Shown here: one piece after another, positions 1-50,567 of the stretch
How positions within the stretch are numbered: the stretch's first letter is position 1
How the letters are laid out: the number at the start of each line of letters is the position of its first letter
DNA from: Intrasporangiaceae bacterium URHB0013
GTDB taxonomy: Bacteria; Actinomycetota; Actinomycetes; Actinomycetales; Dermatophilaceae
DNA length: 50,567 nucleotides
Direction: 5' to 3'
Assembly: GCA_000620545.1 (NCBI GenBank)
Contig: JIBA01000006.1
Location: 1-50,567 of the forward strand
Program-made: the position numbers and the translations under genes
Notes under the pieces: generated by a model
What the model was told of the DNA's origin: nothing
What the model saw: the letters and a program-made list of their open reading frames with translations, nothing else
Database searches by the model: none

Positions 1-94
1 AGCATCGACCGCACCCGACCCCGTCGCCGATGATCCGAGACAGGGTGTCGCCGATGTCTTGAGACACCTGTCGCGGATGTCCTGAGACCAGACA
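1..94 (-). mobile_element. Left-end fragment of IS481-type element (terminal and upstream region)
   Basis: These bases are the exact reverse complement of 50255-50348, which lies just upstream of the transposase start at 50354. The window therefore opens inside a second copy of the same element, pointing leftward. Read on the minus strand it begins TGTCTGGTCTCAGGACATC and holds three imperfect direct repeats of about 23 bp (GTCTCAgGACATCgGCGACA-like), as expected for subterminal transposase sites or the IS promoter. The transposase itself lies outside the window. Identity with the right copy stops abruptly at base 94/95, which marks the element end. Confidence 0.8.
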
Positions 95-108
95 CCACCG
101 CCACCGCC

Positions 109-158
109 AGAACGACGAAGGACCCCGACTGTTTTCCGTCGGGGTCCTTCGTCGTTCT
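109..158. terminator. Long perfect hairpin between IS end and hydrolase gene
   Basis: Arms 109-129 and 138-158 are perfectly complementary over 21 bp with an 8-base loop (TGTTTTCC). It lies 30 bp past the stop of the minus-strand hydrolase gene and 14 bp from the IS end. It is probably that gene's terminator and could also block transcription from the IS. Confidence 0.7.
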
Positions 159-188
159 GACAGGAAGCGTCAGCCGAGTGCACCTGGG

Positions 189-875
189 TCACGTGTCGAG
201 GAAGGCGTGCACCGCCTGCAGGAACTCCTTCGGCCGGGACGCGTGGATCTCGTGTCCAGCATCGATGGTCAGCTGGCTTCCTCGCTCCAGCAGGGCGACG
301 AGCTCGGCGACGTGCTCCCCCGGCAGGAAGCTGCCGGGTCCGCCGCTGATGGCGAGTGTGGGAGTCGCGACCCGGGCAAGGGTGTCTGGCCAGTGGGCAG
401 CGGGCTCATCGATCTCGGGGCGGATCTGCCCGACCACCGCCCAGTCGAAGTCAAGGTCGCCCTCCGGTCGAGTCGGCGGCGCCGGGCGGCGCTGGTGGAG
501 CAGACCGACGTCCTCGAGCACGAGCCGACGCACCGAGGGTGCGCCTGCAGCGAGGGCGCGACAGGCCACGAGCCCGCCGAGGGAGTGGCCGATGACGTCG
601 ACCTGCGTCGCCATGGTGACCAACAGCCCCGCGAGGTCCTCGGCCATCAGGTCGATCGAGTAGGTGCCCGGCCAGTCGCTCTCGCCATGACCACGAAGGT
701 CGAGGGCGTGGACGGTCCGATCTCGGCTCAGGTCCTCGGCGACGACGTCCCAGTCGCTGGCGGTGGCTCCGGTTCCCGGCACGAGCACGACAGGGGGATG
801 CAGCGACACCTTCGGCGAGCGTGACCTGACATTGAGGGCAATGCCGTTCACCCCGTTGAGCACCTCTTCGACCAT
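189..875 (-). CDS. Alpha/beta hydrolase
   Basis: A 228-aa alpha/beta-hydrolase fold protein without signal peptide. The oxyanion-hole region is near VLVPGTG (31-36), the RGHGESD loop is at 61-67, the nucleophile elbow GHSLGG puts Ser98 as catalytic serine, and the AGHEIH segment supplies His208. The usual Asp after strand beta-7 is not obvious (ISGGPGSFLP), so an acid after beta-6 (Glu121/Asp122) may serve instead. The cap is short, so the enzyme is near the minimal size for the family. Substrate unknown. It is divergent from the NAD(P)-binding gene at 973, and the shared gap holds a palindrome. Confidence 0.85.
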   Translation of the reverse strand: MVEEVLNGVNGIALNVRSRSPKVSLHPPVVLVPGTGATASDWDVVAEDLSRDRTVHALDLRGHGESDWPGTYSIDLMAEDLAGLLVTMATQVDVIGHSLGGLVACRALAAGAPSVRRLVLEDVGLLHQRRPAPPTRPEGDLDFDWAVVGQIRPEIDEPAAHWPDTLARVATPTLAISGGPGSFLPGEHVAELVALLERGSQLTIDAGHEIHASRPKEFLQAVHAFLDT

Positions 876-930
876 GCCCAGAGTCTGACGGTTCGGTGGC
901 GACCGCCGCCATCAGCGCACGAACGAGGTA

Positions 931-946
931 GGTTGAAGGCTCAACC
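931..946. promoter_or_regulatory. Palindromic operator candidate GGTTGA-AGGC-TCAACC
   Basis: A perfect 6-bp inverted repeat with a 4-base centre lies in the 97-bp divergent gap between the hydrolase (start 875) and the NAD(P)-binding protein (start 973). TTGA-n4-TCAA dyads are typical of MarR/HxlR-type winged-helix regulators. No regulator gene is adjacent, so the cognate protein is unknown. Confidence 0.5.
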
Positions 947-972
947 AACCTTTCCCACACGAGGAGCACCTG

Positions 973-1611
973 ATGGCCACGATCGTCGTCTTCGGAGGGA
1001 CCGGCTACACCGGCGGCAACGTCGTCCGCGAGGCAGTCTCGCGCGGTCACCAGGTGGTGTCGGTGAGCCGGTCCGAGCCGGAGGAGCCCGTGGAAGGCGT
1101 TCGGTACGAGACCGGCGGCGCCGAGGAGGTCGCGGGGCGGGTCGTCCCGGGGGCCGACGCGGTCGTGGCGGCGCTGTCGCCGCGCGGAGACATGTCCGGA
1201 CGGCTCGTGGAGGTCTACCGCGGCCTCGCGCAGCAGGCGGCTGAGGCGGGCGCTCGGTACGTGCAGGTCGGCGGGTTCAGCTCGCTGCGCCCCGCGCCGG
1301 GCGCGCCCCGCTTCGTCGAGGGGGACATCCCGGAGCAGTTCCGCGACGAGGCGCTGGAGGGCGAGGCGACCCGCGTCCTGCTCGCCGAGGAGGCCCCCCA
1401 GGGCCTGGACTGGGTCTTCGTCAGCCCCGCGGGCGGGTACGGCGCATGGGCGGCGGGCGAGCGGACCGGCAGCTTCCGGGTCGGAAACGACGTCGCGCTG
1501 TTCGACGCCGACGGCGGCTCGAACATCTCCGGCGCCGACTTCGCCGCGGCGATCCTCGACGAGATCGAGCGTCCGGCCCATCACCGCGCGCACATCGGCG
1601 TCGCCTACTGA
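973..1611 (+). CDS. NAD(P)-binding (atypical SDR / NmrA-like) protein
   Basis: A 212-aa Rossmann protein with the dinucleotide-binding motif GGTGYTGG at residues 8-15 directly after the first beta strand. The size and the lack of a clear YxxxK site fit the NAD(P)H-binding atypical SDR group (NmrA/YwnB-like), whose members act as redox sensors or reductases. The start is supported by GAGGAG 7 bases upstream of the ATG. Its promoter gap holds the 931-946 palindrome, shared with the divergent hydrolase. Precise substrate unknown. Confidence 0.85.
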   Translation: MATIVVFGGTGYTGGNVVREAVSRGHQVVSVSRSEPEEPVEGVRYETGGAEEVAGRVVPGADAVVAALSPRGDMSGRLVEVYRGLAQQAAEAGARYVQVGGFSSLRPAPGAPRFVEGDIPEQFRDEALEGEATRVLLAEEAPQGLDWVFVSPAGGYGAWAAGERTGSFRVGNDVALFDADGGSNISGADFAAAILDEIERPAHHRAHIGVAY

Positions 1612-1769
1612 GCGAGTCAGCCGAACCGCGCGACCACCGCGCTGCGGACGTGTCGGCGGGTTCGGTGCCTCCTCGAGAGGAGGTGCAGCCCCGGTCGTGC
1701 CTGCGGACCTGTGCATGGTCCGCTCCCCACCTGGGCGTTTGCGGGACGCGATCGCGGGAACGTAGAGCC

Positions 1770-1928
1770 ATGCGTCTGCGCGACCACAACAAGGGAGACC
1801 TGGCCCTGACGGCTCTGACCCTGGCCTTCGGCGCGGCGGCAGCCGCCAGTGAAGCCGCCCGCTGGGCTGCCCGCCGTCACCGCCGACGCAGGGGTGCCGC
1901 GCACGTGCGGCGCCGCACGTCCACGTAG
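1770..1928 (+). CDS. Possible small basic protein (52 aa)
   Basis: A small open frame in the 401-bp space between 1612 and 2012. It encodes a short polar N-terminus, an Ala-rich hydrophobic stretch (LALTALTLAFGAAAAASEAARWAA) and an Arg/His-rich tail, the shape of a small single-pass or membrane-associated peptide. A weak GGGAA sits about 13 bases upstream. No family recognised. It may be chance; the rest of the gap shows nothing clear. Confidence 0.3.
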   Translation: MRLRDHNKGDLALTALTLAFGAAAAASEAARWAARRHRRRRGAAHVRRRTST

Positions 1929-2012
1929 TCGCCTGGTCAGAAGGCACGACGTCGATAGACGCGTGTCGCCCATGGAGTACTTGCTTCTTCCCGATGGTTG
2001 CGAGGGGTCGGC

Positions 2013-2867
2013 TCAGGCGTCGTCGTGGGCGAGGGCCGAGGAGAGCTCGCGGTGGGCGTCCGCCTGGGCGAGGAGGGTCCGCGCCTTGGTCTCGAAGAGC
2101 TCGAGCGCGTCGGCGCCAGCGGCGAAGCGCAGCGGAGGCGTGTCGCTGGAGGCGAGCGAGACCAAGGCGTCGGCGAGCTTCGCCGGGTCGCCACCTTGCT
2201 TGCCGTTCATGGCCTGCCAGGCCTCGATCGTCGCGGCGGTGCGGTCGGCGTAGTCGTCGATGGACGGCTGTGCGTACTGCGTGGACTGCGGGGTGAGCAG
2301 CTCGGTGCGGAAGAAGCCCGGCTCGACCAGCATGGTGCGGATCCCGAACGGGGAGATCTCCGATGCCAGCCCTTCCATGAAGCCCTCGACGCCGAACTTG
2401 GAAGCGGCGTAGGCGGTCAGGAAGTCACCGGACGAGGCGATGCCGGCGGTCGAGGAGATGGTCATGACCAGCCCGGAGCGCTGCGCCCGGAGCTGGGGAA
2501 GGGCTGCCCGGGTGACGTTGACCGGTCCGAACAGGGTGGTCTCGATCTGGGCGCGGAAGTCCTCGGGGGTCATCTCCTCGAAGAATCCGGCGTTGAACGA
2601 CCCGGCGTTGTTGACCAGGACGTCGAGGCGACCGAACCGCTCGACGGTTGCTGTGACCGCGGCCTCGGCAGCGGACGGGTCCGTGACGTCGAGTGCGACG
2701 GGCAACAGGTCTTCGTGCTGCCCCAGGGCCCGGGTGACGCTCTCGACGTTGCGGGCGGTGGCGACCACCGCGTGGCCGGCGGCCAAGGCGGCCCCGGCGA
2801 TGTCGACGCCAAGGCCGCGACCGGCGCCCGTCACGAGCCATACGTTCTGCGTGGAGTTCTCTGTCAT
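2013..2867 (-). CDS. SDR family oxidoreductase
   Basis: A 284-aa classical short-chain dehydrogenase/reductase. It has the cofactor motif TGAGRGLG (13-20), the NNAG motif (86-89), a catalytic serine in ISSTAG (138-142) and the active-site YAASK with Tyr153 and Lys157. The ARN segment after beta-2 suggests NADP(H) preference (inference). It is divergent from an XRE regulator at 3026, with a strong palindrome in the gap, a common regulator/target arrangement in actinobacteria, so substrate-responsive control by that regulator is likely. Confidence 0.92.
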   Translation of the reverse strand: MTENSTQNVWLVTGAGRGLGVDIAGAALAAGHAVVATARNVESVTRALGQHEDLLPVALDVTDPSAAEAAVTATVERFGRLDVLVNNAGSFNAGFFEEMTPEDFRAQIETTLFGPVNVTRAALPQLRAQRSGLVMTISSTAGIASSGDFLTAYAASKFGVEGFMEGLASEISPFGIRTMLVEPGFFRTELLTPQSTQYAQPSIDDYADRTAATIEAWQAMNGKQGGDPAKLADALVSLASSDTPPLRFAAGADALELFETKARTLLAQADAHRELSSALAHDDA

Positions 2868-2968
2868 CTGTGCTGGATTCCCTCAAGCTCGTTCCTGCCG
2901 GTCGCCGACCCGGAGAGGCCGACATCTCCCACAGAACCAGCACAGGGCAGTGCGTGGGAGTCCCGGCC

Positions 2969-2995
2969 GTGGGGGTCACCGACAGTGACCCCCAC
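2969..2995. promoter_or_regulatory. 27-bp operator: perfect 11-bp inverted repeat, 5-bp spacer
   Basis: GTGGGGGTCAC (2969-2979), CGACA, GTGACCCCCAC (2985-2995). It lies between the divergent SDR gene (2867) and XRE gene (3026), just upstream of the XRE gene's -10 element TACAGT (3013-3018). A regulator bound here would cover the XRE -35 region, so autorepression and control of the SDR are the natural reading. Confidence 0.7.
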
Positions 2996-3025
2996 CCTGT
3001 TCCCAGCGCTCGTACAGTGGATGCC

Positions 3026-3946
3026 ATGACCGTCCGGGAGCCGACTCCACGCGACTCCGTACGCGCCGAGATCAGGGAGTTCCTCAGCTCCCGCCGGGCC
3101 AGGATCACCCCCGAGCAGGCAGGCCTCCCGACCTATGGCGGGGAACGCCGTCGTGTGCCGGGGCTGCGGCGGGAGGAGACCGCGCTCCTGGTCGGGGTGT
3201 CCCCGCAGTACTACATCCGCCTGGAGCGCGGCGACGCCACCGGCGTCTCCGACAGCGTGATCGACGGCATCGCCCACGCGCTGCGGCTCGACGACGCCGA
3301 ACGAGCGCACCTGCTCGACCTGCTCCGCACCGCGAACACACCCTCGCGGGCGGCGAAGCGGCCGTCCGGGGCCACCGATCGCGTGCGTGCCACCATCCGA
3401 CGTCTCGTGGACGCGATGCCCACCGTGCCCGCAGTCGTGCTCAACGGCCGTCTCGACGTCCTCGCCGTCAACGCGCTCGGCCGTGCCCTGTTCTGCCCGT
3501 GGTACGACGCCGGCCTGCCGGTGAACAACGCGCGCCTCGTGTTCTTCGACCCCAGAGCGAGCGTGCTCTTCCGCGACTGGGACACCGTCGCGAACGACAC
3601 CGTCGCCCTGCTCCGGGGAGAGGCCGGCCGGGTCCCGTACGACCGGCAGCTGAGCGACCTCGTCGGCGAGCTGTCCACCCGCAGCGAGGACTTCCGGGTC
3701 CGTTGGGCCGCCCACGACGTGCGGATCCACAACACCGGCGTCAAGAAGCTGCACCATCCGGTCGTCGGCGACCTCGACCTACCGTTCGAGTCGCTACCCG
3801 TCGATCCCGGTGCCACCACCAACCTGGTCACCTACCTCCCCGAACCAGGCACGCCGACCGAGGACGCGTTGGCACTGCTCGCCAGCTGGGCGGCCAGTGA
3901 GGCGGGCACTGCCGGCGACGAGGCAGCCAACCAGCGGATGCGCTGA
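3026..3946 (+). CDS. XRE-family regulator with MmyB-like ligand-binding domain
   Basis: A 306-aa DNA-binding regulator. The N-terminal HTH includes RRVPGLRREETALLVGVSPQYYIRLERG, the usual opening of MmyB-like actinobacterial regulators. The C-terminal ~190 residues form the PAS-like MLTR/MmyB ligand-binding domain, including NALGRALF and LVFFDPRASVLFRDWD. The frame is open further upstream, but the ATG at 3026 is preferred: TACAGT (3013-3018) ends 7 bases before it, suggesting a leaderless mRNA, and the longer N-terminus would run through the operator. Probably binds 2969-2995 and controls the divergent SDR. Confidence 0.9.
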   Translation: MTVREPTPRDSVRAEIREFLSSRRARITPEQAGLPTYGGERRRVPGLRREETALLVGVSPQYYIRLERGDATGVSDSVIDGIAHALRLDDAERAHLLDLLRTANTPSRAAKRPSGATDRVRATIRRLVDAMPTVPAVVLNGRLDVLAVNALGRALFCPWYDAGLPVNNARLVFFDPRASVLFRDWDTVANDTVALLRGEAGRVPYDRQLSDLVGELSTRSEDFRVRWAAHDVRIHNTGVKKLHHPVVGDLDLPFESLPVDPGATTNLVTYLPEPGTPTEDALALLASWAASEAGTAGDEAANQRMR

Positions 3947-4047
3947 GCGCTCTCAGCGGGTTCAGTCGATCGGCCCCGGCGAACAGCCCACCAGGAGCCA
4001 ACGGCTGGACCCGGCACGTGCTCATCGGCGGCGGCCCGGGGAAGCGG

Positions 4048-4530
4048 TCAGGCCAGCGCGGCCTCGACCTTCGCGATGACGGCTGTCTCGTTCGACGAGA
4101 CGTCGTCGGCCGCGGCCGCCGCGTCACGGCAGCTCTGCAGCACCATCGCGCGGTAGCCGTCGACGAGCTGGGGTGCCTTGGCACGCAACAGCGCGACGGC
4201 CTCACCCAGCACCCCCAAGGTGCGGGCCTCGACCTCCGCCGGGGTGCCCTTCGGCAGCTCGGGGAACCCGCCCTTGGCGACGAGGGCGGCGATCTCCGGA
4301 GGTGCTCCCGCGAGTGCCTTGGAGGCAGCGAACGACTCCTTGATGCTGTCGAACATGCCCTTCTCGGCGCGTGACACCCAGGCGCTCGCCAGCATCGCCG
4401 CCGAGCGCAGGGTGCCGTGCTCCGCATCGGTGAACCCCGCGGCATCCGTGCTCTCGGCCGGCGGGGTGGATGGGTTGGTCGCGGGGGCCGCCTCGGGCTC
4501 GGTCGGCTGCGTGGACGGGGTGTCGGTCAT
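4048..4530 (-). CDS. Hypothetical helical protein downstream of Hsp70-like gene
   Basis: A 160-aa protein of unrecognised family. Residues 1-32 are Thr/Pro/Glu/Ala-rich and probably disordered; the rest is Ala-rich and predicted helical by eye, with one Cys in VLQSCRD. No signal peptide or membrane segment. AGCAGGAG lies 6 bases before the ATG. It follows the Hsp70-like gene on the same strand after a 159-bp gap. A client or cofactor role is only a positional guess. Confidence 0.75.
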   Translation of the reverse strand: MTDTPSTQPTEPEAAPATNPSTPPAESTDAAGFTDAEHGTLRSAAMLASAWVSRAEKGMFDSIKESFAASKALAGAPPEIAALVAKGGFPELPKGTPAEVEARTLGVLGEAVALLRAKAPQLVDGYRAMVLQSCRDAAAAADDVSSNETAVIAKVEAALA

Positions 4531-4697
4531 CGTCGGCTCCTGCTGGTGCGGTCGCGTCGGTGGGCACGGTGGGGACGGAGGTCGTCACCCACCCCTGATC
4601 CTGCCCCTTGCGGCGGCCGGATGCTGCTGGACGAGGGTCACCGATTCTGCGGCCTCGCGTCGGCGCGCTGACGGCCCCCCTGATCGGACCGACCGTC

Positions 4698-6290
4698 TCA
4701 GACCTGGAACACGTGCTCTTGGCGGTAGCCCGTCGTGAGATCGGTGAGCGACAGCCCGATGATGCCGGCCGGGTCGACCGTGTAGCGCTCCTCGAGAAGC
4801 GGGCCCGCCTCGAGACGGACGATGGGCAGCCCACGCAGCACCGAGGACTCGACTGGGGTGGCGCTTCCGGTCCGCCGCTCGGCCCGCTGCAGCTCGGGGT
4901 CGAACGGGAAGACGATCTGGGCCACGGGCGCGAGGTCGCCGCGCGGCTCGCCCTGGTCGTCGACCGAGGAGTACTCCACGAAGCGGAACCAGCCGATGTT
5001 GTGAGCCGCCTGGTAGCGGCGGGTCACGACGACGGACTCGGCGGCTGCCGGCTCGCCGAGCGCGTCCGCGGTCCGCAGCGACCGGTCCAGGACCGGGTCG
5101 AAGGACACGGCAGCCCCGCCCTCGCGCTCACGGAAGACCCCGAAGCCACGCGAGAGCCGGTCGCGCAGCGAGAACCCTGCCTCGGGGTCGGCGGCGATGG
5201 CAAGGCCGACAGCAGTGGAGGCGCTCGGCATCGGGGAGCGATGCACGCGGCGGCCGAACCGTGACCGCAACATCCGGGGCACGAGCGGTAGTCCGCTCGC
5301 TCCGCCGACGATGTAGATGCCGGCCACCCCTTGGAGCTCGTCACCGTCCTCGTCCGGCGACTGCAGGGACTGCACCAGAGGCTCCATCGCCTCGGTGGTC
5401 GCCGCGACCAGCGGCGTGACGGCGGCGTAGAAGTCGTCGACGGGAACGGTCACCGCGGCGCTGGCCTCGCCTGCGGCTGCGGGCACCTCGACGGCGACCC
5501 GGCGAGACTGCGGACCGATGCGCTCCTTGGCCTCGCGGCACTCCTCGAGCAGGCTCGCCCACGACGCCTCGGACAGCTGGGTCTGCTCTCGGCCGGCACC
5601 CTGCAGGGCGGCTGCGGCGAGGGCCTGGTCGAAGTCGTCCCCGCCGAGCCGGTTGACGCCGAAGGAGTCGAGCACCTCGTGCTGAGTGCCCGACAGCCGC
5701 AGCAACGACGCGTCGAAGGTGCCGCCGCCGAGGTCGTAGACGATGACGAGGTCGCGCCGTGACGTGATCGAGCGCGCCTGCCGGTGGGCGAACTCGAAGC
5801 TGGCGGCCGATGGCTCGTTGACGAGACCAGCCACGTCGAAGCCCGCCTGCCTGCACGCCTCGAGGGTGAGGAAGCGCTGGGCGCTGTTGGCCTGGGCCGG
5901 AACACCGAGCATCGCGCGGGGCGGGCGCGTCCCGTCCAGCCGACCGTCGATGCTCGACGCGGTCCGGAGCGCATCCAGAACCGCGGAGAAGAGCCCCGTC
6001 AGCACGTCGAAGAGCGGCACCTCACGGTCACCGAGGCGCATCAGCGTGTGCGGCGTGACCCGGGGCTCGGCGAGCAGGCGCTTGAAAGAGCGGACGGACG
6101 GCATACCTCGTTGGGCCGCCTCGAGCGCCGCGAAGCCGTAGACCAGCGTGCCGCCGTCGTCGGCGACGACGGAGGGGAAGTGGTCACGGGCATCGCCGTC
6201 CTCGTCGAGGAAGGTCACCACCGGGTAGTTGCCGCGGTCGCCGTGGGCGACGACTGTGTGGGTGGTGCCGAAGTCCAGGCCGAGATCCAT
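4698..6290 (-). CDS. Hsp70 family protein (DnaK-like, lid-less)
   Basis: A 530-aa Hsp70-type ATPase. The actin-like nucleotide domain shows phosphate-1 GLDFGTTHTVVA near the N-terminus, VPAQANSAQR and NEPSAA (equivalents of the DnaK VPAYFNDAQR and NEPTAA segments), phosphate-2 YDLGGGTFDASL (about 186-197) and adenosine motif IYIVGGASGLP (about 325-335). About 150 further residues resemble a beta-type substrate domain, but the helical lid of true DnaK (about 620 aa) is missing. The in-frame GTG at 6293 is open, but TAGCCT (reverse strand, 6297-6302) ends 6 bases before the ATG at 6290, supporting a leaderless start there. Client unknown. Confidence 0.88.
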   Translation of the reverse strand: MDLGLDFGTTHTVVAHGDRGNYPVVTFLDEDGDARDHFPSVVADDGGTLVYGFAALEAAQRGMPSVRSFKRLLAEPRVTPHTLMRLGDREVPLFDVLTGLFSAVLDALRTASSIDGRLDGTRPPRAMLGVPAQANSAQRFLTLEACRQAGFDVAGLVNEPSAASFEFAHRQARSITSRRDLVIVYDLGGGTFDASLLRLSGTQHEVLDSFGVNRLGGDDFDQALAAAALQGAGREQTQLSEASWASLLEECREAKERIGPQSRRVAVEVPAAAGEASAAVTVPVDDFYAAVTPLVAATTEAMEPLVQSLQSPDEDGDELQGVAGIYIVGGASGLPLVPRMLRSRFGRRVHRSPMPSASTAVGLAIAADPEAGFSLRDRLSRGFGVFREREGGAAVSFDPVLDRSLRTADALGEPAAAESVVVTRRYQAAHNIGWFRFVEYSSVDDQGEPRGDLAPVAQIVFPFDPELQRAERRTGSATPVESSVLRGLPIVRLEAGPLLEERYTVDPAGIIGLSLTDLTTGYRQEHVFQV

Positions 6291-6364
6291 CACCCAAGGC
6301 TAGGCCGCTGACGCCGACACCAAGGATCTGGCCCAGATATCGGCCACCCCGGCGAGTGCCGCCC

Positions 6365-6805
6365 TCAGAAGGTGGGCAGCTCTCCCTCGCCCGGGGTGAC
6401 GCGCCGCTCCGACTCGTCGATGGGCACGTCGTTGATGCTCGCCTCACGGCGCCGCATGTAGCCGAGGTCGTCGAACTCCCACTGCTCGTTGCCGTAGGAC
6501 CGCCACCACTGGCCGTGCGCATCCCGCGACTCGTACTGGAACCGAACGGCGATGCGGTTGCCCGAGAAGGCCCACAGGTTCTTGCGCAGTCGGTAGTCGA
6601 GCTCACGTGCCCACTTCCGGGACAGGAACTCGACGATGGCTTCCCTGCCGACGACGTGCTCGTCGCGGTTTCGCCACTCCGAGTCCTCGGTGTATGCCGC
6701 GGCGACCCGCTCGGGGTCCCGGGTGTTCCACGCGTCCTCGGCCGCCTGCACCTTCTGGCGGGCGGTCTCCTCGGTGAACGGCGGGACGGGAGGTCGAGGG
6801 TCCAT
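6365..6805 (-). CDS. NTF2-like (DUF1348-type) protein
   Basis: A 146-aa cone-shaped NTF2/SnoaL-like protein. The segments [49 protein letters not shown] and [25 protein letters not shown] are characteristic of the DUF1348 group. AGGAG lies 7 bases before the ATG. It is divergent from the aldo/keto reductase at 7030, with a palindrome in the shared gap. Enzymatic role not established for the group. Confidence 0.85.
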
Positions 6806-6970
6806 TCTTTGCTCCTGGGTGCAGCACGGGTTTCCTCACCTTATCCACGGCCGGGACGCGTGGGGCCCCGCGATCGCGAACGCCGCCCTCCCGTGGCGGC
6901 TGACGCCGGGGCCGGTGAGGATGGGTACGGGTGTCGGGAGGCCACGACGTGGTCGCTGACTGTTGGAGCG

Positions 6971-6985
6971 CACCCGATACGGGTG
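6971..6985. promoter_or_regulatory. Palindrome CACCCG-ATA-CGGGTG
   Basis: A perfect 6-bp dyad in the 224-bp divergent gap between the NTF2-like gene (6805) and the aldo/keto reductase (7030), 45 bp upstream of the latter's start. Plausible operator; no regulator is encoded next to it. Confidence 0.4.
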
Positions 6986-7005
6986 GGATGGGCACTGCGC
7001 ACTGA

Positions 7006-8019
<1,014 letters not shown>

Positions 8020-8074
8020 CCCCCAGGCGGCCGCTGAGGCTCGTCGGTAGGCCCTGCGCCGCACAGCGGCGCCG

Positions 8075-8113
8075 CCAGAGCCCTGCTCGGAAGCGGGCGG
8101 GCAGGGGCTCTGG
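8075..8113. terminator. Hairpin downstream of aldo/keto reductase
   Basis: CCAGAGCCCTGC (8075-8086) pairs with GCAGGGGCTCTGG (8101-8113) with one bulged base. It lies about 55 bp past the reductase stop. Confidence 0.45.
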
Positions 8114-8140
8114 ACGGTCGTCGAGGCGATGGGCTCCGGA

Positions 8141-8184
8141 AGGCGAGAGCCGGGGTGCTCTCTCGAGCACCCCGGCTCTCGCCT
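8141..8184. terminator. Strong bidirectional terminator hairpin
   Basis: A perfect 20-bp stem (8141-8160 with 8165-8184) with a TCTC loop between the convergent reductase (ends 8019) and the minus-strand secreted protein gene (ends 8196). Stem strength and position fit a bidirectional terminator. Confidence 0.75.
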
Positions 8185-8195
8185 ACGAGCTGCTT

Positions 8196-10010
8196 CTATG
8201 GCGTCGGGTCCTCCACCGTCGCCGAGAAGATGTCAGTGTTCCCGAAGGAGAGAGTTGTCCCCTGTGGGCACTGGTTGTTGGGACCGGGCCGCAGAGCATC
8301 AGAGGGGGCCAGCGGCAGCTCACCAGCCTGCTCGAGGTCCTCCTTCTCGTCGGCGACGATCGGTGCGGTCGCGCCGCTCAGCACGTCGTTGACGAACGCC
8401 TGTCGGTACGCGTCGATCGCCGGGCAGTCGGCGGCGTTGCGCACGTCGTTCCACACGGCGGTCGCACGCTCACGCGTGGCCACTGCGTAGTTGTAGTCCC
8501 CGAGGAACTCCGCTGTCAGTCCGTTCGCGCTGGACCCTCGGGCGTCACCGATCTCGCCGCGATGGAGTGACATCACGCTGTCGTCGGGCGCCACGTAGTT
8601 CACCACTCCAAGCATCCGCCGGCTGCGGGTGGTGTCGTTTCGCCACGGGTCCAGGTACGCGTTGTACGTGACGTAGGTGTCCGACCCGTCCGGGGCGATG
8701 GCTACCGCCGGCTGGTTGGCTCGGTCACCCGCCGTCGAGACGGCAGTCGGCCTGGAATAGAACGTTCCGCGGTCCGTGGACCGGATGAGGTACGCCCGCT
8801 CCTGGTTTGTACCGGCCCGGTCGTCGGACCAGGTGATGACGATCTCGTTGGTGGCGCCGAGACCCGACGGCGCACCGTTGGCGATGTCGATGCTGGGGAA
8901 GACGTCAGTCCGCGAGCCCGCGATGCCGTCGATGGTGAATCGACCCTGTGCCGGGTCGAACTGGCCGATTCCTGCCGTGTCGACGATGGCGCGCGGCCGC
9001 TCGAAGGTCGCGCCGCCGTTGGTGGAGCGCACCTGGTAGAAGACGCCGGTGTTGCGCTGCTTGTCGAAGCCGGACCACACGACGTAGACCGTGCCCCGGC
9101 TGTCGGTGCGGATGGCGCAACCCTGGCGACCGCCGGTCTGGCCGTTGTTGGTGGCGGCCGACAGCTGCCGGGTCGACCAGGTGTCGCCGCCGTCAGTGCT
9201 GCGTGCGAAGAGGACCGGCTCCGGTGCGCCGCTCCCGACGCCACGGAAGCCGACGTTGCAGACGTACGCGTTGCCGAAGTGGGCGCTGGAGGTCGCGTTG
9301 TCCGCCCAGATCTGTTCCTTGTCGCTGAAGAGGGCGGAGTTCTGCTTGGTCACGATCACCGGCGGCCTCCATGCCGACTTCTGCCCGGCCGCGGCCGCCG
9401 CGACGTTGTCGGTCCGGGAGACGGCGATCGCGGCAGCGCCGGCGAAGCCGGGCCTTCCCGGGAACGGTGTTGCGATGTTCGCGTAGTAGAGGCGCTGACC
9501 GTTCGCCCAGGAGAACCGCCCGTTGGCGCCACGCACGGGGCCGAAGGCGAGCTCCGGGTCGCCGTTGGAGACCATCCCGTTCTCGAAGTACCAGGGCAGG
9601 GTGCCGATGGCGCCGAAACTGGGAACGCACCCTGGCGTCGTTGCCGGCGGATCCGGCCGGCAGGAGGCGTTGCGCGCCGACCAGCCCGTGTAGTCCGGTT
9701 GCGTCCACGTGGCTCCGTTGTCCATGGAGAACTGGATGCCGCTGACGCCGACGCCAGGCGTGAACGGGCACGTCGTCGGGTCGCCGGCGTTGCAACGCTC
9801 CATGTCGATGTTGTCATTGGCGCCGGCGGCAAGGACGTTGGGCACGAACTGGTTGACCGCCAGCCCGGGTTCGTTCTGCTTGTTGTGCGAGAAGTACCGG
9901 TCGTCGCTGCCCACGGTCACCTCTGTGTCCACGGTCGCCGCAGATGCGACGACGGGGACGAGAGTCAGACCAAGTGAGAGGGCGACCGCGGTGAGGGCGG
10001 ATCTCCTCAT
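8196..10010 (-). CDS. Secreted BNR / sialidase-like beta-propeller protein
   Basis: About 604 aa from the ATG at 10010, chosen because it opens a clear Sec signal peptide ([25 protein letters not shown]) and is preceded by GAGGTAG; the frame is open 48 bases further upstream but lacks a signal there. The mature protein has several Asp-box/BNR motifs: [27 protein letters not shown] and STDRGTFY. These indicate a six-bladed propeller of the sialidase superfamily. I cannot assign the catalytic residues of a true sialidase, so glycosidase activity is not claimed. Exported or cell-surface protein. Confidence 0.82.
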
Positions 10011-10177
10011 GGCTACCTCGGATCCTGAGCGGAACCCCCTGAGCCCGGCTTTGGGCATCCCGTCGGAACGCTACGCCTGCAACGCCGCGCCCCGCTACGG
10101 ATGGGACCGGGGCAATCCGCCCGCCGTCACAGTGATTTCGGCCCGCGAAGCAGGCACGAGTCGACGGCCGAGCGGGC

Positions 10178-10852
10178 CTACTGTGCGTGCTCGAGGTCGA
10201 GGCGTACGAGAAGGTGCTCCAGGGCCTTCTCGAACTCATCGTCCGCGTGGTCCTCCGTGAGAGCGTCACGCAGCCGCTCGACACTGGGAAAGTCCCGGAG
10301 ACTCAGCTCCTCGTCACGGTTGGGCAGGTCGGCGTCGCCCTCGTCGAGGGGTTCCTCGACCGGTGACATCTCGGCGCCTCGCATGGCCGCCTCGAGGAGC
10401 AGGTGGCCGAGCAGGAAGCTGGTGAAGGCCCGGTAGGCCTCGACCGCCTGCGCATCGGTGAACCCGCGGGCCATGAGTCCCTCGAGGAACCCCTCGACGA
10501 CGCGGAGGCTGCGCAGCGGAGGTCGCAGCCACGGGGCGGCGGGGTGGCGTGTGGCGATGAGCGGGAAGGCCGCCGGGTGCTCGGCCGCAAGCCGACGGAC
10601 GTCGTGCGCCAGCACCTGGAGGAAGCCCTGCCACCCGTCCACCGGCTGCAGGTGGCCGACGGTCGGGATCTCGATGGTGTCGACGAGCGCGTCGACGACG
10701 GCCTCGAGCAGGTCCTCGCGTCCGTTGACGTAGCGGTAGAGGGACATGGCCTCGACGTCGAGTGCTGCGCCCAGGCGGCGCATCGTCACGGCGGTGACAC
10801 CCTCGGCGTCGATGAGATCGATGGCGGCGAGGACGATGCGATGGCGGCTCAA
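10178..10852 (-). CDS. TetR/AcrR family regulator
   Basis: 224 aa from the TTG at 10852. The N-terminal HTH is visible as IVLAAIDLIDAEGVTAVTMRRLGAALDVEAMSLYRYVNGREDLLEAVVDAL; the rest is a helical TetR_C ligand/dimer domain (FPLIATRHPAAP, AFTSFLLGHLLLEAA). With this start helix 1 begins at residue 3, unusually early. Upstream in frame are 23 codons with no ATG, GTG, TTG or CTG, opening with an ATC at 10921 that has AAGGAGG six bases before it; the true protein may be 247 aa (see findings). Divergent from the membrane operon at 11174, its likely target. Confidence 0.85.
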   Translation of the reverse strand: MSRHRIVLAAIDLIDAEGVTAVTMRRLGAALDVEAMSLYRYVNGREDLLEAVVDALVDTIEIPTVGHLQPVDGWQGFLQVLAHDVRRLAAEHPAAFPLIATRHPAAPWLRPPLRSLRVVEGFLEGLMARGFTDAQAVEAYRAFTSFLLGHLLLEAAMRGAEMSPVEEPLDEGDADLPNRDEELSLRDFPSVERLRDALTEDHADDEFEKALEHLLVRLDLEHAQ

Positions 10853-11130
10853 CGCCGTTCGCTCGCCCTGATGAGCTGCCGTGCCCGGTGCACCGTCCGG
10901 GGATGGCCGTTTCGAAGAGATGTCGGTCCTCCTTCTGGGCTCCCGTCCTGTCTACCGCATTCCTGCGCAGGTCAGGAGAGAATCCCACCCCGCCGTGCGC
11001 TCCAACGGGTGGTGGCCGGCACGACGTGTCGCCGCGTCCCGTGGCGGGTATCTCGAAGAGGCAGCCGCGCACCAGGGATGCGTGGCGCCCTGCGCACGCG
11101 ACGACATCGTGCGGCGCGAGGGTGGTTTGG

Positions 11131-11161
11131 GTAAGACACCTGCGTTGGCTTACAACGTAAG
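11131..11161. promoter_or_regulatory. Three GTAAG half-sites upstream of membrane operon
   Basis: GTAAG (11131-11135), CTTAC (11149-11153) and GTAAG (11157-11161) form overlapping dyads, the inner one being CTTAC-AAC-GTAAG, 13 bp before the ATG at 11174. This sits in the 321-bp divergent gap (10853-11173) next to the TetR gene and is a candidate TetR operator. I saw nothing else definite in the gap. Confidence 0.4.
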
Positions 11162-11173
11162 GGAGCATTGACC

Positions 11174-12016
11174 ATGACAGACAACCTGACCGCGGCCCTG
11201 ACCGACCTGTGGAGATCGGTCGCGCTCTTCGTGCCGAAGTTCGTCGCTTTCCTCCTCATCCTGCTGATCGGCTGGTTCGTCGCGAAGGCGATCGGCAAGG
11301 CCGTCGACAAGATCCTCGAGCGGGTCGGGTTCGACCGCGCGGTCGAGCGGGGCGGCATCAAGAAGGCGCTGGCCAGAAGCGAGTACGACGCCTCGGGAAT
11401 CGTCGGCAAGCTCGTCTACTACGCCCTGCTGCTCTTCGTGCTCCAGCTCGCCTTCGGGGTCTTCGGCCCCAACCCCATCAGCGACCTCATCGCGGGCGTC
11501 ATCGCGTTCCTGCCCCGAGCCATCGTCGCGATCATCATCATCGTCGTCGCCGCAGCCATCGCCGCCGCGGTGCGCGAGCTCATCGGCAACGCCCTCGGCG
11601 GGCTGTCCTACGGCAAGGCCCTGGCCACCATCGCCAGCGTCTTCATCCTGGGTCTGGGGATCATCGCCGCCCTGAACCAGGTCGGCATCGCCACGACTGT
11701 CACCACCCCGGTGCTCATCGCCGTGCTCGCCACGGTCGCGGGCATCCTCATCGTCGGCGTCGGCGGCGGCCTCGTCCGTCCGATGCAGTCCCGCTGGGAG
11801 CAGTACCTCGAGACCATGTCGCGCGAGACGGGCCGCATCCGGGCCCAGGTCCAGCAGTCGCCCGGGGCCGGCGAGCAGCCCCGTGCGGCCACGGCGAGTG
11901 ACGACCGGTTCCAGCAGGGCGACGTCGAGGCCCGAGCGGCTGACGACTTCTACCACGACCGCCCCGCGGCCAGCTCCACCCAGGTCATCGACGGCGGGTA
12001 CGACGCGCGCCACTGA
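11174..12016 (+). CDS. Conserved TM-helix repeat (MscS-related) membrane protein
   Basis: A 280-aa integral membrane protein. Hydrophobic segments lie at about 20-40 (FVPKFVAFLLILLIGWFVAKAI), 80-95, 110-140, 160-175 and 180-200. The opening fold GWFVAKAIGKAVDKILERVGFDRAVERGGI and its second copy are the conserved TM-helix repeat of CmpX-like, MscS-related proteins. The C-terminal ~75 residues are polar and low-complexity. GGGAG upstream favours the ATG at 11174 over the TTG at 11168. First gene of a two-gene operon divergent from TetR. Channel function is family-based inference. Confidence 0.82.
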   Translation: MTDNLTAALTDLWRSVALFVPKFVAFLLILLIGWFVAKAIGKAVDKILERVGFDRAVERGGIKKALARSEYDASGIVGKLVYYALLLFVLQLAFGVFGPNPISDLIAGVIAFLPRAIVAIIIIVVAAAIAAAVRELIGNALGGLSYGKALATIASVFILGLGIIAALNQVGIATTVTTPVLIAVLATVAGILIVGVGGGLVRPMQSRWEQYLETMSRETGRIRAQVQQSPGAGEQPRAATASDDRFQQGDVEARAADDFYHDRPAASSTQVIDGGYDARH

Positions 12017-12099
12017 CCGGCCGCATCCGCACTCGTGCACCAGCACCAACCGCTTCGACACAGCAGGTCCAGAACCGACTGCACATGAGAGGACGTGAC

Positions 12100-12771
12100 A
12101 TGAGCACAGCAGCAGGACCCTCGCGCCCCCGCGACACCGGCGGCGCCCGGGACGAGACCACAGATCACCTGACGAACCACCCGGGACATGGCCACGACGT
12201 CCGGGTCGCCCATGAGGACGCGCTCGCCGTGGAGCGAGAGGCCTTCGGCGGCGTCAAGGTCGGCTCGGCCTTCTTCGGCTGGCTCGCTGCCACCGGCATG
12301 GCCGTGCTGCTGACCGCCCTCGTGGCGGCTGCAGGCACAGCGGTCGGGGTCGCCACCGGCACCGACGCCGGTCAGGCCGCGACCGATGCGTCACGGGACC
12401 CGCAGAGCGTGGGCCTCATCGGCGGGATCGTCCTGCTGGTCATCCTGTTCGTCGCCTACTACTGCGGCGGGTACGTCGCTGGGCGCATGGCGCGCTTCAA
12501 CGGGACGAAGCAGGGACTGGCCGTCTGGCTCTGGGCCCTGGTGGTGGCGCTGGTCGTCGCTGGTCTCGCGGCCGTGGCCGGGAGCAAGTACGACGTGCTG
12601 AGCCAGCTCAACAGCTTCCCGCGCATTCCCGTGGACGGCGGCACGCTCACCACCGGCGGGCTGATCGCCCTGCTCGCCGTGGCGCTCGCCAGCCTGGCCG
12701 GGGCGCTGCTCGGCGGCCGCGCCGGCATGCACTACCACCGCAAGATCGACCGAGCAGGCCTCGACGCCTGA
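12100..12771 (+). CDS. Four-TM membrane protein of unknown function
   Basis: A 223-aa protein with a polar, His/Asp-rich N-terminal ~55 residues followed by four hydrophobic segments (AFFGWLAATGMAVLLTALVAAAG; VGLIGGIVLLVILFVAYYCGGYVAG; GLAVWLWALVVALVVAGLAAVAG; LIALLAVALASLAGALLGG). The glycines flanking the helices recall small YrzE-like proteins. GAGAGGA precedes the ATG. It lies 83 bp behind the TM-helix repeat gene and ends at a strong terminator, so the two are probably cotranscribed, perhaps in an envelope-stress response under TetR (inference). Confidence 0.8.
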   Translation: MSTAAGPSRPRDTGGARDETTDHLTNHPGHGHDVRVAHEDALAVEREAFGGVKVGSAFFGWLAATGMAVLLTALVAAAGTAVGVATGTDAGQAATDASRDPQSVGLIGGIVLLVILFVAYYCGGYVAGRMARFNGTKQGLAVWLWALVVALVVAGLAAVAGSKYDVLSQLNSFPRIPVDGGTLTTGGLIALLAVALASLAGALLGGRAGMHYHRKIDRAGLDA

Positions 12772-12790
12772 CCGACGCCTGACCGTGAAC

Positions 12791-12832
12791 CCGCCCGTCG
12801 GGTCGGCCGCACTCGGCCGGCCCGACGGGCGG
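12791..12832 (+). terminator. Terminator of the membrane operon
   Basis: 19-base arms 12791-12809 and 12814-12832 pair with one G-T-type mismatch around a CACT loop, 20 bp past the operon's last stop codon. Confidence 0.7.
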
Positions 12833-12860
12833 TTCAGGTGCTTCAGGTGTTCAGGTGGTT
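12832..12860. repeat. Short tandem repeat TTCAGGTG
   Basis: Three copies of TTCAGGTG plus a partial TTCAG, spaced 8-9 bases apart, directly follow the terminator stem. No function evident. Confidence 0.5.
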
Positions 12861-12882
12861 CAGCGGCGCCCGCCCGCTCCAC

Positions 12883-13113
12883 TCACGTCTCGTCGCCCTC
12901 CTGCTGGGCGCGACGTCGGTCCTCCTCGGCGTCCGCGTGTCCCACGGGGACGCCGTCATCCTCGTCCTTCGACTCCAGAAGGTCCGGGGTCAGCATCGCC
13001 CCTGCGTCGTTTCCGCGGTCGCTGCGTTCTGAGTCGTCATCCGCGTCGGGCGCCATGGCCGCGGCTGCGACCCCGGCGGCGGGATTGACGGGAAAGCCTG
13101 GCTGGTTCGTCAT
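12883..13113 (-). CDS. Small acidic hypothetical protein
   Basis: 76 aa from the ATG at 13113, chosen over an in-frame ATG four codons upstream because ATGGAGG sits five bases before it. The protein has a short hydrophobic-to-neutral N-terminus (MTNQPGFPVNPAAGVAAAAM) and a strongly acidic, Asp/Glu/Arg-rich remainder (DADDDSERSDRGND, LLESKDEDDG, DAEEDRRRAQQEGDE) likely disordered. No family recognised. Convergent with the preceding operon, divergent from the phosphatase. Confidence 0.5.
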   Translation of the reverse strand: MTNQPGFPVNPAAGVAAAAMAPDADDDSERSDRGNDAGAMLTPDLLESKDEDDGVPVGHADAEEDRRRAQQEGDET

Positions 13114-13221
13114 CTCTGCCTCCATCTCGGCTGGCGTGTGCTCGCGTGGAATCGTTACCCGGCAAGGGGCACGATCACACCGCGCCGTTGCGCCTCAGCG
13201 CGGGCCGGGTACGTCCGTCGC

Positions 13222-13728
13222 GTGAATGACACCACCGTCAACTGGACCACCGACCCGGTCGAGCTCGAGGACGTCGAGCCTGCTGACCCGCCGACGCGCA
13301 TCCTGCCCGGGGTCTGGCACGGCGGCTGCCCCGTCGACTTCGACTGGGTGCGGCGGGTCGGCGTCGACGTCGTGGTGGACCTGGCAGACGCCGACGCCTT
13401 CCCCCCGGCTGATGACATCGAGGGCCTCACGTACCTGAAGTGCCCGTTGGTCGACGGCGACGAGCTGCCCGACCCCGGCCTGACGCTGCGCCTCGCCGCC
13501 CTTGTTGCCGGTCTCGTGCGCGACGGGCGGACCGCCCTCATCCACTGCACCTTCGGGCGCAACCGCTCAGGTCTGCTCGTGACGCTCGTGGTGCGCGACC
13601 TCCTCGGCGTCTCGGGCGCCACCGCGCTGGCTCATGTCCAGGAGCGGCGCGACGGGGCCGTCAACAACCGGGACTTCGCCGAGTGGCTCCGTTCGCTCCC
13701 GGAGCCGCAGACCTCCTCTCCATCCTGA
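13222..13728 (+). CDS. Dual-specificity / tyrosine phosphatase-like protein
   Basis: 168 aa from GTG 13222. The PTP-loop signature HCX5R is intact: IHCTFGRNRSG with nucleophile Cys109 and Arg115 followed by Ser116. DLADADAFPP and LVDGDELPD precede it and may hold the general acid Asp. The fold matches small cysteine phosphatases of the DSP type acting on phosphoproteins or small phosphoesters. The frame is open upstream to 13138 but lacks a convincing start. A weak TACGTC ends 6 bases before the GTG. Its 3' end runs directly into a truncated HAD gene, so its last residues may not be original. Confidence 0.8.
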   Translation: MNDTTVNWTTDPVELEDVEPADPPTRILPGVWHGGCPVDFDWVRRVGVDVVVDLADADAFPPADDIEGLTYLKCPLVDGDELPDPGLTLRLAALVAGLVRDGRTALIHCTFGRNRSGLLVTLVVRDLLGVSGATALAHVQERRDGAVNNRDFAEWLRSLPEPQTSSPS

Positions 13729-14084
13729 TCGGCCCGCAGTTCGTGTCGGCCTTCCCCAACGAGCTCGTGAGCCGCATCGCGACGGCGCTCGGGCTCGAGG
13801 GCGCCGTGGCCACGCGCAGCGAGCTCGACGACGAGGGCCGCTACACCGGGCAGCTCACGGGCGAGTTCTGCTACGGCGCGGGCAAGGTCATCAAGATCGA
13901 GAAGCTGGCCGCCGAGCGGGGCTACGACCTCGAGCGGTGCGCCGCCTACAGCGACTGCATCAGCGACCTGCCCATGATGGAGCGGGTCGGCAACGCCGTC
14001 GCGGTCAACCCCGACCGTGGGCTGCGCGAAGTCGCGCGCGAGCGGGGCTGGTGCATCGTCGAGATCGGCCGCAGGCGCCACTGA
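13729..14084 (+). pseudogene. 5'-truncated HAD-IB (SerB-like) phosphatase remnant
   Basis: About 118 residues of a HAD-superfamily phosphatase are readable: FVSAFPNELVSRIATALG, the motif III lysine in YGAGKVIKIEKL, and motif IV YSDCISDLPMM followed by NPDRGLREVARERGW. This is the C-terminal half of a roughly 220-280-aa enzyme. Motif I (DxDxT) and motif II are absent because the homology begins where the phosphatase gene at 13222 ends, in another frame. There is no start codon with a ribosome site. A deletion joining the two genes is the simplest explanation; the product would be catalytically dead. Confidence 0.75.
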
Positions 14085-14120
14085 CCGGTCGCGCGAGCCT
14101 CGTTCGAGCCGACGACCGGA

Positions 14121-14152
14121 TCTCGGTCCGCTGACATGTCACCGGACCGAGA
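14121..14152. terminator. Hairpin after HAD remnant
   Basis: TCTCGGTCCG (14121-14130) pairs with CGGACCGAGA (14143-14152), 12-base loop. Candidate terminator. Confidence 0.45.
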
Positions 14153-14251
14153 ACGACTCACCCGCCGCACACCGATTCCCCGGACACCGCGCGCCGCGGC
14201 TCCGATTCGCCGCACAACACGACCGACCTGCCGGAATCGGCGGCACGAGTC

Positions 14252-15444
<1,193 letters not shown>

Positions 15445-15642
15445 GAAACGGCTCCGAGGATGCGGGGCTCCACGGTGGCGAGCTGCTGACACCCCGTGGC
15501 GACGCGGAACATTAACACGCGGTGCACCGCGGACGACCCCTTCGGTGACGGGAGCCCACCAGCGGCCCCAGGCGGCTGCGCGAACCGCTGCCGGGCGGCT
15601 GTCGCGCGGCCGCCGGTGCGGGCCGGACGGCATACGTCCTCG

Positions 15643-15656
15643 GTGGGCCGGCCCAC
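15643..15656. promoter_or_regulatory. Palindrome GTGGGCCGGCCCAC upstream of XRE gene
   Basis: A perfect 14-bp palindrome 16 bp before the ATG at 15673, ending just before a -10-like CAGGAT (15660-15665). This is the same arrangement as the operator at the other MmyB-like gene (2969-2995), consistent with autorepression. Confidence 0.55.
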
Positions 15657-15672
15657 TGGCAGGATGTGCGCC

Positions 15673-16509
15673 ATGACCACGGACGTCCCCCTCAGCGTGC
15701 GCACCCCCTCACCACTGGGGGAGTTCCTCCGCGCGCGACGGCACGAGCTGGCCCCCGAGGACGTCGGCATCAAGCGGGTCAAGGGCCGGCGTCGGGTCGG
15801 CCTCAGCCGCACCGAGGTGGCAGAGCTCGCGAACATCTCCGTGGCCTACTACGACCTCATCGAGCGCGGCCGTGACCTGCGCCCGAGCAAGAGCGTCATC
15901 GACGGTCTCGCCCGTGCGCTTCGGCTCAACGCCGACGGGCGCTCGCACCTGCACGCACTCGCGAGCGGCACGCCGTCGCGTCGGCCGCAGGCACCCGAGG
16001 AGCTGACCGAGGAGCTCGAGGAGCTGCTCGACTCGATCGACCCCAGTCCGGCCTACGTCGTCGGTGCCCGCTGGGACGTGCTCGGTGCGAACCACACCGC
16101 CTGCCAGCTCTTCACCGACTGGGAGAGCAAGCGGAGCCGGCGCGAGCGCAACCTTCTGTGGTTCTACTGCTGCGACCCCGCGGCACGGAGCCTCTTCGTC
16201 GACTGGGAGCAGGAGGCTGCCGACCAGCTCGCGCTCTTCCGCGAGGCCTACGCGCGCCACCCGGACGACCCGTCGTTCAAGCGCATCCTCGATGAGATCT
16301 TCCGGAGCAACCCGGCCACCATCGAGTGGTGGGAGCGTCACGACAGCGATCCGAATCGCGGTCGTACCAAGCGAATTCGTCTTGACTCGGGTGAGGTGAT
16401 CCAGCTGCGCCAGCTCGTCCTCCAGGTCGCCGACGAGCCCGACATCCGCGTCATCAGCTACTTCGCGGACGCCGACGGAGACCTCGACGACATCGAGCTG
16501 GACTCCTAG
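15673..16509 (+). CDS. XRE-family regulator with MmyB-like ligand-binding domain (second copy type)
   Basis: 278 aa from the ATG at 15673, chosen because CAGGAT ends 7 bases upstream (leaderless) and homology starts at once with PLGEFLRARRHELAPEDVGI. The HTH RRVGLSRTEVAELANISVAYYDLIERGRDLRPSKSVIDGLARALRL is followed by the MLTR-type sensor domain with NLLWFYCCDPAARSLFVDWE. Architecture as for the gene at 3026, but the sequence differs clearly, so they are paralogues with distinct sites. Divergent from the APH-family kinase, a possible target. Confidence 0.88.
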   Translation: MTTDVPLSVRTPSPLGEFLRARRHELAPEDVGIKRVKGRRRVGLSRTEVAELANISVAYYDLIERGRDLRPSKSVIDGLARALRLNADGRSHLHALASGTPSRRPQAPEELTEELEELLDSIDPSPAYVVGARWDVLGANHTACQLFTDWESKRSRRERNLLWFYCCDPAARSLFVDWEQEAADQLALFREAYARHPDDPSFKRILDEIFRSNPATIEWWERHDSDPNRGRTKRIRLDSGEVIQLRQLVLQVADEPDIRVISYFADADGDLDDIELDS

Positions 16510-16577
16510 CGGACAGCGCGCCCCCTGCCCCCGAACGGTCGAGGCCCGGGGCCAGGGAGTCGGTGGGGCCAGCGGCG

Positions 16578-18146
16578 TCAGCGCTTGCGCGTGCCGAAGA
16601 TGCTCCGGCTGATCTCGCGGCCGATGACGGTGCCGGCAGAGCGCAGCATCGACCTGAACGCCGAGCTGCCGGTGACCTGCTGGATGAGACCCGGCTCCTC
16701 CTTCGGTGCGCGCTTCGGAGCGGGGTCGGGGGCGGGCGTCGTGGGCACCGGCGCCGCCGGCGCCGCGGGAGCCGCCTGGAGCCTGGCCGTGAGCTTCTCG
16801 TAGGCGGACTCGCGGTCGACGACGTCGGCGTACTTGGTCCGGAGGCTCGAGGCGCCGATGACGGCGTCCATCGTCGCCTGCGGCGAGGGGTCCATCAGGG
16901 AGTTCGGCGCCTTCATCCGGGTCCACGCGACGGGCGTCGGTACGCCCTTGTCGGACAGCACCGTGACGACCGCCTCGCCGATGCCGAGGCTCGTGAGGAG
17001 CTTCTCCATGTCGTACGCCGTGTGCGGGTAGGTCGCGATGGCCTGCTTGAGCGCCTTGGCGTCGTCGGGGGTGAACGCGCGCAGGGCATGCTGGACGCGG
17101 TTGCCGAGCTGGGCGAGCACGCCGGCCGGGACGTCCTTCGGCGACTGCGTCACGAAGAAGACACCGATGCCCTTGGACCGGATGAGCCGGACCGTCTGTT
17201 CGATGGCCTGCAGGAAGGCCTTGCTCGCGTCGTCGAAGAGCAGGTGCGCCTCGTCGAAGAAGAAGACGAGCTTGGGCTTGTCGACGTCGCCCTCCTCCGG
17301 CAGCTCGTGGAAGAGGTCGGCGAGCATCCACATGAGGAACGTCGAGAACAGCTGCGGTCGGTCCTGCACCTGCGGCAGCTCGAGGCAGGAGATGATCCCC
17401 TTGCCGTCGGGGGCGGTGCGCAGCAGGTCAGCAGTCTCGAACTCGGGCTCGCCGAAGAAGTCACCGGCGCCCTGGTCCTCGAAGGTGATGAGGTTGCGCA
17501 GGATGACGCCGGCCGTCGCGCTCGAGAGGCCGCCGAGCTCCTTGAGGTCCGCCTTGCCCTCGTCGGACGTCAGGTGGCTGATGACGGCCCGGAGGTCCTT
17601 GAGGTCGAGCAGCGCGAGGCCGTTCTTGTCGGCGTAGTGGAAGATCAGCCCGAGGCTGCTCTCCTGCGTGTCGTTGAGACCGAGCACCTTGCTGAGCAGG
17701 GTCGGGCCGAAGCTCGTGATCGTGGCGCGGATCGCGATGCCGTCGCCCTTGCCGCCGAGGCAGTAGAGCTCCGTGGGGTATGCCGTCGCCGTCCACGGCA
17801 TGCCGACGTCCGTCGCGCGGCTGGTGATCTTGTCGCCGCCCTCGCCGGGCGTGGCCAGCCCCGACAGGTCGCCCTTCATGTCGGCGAGGAAGACCGGGAC
17901 GCCCTGGTCGGACAGCTGCTCGGCCATGAGCTGGAGCGTCTTCGTCTTGCCGGTGCCGGTGGCGCCCGCGACGAGGCCGTGACGGTTGAGGACGCTGAGC
18001 GGGATCTGGACGGGGGCGTCAGGGTGGGCCTGGCCGTCGACGACCGCGGCGCCGAGCTTGAGCACCCCTCCGTCGAACGCGTAGCCGGCGCGGATCTCGT
18101 CGATCTGGCTGGTCTCGCCCGTGCTCCGGGCCTCGGTCTCGGTCAC
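16578..18146 (-). CDS. HerA-like ATPase / DUF853 helicase-type protein
   Basis: A 522-aa P-loop ATPase of the HerA/FtsK superfamily (DUF853, YjgR-like). Walker A is GATGTGKT (61-68), Walker B is LVFFFDEAHLLF (about 293-304), and VFFVTQSPKDVP carries the sensor-type Gln. The C-terminal ~90 residues are Pro/Ala-rich linker plus a basic tail (SRSIFGTRKR). The GTG at 18146 is chosen over a much longer open frame: TAGAGT (reverse strand 18154-18159) ends 7 bases before it and homology begins shortly after. Likely DNA-translocating; cellular role poorly known. Confidence 0.88.
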   Translation of the reverse strand: MTETEARSTGETSQIDEIRAGYAFDGGVLKLGAAVVDGQAHPDAPVQIPLSVLNRHGLVAGATGTGKTKTLQLMAEQLSDQGVPVFLADMKGDLSGLATPGEGGDKITSRATDVGMPWTATAYPTELYCLGGKGDGIAIRATITSFGPTLLSKVLGLNDTQESSLGLIFHYADKNGLALLDLKDLRAVISHLTSDEGKADLKELGGLSSATAGVILRNLITFEDQGAGDFFGEPEFETADLLRTAPDGKGIISCLELPQVQDRPQLFSTFLMWMLADLFHELPEEGDVDKPKLVFFFDEAHLLFDDASKAFLQAIEQTVRLIRSKGIGVFFVTQSPKDVPAGVLAQLGNRVQHALRAFTPDDAKALKQAIATYPHTAYDMEKLLTSLGIGEAVVTVLSDKGVPTPVAWTRMKAPNSLMDPSPQATMDAVIGASSLRTKYADVVDRESAYEKLTARLQAAPAAPAAPVPTTPAPDPAPKRAPKEEPGLIQQVTGSSAFRSMLRSAGTVIGREISRSIFGTRKR

Positions 18147-18197
18147 GCCTCGAACTCTAGTGGCGGGCCGTCCACCTTCGATGTCTATGCTGACCCG

Positions 18198-18494
18198 GTG
18201 ATTTTCAAGGCCGTCGGCGACTCGCGCCCGTACCCAGACCATGGACTCGAGACGACCAAGGACTGGTCGAACGTGCCGCCTCGGGTGGTGCAGCTCGGCG
18301 AGCTCATCACGACCAAGAGCACGCTCGACCTGCGCGGCCTGCTCGCCGACGACTCGACCTTCTACGGGGACCTCTTCCCCCACTGCGTGGAGTGGGAGGG
18401 CGAGCTCTACCTCGAGGACGGGCTGCACCGGGCACTCCGCGCCGCGCTGCAGCAGAGACCTGTCCTTCACGCCCGAGTCCTCGTACTCTCCTGA
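18198..18494 (+). CDS. Conserved actinobacterial small protein (VapB-annotated type)
   Basis: A 98-aa protein from GTG 18198; TATGCT (18186-18191) ends 6 bases before it, a leaderless arrangement. The sequence VIFKAVGDSRPYPDHG, LGELITTKSTLDLRGLLADDSTFYGDLFPHCVEWEGELYLEDGLHRALRAALQQRPVLHARVL is strongly patterned and recalls a family conserved in actinobacteria, often labelled VapB-type antitoxin. No toxin gene is adjacent, so I do not endorse a toxin-antitoxin role. It sits between the divergent HerA-like gene and the LytR_C gene. Confidence 0.8.
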   Translation: MIFKAVGDSRPYPDHGLETTKDWSNVPPRVVQLGELITTKSTLDLRGLLADDSTFYGDLFPHCVEWEGELYLEDGLHRALRAALQQRPVLHARVLVLS

Positions 18495-18539
18495 CACAGA
18501 GCCGCCCGACCACGGGGGCCGAGGGACGAGGGAGCGTGG

Positions 18540-19076
18540 ATGTCGGGCGTCGTCGACGAGAACGACCGCACCTACCGGGTGCGACGTCAACGCCGGTCGA
18601 CGATCGTCATCGTGATCGTCCTGCTCAGCCTGGCCGGCGCCTTCTACTACGCCTCGACCTACTTCCGTGACACGACGCCGACGCCGGGGCCGTGCACGAC
18701 AGAGGTGCCGGTCGCTCCACTGCGCCCGGCCGACGTGAGCCTCAACGTCTACAACTCGACGGCGCGCAAGGGACTGGCCGCGGCGGTCGCCAAGTCGGCG
18801 GACACGCGCGGCTTCACGGTCAAGGCCATCGGCAACGACCCGAAGGACGCCACGATCAAGCAGGTCGCCCAGATCCGATTCGGTCCCGAGGGCGCCGCGT
18901 CGGCGCGCCTGGTCAGGACCCACGTGCCCCAGGGCGTCCTCGTCAACGACAAGCGCAAGGGCGACACCGTCGACCTCGTCCTTGGCCAGGCATGGCGCAA
19001 CTTCGGCAAGGTCCCGGTCGTCCCCACGCCCACCCAGACGCTGCGCCAGTGCCCGACGATCACCGTCCAGCAGTGA
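18540..19076 (+). CDS. LytR C-terminal domain membrane-anchored protein
   Basis: 178 aa. A short basic cytoplasmic N-terminus (RRQRRS), one TM segment (TIVIVIVLLSLAGAFYYAS, about 21-39) and an extracytoplasmic LytR_C domain (VSLNVYNSTARKGLAAAVAKSADTRGF ... VDLVLGQAW) followed by a Thr/Pro-rich tail. GAGGGA lies about 10 bases upstream of the ATG. The domain occurs at the C-terminus of LytR-CpsA-Psr cell-wall ligases; stand-alone versions are thought to act at the envelope. Likely cotranscribed with the gene 45 bp upstream. Confidence 0.88.
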   Translation: MSGVVDENDRTYRVRRQRRSTIVIVIVLLSLAGAFYYASTYFRDTTPTPGPCTTEVPVAPLRPADVSLNVYNSTARKGLAAAVAKSADTRGFTVKAIGNDPKDATIKQVAQIRFGPEGAASARLVRTHVPQGVLVNDKRKGDTVDLVLGQAWRNFGKVPVVPTPTQTLRQCPTITVQQ

Positions 19077-19084
19077 CCCGAGCG

Positions 19085-19127
19085 TGAGGATGCCGTGGGC
19101 CCCGGTCTGCGCCCGACGGCATCCTCA
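19085..19127. terminator. Bidirectional terminator hairpin
   Basis: TGAGGATGCCGT (19085-19096) pairs with ACGGCATCCTCA (19116-19127) between the convergent LytR_C and argF genes. Confidence 0.65.
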
Positions 19128-19153
19128 GGATCGTGTCCGGGTGAGATGACTCC

Positions 19154-20161
19154 TCAGAGCTGGACCATCGTGGCGACCATGAGGGCCTTGATGGTGTGCA
19201 TGCGGTTCTCGGCCTGGTCGAAGACGACCGACGCGCCGGACTCGAAGACGTCGTCGGTCACCTCGAGCTCCTTGAGGCCGAACTGCTCGTGCACGTCCAT
19301 CCCGACCTTCGTCTCGAGGTCGTGGAAGGCGGGCAGGCAATGCATGAACTTGACCTGCGGATTCCCCGTCAGCGCAAGGAGCTCCGCGTTGACCTGGTAG
19401 GGCGTGAGCAGCTCGATGCGCTCCGCCCACACCTCCTGGGGCTCACCCATCGACACCCACACGTCGGTGTGGACGAAGTCGACGCCGCGCACCCCCTCGG
19501 CCACGTCCTCGGTGAGCGTGACCCGCGCACCGGTGTCGGCGGCATACCTCTTCGCGACGGCGACGACGGCGTCCGAGGGCCACAGCGAGCGCGGCGCCAC
19601 GATGCGCACGTCCATGCCGAGCAGGGCTCCGGTCACGAGCAACGAGTTGCCCATGTTGAAGCGGGCGTCACCGACGTAGGCGTACGCGATCTGCTCGTCG
19701 GGCTTGCCGGCGTGCTCGCGCATCGTCAGCGCGTCGCAGAGCGACTGCGTCGGGTGCCAGTCGTCGGTGAGGCCGTTCCAGACGGGGACCCCGGCGAAGG
19801 CGCCGAGGGTCTCGATGACGTCGTGGCCGGAGCCGCGGTACTCGATGCCGTCGTAGAAGCGCCCGAGCACGCGCGCGGTGTCCTTGGCCGACTCCTTGTG
19901 GCCCATCTGCGAGCCGATCGGGTCGAGGTAGGTCGTGCTCGCGCCCTGGTCGGCCGCGGCCACCTCGAACGCACATCGCGTGCGCGTCGAGGTCTTCGCG
20001 AAGAGCAGCGCGATGTTCTTGCCGGTGAGGTGTCGCTCCTCGCGGCCCTCGCGCTTGGCGGCCTTCAGCTCGGCGGCGAGATCGAGCAGCGCCCGGAACT
20101 CGTCGGGCGTCAGGTCGATCTCCTTGAGCAGGTTGCGGCGGTGGAGTGCGGCGAGCGACAT
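19154..20161 (-). CDS. argF: Ornithine carbamoyltransferase
   Basis: 335 aa; converts ornithine and carbamoyl phosphate to citrulline. The carbamoyl-phosphate loop STRTR is at 58-62, HPTQ at 136-139, and the ornithine/catalytic HCLP at 274-277. The long SMG-loop region ([10 protein letters not shown]) is intact. The length and the [28 protein letters not shown] segment resemble the longer ArgI/ArcB type more than the ~310-aa anabolic ArgF, so a catabolic role is possible; no arginine deiminase or carbamate kinase is adjacent. The open frame extends 150 bp upstream, but the family start is the ATG at 20161; no ribosome site is obvious. Confidence 0.93.
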
Positions 20162-20298
20162 GCACGTGATGGTTTCAGGCGCGGTCGCCGTGCGGCAATC
20201 CGTCTCAGGGCGCCCGTCGGCGGCGCAGGACCAGCCTGCCGAGGTGATCGACGCGGCCGATTTCTTGTGCGGGGTCCGCCTCCGGTAGCCTGCGCGAC

Positions 20299-20386
20299 GG
20301 AGGATTCGCATAGTGGCCTAGTGCGCACGATTGGAAATCGTGTTGGGATAAAACCCTCGGGGGTTCAAATCCCCCATCCTCCGCCA
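20299..20386 (+). tRNA. tRNA-Ser (anticodon GGA)
   Basis: The acceptor stem GGAGGAT (20299-20305) pairs with ATCCTCC (20376-20382), followed by G73 and an encoded CCA. The anticodon arm is CACGA-TTGGAAA-TCGTG with anticodon GGA, the variable arm is long as in serine tRNAs, and the T arm GGGGGTTCAAATCCCCC is canonical. 88 nt with CCA. Divergent from argF. I saw no integrated element at its 3' end. Confidence 0.96.
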
Positions 20387-20559
20387 GATGAGAACGGCCC
20401 CCATCGCGCCCAGCGCGGTGGGGGCCGCTGTCGTCACGGGGTTTCGACGTGACCGGCGACGTCGGGGCCGCGCTGCGCGGTCGTGACGACGCGTGCGGTC
20501 CGGAGCTCGCGTGAGACCTCGGCGTCGGCGAACGGGGCGATTTCCGGCTGACCTCGGGG

Positions 20560-20570
20560 CGGCATACACT
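20560..20570 (+). promoter_or_regulatory. Promoter of SRP RNA overlapping a CGGCATAC motif
   Basis: TACACT (20565-20570) is a good -10 element 7 bases before the predicted RNA start, with a weak TTTCCG (20541-20546) 18 bases upstream. The dispersed 8-mer CGGCATAC (20560-20567) overlaps the -10. Confidence 0.55.
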
Positions 20571-20577
20571 GGCCGTC

Positions 20578-20666
20578 GGCACCCCGCGTGGTGGTACCCC
20601 TCCGAACTCCCCCAGGGCAGGAATGCAGCAAGGGTAGGAGGGCTCTTCCAGGTACGCGGGGTGTCC
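20578..20666 (+). ncRNA. ffs: Small signal recognition particle RNA (4.5S-like)
   Basis: The ends GGCACCCCGCG (20578-20588) and CGCGGGGTGTCC (about 20655-20666) close a long hairpin. Its tip carries the conserved SRP domain IV signature CCCCAGGGCAGGAATGCAGC and AAGGGTAGGAGGG that binds the Ffh M domain. A T-rich CCTTTTCC follows. In many actinobacteria this gene is directly upstream of dnaX; here dnaX lies 10 kb away. Confidence 0.9.
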
Positions 20667-20708
20667 CTTTTCCCCTTCGGCGAACGCCGGTGGGCTGCCT
20701 CGGCCGAG

Positions 20709-21782
20709 TCAGCGCGGGGGAGCGGTGGTCGTGCCGACCCGCAGCAGGGCCGGCTGGGTGACGCTGCGTGGTCGCTCGCCGTCGAGACGCCGGCGCACGA
20801 GCGTGCCGAGGATGCGGCCCTTCTCGCGCCCCTGCTGGTCCATCGTCGTGACGCGGTGCGGCAGCCACGGCAGGTCGACGCCGTCGAAGCCGGTCACACT
20901 GATGTCCTCCGGCACGCGCAGGCCGAGCTCCTCCGCGGCGAGGATGACGCCGGCGGCGATGACGTCGGACTGGGCGACGATGGCGGTGGGGCGCTCGGGC
21001 TCGGGCACGTCGAGCAGGGCACGGCCCGCGATGGTGCCGCCCTCGAACGACGACCCGTCCCCGGTCTGGACGGCGGGGGCGTCGGGCCCGAAGACGTCGC
21101 GGAAACCGAGCAGGCGACCGACGCTCGGCACGTTGGCCTCGGCGGGTTGCACCTCCGCGTCGGGAACGGGGCCGGCGGCACTCGTCGGCAGCATCGGCAT
21201 GGCGACGTGGGCGACGCGCTGGTGCCCGAGCGAGCGCACGTGCTCCGCGATGGCGACCCCTGCGGCGCGCTCGTCGACGCGCACCTGCGTGATGCGGCGG
21301 TCGCCCGGCACGCCGGTGCTGAACATGGGGATGCCGCGGGCCGCGAGGTGCTCGACCGCCGGGTTGTCACCCGGCCCGCAGAGTGAGAAGACGACGGCAT
21401 CGAGAGCGAGCGGAGCCAGCTGGAGCACGACGGAGTCGTCCGAGCCACGGGGCTGCCCGATGAGCAGCATGCCCGTGGGTACCGCCTCGAGCACCTCGGC
21501 GAGGCCGTCGAGGACGGCGATGGCGAAGGGGTCGCGGAAGGCCATGCGCAGGCGACCCTCGACGAGGACGCCGATGGCGCCCGACCGACCGTGGCGCAGC
21601 GACGACGCCAGCGGGTTGGGGCCGGTGAAACCGAGCGCGGCCGCCGCAGCGCGCACCCGCTCGCCGGTGGCCTCCGCGACGGGGCCCTTGCCGCTGAAGA
21701 CGAGGGACGCCGTCGACACCGACACTCCCGCCCGCACGGCGACGTCGCGGAGCGTCGGACGGGCTTGACCTCGGGCGACCAT
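20709..21782 (-). CDS. LacI family transcriptional regulator
   Basis: 357 aa from the ATG at 21782 (an ATG three codons upstream at 21791 is the alternative). The N-terminal LacI HTH with hinge is PTLRDVAVRAGVSVSTASLVFSGKGPVAEATGERVRAAAAALGF. A periplasmic-binding-protein-like sensor domain follows, with GVLVEGR, DAVVFSLCGPGD, ITQVRVDERAAGVAIAEHVRSLGH and VPEDISVTGFDGVD. Two CGAAwCGTTTCG operators lie just upstream, between it and the divergent MFS gene, so it likely represses itself and that transporter until a sugar-like ligand binds. Confidence 0.92.
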   Translation of the reverse strand: MVARGQARPTLRDVAVRAGVSVSTASLVFSGKGPVAEATGERVRAAAAALGFTGPNPLASSLRHGRSGAIGVLVEGRLRMAFRDPFAIAVLDGLAEVLEAVPTGMLLIGQPRGSDDSVVLQLAPLALDAVVFSLCGPGDNPAVEHLAARGIPMFSTGVPGDRRITQVRVDERAAGVAIAEHVRSLGHQRVAHVAMPMLPTSAAGPVPDAEVQPAEANVPSVGRLLGFRDVFGPDAPAVQTGDGSSFEGGTIAGRALLDVPEPERPTAIVAQSDVIAAGVILAAEELGLRVPEDISVTGFDGVDLPWLPHRVTTMDQQGREKGRILGTLVRRRLDGERPRSVTQPALLRVGTTTAPPR

Positions 21783-21796
21783 GGGAGGCATGCTAT

Positions 21797-21808
21797 CGAA
21801 ACGTTTCG
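21797..21808. promoter_or_regulatory. LacI operator 1 (perfect palindrome CGAAACGTTTCG)
   Basis: A 12-bp perfect palindrome with the central CG step typical of LacI-family sites, 15 bp upstream of the LacI start codon. Confidence 0.8.
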
Positions 21809-21811
21809 AGT

Positions 21812-21823
21812 CGAATCGTTTCG
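21812..21823. promoter_or_regulatory. LacI operator 2 (CGAATCGTTTCG)
   Basis: One mismatch from operator 1, with centres exactly 15 bp apart, so two dimers could bind side by side. It controls the shared gap with the MFS gene at 21960. Confidence 0.7.
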
Positions 21824-21959
21824 AAGCGGTAGGGGTCTCGGCCCCGTCGCACGACCCACGCTGCACCCATCGCTTGACCGCCGTGGGAGGTGGCCGGCCG
21901 CAGGGACTGCCTGCCCGCTCGCCATGTCCTACGGCCCTCGTCCTTGAGAGGCTTCTGTC

Positions 21960-23183
21960 ATGTCCACCGTCAGCGCCCCGGCGGCCGCCGTCGTTCGCAC
22001 GGCCCGCACCGCCGTCTTCACGGCGTTCGCGATCAACGGAGCGGCCTTCGCTGCTTTCGCCTCCCGGGTCCCGGACATCAAGCACGAGCTCGGTCTCTCG
22101 GCCGGTCAGCTCGGCCTGACCCTGCTCGCCGCCTCCCTCGGGTCGATCATCGGCCTCCCGCTGTCCGGCTGGATCGTGCACCACCTCGGGGCCGCCCGCA
22201 CCCTCATGGGCGCAGCGCTCCTCCAGAGCGTCGGCCTCGTCGCCGTCGGTCTGGGAGTCGACGTCGTCGGCAACCGGGCCGTCGTCATGGCCGGCCTCGT
22301 GCTCGTCGGCATGGGCAGCGGCGTGTTCGACGTGGCGATGAACCTCGAGGGCGCGGAGGTCGAGCGCTTCCTCGGCCGCGCGATCATGCCGCACTTCCAT
22401 GCGGCCTTCAGCGGCGGCACGGTCATCAGCGCCCTCATCGGCGCCGGGCTGTCGTTCCTCCACGTCTCGGTCGTCGTGCACCTGGTCGGCGTCGTCGTCC
22501 TGCTCCTCGGAGTGACCCCGTGGTTCCTCCGCGCGTTCCTCCCGCGGGCGGTCGAGAGGGACGAGAGCGGTGCAGAGGTGCGCTCAGGCGCCGGCATCGG
22601 CGCGGCCTGGCTCGAGCCGCGCACTCTGCTCATCGGCGTGGTCGTGCTCGCAGCCGCGTTCACCGAGGGCACCGCGAACGACTGGGTCGCCGTGGCACTC
22701 TCGGACGGCTACGGCCTCGAGCGCTGGGTCGGCGTCGTCGGCTTCGCGGTGTTCCTCACGGCGATGACCGCCGGCCGACTGTTCGGCACCCGGGTGCTCG
22801 ACGAGCGCGGCCGCGTGCCGGTGCTCCGCGTCCTCTTCGTGTCCGCGGTCGTCGGGTGCCTGCTCGTCGTCTTCGGCGGGCCGGTGCTCGCGTTCGTCGG
22901 CGCCGCGGTCTGGGGTGTCGGTGCCAGCCTCGGCTTCCCCGTGGGCATGAGCGCGGCGGCCGACGACCCCAGGCGCGCCGCTGCCCGGATGAGCGTCGTC
23001 TCGACGATCGGCTACACCGCGTTCCTCGCCGGTCCGCCCCTGCTCGGCTTCCTCGGCGACCACGTCGGCGTGCTGAACTCACTGCTCGTCGTCGGGGCCA
23101 TGGCGGTCGTGGCGCTGCTCGCCCTCCCCGCCGTCCGGGAGCCCGAACGCGTCACCGCCCCCGCGGCGACCCCGATCGACTGA
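21960..23183 (+). CDS. MFS transporter
   Basis: A 407-aa 12-helix major facilitator with cytoplasmic loop between helices 6 and 7 (LPRAVERDESGAEVRSGAG). MFS-type residues include NGAAFAAFASRVPDIKHELGLSAGQLGL near TM1, GLPLSGWIVHHLG after TM2 and GRLFGTRVLDERGR in the second half, close to YbjJ/fucose-permease-like proteins. GAGAGG lies about 8 bases before the ATG. Divergent from the LacI gene with two operators between, suggesting uptake or efflux of the regulator's ligand. Confidence 0.88.
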   Translation: MSTVSAPAAAVVRTARTAVFTAFAINGAAFAAFASRVPDIKHELGLSAGQLGLTLLAASLGSIIGLPLSGWIVHHLGAARTLMGAALLQSVGLVAVGLGVDVVGNRAVVMAGLVLVGMGSGVFDVAMNLEGAEVERFLGRAIMPHFHAAFSGGTVISALIGAGLSFLHVSVVVHLVGVVVLLLGVTPWFLRAFLPRAVERDESGAEVRSGAGIGAAWLEPRTLLIGVVVLAAAFTEGTANDWVAVALSDGYGLERWVGVVGFAVFLTAMTAGRLFGTRVLDERGRVPVLRVLFVSAVVGCLLVVFGGPVLAFVGAAVWGVGASLGFPVGMSAAADDPRRAAARMSVVSTIGYTAFLAGPPLLGFLGDHVGVLNSLLVVGAMAVVALLALPAVREPERVTAPAATPID

Positions 23184-23244
23184 CCACGAGCTGCAGACCC
23201 ACGACGGCCGGGGTGCGGAGCGCTGACTCGACCGGGGTCAGGGG

Positions 23245-24498
23245 TCAGAAGTACTCGGTGATGAACGGCGCGCAGGTGAAGACGGTGTCGAGCGCCGCGT
23301 CGGCGTCGGGGCTGCCGCCGCTCGCCAGGCCGGCCTGACGCAGGCGCGACACGGACCAGCCGCACCACAGCGCCGCCAGACCACGCGCGCCGACGCGCAA
23401 GGCCTCCTCCGCAGCCCCGTCCGCCCTCTCGTTCGAGGTGATCCCGTCGGCCACGGGGGTGTCGCCATCACCTCGAACGGGCGCACCGGCGGTCCGGGTC
23501 GCGGTGCCCTGGCCGCCGGAGACCGTCAGCGTCCAGAGCCCGGCGTTGGCCGGCGCCTCGAGGTCGTCGACGAGAAGCGCCACCTCGAGCGAGCTGTGCG
23601 CACCGAAGCCGCGGCGCTCGAACGCCGCTTCGAGGTCGACGACGCGGGCCATCCACGGGGCCTGCTGGACCTGCGTCGTCGGCAGGCCGCCGAGGACGAG
23701 TGCGACCGGGTCCCGCGGGTCGAGGTAGGTGTGCACGGTCGGGGTGGCTGACGAGCCGGAGCCGACCACACCCCAGAGCGTCGCCGCCGCGTCGGGCGTC
23801 GTGGCGACGAGCTCCTCGACCGTGACGGCCTCCTCCGACAGGTCGTAGACGACGAAGCCGCCGTCGACGACGTAGGCGATGAGCTCGCCCCGCTCGAGCA
23901 TCCCCGTGTATGCCGTCACCGGCCGCACCATCGGTCCGCTCGCACCGTGTCGTGCGCTCGCGGCGCGGGCGAGCTCGTGCATCCGCTCCGCGTCGGCCGG
24001 CATCGCGGGGCGCAGGCCGTGCGACGATCCCCGCCCCGTGCGCGAGGAGCCGAGGTCGCGGAGGTGGTGGGCGGCATACGTCGTCCGTGTCTGCACGCCA
24101 CCGAGCTCGTAGCCGGAGCGCCGGTAGAGCGTGGCGGTCGTCGGGAAGAGGCACGAGAGGACGTCCCCGAGCTCGCCCATGCGCGTGATGAGCGCGCGCG
24201 TCAGGGTGGTCGCGACGCCGCGGCCCCGGGCGCTCGGCTCCACGTAGACGCCGGCGACCCCACCCATCCGCAGGTGTCGCCCACCCCACGCCTGCTCGTA
24301 CGGTCGGATCCGTCCGGCGCCGAGGACCGTGTCGGACTCGTCGACGACCGCGATCATCCGGCCGCCGAGGGTCTCGGCCGAGACGCGCTGCCACCACGCG
24401 TCGCCCCCGGTCCCGAGCGGACCGAACGACCGGTTGCGGATCGCCAGGACGGCAGGGAGGTCGGCGTCGACGACGTCGCGCGTGCGCAGCTCGCTCAT
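23245..24498 (-). CDS. Eis-family GNAT N-acetyltransferase
   Basis: 417 aa with the Eis architecture: an N-terminal GNAT domain (acetyl-CoA loop VYVEPSARGRGVATTL, RGRGVA at 91-96; Tyr125 in TLYRRSGYEL aligns with the general acid of Eis), a second degenerate GNAT domain, and an SCP2-like C-terminal domain. It ends EYF-COOH, matching the C-terminal Phe whose carboxylate acts in M. tuberculosis Eis. A Gly/Asp-rich insertion (TRTAGAPVRGDGDTPVADG) interrupts the SCP2-like part. TAGGTT (reverse strand 24505-24510) ends 6 bases before the ATG, so leaderless. Acetylates amines; target unknown. Confidence 0.88.
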   Translation of the reverse strand: MSELRTRDVVDADLPAVLAIRNRSFGPLGTGGDAWWQRVSAETLGGRMIAVVDESDTVLGAGRIRPYEQAWGGRHLRMGGVAGVYVEPSARGRGVATTLTRALITRMGELGDVLSCLFPTTATLYRRSGYELGGVQTRTTYAAHHLRDLGSSRTGRGSSHGLRPAMPADAERMHELARAASARHGASGPMVRPVTAYTGMLERGELIAYVVDGGFVVYDLSEEAVTVEELVATTPDAAATLWGVVGSGSSATPTVHTYLDPRDPVALVLGGLPTTQVQQAPWMARVVDLEAAFERRGFGAHSSLEVALLVDDLEAPANAGLWTLTVSGGQGTATRTAGAPVRGDGDTPVADGITSNERADGAAEEALRVGARGLAALWCGWSVSRLRQAGLASGGSPDADAALDTVFTCAPFITEYF

Positions 24499-24546
24499 GG
24501 ACCGAACCTAACGAGTGGCGGGCGTCGACGGCGATCCCGTTGTCGC

Positions 24547-26064
24547 TCAGGCCCGGTGCTGGTAGGTCAGGCGGCGGACCTTCGAGACCGCCCAGGCGAG
24601 CACGGCGTAGACGAGCCAGCTGACGACGGAGAGCCACGTGTAGTTCCCCGCCTTGGTCAGCACCGCGACGACCGAGCCGAGCACCACGACGGTCAGGGCG
24701 GGCACGGCATACCAGGCGACGACCATCTGCGGCCGGAGCATGAAGGTGGGGGAGCCGCGGAAGGCCGCGAGCACGTTGCCCGCGACGATGAGCACGAGGA
24801 CGAGCCAGAGGGACAGTGGTGCGCCGACCGGCAGCGAGCCGAGGACTGCCGCCACGGCCACCTCGACACCGAGGACGAGGACCGTCAGGGCCGTCGGAAG
24901 GGTCACGTGCGCCACCGCCTCGGTCACCTCGCCCGTGCCGAGCAGCGACGGGGTGCCGGCGTTGTCGGCCTGCAGGCGCAGGCCCTCCGCCCAGGCCCCG
25001 AAGCCGAGGTAGAGCGGCAGCAGGCCGATCGTCGCCGCGATGCTCGGGGCCGCCGGCTGCGTGAAGGCCCACGTGACGATGGCGCCGCCGAGGACCGTCA
25101 GGCCCAGGCCGGAGAGGAACGCACCAGGCGTACGCCGCAGGCCGAGGACGTCCCGGCGCACGAGCACCCCGAACGGCCGGCCGGGCCGGAGGCGCGCCGA
25201 GCGGCCGTGACGGACCGGGCGGGTCAGGGCCAGTCGTGCCGTGCGGAGGTTGCCGGTGAGGGCGGACCCGGCCATCGTCGAGGTGTTGGCGGAGTGCGCG
25301 CGAAGCGACTCCGCGTGCAGCTCGCGGAGGGCGTCGGGGACTCGCCACAGCAGGCTGAGGCCGCGGTCCGGACCGGGCCAGGATCGCACCTGCGACCACA
25401 GCCAGAGCCGGGTCGCGAGGACGCCGAGCGCGGCCCCGGCCACCGTCGTCACCGCGATGGTCACGACCCCGGCGAGGTGCGCGAAGGCCAGACCGGCCCC
25501 GATGGTCAGGCCGCTCAGCGCCCCGACGAAGAGTCCGCCGACCGCGGCGTAGCGCCACCACCGACGCAACGCGAGGGCGCGGTCGAGAGGCACGGGCAGG
25601 ACGAGGTCGATCCACGGCATCGGCGGCACGACCGGTCCTCGGAAGCGGCCGGCGAAGACGACGGCGCCGAGCAACGCCGCCACGGAGGCGACGAGCAGCG
25701 CGATGGCCACGGGCGAGCGCAGCTGGTCACCGAGCGAGGCCGCGTCGGAGGTCCGGAACACCGCCTGGACGATCGGCAGACCGTAGACGAGCGCGCCGAG
25801 GAAGAGGACGTAGCCGGCATAGAGGCCCTGCTGGCGAGCCTTGCGGGCGGCCTCGCCACCGATCACCCAGTCGGCCTGGCCGAGGAGGTTGTGGTCGTCG
25901 TAGTCGACCTCGGCCGGCGTCGCGTGGTCGTACGCCGTCGGGTCGAGCGTTCCCTGGTCATATGCGGCGTGCTCGGCGTGCCCGGCGTGCTCCACGGCCG
26001 TCGGCGCGGGTGCCGTGGGCTCGGCTGCGGGTTTGTCGAGGGCGGGCCGCTTGCGCTTGCTCAT
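24547..26064 (-). CDS. ABC-type membrane protein (permease partner, DUF6297-like)
   Basis: 505 aa. A disordered His/Ala/Pro-rich N-terminus (about 1-60, EHAGHAEHAAYDQG) precedes about ten hydrophobic segments, including YAGYVLFLGALVYGLPIVQAVF, VAIALLVASVAALLGAVVFAG, LGLTVLGGAIVTWAF and LWLVLVLIVAGNVLAAF. It follows the ATP-binding gene by 12 bp, so the two form an operon and probably one exporter-type ABC system. Substrate unknown. Confidence 0.8.
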   Translation of the reverse strand: MSKRKRPALDKPAAEPTAPAPTAVEHAGHAEHAAYDQGTLDPTAYDHATPAEVDYDDHNLLGQADWVIGGEAARKARQQGLYAGYVLFLGALVYGLPIVQAVFRTSDAASLGDQLRSPVAIALLVASVAALLGAVVFAGRFRGPVVPPMPWIDLVLPVPLDRALALRRWWRYAAVGGLFVGALSGLTIGAGLAFAHLAGVVTIAVTTVAGAALGVLATRLWLWSQVRSWPGPDRGLSLLWRVPDALRELHAESLRAHSANTSTMAGSALTGNLRTARLALTRPVRHGRSARLRPGRPFGVLVRRDVLGLRRTPGAFLSGLGLTVLGGAIVTWAFTQPAAPSIAATIGLLPLYLGFGAWAEGLRLQADNAGTPSLLGTGEVTEAVAHVTLPTALTVLVLGVEVAVAAVLGSLPVGAPLSLWLVLVLIVAGNVLAAFRGSPTFMLRPQMVVAWYAVPALTVVVLGSVVAVLTKAGNYTWLSVVSWLVYAVLAWAVSKVRRLTYQHRA

Positions 26065-26076
26065 CGCGGGTCCGCG

Positions 26077-26733
26077 TCAGCGCGCCGGCACGACGTCGAC
26101 GACGCGGCTCGCGAGGCTGGCGGTCAGCGCAGGGTCGTGGCAGGCCATGACGACGGTGCCGCCCGACTCGGTGCGCTCGCGGATCAGCTCGGCCACGACC
26201 TGGCGCTTCGCCGTGTCGAGCCGTTGCTCCGGCTCGTCGAGGAGCACCACGCTCGCCGGCCGCGAGAACGTCAGTCCGAGACGGAAGAGCTGCTCCTGCC
26301 CCGACGACAGCTCGTGCGGGAAGCGGTCGTCGAGGTGGGCGATACCGAGACGGTCGAGGAGCGCGAGGCCACGGTCGTCCGACGTGGCGGGGTCGCCGCC
26401 CCACGTCGAGTCGATGAGGACGAGGTGGTCGACGAGCGTCAGGTCGCGGTAGGTCGTCGGGGCGCCGAGCAGAGCCGCGACGGCGGCGCGCACGGCCCGG
26501 TCACGCTCGTCGGCCTCGCGGCCGCCGATCATCGCCGTCCCGGTCGTGGGCACGAGCAGGCCACCGATGATCCGCAGCAGGGTCGTCTTGCCCGAGCCGT
26601 TGGGACCCCGCAGGACGATGCACTCGCCGGGGTCGGCACTGACGTCGGTGGGGAGCAGCAGGGTCGTCTCGTCGATCGTCTTGCCGACCCCCTCCGCACG
26701 GACCTCACCGGTCAGCACTGCGACCGCACCCAT
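26077..26733 (-). CDS. ABC transporter ATP-binding protein
   Basis: 218 aa from the ATG at 26733; the frame opens at a GTG at 26769, but AAGGGA lies 9 bases before 26733. Walker A GPNGSGKTT, Q-loop region near LLGAPTTYRDLTLVDHL, signature LSSGQEQLFRLGL (a Gln-rich variant of LSGGQ), Walker B SVVLLDEPEQRLD and H-loop VVMACHDP are all present. The first gene of an operon with the membrane protein behind it. Confidence 0.88.
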   Translation of the reverse strand: MGAVAVLTGEVRAEGVGKTIDETTLLLPTDVSADPGECIVLRGPNGSGKTTLLRIIGGLLVPTTGTAMIGGREADERDRAVRAAVAALLGAPTTYRDLTLVDHLVLIDSTWGGDPATSDDRGLALLDRLGIAHLDDRFPHELSSGQEQLFRLGLTFSRPASVVLLDEPEQRLDTAKRQVVAELIRERTESGGTVVMACHDPALTASLASRVVDVVPAR

Positions 26734-26829
26734 CTGCACCCGTCCCTTCGTCGACCCTGTCGAGGCCACCGTATGCCGCCGGCCTCCGAACCCGCTGAAG
26801 GCGCCGGCTCTCAGCGACGGGAAGCCCGG

Positions 26830-27291
26830 TCAGCCCGGCGTGCTGACGGGCGGCCCGACGAGGAGCGCGATGCCGGTCAGGGCGAGCACTGCGACGATGC
26901 CGACCCCGACTGCGACGATGGGGCGGGCCAGGAGTGCCGCCACGACGCGCTCGGCCGGGGTGGCCGGGGCCTCACCGTCGCGACCGAGCCGCCAGCCGCC
27001 GTCGAGCCGGCCGCGCCGCTCGAGCCGACGCTCCCACCAGACGGTGAGGAACGGCGGGACGGCGCTGAGCAGACCGAGCAACCCCTCCCGGACGGTCCAG
27101 CGCTGGTTGACCCAGAGCAGGACGGTGACGAGGCAGAAGGCGATGAAGACGACGCCGTGCACCAGGCCGAAGACCCTGACGCCGAGCTCGGTCGTGTGCG
27201 TGACGTACTTGAGGACCATCCCGAGCAGCAGCAGGGCCCAGGTGACCACCTCGGCGAGGGCGATGCGGCGGTAGAGGGCGCGAGGGGTCAT
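26830..27291 (-). CDS. DUF3817 membrane protein
   Basis: 153 aa from the ATG at 27291 with AGGAG eight bases upstream. It begins LYRRIALAEVVTWALLLLGMVLKYVTHTTELGVRVFGLVHGVVFIAF, the characteristic DUF3817 pattern with buried His residues, and adds a C-terminal TM segment (PIVAVGVGIVAVLALTGIALLV). About four TM helices in all. Function unknown for the family. Confidence 0.82.
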   Translation of the reverse strand: MTPRALYRRIALAEVVTWALLLLGMVLKYVTHTTELGVRVFGLVHGVVFIAFCLVTVLLWVNQRWTVREGLLGLLSAVPPFLTVWWERRLERRGRLDGGWRLGRDGEAPATPAERVVAALLARPIVAVGVGIVAVLALTGIALLVGPPVSTPG

Positions 27292-27394
27292 GCGGTGATC
27301 TCCTACGTCGTGTCGTACTGGAACGCCCAGTGTGCCAAACGCCCGGCACGCCACTGCGACCCCCCCGTGGTCGGCCTCCGGGACCGCCCGGTCA

Positions 27395-27432
27395 GAGGTA
27401 TGCCGTCGCGACGGGGCGCGACGGCATACCTC
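27395..27432. terminator. Terminator hairpin built from two inverted GTATGCCG motifs
   Basis: Perfect 16-bp arms 27395-27410 and 27417-27432 around ACGGGG. It sits just past the minus-strand membrane gene at 27451. Each arm holds one copy of the dispersed 8-mer. Confidence 0.65.
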
Positions 27433-27450
27433 GGGAGTGCCGGGCTGAGT

Positions 27451-27990
27451 TCAAGCGCGGGTCTCCTCCTTGGTGCCGAGGACGATGCGCGCGCTCGTTC
27501 CGATGATCCACACGTCGATGAGGGTCTGCGCTGCGAAGAGGCTCGAGAGCTGCGGGTTGCCGGTGGCCGCGAGCAGCGGTGCGGCGGCGGCGAAGCCGAG
27601 GCCGCCGACGACACCGAGGACCGCGAGAAGTCGGGCAGGCCAGGTCGCTGCGGCGCGCGCGACCGCGACGGCGAGCAGGGCTGCCGACAGGCCGACGAGC
27701 GGGGACGTGAAGGTCGAGAGGGTCAGGTGCGTGTCGACCATCGGGGTTGCGCCCCCCGCCTCGAGCGCGTCGTGCTCGGAGCCGGCCAGCAGGTGGGGCA
27801 CGAACTCCGGCGTGGCAGCCGCCCACGCGATGATCGTCGCGGTGAGCCACGGCCGAACAGGTGCGGGGAAGGCATCGTGTCGACGCAGCAGCACGAGGCC
27901 GACCAGCGCCGTGAGCATGCCGGCGAGGAGCACGGCGTGCGCAGGCAGCCAGGCTGGGGACCCGACGAGGCCGAGCAGGCTCTCGTGCAT
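27451..27990 (-). CDS. Membrane protein, probably the 3' part of a frameshifted gene
   Basis: 179 aa from the ATG at 27990, with four or five hydrophobic segments (LPAHAVLLAGMLTALVGLVLL, WLTATIIAWAAATPEFVPHLL, LVGLSAALLAVAVARAAA, LLAVLGVVGGLGFAAAAPLL). The only ribosome-like sequence, GGAG, is three bases from this ATG, too close. Upstream in another frame (27991-28126) a start codon and one more TM segment are encoded; removing one base near 28000 would fuse the two. Function unknown. Confidence 0.6.
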   Translation of the reverse strand: MHESLLGLVGSPAWLPAHAVLLAGMLTALVGLVLLRRHDAFPAPVRPWLTATIIAWAAATPEFVPHLLAGSEHDALEAGGATPMVDTHLTLSTFTSPLVGLSAALLAVAVARAAATWPARLLAVLGVVGGLGFAAAAPLLAATGNPQLSSLFAAQTLIDVWIIGTSARIVLGTKEETRA

Positions 27991-28126
27991 CGACTCCGCC
28001 GGTGTCGTGCGGGTGCATCAGCCCGCCGAGCCCGAGGAGCGCTCCACCGACTCCGAAGACCACGGCGGCGCGTCGGACGGCACGGCGCCGGGCCGTCGTG
28101 GGCTCGGATGCCGGGGGCGACGGCAT
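27991..28126 (-). other. Out-of-frame N-terminal segment of the same membrane gene
   Basis: From an ATG at 28126 the minus strand encodes about 42 residues with a TM helix, ending RAAVVFGVGGALLGLGGL then MHPHDT, before the frame turns into Arg/Pro-rich nonsense where the 27990 frame takes over. Reading ACC-GCG-GAG-TCG-ATG instead of ACCGGCGGAGTCGATG would give a continuous protein of about 224 aa. A real mutation, a sequencing error or programmed shifting are all possible. Confidence 0.5.
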
Positions 28127-28268
28127 GACGCTGGACCGGGCGCTCGACGTCTACGCGATGGTGTGCTCCATCCAGACGTTCGACGTCGCGACGCAGGAGC
28201 GGGGCTGGTCCGTGGACCAGGTCGAGCAGTGGTGGGTCGAGACGCTCACCGACCTCCTGCTCGCCTGA
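28125..28268 (+). pseudogene. C-terminal remnant of a TetR-family regulator
   Basis: 47 residues, LDRALDVYAMVCSIQTFDVATQERGWSVDQVEQWWVETLTDLLLA, match the last helices of TetR-family ligand domains. The DNA-binding half is absent; upstream codons in this frame are unrelated. The fragment's ATG overlaps the start codon of the divergent membrane gene (shared CATG), leaving no promoter room, so a deletion removed the 5' end. Confidence 0.6.
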
Positions 28269-28299
28269 CCTCCGCCCCCCCTGGCCGCGGCCCCTGCGG

Positions 28300-29280
28300 T
28301 CAGCCGTCGCAGCGAGCCAGGGTGAGGGCGAAGTCGGCGTCGGCGTCGGTCCACGTGCGCTCGACGCCGAAGCCCGCCGAGGCCAGCTCGTCGTGCAGGC
28401 GCTCTCGGCGGAACTTCGTCGAGATCTCGACGCGGATCTCCTCACCGTGCGCCAGCTCGAACGACAGGTCAGCGCCGGGGATGGTGACCCGCTGTGGCAT
28501 GTCGGCCCGCAGCCGGAGGTCCATCCGCTCCTGACGCGGGTCCCAGAAGGGGACGTAGGAGAAGGCGTCGACGTCGAAGTCGGCGCCGAGCTCGCGGTTG
28601 AGCACTCGGAGGCAGTTGGTCACGAACCTTGCGGTGACCCCGCGGCTGTCGTCGTAGGCCGGGATGAGTCGGTCGGTGCTCTTGACGAGGTCGGTGCCGA
28701 GGAGGAACCAGTCGCCCGGCTCGAGGCTGTCGTGCAGCGCGCCGAGGAAGGCGGCGCGTTCCTCGACATAGAAGTTGCCGATGGTGCCGCCGAGGAAGGC
28801 GACGAGGCGGCGGCCGCCGCGCGGCAGGTGACCGAGGTGCAGCGTGAAGTCGCCGACGAGCGCCTCGACGCGCAACGACGGGTAGCGCTCGGCCAGCATG
28901 GCGGCGGCGTCGCGCAGGGTCTGCTCGGACACGTCGACCGGGACGAAACGCTCGAGGCTGCCCGCCGCGGTGAAGGCGTCGAGGAGCGTACGGGTCTTGT
29001 CACTCGTGCCGCTGCCGAGCTCGACGACGGTCGTGGCGTCGCACGCGGCAACGATGTCGGCGGCGTGGTCGCGCAGGATCGCCCGCTCGCACTCGGTCGG
29101 GTAGTACTCCGGCAGCCGCGTGATCTCGTCGAAGAGGTCGGAGCCGACGTCGTCGTAGAGCCACTTCGGCGGCAGGGTGCGCGGCTGCGAGCCGAGCCCA
29201 CGGCGTACGTCCTCGACGAGCGCGACTGAGGCCCAGTCGGGGTCGAGCGCGACGGTGACGACCGGCTCGGGTGCACTCAT
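28300..29280 (-). CDS. egtD: L-histidine N-alpha-methyltransferase EgtD
   Basis: 326 aa; SAM-dependent trimethylation of histidine to hercynine, the first step of ergothioneine synthesis. The SAM-binding ELGSGTSDKT is at 87-96, YYPTECE at 59-65 is typical of EgtD, and FLGGTIGNF and SYVPFWDPRQERMDLRL are family segments that shape the substrate pocket. The ATG at 29280 overlaps the egtB stop by four bases (ATGA), so the two are translationally coupled. Confidence 0.95.
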   Translation of the reverse strand: MSAPEPVVTVALDPDWASVALVEDVRRGLGSQPRTLPPKWLYDDVGSDLFDEITRLPEYYPTECERAILRDHAADIVAACDATTVVELGSGTSDKTRTLLDAFTAAGSLERFVPVDVSEQTLRDAAAMLAERYPSLRVEALVGDFTLHLGHLPRGGRRLVAFLGGTIGNFYVEERAAFLGALHDSLEPGDWFLLGTDLVKSTDRLIPAYDDSRGVTARFVTNCLRVLNRELGADFDVDAFSYVPFWDPRQERMDLRLRADMPQRVTIPGADLSFELAHGEEIRVEISTKFRRERLHDELASAGFGVERTWTDADADFALTLARCDG

Positions 29281-30566
29281 CGGTGCCCACCGCCGTCGGC
29301 GAGGCGGACGCCGGAGAGGGCCCAGCGCGAGCCCGGTGGGAAGAAGTTGCGGTAGGTGGCGCGGGCGTGACCGGGCGGGGTCAGGGCGCACCCACCACGC
29401 AGGACCATCTGGCCGGACATGAACTTGCCGTTGTACTCGCCGATGGCCCCGGCCGGGGCGTGGTACCCCGGATAGGCGAGGTACGCCGAGCTCGTCCACT
29501 CCCAGCAGTCGCCGTAGACCTGGCGCAGGTGACCGGTGCTCGGTCCCGCCGCGCGGGGGTGGAAGGTCTCGGTGTCGGCGAGGTTGCCGCCGGCGCTCGC
29601 CGCGTCGGCCTGCCCGTCGGCCACGACGGCATGCTCCCACTCGACCTCGGTGGGCAACCGCTTGCCGGCCCACGTGGCGTAGGCGTCGGCCTCGTAGTGG
29701 CTGACGTGGCTCACGGGCAGGCCCGGGTCGACGGGCCGGGTGCCGCTGAGCGTGTGCTCGAACCAGACGCCGTCGACCTCGTTCCAGTAGAAGGGCGCCC
29801 GCCAGCCTTCGCCCCGCACCCTGGCCCAGCCGTCGGAGAGCCAGAGCTCGTGGCGCTCGTAGCCGCGGTCGGCCATGAATGCCAGCCACTCACCGTTGGT
29901 GACCAGGCGGTCGGCCAGTCGGTAGGGGTCGAGCCACTGCTGGTGCAGGGGCAGCTCGTTGTCGAAGCTGAAGCCGCCGCCTCGGTGTCCCACCTCGACG
30001 AGGCCGCCCTCGACGTCGACCCAGCCCAACGGGTCGGGTGCGGACGGCGCCAGGGGGCTGCCGGCATACGAGGGCTGGAGCGGGTTGACCGACAGGACGT
30101 GCTTGATGTCCATGAGCAACAGCTCCTGGTGCTGCTGCTCGTGGTGGAAGCCGAGCTCGATGGTCGACGTCAGCTTGTCGAGCGAGCCGCCGTCGAGGGT
30201 CGTGACGAGCTCGCGCATCCGCGCGTCGACGTCGGCGCGGTAGAGACCGACGTCCTGAGCGCCCGGGCGGGTGATGAAGCCGCGCTCGGCGCGGGCGTAA
30301 CGGGGCCCCACGCCCTCGTAGTAGCTGTTGAAGAGGAACCAGTACTGGTCCTGGTAGGGCCGGAACGACGGCTCGTGCTCGGCGAGCACGAACGTCTCGA
30401 AGAACCACGTGACGTGCGCGCGGTGCCACTTCGTCGGCGACACGTCGGGCATCGACTGGACGGTCTGGTCCTCGGGGGACAGCGGGGCGGCAAGCGTCTC
30501 GGTGTGGGCTCGCACCTCGTCGTAGCGCGCGACGAGCGCCTCGGCGTCCCAGATCAGGTCGGGCAT
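29277..30566 (-). CDS. egtB: Ergothioneine sulfoxide synthase EgtB
   Basis: 429 aa; iron- and oxygen-dependent coupling of hercynine with a thiol (gamma-Glu-Cys in mycobacterial type). The N-terminal DinB-like domain supplies the three-His iron site: His51 (WHRAHVTWFFE) and His142-x3-His146 (FHHEQQHQELL). The C-terminal half is an FGE/sulfatase-modifying domain (KRLPTEVEWEHAV, VYGDCWEWTSSAY, VLRGGCALTPPGH, YRNFFPPGSRWALSGVRLA). GGAGGAGG lies six bases before the ATG at 30566. Upstream is TAAGGT (reverse strand 30622-30627) and a palindrome at the predicted mRNA start. egtA, egtC and egtE are not adjacent. Confidence 0.95.
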   Translation of the reverse strand: MPDLIWDAEALVARYDEVRAHTETLAAPLSPEDQTVQSMPDVSPTKWHRAHVTWFFETFVLAEHEPSFRPYQDQYWFLFNSYYEGVGPRYARAERGFITRPGAQDVGLYRADVDARMRELVTTLDGGSLDKLTSTIELGFHHEQQHQELLLMDIKHVLSVNPLQPSYAGSPLAPSAPDPLGWVDVEGGLVEVGHRGGGFSFDNELPLHQQWLDPYRLADRLVTNGEWLAFMADRGYERHELWLSDGWARVRGEGWRAPFYWNEVDGVWFEHTLSGTRPVDPGLPVSHVSHYEADAYATWAGKRLPTEVEWEHAVVADGQADAASAGGNLADTETFHPRAAGPSTGHLRQVYGDCWEWTSSAYLAYPGYHAPAGAIGEYNGKFMSGQMVLRGGCALTPPGHARATYRNFFPPGSRWALSGVRLADGGGHR

Positions 30567-30599
30567 GGGTGACCTCCTCCGTCCGGCCCCTGCGCACCG

Positions 30600-30618
30600 T
30601 GCACCGTTGACCGGTGCA
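30600..30618. promoter_or_regulatory. Palindrome TGCACCG-TTGAC-CGGTGCA at egtB start site
   Basis: A perfect 7-bp dyad immediately downstream of the egtB -10 element, covering the predicted transcription start. A repressor bound here would block egtBD. The regulator is unknown. Confidence 0.5.
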
Positions 30619-30775
30619 TCGACCTTAGGCGCACCCGGTGACACTCGCCCGCCCTGCCGGCCACCCACACCGAGGTGATCACGTCTTCTGGCCCAGCGGT
30701 GGCTGCACCTGGCCGCACCTGGGCGGCGGTTCGGTCGGCGTTCCCGGCGTCGGTCGTGGCGGTTAGGGTTCGGGC

Positions 30776-33478
30776 ATGGCCACCGCCCTGTACCGCCGTT
30801 ACCGGCCCGAGAGCTTCGCCGACGTCATCGGCCAGGAGCACGTGACGGAGCCGCTCATGCAGGCGCTGCGTACGGGTCGGGTCAACCACGCCTACCTCTT
30901 CAGCGGCCCACGCGGCTGCGGCAAGACGACCAGCGCGCGCATCCTCGCGCGCTGTCTCAACTGCGAGCAGGGCCCGACGCCGATCCCGTGCGGCACCTGC
31001 GACTCGTGCGTGGCGCTCGCGCGCGGCGGCTCGGGGTCGGTCGACGTCATCGAGATCGACGCCGCGAGCCACGGTGGTGTCGACGACGCCCGCGACCTGC
31101 GCGAACGGGCGAGCTACGGCCCGGCGCAGAGTCGCTTCAAGATCTACATCATCGACGAGGCGCACATGGTGACGCCGCAGGGCTTCAACGCGCTGCTCAA
31201 GATCGTCGAGGAGCCGCCGGAGCACGTGAAGTTCGTCTTCGCCACCACCGAGCCCGAGAAGGTCATCGGCACGATCCGGTCGCGCACGCACCACTACCCC
31301 TTCCGGCTCGTCCCGCCGGCGAAGCTGTCGACCTACATGGAGCGGCTGCTCGAGTCCGAGCACGTGGCCGTCCAGCCGGGGGTGCTCAGCTTCGTCACGC
31401 GCGCGGGCGGTGGATCGGTCCGTGACTCCCTCTCGGTGCTCGACCAGCTCATCGCGGGGTCGGGTCCCGAGGGGCTGACATACGACGGCGCCGTGTCGCT
31501 GCTCGGCTTCACCGACGGAGAGCTGCTCGACAGCACGGTCGACGCGATGGCCGCCGGTGACGGCGCGGCGACGTTCCGCCAGATCGACCGGGTCATCGAG
31601 TCCGGCCACGACCCACGCCGGTTCGTCGAGGACCTCCTCGAGCGACTGCGCGACCTCATCATCGTCGCGGCCATCCCCGAGGGCGTCTCCCAGGTGCTGC
31701 GCGGCGTCCCCGAGGACCAGCTCGAGCGCATGCGGGTCCAGCAGGCGGCGTTCGGTCCCGGGGCGCTCTCCCGCGCGGCCGACATCGTCAACACCGGCCT
31801 CACCGAGATGACGGGCGCCACCGCCCCGCGCCTCCAGCTCGAGCTCATCTGCGCGCGCATCCTCCTGCCGGCCGCCTCCGGCGAGCAGGGGTATGCCGCC
31901 CGCCTCGACCGTCTCGAACGCCGTCTCGACGTCGGCGGGGTCCCGACCGCCGCACGCGGCGATGCACCGCCCGTGGGGCCGTCGGCCCACGCATCGCAGG
32001 CCCGGCCGGCTGGCCCGGCTGCCCCGGCCGGCCCGGCTGGCCCGCCGCCCGGGTCGGGTGGCGCTCCGGTGTCTGCTCCGCCGCGGACCGTGTCCGACTA
32101 CACGCCGGCCTCGAGCGGTGGCTCGACGTCCCCGTCGCACGCGGCGGGTGGCATGGGTGGCGGCGGTCGCAGCACCGGAGTCGAGCCCGCCCCAGCCGGG
32201 TCCGCCGTGCCCCCGGCGAGCTCTGGCCCCGGTGACGTGGCGCGCGTCGACGATGCCCGTGCCGAGGTCGGCGCGCCGCCCGTCCCGACGCTGCAGGAGT
32301 CGGTGGGCGGTCCGTCCACCGTCGACCGGTCGCACGGTGGGGGTGAGCAGCATCTCGCCGGCGCGTCCGAGCAGGCGGGGTCGGGGGCGACCGCGTCCGG
32401 GTCCGCTGCGCATCCTGACCTGGCTCAGGTCCGGGCCGGCAGCGAGTCGGCCCCCACAGGTGCGCAGGACGCCGCAGGTGTCGCTGGTGGCGGTGGCGCC
32501 TCGGCGGGCGGCGCCTCGGGAGGCATGGACACCGACGCGATCCGTCGCGCCTGGCCCAACGTGCTCGGTCGCATCTTCACGATGCGGCGCCTCACCTGGA
32601 CCTTCGTGTCGCAGAACGCCCAGGTCACCGCCTTCGACGGCAAGAAGCTCACCCTCGGGATCGCGACAGCCGGTCTCACGCAGACCTTCCGTGCGGGCAA
32701 CCACGCCGACGTCGTGCGGCAGGCACTGATCGACGAGCTCGGCGTCGACGCCATCGTGGACGGCGTCCACGTCGACGACGTTTCGCAGCAGGCTCCGGTC
32801 GCGCCTCCGCCTGGCGCCGTTCCCGCGGGGCTTCCGGATCCGCCGAGCAAGGGCGACGTCGCCGGTCCGGCCGACGGTGGGCAGTCCGGCCGTCTGCAGG
32901 GCGATGCCGGCGCAGGTCGCCAGTCGTGGGGGGACGCCGGGGCCGGGCACGAGTCCGCCGGACCCGGGAGCGGCGCCCCGAGCCGGCCCGGCGGCTCCGC
33001 TGGTGGCGGCGCGCAGGCGTCCGCAGGGTCGCGTGGCGCCACAGCACTCGCCGACGCCGGCCTGAGCCCGGTCGCCGGTCGGTCGCTCGAGGAGAACGCC
33101 GGGTGGGGGTCGGCGACGGGCCCCGCGCCCGACTGGGCCACCGCCCCGACGGCCGCCCCGGCAGTGGCTGGTGAGGTGCACGGCGGACCGTCGTCCGCGG
33201 CGGCTCCGGCCGACGGCCCGGCGACGGCTTCCCGGGGGAGCGAGGTCCCCACGGACTCGGCAGTGCGTGGTGCGAGCGCGGTGCGGCAGTCATTCGCGCA
33301 GGCCCGTTCGCGCGCCGGGGGCTCGCGCCCCAGCGACGACGACCAGCCGCGACCGCCGGCGACCGACGACTCGGCGGTCAGTGACGACGACGAGGACATC
33401 GAACAGTCCGGAGACGTCGGTCGCGCCGTCATCGAGAAGGTGCTCGGCGGCCGCGTCGTCCAGGAGCTCGGCGACTGA
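30776..33478 (+). CDS. dnaX: DNA polymerase III subunits gamma and tau
   Basis: 900 aa; the clamp-loader ATPase that organises the replisome. The N-terminal AAA+ domain has Walker A GPRGCGKT (44-51), a zinc site with Cys63, Cys72, Cys75 and Cys78, and Walker B IIDEAH (125-130), followed by the SRC-type helix (GGSVRDSLSVLDQLIAG). After about residue 380 there are two long Gly/Pro/Ala/Ser-rich linkers flanking a folded tau-type domain (IRRAWPNVLGRIFTMRRLTWTFVSQNAQV, about 586-680), making it long for the family. TAGGGT (30764-30769) ends 6 bases before the ATG: leaderless. Confidence 0.96.
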   Translation: MATALYRRYRPESFADVIGQEHVTEPLMQALRTGRVNHAYLFSGPRGCGKTTSARILARCLNCEQGPTPIPCGTCDSCVALARGGSGSVDVIEIDAASHGGVDDARDLRERASYGPAQSRFKIYIIDEAHMVTPQGFNALLKIVEEPPEHVKFVFATTEPEKVIGTIRSRTHHYPFRLVPPAKLSTYMERLLESEHVAVQPGVLSFVTRAGGGSVRDSLSVLDQLIAGSGPEGLTYDGAVSLLGFTDGELLDSTVDAMAAGDGAATFRQIDRVIESGHDPRRFVEDLLERLRDLIIVAAIPEGVSQVLRGVPEDQLERMRVQQAAFGPGALSRAADIVNTGLTEMTGATAPRLQLELICARILLPAASGEQGYAARLDRLERRLDVGGVPTAARGDAPPVGPSAHASQARPAGPAAPAGPAGPPPGSGGAPVSAPPRTVSDYTPASSGGSTSPSHAAGGMGGGGRSTGVEPAPAGSAVPPASSGPGDVARVDDARAEVGAPPVPTLQESVGGPSTVDRSHGGGEQHLAGASEQAGSGATASGSAAHPDLAQVRAGSESAPTGAQDAAGVAGGGGASAGGASGGMDTDAIRRAWPNVLGRIFTMRRLTWTFVSQNAQVTAFDGKKLTLGIATAGLTQTFRAGNHADVVRQALIDELGVDAIVDGVHVDDVSQQAPVAPPPGAVPAGLPDPPSKGDVAGPADGGQSGRLQGDAGAGRQSWGDAGAGHESAGPGSGAPSRPGGSAGGGAQASAGSRGATALADAGLSPVAGRSLEENAGWGSATGPAPDWATAPTAAPAVAGEVHGGPSSAAAPADGPATASRGSEVPTDSAVRGASAVRQSFAQARSRAGGSRPSDDDQPRPPATDDSAVSDDDEDIEQSGDVGRAVIEKVLGGRVVQELGD

Positions 33479-33577
33479 TCCTCGCCGCCGCGGACCGACC
33501 CGGTGGGTCCGCCCGGGCGTGGGTCGAGCAATCCGATTCAGGCATGGGGCGGGCGCGGGCGGGAGTAGCGTCGAGAC

Positions 33578-34336
33578 GTGACCTTCGAGGTTGCGGCGGA
33601 CGCCTACAACCGCTTCATGGGGCGTTACTCGGGGCCGCTTGCCACACGATTCGCCGACTGGTCCGGGGTTGCCGGCCCGAGCCGGGCGCTCGACGTGGGC
33701 TGTGGGACCGGTGCCCTGACCCGTGTGCTCATCGACCGGCTCGGGGTCGACGGTGTCTCCGCGATCGACCCGTCCCCGCAGCTGCTCGCCAACCTGCGCC
33801 AGTCGTTCCCGACGCTCGACGTGCAGACCGGTGCGGCCGAGCAGCTGCCCTACCCGGACGACCTCTTCGACCACACGCTCGCTCAGCTCGTCGTCAGCTT
33901 CATGGCCGACCCGGTGCTGGGGCTGCATGAGATGGCCCGCGTCACGCGCCCTGGCGGTACGGTCTCGGCCTGCGTGTGGGACCTCGCGGGGGGCGGGGCG
34001 CCCTTGGCCCCTTTCTGGCGGGCGGCGCGCGACCTCGACCCGGACGTCGACGACGAGTCCGGGCGGGCCGGGGTCCGCGAGGGCGAGCTCGCGCGCCTCT
34101 GCGACCAGGCCGGACTCAACCAGATCGAGGACACGGCGCTCACGGTGACGGTGCGGCACCCGACCTTCGAGGACTGGTGGGACCCCTACACCTTGGGTGT
34201 CGGGCCGGCAGGGGCGCACGTGCAGAGCCTCGATGAGGTCAGCCGCATCCGCCTGCGCGACCACTGCCGCGAGCTGCTGCCCGAGCCGCCCTTCTACATC
34301 ATGGCCGCCGCGTGGGCGGTCCGTGCCCACGCCTGA
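33578..34336 (+). CDS. Class I SAM-dependent methyltransferase
   Basis: 252 aa. SAM motif I ALDVGCGTGAL (about 37-47), the acidic end of beta-2 in SAIDPS, motif near GAAEQLPYPDDLFD and the post-motif RPGG place it in the Methyltransf_11/UbiE-like group. Substrate unknown. TAGCGT (33566-33571) ends 6 bases before the GTG start, a leaderless promoter, so it is transcribed separately from dnaX. Confidence 0.88.
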   Translation: MTFEVAADAYNRFMGRYSGPLATRFADWSGVAGPSRALDVGCGTGALTRVLIDRLGVDGVSAIDPSPQLLANLRQSFPTLDVQTGAAEQLPYPDDLFDHTLAQLVVSFMADPVLGLHEMARVTRPGGTVSACVWDLAGGGAPLAPFWRAARDLDPDVDDESGRAGVREGELARLCDQAGLNQIEDTALTVTVRHPTFEDWWDPYTLGVGPAGAHVQSLDEVSRIRLRDHCRELLPEPPFYIMAAAWAVRAHA

Positions 34337-34456
34337 GCGACCGGCCGGCGAGGGAGCAACCGGTCCCAGCCGAACGCATACCAAGGGGTGAACACCCGCG
34401 GGGGTCGCGTGGGTGCGCCACCCTCACGCACTCGCGCCGCCCCTAGGCTGTGGCCC

Positions 34457-35131
34457 ATGTTCTACAGCCTCGGGCGCAATCTCCTGTACCCGCTGTCCCA
34501 TGCGCTGTACCGACCCACGATCGAGGGCAAGGACAACCTGCCCCGGGAGGGCGGGGTTATCGTGGCGAGCAACCACCTGTCGTTCATCGACTCCTTCGCG
34601 ATCCCCCTCGCCTCCCCTCGGCAGGTGCGCTTCCTGGCCAAGGAGGAGTACTGGACGGGCTCGGGAGTCGGCGGTCTGCTCCGCAAGGGCTTCTTCAGCT
34701 CCGTCGGCATGGTCCCGGTCAACCGGCACTCGGCGACCGCGGCGCAGGAGAGCCTCGACGCGGCGCTCGAGGTGCTCAAGGCGGGCGACGCGTTCGGCAT
34801 CTATCCCGAGGGCACGCGGTCGCGGGACGGCCGGCTCTACCGCGGGCGCACAGGTGTGGCGTGGCTGGCCCTGACTGCGCAGGTGCCGGTCGTGCCGGTC
34901 GGGCTCATCGGCACCGAGGACATCCAGCCGGTCGGTGCAAGGTTCCCGCGGCTCGCGAAGGTGACCGTGCGCTTCGGTGAGCCGATCGGCGTCGAGGAGT
35001 ATGCCGGTGTGCCCGCAGGCAAGGCGCGCCGTCAGCTGACCGATCGGGTCATGGAGGCCATTGCCGAGCTGAGCGGTCAGGAGCGCGTCGACGCGTACAA
35101 CGAGGTGCCCGGGGGAGAGCCCTCCGCCTGA
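34457..35131 (+). CDS. 1-acyl-glycerol-3-phosphate acyltransferase (PlsC-like)
   Basis: 224 aa. The acyltransferase HX4D motif NHLSFID (His40, Asp45) and EGTRSRDG (118-125) are intact, with VPVVPVGLIG following. It probably transfers an acyl chain to a lysophospholipid or related acceptor at the membrane. The ATG at 34457 is chosen because TAGGCT (34444-34449) ends 7 bases before it (leaderless); the frame is open 69 bp upstream. Confidence 0.9.
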   Translation: MFYSLGRNLLYPLSHALYRPTIEGKDNLPREGGVIVASNHLSFIDSFAIPLASPRQVRFLAKEEYWTGSGVGGLLRKGFFSSVGMVPVNRHSATAAQESLDAALEVLKAGDAFGIYPEGTRSRDGRLYRGRTGVAWLALTAQVPVVPVGLIGTEDIQPVGARFPRLAKVTVRFGEPIGVEEYAGVPAGKARRQLTDRVMEAIAELSGQERVDAYNEVPGGEPSA

Positions 35132-35157
35132 CCCGGCAGGTCGACCGCCTGCATTGC

Positions 35158-35178
35158 AGATGCGACCCTGTCGCATCT
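35158..35178. promoter_or_regulatory. Operator palindrome AGATGCGAC-CCT-GTCGCATCT at nicT promoter
   Basis: A perfect 9-bp inverted repeat with a 3-base centre, whose last base is the first of the -10 element TAGCGT (35178-35183), which ends 6 bases before the GTG at 35190. A repressor here would block RNA polymerase directly. A nickel/cobalt-responsive regulator is the obvious guess given the gene; identity unknown. Confidence 0.7.
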
Positions 35179-35189
35179 AGCGTGGTGCC

Positions 35190-36302
35190 GTGAACGCCCC
35201 GACCACCTCTGCCGTCACGACCGGCCCACGCCCGGCACCTGCGCGGATCGGACCTGCCGAGCGTCGCAGCCTCCTCGGGATGGCGGCGTTCGTCGCACTG
35301 CTGCACGTCGTCGGCTGGGGACTGCTCGTGCTGTTCGTCGCCCCGGAGGAGTATCGCGTCGAGGGCCAGCTCTTCGGAGTCGGGCTCGGCGTCACCGCCT
35401 ACACCTTGGGGATGCGCCACGCCTTCGACGCCGACCACATCGCGGCCATCGACAACACGACCCGCAAGCTCCTCGCCGACGGGCGACAGTCGATGAGCGT
35501 GGGCTTCTGGTTCAGCCTCGGTCACTCCTCGGTCGTCCTGGTCATCGTCATGCTGCTCGCCCTCGGCATTCGGGCCCTCGCCGGCGCCCTCGAGGACGAC
35601 GGCTCGGCGCTGCAGCAGGTGACCGGCGTCTGGGGCACCACGGTCTCGGGCGTCTTCCTCGTCCTCATCGGCCTGGTCAACCTCGCGGCGCTCGTCGGCA
35701 TCCTCAAGGTGTTCCGCCGGATGCGCTCGGGGCACTACGACGAGGCCGAGCTCGAGCGGCAGCTCGACAAGCGCGGCTTCCTCAACCGCCTCCTGGGCCG
35801 CGTCACGCGAGCCGTGCGCAAGCCCTGGCACATGTACCCCGTCGGCCTGCTGTTCGGGCTCGGCTTCGACACGGTGACCGAGGTCGGACTGCTCGTCATC
35901 GCCGGCGGCGCCGCCGCAGCAGACCTGCCCTGGTATGCCGTGCTGACCCTTCCCGTGCTCTTCGCCGCGGGCATGTCGCTCCTCGACAGCCTTGACGGGT
36001 CGTTCATGAACTTCGCCTACGGCTGGGCGTTCAACCGGCCGGTGCGCAAGATCTACTACAACATCACCGTCACCTCGCTCTCGGTCGCGGTCGCGCTCGT
36101 CATCGGGCTCATCGAGCTCGTCGGCCTGCTCGGCGAGAAGCTCGGCATCACGAGCGGGCCGGTCGCCTGGGTCGCCTCGATCGACCTCGGGGACGTCGGC
36201 TTCTGGATCGTCGGACTCTTCCTCGTCACGTGGGTGGTGGCACTTGCCGTGTGGCGCTTCGGGCGCATCGAGGAGCGGTGGTCGGCGGCGCTCGCCGACT
36301 GA
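35190..36302 (+). CDS. NiCoT-family nickel/cobalt transporter
   Basis: A 370-aa high-affinity Ni2+/Co2+ permease of the HoxN/NixA/NicT family with about eight TM helices. The TM2 signature RHAFDADHIAAIDN (His77, Asp80, Asp82, His83) that binds the metal is intact, as are FWFSLGHSSVV, LGFDTVTEVGLL and GMSLLDSLDGSFMNFAYGWAF. No His-rich loop. No urease, hydrogenase or cobalamin genes are in the window. Controlled by the overlapping palindrome. Confidence 0.93.
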   Translation: MNAPTTSAVTTGPRPAPARIGPAERRSLLGMAAFVALLHVVGWGLLVLFVAPEEYRVEGQLFGVGLGVTAYTLGMRHAFDADHIAAIDNTTRKLLADGRQSMSVGFWFSLGHSSVVLVIVMLLALGIRALAGALEDDGSALQQVTGVWGTTVSGVFLVLIGLVNLAALVGILKVFRRMRSGHYDEAELERQLDKRGFLNRLLGRVTRAVRKPWHMYPVGLLFGLGFDTVTEVGLLVIAGGAAAADLPWYAVLTLPVLFAAGMSLLDSLDGSFMNFAYGWAFNRPVRKIYYNITVTSLSVAVALVIGLIELVGLLGEKLGITSGPVAWVASIDLGDVGFWIVGLFLVTWVVALAVWRFGRIEERWSAALAD

Positions 36303-36387
36303 GGTCGAGAGGCGGCCGGGACGACGGGCCACCGGAGCGTCGACGTGCCCGGGGACGGGGCGGCTCGAGTGGTCACCTCCGTCGCGC

Positions 36388-36428
36388 ATGGAAGTGAGCA
36401 CTCGACTTCGTATGGAAGTGAGCACTCG
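36388..36428. repeat. Two 17-bp direct repeats, 24-bp period
   Basis: ATGGAAGTGAGCACTCG occurs at 36388-36404 and 36412-36428, in the gap between the convergent nicT and aminotransferase genes. Function unknown. Confidence 0.6.
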
Positions 36429-36434
36429 GCTGCG

Positions 36435-37682
36435 TCAGCCGGGCGGTGCCTGTGACCTGACGTCGTCGATGGCCGCGCGGAAGTGCGGCAGGGCCGCCTC
36501 GATCGACTCGGCTGTCGCCGTGAGGCAGATCCGGAACCAGCCGGGTGTCTCGAAGAGGGCGCCCGGCATGACGAGGACGCCGCGACGCTCGAGCGATGCC
36601 ACGAAGGCCTCGTCGTCGGGGATCGGCGAGCGCGGCCACACGTAGAACGTGCCCTCGGGCGACGTGACCTCGTAGCCCATCTCGCGCAGCGCACCGACGA
36701 TCCGGTCACGCTTGGCCTGGAGGGCGCCCACGTCGAGGGACAGCCGCTCGAGGTCGGGGACGGCATACTGCATCACGGCGTTCGGGAAGAGCCACCCGCC
36801 GGCGATCTGCAGGCTGTCGATGGCGTCCATCAGTGCAGCCGCGTCAGGTAGCCCGGGCGGGACCGCGAGGTAGCCGACCCGCTGTCCCGGCGCCAGGAGC
36901 GTCTTGCCGTAGCTGTAGCAGAGCAGCGTGTAGCGGTAGAACTGCGCGGGGCTGTGGAAGGTGGCGCCGTCGAAGACGATCCGGTTGTACGGCTCGTCGG
37001 AGATGATCCAGATGCGGCGGCCGTTGCGGGCAGAGGCCTCCTCCAGCAGCTCCGCGAGCGCCGTCAGCGTGGCTGGGGGGTAGATGCGGCCCGACGGGTT
37101 GTTCGGGGTGTTGACGACGACGATGCGCGTGCGTGGGCCGAGGGCCGCGGAGATCGCGTCGAGGGCGAGGTCGAAGGTCGGCTGCAGCGCCGGCACCTTG
37201 ACCGGGACGAGCCCGGCCTCGACGGCGAGGATCTCGTAGAGGAACCACGGCGGGAGCGTGTAGACGACTTCGTCGCCCGGGTCGGCCACCGCCTTCATCG
37301 CGACGGTGATGGCGCCGAACCCGCCTGTCGTCATGCGCAGGTCCGCACCCGACCAGCCGAGCGGGACGACCCGCTCGAGGGACGCGGCGGCTGCGTCCTG
37401 GGCGGGCTGCTCGCTCTGCTTGTAGGCGAACCACTGCTCGCTGCGTGGCACCGCGGCCTCGCGCAGGGCCTCGACGTAGGCCGGCATCTGCATCTCGTGC
37501 GGGTCGCCGAAGGTGAAGTCGAGGACGCCGTCCTCTCTGCGGCGCGCGTCCTCGATGGCCCGTCGCCGGAGGAACCCGAAGAGCATCCGGAAGGGCGTGG
37601 TCGCCTGGATCAGCTCACTGCGGCGGGACACACCGCCCGCTCCCGGGCTGTCCGGCGCGGGGCTCGGCGGCAGGTCCTCCAC
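36435..37682 (-). CDS. PLP-dependent aminotransferase (class I/II)
   Basis: 415 aa from the GTG at 37682, preceded by GAGG at 7 bases; the frame is open further upstream. Fold-type I residues: NTPNNPSG (191-198), Asp229 in ISDEPYN, and the cofactor lysine Lys260 in CYSYGKTLLAPGQRVG, followed by the phosphate-binding Arg. Substrate not predictable; resembles aspartate/aromatic-type aminotransferases. Confidence 0.88.
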   Translation of the reverse strand: MEDLPPSPAPDSPGAGGVSRRSELIQATTPFRMLFGFLRRRAIEDARRREDGVLDFTFGDPHEMQMPAYVEALREAAVPRSEQWFAYKQSEQPAQDAAAASLERVVPLGWSGADLRMTTGGFGAITVAMKAVADPGDEVVYTLPPWFLYEILAVEAGLVPVKVPALQPTFDLALDAISAALGPRTRIVVVNTPNNPSGRIYPPATLTALAELLEEASARNGRRIWIISDEPYNRIVFDGATFHSPAQFYRYTLLCYSYGKTLLAPGQRVGYLAVPPGLPDAAALMDAIDSLQIAGGWLFPNAVMQYAVPDLERLSLDVGALQAKRDRIVGALREMGYEVTSPEGTFYVWPRSPIPDDEAFVASLERRGVLVMPGALFETPGWFRICLTATAESIEAALPHFRAAIDDVRSQAPPG

Positions 37683-37784
37683 GGTGACACCTCGTGCTCG
37701 ACGACGTCGTCTCGCCACGCTAGCCCCGGCCCGTCGGTCAGCGGGCTGGTTTCGGCAGCTCACGGCGCTGGGACGCCCGGCTGG

Positions 37785-37876
37785 CCGTGCTCGGGACACA
37801 CGGCCTGTCGTGCTCGGGACGTACGGCTTGCCGGCTCGGGACGTACGGCTTGCCGTGCTCGGGACGTACGGCCCGG
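37785..37876. repeat. Four tandem repeats, about 23 bp each, upstream of recR
   Basis: Imperfect units CGTGCTCGGGACGTACGGCT-TGC at 37785-37808, 37809-37831, 37832-37853 and 37854-37876. They end 28 bp before the recR -10 element. Each contains GGGAC(G/A)(T/C)ACGGC. They may bind a regulator or be slippage-prone spacer. Confidence 0.75.
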
Positions 37877-37915
37877 CGTGCGGGCGGTGGCTGCGCCGGG
37901 GCTTAGGGTTGGGGT

Positions 37916-38515
37916 GTGTACGAAGGCGCGGTGCAGGACCTGATCGACGAGCTCGGACGACTCCCGGGGGTTGGTCCCAAGAGCGCGCAGCGCATCGCCT
38001 TCCACCTGCTCCAGGCTGACTCCGACGACGTGACGCGACTCGTCACGGCTCTCACCGAGGTCAAGGCCAGGGTCCGCTTCTGCGACGAGTGCGGCAACGT
38101 CGCCGAGGCGGAGAAGTGCCGCATCTGCGCCGACCCGCGCCGCGACCGCACGGCCATCTGCGTCGTCGAAGAGCCCAAGGACGTCGTCGCCATCGAGCGC
38201 ACGCGCGAGTTCCGGGGCACCTACCACGTGCTCGGCGGGGCGATCAGCCCCATCGACGGCATCGGCCCCGACGACCTGCGGGTGCGCGAGCTGATGACCC
38301 GCCTCGCCTCGGGCGAGGTGCAGGAGGTCATCATCGCGACCGACCCGAACCTCGAGGGTGAGGCCACGGCGACCTACCTCAGCCGCCTGCTCCGCGACGT
38401 CGGTCTGACGGTGACGCGCCTCGCGTCCGGTCTGCCCGTCGGCGGCGACCTCGAGTACGCCGACGAGGTGACCCTCGGCCGAGCCTTCGAGGGCCGCCGC
38501 CGCGTCGACGCCTGA
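37916..38515 (+). CDS. recR: Recombination protein RecR
   Basis: 199 aa; works with RecO/RecF loading RecA at gaps. An N-terminal HhH ([20 protein letters not shown]), a C4 zinc finger with Cys56, Cys59, Cys68 and Cys71, a Toprim domain ([14 protein letters not shown] ... [15 protein letters not shown]) and the C-terminal [25 protein letters not shown] are intact. GTG at 37916; TAGGGT (37904-37909) ends 6 bases before (leaderless). Usually found as dnaX-ybaB-recR; here ybaB is absent and four unrelated genes intervene. Confidence 0.96.
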
Positions 38516-38680
38516 CGCGACCACGCGCGAGCGCTCGCCCGGTCAGGGCGACTGGGCCTCGCTCGAAGGATCAGAACGGGACCGGGTCGACGGGCAACCC
38601 GGGCACCCGGCAGACTGGGCGGCACCGCGCCAGCCAGCCCCACGGCATACGTCCTCGGGGCCCGACCAGGGAGACCTGTG

Positions 38681-39250
38681 ATGTCCACCGAAGCGCACGA
38701 CGTCGACGACCTCGGCGGACTCGCCGACCTGACGGCCGCGGAGGCGAGCGCCTTCCTCACGTCGGTCACGGAGGTTGCGTCGGGCAGCTCCCCGGACACG
38801 GCGCTCCCGCTGCTGACGCTGGCGCTCTCGCAGGCACTCGTCGCCGGCGCACGGCTCGGTGCGATCCAGGACGTCGTGCCGGAGGAGCGCTTCGAGCCGG
38901 ACGCCACCGACGACGACGCCGACCCCCTGCGCACCGGCCTGGCCAACGTCTTCGCCGGGATCGACGACTACGTCTACGTCCTCGACCCGATCACCTCGTC
39001 CGAGCGCGCCGACGGCTCGATCACCAACGACATCGTCGACGTGGCCGTCGCGCTGAGCCACGGCCTCAAGCACTACGCGACCGGTCGCAAGCTCGAGGCG
39101 CTGTGGTGGTGGCAGTTCAGCTACCTGTCCGAGTGGGGCGACCGCGCCATGACGGCGTTGCGGGCCCTCCAGTCGATCCTTGCGCACCTGCGTCTCGACG
39201 CGGACGAGGAGGCCGTCGGCGAGGCGGAGTTCGACGCGCTGCACCCGTAG
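38681..39250 (+). CDS. DUF5063 family protein
   Basis: 189 aa from the ATG at 38681 with GGGAGA upstream. Cytoplasmic, acidic and helical: FAGIDDYVYVLDP and ALWWWQFSYLSEWGDRAMTALRALQSILAHL are the recognisable conserved segments. The order recR-DUF5063-aspartokinase is common in actinobacteria, though the function is unknown. A CGGCATAC motif lies at 38643-38650. Confidence 0.82.
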   Translation: MSTEAHDVDDLGGLADLTAAEASAFLTSVTEVASGSSPDTALPLLTLALSQALVAGARLGAIQDVVPEERFEPDATDDDADPLRTGLANVFAGIDDYVYVLDPITSSERADGSITNDIVDVAVALSHGLKHYATGRKLEALWWWQFSYLSEWGDRAMTALRALQSILAHLRLDADEEAVGEAEFDALHP

Positions 39251-39380
39251 TCCGCGCAAGAACGTGCGGCCCGCGGGGCGAGTCGGCGCAGATCTCACCA
39301 TCGCGACGTCCCGGTGGACGCTGAGCGCACGAGCCTAGACTCGGTCGCACCGCAGACCACCGAGGAGATCCGGAGCCAGT

Positions 39381-40652
<1,272 letters not shown>

Positions 40653-40691
40653 TCCCCCACGGGCCCCCGAACGAGGCTAGTTTCGTGGGGC

Positions 40692-41795
40692 ATGAGACCT
40701 ATGACCCGATCTGTCCTGCTCATGGCCGCCACCACCGCGCTCCTCGCCACGACATCGAGTGCGTATGCCGGGTCGCCCGGTCTCAGGGGAGGTGACGCTT
40801 CCACGACGGCCGCGGGGACGGCATACGGCTGGACGGTGACGCCGACCGGGACGACCGAGCAGTTCCGCGGGCTCGCCCCGGTCTCGCGTGACGTCGCCTG
40901 GGTGAGCGGCACGCACGGCACGGTGCTGCGCACGACCGACGGTGGGTCGACGTGGGACGACGTGAGCCCGCAGGGACTCGGCACCGGCGCCCTGCAGTTC
41001 CGCGACATCGAGGCGTTCGACGCGCGGCACGCCGTCATCCTCTCGATCGGCGAGGGCGAGGACTCCCGCATCCTCGTCACCGACGACGGTGGCGCGAGCT
41101 GGACGGAGACGTTCCGCAACACCGACCCGGCCGCCTTCTACGACTGCATGGCGTTCAGCTCGCCGCGGCGGGGCCTCGCGATGAGCGACCCGGTCGACGG
41201 CAGGTTCCGTCTCGTCGAGACCTCTGATGGCGGCCGCTCGTGGTCCCTCGTCGACCCCGCCGGGATGCCTGCCGCACGGCCCGGCGAGTTCGCCTTCGCA
41301 GCGTCCGGCACGTGCCTGTCGGCCGGTGTCGGCGGCCGGACCTACCTCGCCAGCGGCGGCGTGGACCCGGCTCGCCTCTTCACCTCGACCGACCACGGAC
41401 GCACCTGGACCGTCGCGGACAGCCCTGTCGCCGGTGGCGCCTCGGCGGGCATCTTCTCGGTGAGCTTCCGCGACGCCCGGCGAGGCGTCATCGTCGGCGG
41501 CGACTTCGCGGACGCCGAGGGAGCCGTGGACAATTCGGCCTGGACCGACGACGGCGGCGCGACCTGGACGAAGTCCACGAGCAACCCGTCGGGCTACCGA
41601 TCCGGCTCGGCGTGGGTGCCGAGGACGGCGCGCACGGTCCTCGCGGTCGGACCCTCGGGGTCGGACGTGTCGACCGACGGCGGCCGCACGTGGGCGACGT
41701 TCGACACCGGCAGCTTCGACTCCGTCGAGTGCACCGCCGACGGCGCCTGCTGGGCATCCGGCGCGCAGGGCCGCGTCGGCGTCCTCACGTCCTGA
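40692..41795 (+). CDS. Secreted YCF48/BNR-like beta-propeller protein
   Basis: A 367-aa exported protein. Signal peptide MRPMTRSVLLMAATTALLATTSSAYA|G. The mature part has repeated Asp-box motifs of the YCF48/BNR type: TTDGGSTWDDV, TDDGGASWTE, TSDGGRSWSLV, STDHGRTWTVA, TDDGGATWTK and STDGGRTWATF. That gives a six- or seven-bladed propeller. Such proteins are often mislabelled oxidoreductases; function unknown. TAGTTT (40678-40683) ends 8 bases before the first ATG, favouring it over the ATG three codons later. Confidence 0.85.
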   Translation: MRPMTRSVLLMAATTALLATTSSAYAGSPGLRGGDASTTAAGTAYGWTVTPTGTTEQFRGLAPVSRDVAWVSGTHGTVLRTTDGGSTWDDVSPQGLGTGALQFRDIEAFDARHAVILSIGEGEDSRILVTDDGGASWTETFRNTDPAAFYDCMAFSSPRRGLAMSDPVDGRFRLVETSDGGRSWSLVDPAGMPAARPGEFAFAASGTCLSAGVGGRTYLASGGVDPARLFTSTDHGRTWTVADSPVAGGASAGIFSVSFRDARRGVIVGGDFADAEGAVDNSAWTDDGGATWTKSTSNPSGYRSGSAWVPRTARTVLAVGPSGSDVSTDGGRTWATFDTGSFDSVECTADGACWASGAQGRVGVLTS

Positions 41796-41905
41796 CCGAG
41801 CGTCGCGGTCCTCGCGCGGGGTGAAGCTTGACGCCGCGCTGGGCGGCAGGTGACGCGCGCCGGGTAACAGGGCGGCGCTGCTACCCGGCTGAGCCTCAGG
41901 TGACG

Positions 41906-41941
41906 GTGCCCACGCGACGTCCCATGACGGCGGGTGGGCAC
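41906..41941. terminator. Hairpin between convergent genes
   Basis: GTGCCCAC (41906-41913) pairs with GTGGGCAC (41934-41941), 20-base loop, between the genes ending at 41795 and 41957. Confidence 0.45.
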
Positions 41942-41956
41942 GTGCGTCGCGAGCGT

Positions 41957-43294
41957 TCAGGCAGGGACGGCCGCGGCCACGACGTCGGCGAGCTCGTCGC
42001 GGGACGGTCCGGGGTCGGGCGGCGGGCGCCAGCCGGCGCGGTAGACGGTCCGGGCCAGCTCCTCCACCTCGCCGAGCGACGAGGGGAGCGCCTGCATCGC
42101 GAGGTAGGGCCCGAGGGCCTGACCGATCGCGGGATCCTGTGCCGCCGCCATCATGATGACGTCGGACGGCAGGCGGGCGGACAGGTCGATGTCGTCTCCG
42201 GCCCAGCGACGGGCCAGCGCGTGGTCCATCGAGACGTGGTCCTCGACCCACGGCCGCATCGAGGCCTCGTCCCAGGCGTCGAGCTCCTCGCCGATGGCCT
42301 CGACGTCGGACCCGTGGACGTCGACGAGGCACAGCAGCTCGCCCACCTGCATGAGCGACGTGGTGAGGCCGCGGCCGAAGTTCGGCGTCGTCGTGCACAC
42401 CGAGTCGCCGACGAAGACGAGCCCGGGCAGGGCCAGCTCGCCCGACGGCCCGCGCTGCCCGCGGTAGACGTTGAGCAGCGGTCCACCCGGCAGCACGTCC
42501 GTGACCGCCTCGGCGACGTCGGGATCGGTCCACGCCCGCAGGCCCGGGATGGCCGCAGCAGCCGCCTCGAAGGCCCGGGTGTGGCGCAGCGCCACGAGCG
42601 CGCGATCGGCGGTCGCCCGGATGATGAGGGCGGAGAAGACACCCTTCTCGTGGAGGAAGACGATCACGAGGTAGCCGGCGTAGGTGCCCTGCCACGCGAT
42701 GGCGTTGGTCATCGGTGGCGTGGCGACGCCCGGGCGTAGGCGGTAGACGCGGTCGACGTAGGCGATGCCGCACTCACCGCCGGTCCCGGGGGCGCGCAGG
42801 TGCCGGTTCACCCGGCCGGAACGCCCCGACGCGTCGATGACGAGATCCGCCTCGACGTCCGAACCGTCGATGCGGACGCCCCGGGCGCGGCAGCCCCTCG
42901 TCGTCACGCCGTCGACGTGCCCGAGGCGCACCTCGAGGCCCGGCTGTTCCAGTGCCGCGGCGCGGACGGCCCGCTCGAAGGTCTCGCGACGCGAACGCAC
43001 CGCTCCGGGCACCACGCGGCCGCCGCCGACCGCGAGCTCGACGGGCTCGGCGCCCAGGGTCAGCCACGCGTCCCAGGCGGCGGGAGCCTCGGCGCGCAGC
43101 ACCTCTCCGACCTGGGGCCGGAAGGCGTGCGCATGGTGGAACTGCATGACCCCGCGCCGCGCCCAGGGGCCGCCGTCCAGCGGGGGACCGGGGTCCCGGT
43201 CCACCGCGACGACGTCGTGCCCCCGGCGCGCGAGAGCGATCCCGGTGACGAGGCCCGTGGGGCCGCCGCCGATGACCGCGACCTTCACGACCAC
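41957..43294 (-). CDS. FAD-dependent oxidoreductase (PHBH-fold)
   Basis: 445 aa from the GTG at 43294 (GGAGG five bases upstream; flanking GTGs at 43297 and 43288 are alternatives). The N-terminal Rossmann motif VAVIGGGPTGLVTGIALARRGHDVVAVDRD, the DASGRSGR segment and the second FAD-binding GLVFVGDSVCTTTPNFGRG place it among group A flavin monooxygenases/geranylgeranyl-reductase-like enzymes. Substrate unknown. Confidence 0.85.
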   Translation of the reverse strand: MVVKVAVIGGGPTGLVTGIALARRGHDVVAVDRDPGPPLDGGPWARRGVMQFHHAHAFRPQVGEVLRAEAPAAWDAWLTLGAEPVELAVGGGRVVPGAVRSRRETFERAVRAAALEQPGLEVRLGHVDGVTTRGCRARGVRIDGSDVEADLVIDASGRSGRVNRHLRAPGTGGECGIAYVDRVYRLRPGVATPPMTNAIAWQGTYAGYLVIVFLHEKGVFSALIIRATADRALVALRHTRAFEAAAAAIPGLRAWTDPDVAEAVTDVLPGGPLLNVYRGQRGPSGELALPGLVFVGDSVCTTTPNFGRGLTTSLMQVGELLCLVDVHGSDVEAIGEELDAWDEASMRPWVEDHVSMDHALARRWAGDDIDLSARLPSDVIMMAAAQDPAIGQALGPYLAMQALPSSLGEVEELARTVYRAGWRPPPDPGPSRDELADVVAAAVPA

Positions 43295-43550
43295 CACCCC
43301 CTCCGCCTCTCCACAGTGAGAGCGGGGCCCGTCGGCGTCAAGCGGTTTCGGCCCGACCGGGCGGCTCACGTGACGGTCTGCGGGCATATGTGCCTCGGGC
43401 GCCGGGCCGCCCTACCTGGTGGCTGACGGACTCGACCGGCACGAGGAGCGGGGTCCGCTGACAGGGTTTCGCCACCCGGGGTTCGCTGGGGTGGGGCGCG
43501 GGTATGGTCCAAACAGCAGTACGACAACCAACTCCTCGGGGCGATAGGCA

Positions 43551-43787
43551 GTGACGCACGTGACCCCTCACGAATCGCATCTCCAGAGCGACGGGTCGGT
43601 CTTCCCGCCCGTCACGCCCGATCCACCTCCGTCACCCGGTCAGCCGGACATCAAGGTTCCCGACCTGGTGCCGGCTGCACCGTCGGAGGATCCCGACACC
43701 GACGTGTCGACGGTCCCGACGGGGGAGGCCACGGACGCCACGTCGGAGGCCGCCGGCGTCCCTCCGGTCCCTGAGCCCACCGACTGA
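43551..43787 (+). CDS. Pro/Asp/Thr-rich small hypothetical protein
   Basis: 78 aa from GTG 43551: extremely rich in Pro, Asp, Thr, Ser and Glu (PPVTPDPPPSPGQPDIKVPDLVPAAPSEDPDTD), without signal or TM segment, probably disordered. TATGGT (43503-43508) could be its -10. No family recognised; codon third positions are GC-rich as in real genes. Confidence 0.45.
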   Translation: MTHVTPHESHLQSDGSVFPPVTPDPPPSPGQPDIKVPDLVPAAPSEDPDTDVSTVPTGEATDATSEAAGVPPVPEPTD

Positions 43788-43867
43788 GACCAGTCTTCGC
43801 CGGGCCGGTCCCACGGCCCGCGCGCACACTCGGTTGAGGTCCGACCTGCTGCGGGTATCACCCCGGT

Positions 43868-44902
43868 GTGAGACTGCGCCGGAGCACCATGGACCAGCCC
43901 GGGATCCGTCGCGTGCGACGTGGCAAGGGTTTCGGCTACGTCGACGCCGACGGGCGGGCCGTCGACGCCGAGACGCGTGCGCGCATCACGGCGCTCGTCA
44001 TCCCGCCCGCGTGGCAGGACGTCTGGATCAGCCCGCACGCCAACGGGCACATCCAGGCCGTCGGCACCGACGGAGCTGGTCGCCGGCAGTACCTCTACCA
44101 CGACAAGTGGCACGAGGCGCGGGGCCGCGAGAAGCACGACAGGGTGCTCGTCCTCGCCGGCAAGCTGCCCGCGGCGCGCAAGCAGATTGCGGCCGACATG
44201 CGCACCAACGGACTGACGAAGAAGCGCGTCACCGCCGCCGGCCTCCACATGCTCGACGCAGGACTCTTCCGCAGCGGCGGCGAGGAGTACGAGGCCGAGC
44301 ACGGCTCGCACGGGGTGGCGACGCTGTTGCGGTCGCACGTCAGCGTGAGCGGCGAGGACATCACCTTCGAGTTTCCGGCCAAGTCGGGTGTCACGCGCGA
44401 GGCCGTCATGACAGACCAGCTGCTCGCCCGGATCGTGCTGTCCCTCAAGCGAAGTGGCTACCCGGGTGAGCGGCTCCTCGCCTACCGCGACACGCGCGGT
44501 TGGCACGAGCTGCGCTCGAGCGACCTCAACGTCGCCTTCAAGGAGCTGGTCGGCGAGGAGTACACCGTCAAGGACCTCCGCACGTGGGCCGCGACCGTGA
44601 CTGCGGCCGTGGCGCTCGCGCGGACCGGCCCTGCCGACTCCGAGCGCGAGCTGAAGCGCGCCGAGAAGGACGCGATGAAGGTCGTGTCCGAGCACCTCGG
44701 CAACACGCCTGCCGTGGCCCGCGGCTCGTACGTCGACCCGCGCGTGCTCGACGAGTACGCCGTCGGCCGCACCATCGGGCGAAGTCTCTCTCGTCTGACG
44801 AAGGCCGACCGTATGCGTCTCGAGCTCGGTGAGCTCGTGCGGGTGCGCGACCGTGACGCCCTCGAGCGAGCCGTCATGCGGCTCGTCAAGGGTGCGGCCT
44901 GA
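43868..44902 (+). CDS. Type IB DNA topoisomerase
   Basis: 344 aa; relaxes supercoils through a 3'-phosphotyrosine. Poxvirus-like bacterial TopIB: GKGFGYVDADGRAVDAETRARI and LVIPPAWQDVWISPHANGHIQAVGTDGAGRRQYLYH are the conserved N-terminal segments. The catalytic set includes Arg in KDLRTW (235-240), and the nucleophile Tyr288 in ARGSYVDPRVL. TATCAC (43856-43861) ends 6 bases before the GTG, so leaderless. Confidence 0.93.
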   Translation: MRLRRSTMDQPGIRRVRRGKGFGYVDADGRAVDAETRARITALVIPPAWQDVWISPHANGHIQAVGTDGAGRRQYLYHDKWHEARGREKHDRVLVLAGKLPAARKQIAADMRTNGLTKKRVTAAGLHMLDAGLFRSGGEEYEAEHGSHGVATLLRSHVSVSGEDITFEFPAKSGVTREAVMTDQLLARIVLSLKRSGYPGERLLAYRDTRGWHELRSSDLNVAFKELVGEEYTVKDLRTWAATVTAAVALARTGPADSERELKRAEKDAMKVVSEHLGNTPAVARGSYVDPRVLDEYAVGRTIGRSLSRLTKADRMRLELGELVRVRDRDALERAVMRLVKGAA

Positions 44903-44982
44903 CGGGCAGGTCTGCGGACGAAGGCAGGCGCCGGGTTCCCCTCACGCGCAATGAACCGGCGGCCTGCGCAAGGGTCAGGTGG

Positions 44983-45471
44983 TCAGAGGTCGACGACCTC
45001 GTTGTCGCCCTCGAGCCGCTCGCCGGTGACCTTCGCCTTGACGAAGTTGGCGATCTGCGTGACCTTGGCGCCGGGGGAGTCCCAGTACTCGCCGGAGTCG
45101 GCACTCACCTTGATGATGATGTTGTTCGGGTTGTCCGGGCCGCCCTCGAGCCAGGCGCCGGTGAAGGTGTCCCAGAGGTCGGCGAGCTTGGCGGTGTCGT
45201 CGACGATGGTCGCCGTGCCCGACAGCGAGACCCACGCGCTCTTCGAGGTGTAGGCGACGTTGACGCGCGCCGGGGACTGCGCGGCGATGTCGCGGGCCTT
45301 GTGGCTGTCGCGCTCGGCGACGAAGAGCACGTCACCATCGAACTCGACCTCCTGCGTCGCCATGGGATGGCTCACGAGCGCCCCGTTCGAGTCGACGTGC
45401 GTCAGCATCGCGATCCGGATGTCCTTGACCAGCTCGGCGATCTTCCGGGTGCCGTCGTCGTGCTCGCTCAT
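44983..45471 (-). CDS. Pyridoxamine 5'-phosphate oxidase-like (general stress protein 26) family
   Basis: 162 aa from the ATG at 45471, with GAGGAG nearby. A split-barrel flavin-binding fold: IRIAMLTHVDSNGALVSHPMATQEVEFDGDVLFVAERDSHKARDI, VNVAYTSKSAWVSLSGTATIVDD. This is the PNPOx-like/GSP26 group rather than vitamin B6 PdxH. Binds FMN or F420-type cofactor; function unknown, often stress-linked. Confidence 0.85.
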   Translation of the reverse strand: MSEHDDGTRKIAELVKDIRIAMLTHVDSNGALVSHPMATQEVEFDGDVLFVAERDSHKARDIAAQSPARVNVAYTSKSAWVSLSGTATIVDDTAKLADLWDTFTGAWLEGGPDNPNNIIIKVSADSGEYWDSPGAKVTQIANFVKAKVTGERLEGDNEVVDL

Positions 45472-45636
45472 CGCGTTCTCCTCGTCGTGGGGTCGTGACT
45501 CTGTCCTCTGCGACCTACCCGATGTTCGCGCGCTCTCCCCGCTGTCGACCGTGACGGGCCACCCAGATCTCGGCGCGCGCAGCCACGCGGCCGCGGATAA
45601 GGTGCCTGCACCATCCACAGGGGAAAGGGACAAGAC

Positions 45637-46041
45637 ATGACAACACGAATCATGGCCAGAGCCGCCAAGGCCGGCGTCGCCGTCGTCGCGGCCGCCGCCA
45701 CCCTGCCGCTCATGGCCGGACCGGCACTGGCGAACTCGTTCACCACGTACGTCTACCAGGGCAAGGTCTCGTACAACGACGGCGAGGACCGCTTCTGCGC
45801 CCGGGCGGACGAGGTGAACATCAACGACCGCGCCGTCATCGAGGTGACGCTGACCCCGTACAACACCTCGCGCGGGCCGACGATCTCGTTCAGCGACGTC
45901 GACTACTCGGGGGCAACCTGCCGGAGCCTGGCGACGGCGTACGAGGACACGTACTACAAGGCGGTCATCAAGAGCCTCACGCACTTCGACCGCGTCAACG
46001 GCTCCACGTACCAGACGACGGTCGTCAACTTCTACAGCTGA
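45637..46041 (+). CDS. Secreted hypothetical protein
   Basis: 134 aa with a clear Sec signal (MTTRIMARAAKAGVAVVAAAATLPLMAGPALA|N). The mature ~100 residues are Tyr/Thr/Asn-rich, probably beta, with two Cys (DRFCARADEV, GATCRSLA) that could form a disulfide. No family recognised. TAAGGT (45598-45603) is a likely -10 and AAAGGGA the ribosome site. The gene ends at a strong terminator. Confidence 0.75.
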   Translation: MTTRIMARAAKAGVAVVAAAATLPLMAGPALANSFTTYVYQGKVSYNDGEDRFCARADEVNINDRAVIEVTLTPYNTSRGPTISFSDVDYSGATCRSLATAYEDTYYKAVIKSLTHFDRVNGSTYQTTVVNFYS

Positions 46042-46070
46042 CCCGCTCCCTGACACGAGCCCGTGAGCCA

Positions 46071-46110
46071 CACTGACCGCCCGCCGCGGAGTTCCGGCGG
46101 GCGGTCAGTG
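46071..46110. terminator. Strong bidirectional terminator
   Basis: A perfect 15-bp stem (46071-46085 with 46096-46110) between the convergent secreted-protein and MFS genes. Confidence 0.8.
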
Positions 46111-46124
46111 CGTTCGTCTGGCGG

Positions 46125-47612
46125 TCACGTCGCCGTCGGCTCGCGCTCCGGGGCAGTGGCCCCCTCGGGGGCGGTGGCTTGCTGGGGGCCGTCGGTGGGC
46201 GAGCCCTCGACGTCCTCTGCGCGGGTGTGGGGCATGAGGAGACCAGCGGCGATGGTGATGAGGGCCGCGACGAGCACGGCGAGGAACACGGCGCTCGAAC
46301 CGGCCTGCACGGCCTCGCTCGACGCGTCGCCGCCGTGTGCGGCGATGACGGCGTTGGCGATGGCACCGAAGATCGCTACCCCGACGGCGCTTCCGACGGA
46401 GCGCATGAACATGTTGGTGCCCGTCACGACGGCGCGCTCGTTCCACGGCACCGACGCCTGGGCGGCGATGAGCGTCGGGGTCGCGACGAGTCCGAGCCCG
46501 AGACCGACGACGAGGCACGAGCCGGCGGTGGCCCAGACGTTCGGCGTGCTCGAGGTGAGCCACAGCGAGAGGGTGCCGAGAGCGGCGACGACGAGCCCGA
46601 TGAGCGCCGTCGGGCGGAAGCCGACGCGCATGTAGAGACGCCCCGACTGCGATGCCGAGATCGGCCATCCGATCGTCAGGGCGGCGACCGCGAGACCGGC
46701 CACGATGGGGGTGGCGCCGGTCGAACGTTCGAGGAAGGTCGGCACGTAGGACGTGAGACCGACGAGGACTGCGCCGACACCGATGCCGATGAGGCACGCC
46801 GCGACGATGAGGCGACGGGTCAGCACCTCGAGCGGCAGCACCGGCTCGGCCGCGCGCCGCTCGATGAGGAGGAAGGCGCCGAGGAGTGCGCCACCCACGG
46901 CGAAGGAGCCGATGCTCTGCCACGAGCTCCAGGCCCAGGCCTGTCCACCCTCCAGGACGGCGAGGATGAGCAGGGTCAGCGCGACCGTGAGGACGGCGGC
47001 GCCCGCGTAGTCGATCCGGTGCTTGCGGCGTTCGACGGACTCGTCGTAGTGCCGCCACAGCATGCCTGCGGCGAGCAGGCAGAAGGGGATGTTGACGAAG
47101 AAGATCCAGCGCCACGAGGCGAACTGCGAGAAGACGCCGCCGAGCGTCGGACCGACGACGGAGGAGACGGCCCAGACGCTGGCGATGTAGCCCTGGGTCT
47201 TGGCGCGCTCGGCCACCGTGTAGATGTCGGCGGCGATCGTCGTCGTCATGGGGAGCACCGCTCCGGCGCCGAGGCCTTGGACCGCCCGCATGACGATGAG
47301 CGAGCCCATGTCCCAGGCGAGGCCACAGAGGATGCTGCCGACCAGGAAGAGGCCGATGCCGAAGAGGATGACGGGCTTGCGTCCCACCGTGTCGGCGAGC
47401 TTGGCGTAGACGGGAACCGACACCGCTTGGGCGAGCAGGTAGACGGAGAAGAGCCAGGGGAACTGCGTCAGACCGCCGAGGTCCTGGACGATCGACGGGA
47501 CCGCCGTGGCCAGGATGGTCGAGTCCAGCGCGATGAGCGAGGTCGACAGCATGAGCGCGATGAGGATCGGCCCGCGGTCCGAGCGGAATCCCAGGGTGGT
47601 CGAGGTCGACAC
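46125..47612 (-). CDS. DHA2-family MFS drug-efflux-type transporter
   Basis: 495 aa, about 14 TM helices. Motif A GRKPVILFG after TM2 region, ALDSTILATAVPSI in TM1 (DHA2 motif D1 type), VVGPTLGGVF motif C in TM5 and SWRWIFFVNIPF thereafter identify the proton-coupled DHA2 efflux group. Start GTG 47612 follows AGGAGG by only three bases; an ATG at 47669 is the alternative. Drug specificity cannot be inferred. No regulator adjacent. Confidence 0.9.
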   Translation of the reverse strand: MSTSTTLGFRSDRGPILIALMLSTSLIALDSTILATAVPSIVQDLGGLTQFPWLFSVYLLAQAVSVPVYAKLADTVGRKPVILFGIGLFLVGSILCGLAWDMGSLIVMRAVQGLGAGAVLPMTTTIAADIYTVAERAKTQGYIASVWAVSSVVGPTLGGVFSQFASWRWIFFVNIPFCLLAAGMLWRHYDESVERRKHRIDYAGAAVLTVALTLLILAVLEGGQAWAWSSWQSIGSFAVGGALLGAFLLIERRAAEPVLPLEVLTRRLIVAACLIGIGVGAVLVGLTSYVPTFLERSTGATPIVAGLAVAALTIGWPISASQSGRLYMRVGFRPTALIGLVVAALGTLSLWLTSSTPNVWATAGSCLVVGLGLGLVATPTLIAAQASVPWNERAVVTGTNMFMRSVGSAVGVAIFGAIANAVIAAHGGDASSEAVQAGSSAVFLAVLVAALITIAAGLLMPHTRAEDVEGSPTDGPQQATAPEGATAPEREPTAT

Positions 47613-47916
47613 GATCCTCCTGCTGGTGTGGGGCGACAACGAGAGACAACGCGCCCGGGCGCCGTTCATTCCCGCCGAGCCGATATTTGCGCCTTTCCCC
47701 GCACACGGGGTCCGGTAGGCGCGACACTGGGGACTGACGCCGCGCGCCGTGGGTGCGTGGCGTGCCAAACTCCTCATGGTGTCGTGTGGCCGGCGTGAGG
47801 CGGCCCTGCGGCGCAGCCCCGGGCGTATGCCGTCCGGCTCACCGACGCGGCGGACATCCGGCGCGGCGGGGGACCCCGGCAGACGTCCACCCTCGTGCTC
47901 TGGAAGGAGCGCCGTG
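47613..47916. other. Divergent intergenic region, MFS / GCS2 ligase
   Basis: 304 bp. It holds GACAACGAGAGACAACG (a 7-bp direct repeat, 47633-47650), the dyad CCCCG-CACA-CGGGG (47697-47710) next to an AT-rich ATATTT likely to be part of the MFS promoter, and one GTATGCCG motif (47825-47832). No gene seen. Confidence 0.4.
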
Positions 47917-49035
47917 GTGCGAACCCTCGGGGTCGAGGAGGAGATGCTGCTCGTCGACGTCCACGACGGACGGCCACGATCGGTCTTGGGACAGGTGCTC
48001 GTTCGGGCGGCACGTCGCCATCCACCCGTCGAGGACGTGGGCCTGCACGGGGCGGTCGAGGGGGAGTTCCAGCAGCAGCAGATCGAGACGCACACCCCGC
48101 CCACCGCCGACCTGCACACGCTGCGCACCGAGATCCGGCACTGGCGCTCCGAAGCCGTGGCGGCGGCCCGCGAGACCGGCTCGAGCGTCGCCGCACTCGG
48201 CACCTCGCCGCTGCCCGTCCAGCCGGTCGGGACGAAGTCGGAGCGGTACACGTGGATGCAGGAGCGCTACCAGCTGACCGCTCGTGAGCACCTGATCTGC
48301 GGCTGCCACGTCCACGTGTCCGTCGAGAGTGACGAGGAGGGCGTGGCCGCCCTGGACCGCATCCGCGTCTGGATGCCGACCCTGCTCGCCCTCAGCGCCA
48401 ACTCGCCCTTCTGGAACGGACAGGACTCCGGGTTCGCGAGCTACCGGTCGCAGGCGCTCGCGCGGTGGCCGTCGTGGGGGCCCACCGGGCGCTTCGGCTC
48501 GGCGGACGCGTACCACCGGCTCGTCCGCGACATGGTGCTGTCGTCGGTGATCCTCGACGAGGGCATGGTGTACTTCGTCGCCCGCCTCGCGGAGCGCTAT
48601 CCGACCGTCGAGGTCCGAGCCGCCGACGTGTGCTTCACCGTCGAGGAGGCCGTGGTCATCGCGGCCCTGTGCCGCGGCCTGGTCGAGACGGCCGTGCAGG
48701 AGTGGGAGCTCGGCAAGGAGGCTCCCGACGTGCCCACGCCGATGCTTCGGCTCGCGACGTGGCAGGCCGGCCGAGAGGGTCTCGGAGGACAGCTGGTCGA
48801 CTGGAGCAGCGGCCTGCCGAAGCCCTGCTGGACGGTGGTCGACTCCCTCGTGGACCACGTGGGCCCGGCGCTCCAGGCGGCCGGCGACCTGGACATCGTC
48901 CAGAACGGCCTTGCCCTGCTGCGCGAGGAGGGGAACGGGGCGATGCGCCAGCGCGCCATGCTGGCGCGCACCGGGCGGCTCGTCGACGTCGTCGCCGAGT
49001 CGGTGCGCGCGACCGCCCTCCACGCGCCGGGCTGA
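47917..49035 (+). CDS. GCS2-family carboxylate-amine ligase (YbdK-like)
   Basis: 372 aa from the GTG at 47917, seven bases after GGAG (the adjacent GTG at 47914 is an alternative). Opens RTLGVEEEMLLVD, then EGEFQQQQIETHTPP, CGCHVHVSVES and LLALSANSPFWNG, the glutamate- and Mg-ATP-binding segments of the glutamate-cysteine ligase type 2 superfamily. YbdK-like members show weak glutamate-cysteine ligase activity. It could supply gamma-Glu-Cys for the EgtB reaction, but that is inference. Confidence 0.9.
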   Translation: MRTLGVEEEMLLVDVHDGRPRSVLGQVLVRAARRHPPVEDVGLHGAVEGEFQQQQIETHTPPTADLHTLRTEIRHWRSEAVAAARETGSSVAALGTSPLPVQPVGTKSERYTWMQERYQLTAREHLICGCHVHVSVESDEEGVAALDRIRVWMPTLLALSANSPFWNGQDSGFASYRSQALARWPSWGPTGRFGSADAYHRLVRDMVLSSVILDEGMVYFVARLAERYPTVEVRAADVCFTVEEAVVIAALCRGLVETAVQEWELGKEAPDVPTPMLRLATWQAGREGLGGQLVDWSSGLPKPCWTVVDSLVDHVGPALQAAGDLDIVQNGLALLREEGNGAMRQRAMLARTGRLVDVVAESVRATALHAPG

Positions 49036-49225
49036 GCTCGGTGACACCAACCCGAACTTCACCTGAATCGGGTGATGTGGACGGTCCGTCTGTCCTGTTG
49101 CATCGAAGGGTGCAGCGAGGTGGCAGTCCATGAGCGCAGCGATGAGCCGCACGCAGGCAACCGTGGTCCGCGTCTGAACCAGGCGACTGGTTCGACCGGT
49201 CACAGGCGTCCACCTCGCTCTGCGA

Positions 49226-49257
49226 GCACAGCCGTGCGCCGCGCGTCATGGCTGTGC
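49226..49257. terminator. Hairpin upstream of SHOCT gene
   Basis: GCACAGCC (49226-49233) pairs with GGCTGTGC (49250-49257), 16-base loop, in the 286-bp gap after the ligase gene. Terminator or leader structure; nothing else seen in the gap. Confidence 0.4.
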
Positions 49258-49321
49258 AAGCGGCGCACGTGCGTTCTCGCCGTGAGATGCATGGACGAGG
49301 TGACGAGGGAAGGACATCGAG

Positions 49322-49606
49322 ATGCCCAGGATGTTGAGAAGGGCCGCAGTGCTCGGAGCCACGGCGCACGTCGCGTCGAAACGTGGTCAGGCCCGAGGAG
49401 CAGAGGCAGCAGAGCAGCAGGCTGCGCAGGCTGAGGCAGCACAGGCGCCGCCACCGGTGGCGGCTGCTCCAGTCCCGGCTGAGGCCCCGGTGTCGCCTGC
49501 TCCCGTGGACTACGGCCAGCTGACCAAGCTCAAGGAGCTGATGGACGCCGGCGTCCTCACCCAGGAGGAGTTCGACGCGGAGAAGGCGAAGGTCCTCGCC
49601 GGGTGA
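49322..49606 (+). CDS. SHOCT domain protein
   Basis: 94 aa. A basic N-terminus, a Gln/Ala/Pro-rich linker (AEQQAAQAEAAQAPPPVAAAP) and a C-terminal SHOCT domain (LTKLKELMDAGVLTQEEFDAEKAKVLAG, about 66-93). SHOCT is a short oligomerisation motif. GAAGGA lies upstream of the ATG. Forms a pair with the DUF6325 gene 52 bp downstream. Confidence 0.85.
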   Translation: MPRMLRRAAVLGATAHVASKRGQARGAEAAEQQAAQAEAAQAPPPVAAAPVPAEAPVSPAPVDYGQLTKLKELMDAGVLTQEEFDAEKAKVLAG

Positions 49607-49658
49607 CCTCCGGCCCATCGACACCAGCAGCCGAATCGACATGCACAGGAGCAGCACC

Positions 49659-50159
49659 ATGACCCTTGGACCCGTTCAACTACTCGTCGTCAGCTTCCCC
49701 GAACCCAACTTCACCGGACGCATCGTCACTGAGCTCAACCTGCTGCGAGAAGCAGAGCTCGTCCGACTCATCGACGTCGTCGCGGTGCAGAAGACCACGG
49801 ACGGCGAGCTGGTCGCCCTCCAGTGGAGCGACCTCTCGGTCGACGAGGCCGAAGACCTGGGTGCGACGGTCGGTGCACTGATCGGGCTCGGGCGCGGTGA
49901 CGCCGACGCCGTGGCCGCAGGGGCACGAGTCGGTCGGGACGCCGGCGCCGACGGGCACCTGATCGACGACTCCGAGGTGTGGAACGTCGCGGACTCCATC
50001 GAGGAGGGCGGTGCCGCCCTGATCGCGCTCATCGAGCATTCCTGGGCAGCGCCACTGCGCGACGCGATCCTCGAGGCCGGCGGGGTTCCGGTCAGCGACG
50101 GGTGGGTCCACCCCATGGACCTCGTCGAGATCGGCATGGCCAGCTCGCTTCCAGCCTGA
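49659..50159 (+). CDS. DUF6325 family protein
   Basis: 166 aa from the ATG at 49659 (CAGGAG 7 bases upstream); an ATG six codons earlier overlaps that ribosome site. LGPVQLLVVSFPEPNFTGRIVTELNLLREAELVRLIDVVAVQKTTDGELVALQWSDL is the typical opening of this family, which is often next to SHOCT genes. The middle has an Asp/Ala-rich loop; no TM segment. Function unknown. Last gene before the IS. Confidence 0.8.
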   Translation: MTLGPVQLLVVSFPEPNFTGRIVTELNLLREAELVRLIDVVAVQKTTDGELVALQWSDLSVDEAEDLGATVGALIGLGRGDADAVAAGARVGRDAGADGHLIDDSEVWNVADSIEEGGAALIALIEHSWAAPLRDAILEAGGVPVSDGWVHPMDLVEIGMASSLPA

Positions 50160-50184
50160 GCTCACGAAACCGCAGAAAACGAAG

Positions 50185-50215
50185 GAGCCGGACCTACATC
50201 GCATAGGTCCGGCTC
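50185..50215 (+). terminator. Terminator of SHOCT-DUF6325 operon
   Basis: GAGCCGGACCTA (50185-50196) pairs with TAGGTCCGGCTC (50204-50215), 7-base loop, followed by ATTCC. Confidence 0.75.
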
Positions 50216-50254
50216 ATTCCGATGTCCTGAGACATCACACCGTCGGGGTGACAG

Positions 50255-50567
50255 TGTCTGGTCTCAGGACATCCGCGACAGGTGTCTCAAGACATCGGCG
50301 ACACCCTGTCTCGGATCATCGGCGACGGGGTCGGGTGCGGTCGATGCTCAGCCATGTCAAAGGCACGACTGGTGATCACCGCCCTGCTCAGCGAACGTCA
50401 GACGGTTTCCGAGGTGGCCGATCGCTACGGGGTGCACCGCTCCTGGGTGTACCGCCTCAAGGCCCGGTACGACCACGAGGGCGAGGCCGCGTTCGAGCCC
50501 AGGTCACGTCGCCCTCGCACCAGCCCCACCACGACCCCGGACACGACCATCGAGCTCGTGCTGCGGC
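50255..50567 (+). mobile_element. Right-end partial IS481-type element
   Basis: Starts TGTCTGGTCTCAGGACATC and continues through three ~23-bp direct repeats into a transposase gene cut by the window end. Bases 50255-50348 match 94-1 exactly in reverse complement. Confidence 0.85.
50354..50567 (+). CDS. IS481 family transposase (N-terminal part, runs off window)
   Basis: 71 codons visible: MSKARLVITALLSERQTV, SEVADRYGVHRSWVYRLKAR and YDHEGEAAFEPRSRRPRT. This is the N-terminal helix-turn-helix/leucine-zipper-like module of IS481 transposases; the DDE integrase core lies beyond the window. The frame is intact as far as seen. Confidence 0.88.
   Translation, partial: MSKARLVITALLSERQTVSEVADRYGVHRSWVYRLKARYDHEGEAAFEPRSRRPRTSPTTTPDTTIELVLR

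Follow-up and report, generated by a model that had tools for sequence, protein, structure and literature searches.

Why is one eight-letter word, GTATGCCG, scattered so densely, and on both strands, through this stretch of DNA from Intrasporangiaceae bacterium URHB0013 (the window; 50,567 nucleotides, analysed in full)? The original prediction counted 22 exact copies, split 11:11 between the strands. All of them are present (Table 1), one of them starting at 31891 rather than the 31889 first given. The chance expectation of about two copies was too high; 100 dinucleotide shuffles of the window contain a mean of 0.61 copies (largest 4) and an order-2 model predicts 0.82, placing the expectation at 0.6-0.8. 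Among over-represented words of lengths 6 to 10 in the window, the top ones are parts or overlaps of GTATGCCG. With gene borders taken from a simple codon-based finder written for this analysis, 15/22 copies lie in predicted genes and 7/22 between them. As predicted, 14 of the 15 genic copies read Tyr-Ala or Ala-Tyr, the remaining one being Gly-Met-Pro.

Table 1. Copies of GTATGCCG in the window, with strand and surroundings.
Position	Strand	Location	Residues read	Pairing
6099..6106	-	in CDS 4698-6293(-)	Gly-Met-Pro	
6692..6699	+	antisense in CDS 6365-6805(-)	Ala-Ala-Tyr	
15124..15131	+	antisense in CDS 14551-15264(-)	Thr-Ala-Tyr	
15628..15635	-	intergenic, divergent genes either side		
17778..17785	+	antisense in HerA-like CDS 16578-18146(-)	Thr-Ala-Tyr	
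19540..19547	-	in carbamoyltransferase CDS 19154-20161(-)	Tyr-Ala	
20560..20567	-	intergenic		
23908..23915	+	antisense in acetyltransferase CDS 23245-24498(-)	Thr-Ala-Tyr	
24072..24079	-	in acetyltransferase CDS 23245-24498(-)	Tyr-Ala	
24705..24712	-	in CDS 24547-26064(-)	Tyr-Ala	
26771..26778	+	intergenic		
27398..27405	+	intergenic		left arm, inverted pair with 27422
27422..27429	-	intergenic		right arm, inverted pair with 27398
30062..30069	-	in CDS 29277-30566(-)	Tyr-Ala	
31891..31898	+	in dnaX 30776-33478(+)	Tyr-Ala	
34999..35006	+	in acyltransferase CDS 34457-35131(+)	Tyr-Ala	
35933..35940	+	in NicO CDS 35280-36302(+)	Tyr-Ala	
36761..36768	-	in aminotransferase CDS 36435-37682(-)	Tyr-Ala	
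38643..38650	-	intergenic		
40763..40770	+	in CDS 40701-41795(+)	Tyr-Ala	inverted pair with 40819
40819..40826	-	antisense in CDS 40701-41795(+)	Thr-Ala-Tyr	inverted pair with 40763
47825..47832	+	intergenic, divergent genes either side		

The whole genome holds 1,988 copies (977 forward, 1,011 reverse), or 1 per 2,298 bases, a density equal to that of the window; the reversed control word occurs 113 times forward and 135 times in reverse. A sample of 420,907 bases of this genome contains 165 copies against 7.8 expected. Codon use does not account for the excess: 327 predicted coding sequences carry 120 copies, while 200 synonymous shuffles yield about a tenth of that (mean 11.9, largest 21). 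Tyrosine is written TAT in 70/99 cases where the flanking letters permit GTATGCCG, compared with 120/2,144 outside the motif. The flanks share a mild preference only (T at +9 in 13/22 window copies; among the 165 sampled copies, T in 78 and C in 58 at +9, and C in 99 at -1), and therefore a dispersed repeat family is not the explanation either. The spacing of copies is near random (CV 0.91).

Could mutation alone write the word, for instance by deamination of C in the related word GTACGCCG, or through a codon-pair preference? TAT-GCC is one transition away from the preferred TAC-GCC, this TAC/TAT transition makes up 6/24 losses and 4/41 gains in pairwise comparison, and GTACGCCG is scarce (91-98 copies) in three GTATGCCG-rich genomes (G012, G051 and G055). 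We nevertheless regard such an origin as very unlikely. The precursor is undepleted in our sample (48 seen vs 36 expected), GTATGCCG is also gained and lost via other positions, double changes and indels, 43/165 copies are intergenic, and the other words described below would require different mutations.

The sites themselves are retained. In near relatives, window GTATGCCG sites are preserved at roughly twice the rate of words of the same composition (retained fractions of 0.50-0.92 vs 0.31-0.48), with 13/16, 13/16, 13/17, 10/13, 10/13, 8/10 and 7/14 aligned sites kept in seven genomes of the same genus and 11/12 in the next genus. In farther genera the figures are 3/8 (G023), 3/10 (G024), 1/4 (G033) and 0/8 (G034), and 0/3 in each of G084, G048 and G076. 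Past the nearest genera, site conservation is thus no longer clear, and most of those genomes use another word. Site retention, synonymous shuffling and the routes of gain and loss together support the suggestion that it is the DNA itself, and not protein or codon use, on which selection acts.

How widespread is the word? Genera rich in GTATGCCG make up 30/53 of one family (939-4,724 copies), including 8/8 genomes of the same genus (1,423-2,358 copies). In other families of the order, 0/58 genomes are GTATGCCG-rich (each at most 167 copies), nor are the counted genomes of Kocuria, Arthrobacter, Rothia and Nesterenkonia (16-110 copies). Sister genera instead carry dialects one letter apart: GGATGCCG, with 3,619-3,949 copies in G024, G072, G034 and G149, and GTACGCCG, with 2,111-3,903 copies in G048, G084, G056, G088 and G031 and fewer in G076 (1,463) and G032 (1,359). 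One genome, G052, has two dialects at once (GTATGCCG 1,217, GGATGCCG 2,195), and the sixth base is loosely constrained in Flexivirga and free to vary in G062. A word unrelated to GTATGCCG, CGAAGGGGG, reaches 1,311-1,939 copies in four genomes of two genera and at most 74 in the remaining 58 genomes counted. All known words are missing from 12/50 genera. Well-supported branches of a dnaX tree require GGATGCCG to have been gained or lost at least twice, and a receptor can therefore be looked for in comparisons of close neighbours with different words. Some neighbour words of the other words are in excess, unlike those of GTATGCCG in its own genome.

Across the four words, close pairs are inverted rather than direct in ratios of 6:0, 18:4, 11:1 and 3:0 (38:5 in sum). 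Some inverted pairs form long terminator-like stems; the pair at 27398/27422 has a 16-bp stem, and the fold of 27386-27450 has an energy of -47.3 kcal/mol. Close inverted pairs, often terminator-like stems, are typical of DNA uptake sequences, which are also scarce in recently acquired DNA. Four mobile inserts contain 3 word copies against 20.8 predicted from genome density, and their flanks 20 against 27.0, the insert deficit coming mostly from the one in G015 (1 copy vs 12.3). Two regions behind tadC lie outside this sum: that of G076 has 1 copy against 3.7, and that of G034, with 8 against 12.4, is not clearly depleted.

These observations bear on whether the word is the binding site of a chromosomal protein, such as a nucleoid-associated protein or global regulator, kept for chromosome structure or expression. 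Conserved sites in near relatives would suit this, as would the higher density of GTATGCCG between genes (0.58 per kb vs 0.35 within), an enrichment seen for three of the four words, the exception being GTACGCCG (0.59 per kb intergenic, 0.75 genic). We still find it improbable, since 121/165 copies are genic and in both senses, mobile inserts are word-poor, 12/50 genera do without any known word, and each dialect change would need some two thousand sites replaced.

A recombination or segregation signal, whether Chi-like (acting with RecBCD/AddAB) or KOPS-like, would be expected to have an orientation. Chi has a similar copy number in E. coli and differs among taxa. We found no orientation bias of GTATGCCG on a 197-kb contig of its own genome (47:36), and in a single-contig relative the two arms hold GGATGCCG at 64:84 and 60:72, with no reversal; the origin there was placed by assumption, using the start of the contig and a weak difference in GC skew. 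This two-arm comparison bears out the earlier argument from balanced strands against a KOPS-like role, and the proposed recombination hotspot goes unsupported. Such a signal also fits poorly with word absence in many genera and with the inverted pairs, making it a highly doubtful reading.

The words might instead be targets of DNA methyltransferases, enriched via methylation-linked repair, mutation or regulation, with dialects following changes of specificity. Such a role has been proposed for cyanobacterial HIP1, likewise an 8-mer that heads the list of over-represented words and is replaced by others in some relatives, where word switches are described as accompanying methyltransferase switches (PMC4390886); an enzyme of altered specificity would also give a one-base switch. 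However, HIP1 and most of its substitutes are palindromic in that account (PMC4390886), whereas none of GTATGCCG, CGAAGGGGG, GGATGCCG and GTACGCCG is. Methylation also makes no simple prediction of inverted pairs or word-poor mobile inserts, and we consider it unlikely.

Of the options first raised, an uptake-type sequence best fits the dialects, inverted pairs and poor mobile inserts. We think it likely, judging from sequence patterns, that GTATGCCG serves as a DNA uptake sequence, favouring uptake of own-kind DNA. It would be recognised by a DNA receptor that the natural-transformation machinery displays on the cell surface, such that own-kind DNA preferentially enters, and GTATGCCG would accumulate because incoming alleles with the word enter and recombine more often than those without; selection, biased recombination or both would maintain some two thousand sites. 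One observation might count against this: a slowly decaying uptake word might be expected to leave a halo of one-mismatch copies, and hardly any halo surrounds GTATGCCG in the 420,907-base sample.

The resemblance to the DUS of Neisseriaceae is close, as described by Frye et al. (2013, PMC3630211): a short word in thousands of copies, related genera with dialects one or few letters apart, two dialects in one genome (S. muelleri there, G052 here) and pairs in dyad symmetry. The USS of Pasteurellaceae is likewise a short word with hundreds to thousands of copies and has been tied to competence (PMC1626085, PMC2346458, PMC1939737), whereas the words here are known from sequence alone. Like both, ours are non-palindromic, far above expectation and strand-balanced, with no replication polarity, and have close inverted pairs, dialects among relatives and scarcity in mobile inserts (mostly one insert). 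They differ from USS in phylum, word and pilus, and from DUS in their letters, in their high-GC, Gram-positive actinobacterial hosts, in an unrelated second word (CGAAGGGGG) in one clade, and in the pilus: PilT, the retraction ATPase of the Neisseria-type IVa pilus, had no match at E<=1e-60 in 57/59 genomes (matches in 2), and a Tad pilus is found instead.

Transformation of Micrococcus luteus depends on tad genes (Angelov et al., 2015, PMC4322843; reviewed in PMC6370729). The operon order here (tadA-tadB-tadC-small pilin-tadE-tadF-tadG, with flp and tadF assigned by position) is the one described there (PMC4322843); neither 'uptake sequence' nor 'uptake signal' appears as a term in that paper. 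As in M. luteus, comEC and comEA accompany the pilus: comEC was matched in 57/59 genomes, and hence does not discriminate word-bearing from word-less ones, and ComEA was recognised by eye in the URHB0013 genome, the sole genome inspected for it. tadA was matched in 69/80 genomes. Genera lacking it in every sampled genome number 6/12 among the word-less and 0/38 among the word-bearing (kinship ignored), and it is present in 11/20 word-less genomes. We found no match in the word-rich genomes G055 and G045, and tadA is interrupted or shortened in four others (G001 and G005, both of the window's own genus, and also G015 and G025); the word can therefore outlive an intact tadA.

The machinery would combine a comEA/comEC channel with a Tad (Flp) pilus, and a protein of this apparatus would read the dialect. 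In Neisseria, ComP is the sequence-specific DNA receptor of the pilus; our guess for a counterpart is one of the minor pilins of TadE/F/G type, and tad pilins compared across dialects revealed no obvious change tracking dialect and singled out no receptor candidate. Our preferred reading is a sequence-specific uptake of DNA in these Gram-positive bacteria, probably by way of the Tad pilus. We lean slightly towards a wider reading for the Gram-positive Actinobacteria, in which natural transformation through a Tad pilus would be sequence-specific, the word vocabulary would serve species recognition and serine-recombinase integrative elements would repeatedly silence the pilus motor gene. That vocabulary would comprise GTATGCCG, GGATGCCG, GTACGCCG, free-sixth-base forms and CGAAGGGGG in the window's family, and AGCGGATG and ACGGATGC in Cryobacterium, with words switching between genera by single letters or wholesale.

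Neisseriaceae and Pasteurellaceae, both of them Gram-negative, are to our knowledge the only groups in which uptake words with dialects are established. If true, ours would add a third case, unrelated to those two, from a Gram-positive phylum and with another pilus, and would mean that the exchange of sequence-labelled DNA has arisen repeatedly in evolution. The many dialect switches found in nature would also help to trace the receptor and the rules by which it coevolves. Knowing the words would further allow predictions of which actinobacteria from the environment can be transformed, and by which DNA, which may prove useful for the genetics of strains that are hard to manipulate.

The window holds 22 exact copies of the 8-mer GTATGCCG, 11 on each strand, as the original prediction had counted by eye; one of its copy coordinates was wrong by two, and the chance expectation is lower than the two or so copies it assumed (0.61 in dinucleotide shuffles, 0.82 under an order-2 model). 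At lengths of 6-10, the top-ranked words of the window are parts of GTATGCCG or overlap it. Genome-wide (4,567,713 bases, 17 contigs), there are 977 copies on the forward strand and 1,011 on the reverse, against 113 and 135 of the reversed control word; window and genome have the same density, one per 2,298 bases. The copies are not spaced more evenly than at random, and replication polarity was excluded by a two-arm test in a relative. A sample of seven contigs of this genome, including the window (420,907 bases in all), has 165 copies where 7.8 are expected. Since the one-mismatch neighbours in this sample mostly occur near expectation (GTACGCCG 48 vs 36.4 expected; the largest excess, GGATGCCG, 85 vs 44.4), recognition of GTATGCCG in this genome looks strict. 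T stands at the ninth place in 13 of the 22 window copies, whose flanks otherwise have no sequence in common; among the 165, the ninth place is T in 78 and C in 58, and C precedes the word (-1) in 99. One contig of this genome, C6 (L097, L098; 29.9 kb), has a low coding score and two copies; we considered it as a mobile element, and its Pfam matches are accessory genes (glutamate-cysteine ligase family 2, MetOD1, ANTAR and a kinase).

Using gene borders from a simple codon-based gene finder, we placed 15 of the window copies in predicted genes and seven between them, and 14 of the 15 do read as Tyr-Ala or Ala-Tyr, as had been proposed. A codon or dipeptide preference is nevertheless excluded by synonymous shuffling: in the shuffled-codon control suggested by the original prediction, 120 copies in 327 predicted genes compare with a mean of 11.9 and a maximum of 21 over 200 within-gene shuffles, and Tyr-Ala and Ala-Tyr occur at 1.06 and 1.09 times expectation. 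Tyrosine is written TAT in 70/99 cases where the neighbours allow the motif vs 120/2,144 outside it, and alanine GCA in 30/82 cases of CG-Ala-TAC vs 7/205 of other Ala-TAC. A dispersed repeat family, which had been named as a possible source of the excess, is ruled out because the copies share no common flanks. When the window was aligned with seven genomes of its genus and with the next genus, 0.50 to 0.92 of the aligned sites proved to be retained, against 0.31 to 0.48 for words of the same composition. Retention fades further off (3/8 in G023, 3/10 in G024, 1/4 in G033, 0/8 in G034, and 0/3 each in G084, G048 and G076), and most of these distant genomes use another word. Sites that differ between near genomes, relatives that are not mutually independent, were gained and lost through transitions, transversions, double changes and indels; these several routes disfavour one-step C-to-T conversion as the source of the word. 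GTATGCCG is selected as DNA.

To see how far the word extends, we counted it in 147 genomes, tallying genera by the first genome of each and including the window's own. The eight same-genus genomes have 1,423 to 2,358 copies. Across the family, 30 of 53 genera are rich (939 to 4,724) and the others have at most 293; no genome among 58 that represent the order's other families exceeds 167. The word is also abundant in Knoellia sinensis (2,485) and a Serinicoccus (1,535); the counted genomes of Arthrobacter, Rothia, Kocuria, Curtobacterium, Nocardioides and Nesterenkonia are not rich in it. When 20-kb samples of the word-poor genera were scanned and words then counted in 63 whole genomes each, one-letter dialects emerged. 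GGATGCCG reaches 3,619-3,949 copies in G024, G072, G034 and the metagenome-assembled G149, with 260-1,336 elsewhere except in G052, which carries two dialects (GGATGCCG 2,195, GTATGCCG 1,217). GTACGCCG reaches 2,111-3,903 in G048, G084, G056, G088 and G031, is weaker in G076 (1,463), G032 (1,359) and G062 (1,125), and occurs 39-870 times in the others. G033 and G076 belong to one genus and use different variants, the excess in G076 being modest, with 6 copies in 40 kb sampled. Position 6 is mostly A, C or G in Flexivirga, which lies within the window's family (word counts of G077 equal those of the L001 genome), and can be any base in G062. A dnaX tree of 35 rows, with several weak inner branches and G009 labelled GGATGCCG on weak grounds (1,336 copies, not far from the highest background count, 1,239 in G001), needs 11 word-state changes; going by its well-supported branches, GTATGCCG and GGATGCCG must each have been gained or lost at least twice.

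An unrelated word of like anatomy, CGAAGGGGG (loci L117, L221, L257, L116, L244, L253, L220, L260, L261 and L222), is carried by two genera of the family that lack these words (1,939 copies in G045, 1,666 in G046, 1,317 in G081 and 1,311 in G082; at most 74 in each of 58 other genomes counted). Its copies lie on either strand and in every one of the six reading relations to genes, so codon use offers no explanation. Outside the family, AGCGGATG occurs 1,608 and 1,919 times in two Cryobacterium genomes (151-596 in 18 other genomes counted), and ACGGATGC 15 times in 19 kb of a third; loci L063, L066 and L064 are rich in one or the other, and these are possibly uptake words of another family. G014 (L103, L246), a genome without tadA or known words, has 34 copies of GGAGCCGG in 37.5 kb where 7.7 are expected, which may reflect composition or another word. 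Several 8-mers, CAGTTCGA among them, reach 27-30 copies in G031 C1:1-20000 (L112), probably as a local repeat array; the top words of G031 and G027 (20 kb each) and G028 (40 kb) resemble local repeats. Scans of 20-80 kb gave no convincing other word in G017, G018, G022, G036, G044, G049, G053, G065 or G010; there was too little sequence to decide for G016 (5.7 kb) and G021 (347 b), and G057 lay outside these scans.

The arrangement of the copies bears on what kind of word this is. Close pairs (copies 60 bases or less apart) of GTATGCCG are inverted rather than direct in a ratio of 6:0, where random placement gives 1.8 inverted pairs and six or more in 0.008 of runs. The ratios for GGATGCCG, CGAAGGGGG and GTACGCCG are 18:4, 11:1 and 3:0.

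Examples of inverted pairs with a long stem
Feature	Position	Location
Long-stem inverted pair	27398/27422	window
Long-stem inverted pair		contig C2

Three words are denser between genes than within them: GTATGCCG (43 of the 165 copies intergenic, 0.58 vs 0.35 per kb) and two others, GGATGCCG and CGAAGGGGG (2.35 vs 0.82 in one case and 1.06 vs 0.40 in the other); GTACGCCG is the exception (0.59 vs 0.75). The main rival explanation is a methyltransferase-linked word, as HIP1 of cyanobacteria is described in the available sections of PMC4390886. However, the words here are non-palindromic and form inverted pairs, and we consider such a link unlikely.

If GTATGCCG serves DNA uptake, candidate machinery can be sought among the pilus and channel genes. 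The channel gene comEC occurs in 57/59 genomes of the family and, being near universal, does not separate word-bearing genomes from those without any known word; TadE (53/54) is likewise too widespread to discriminate, and PilT of the type IVa pilus is nearly absent (2/59). In the window's genome, the tad genes form one compact operon, tadA-tadB-tadC-small pilin-tadE-tadF-tadG, whose small pilin and tadF were assigned by position. Its gene order is that described in M. luteus, a species that needs tad genes for transformation (both from the accessible part of PMC4322843). In 17 of 25 relatives fetched, prfB lies within the same 20-kb stretch. Among 80 genomes searched, 11 gave no tadA match, nine word-less and two word-rich (G055, G045). 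Absence is thus 9/20 in word-less and 2/60 in word-bearing genomes, ignoring kinship and taking G045 as word-bearing (via CGAAGGGGG). By genus, again ignoring kinship, tadA is missing from all sampled genomes in 6/12 word-less and 0/38 word-bearing genera, where G061 (from its sister G009) and G027 (752 GTACGCCG) are weak cases taken as word-bearing. It is present in 11 word-less genomes, interrupted in G036. A blastp identity comparison found no dialect-matched change in tad pilins. In G055 (L243:7354-8514), we found no tadA-tadB-tadC upstream of flp; a region with a SIR2-like protein, recognised by eye, lies there. In G034, where the tadC match spans 254/325 residues, an ORF behind tadC (L205:8597-9658) has 14 exact copies of a 13-residue repeat.

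Several tadA genes are interrupted by integrative elements that carry serine recombinases. In G005 (L224), G015 (L225) and G036 (L226/L227), the break falls at the nucleotide-binding loop, and in G001 (L228) downstream of it; a serine recombinase lies beside one junction of each insert (by Pfam in G005, G015 and G001, by eye in G036). Just a piece of tadA is left in G025, ending at about the residue of interruption. Mobile inserts of G005, G015, G001 and G055 hold 3 copies of the word vs 20.8 expected, most of the deficit coming from G015 (1 vs 12.3), and their flanks 20 vs 27.0. Outside these sums are the stretches further upstream in G055 (8 vs 9.3) and behind tadC in G076 (1 vs 3.7) and G034 (8 vs 12.4). 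Mobile elements are known in competence genes elsewhere (comK, comM), so the tadA inserts would fit a role in transformation, although a pilus may serve as a phage receptor as well.

Among the literature matches listed, a scope outside subscription journals and preprints, we found no earlier description of a comparable word from Actinobacteria, and those for the eight letters of GTATGCCG were unrelated by title. The word is strand-balanced, non-palindromic, selected, sparse in the mobile inserts examined, and has dialects and inverted pairs. The dialects, the double-dialect genome and the paired copies match those of Neisseriaceae in the text available from PMC3630211. The best explanation, and in our judgement a probable one, is that GTATGCCG is a putative uptake sequence, presumably read by a component of the Tad pilus or of the comE system.
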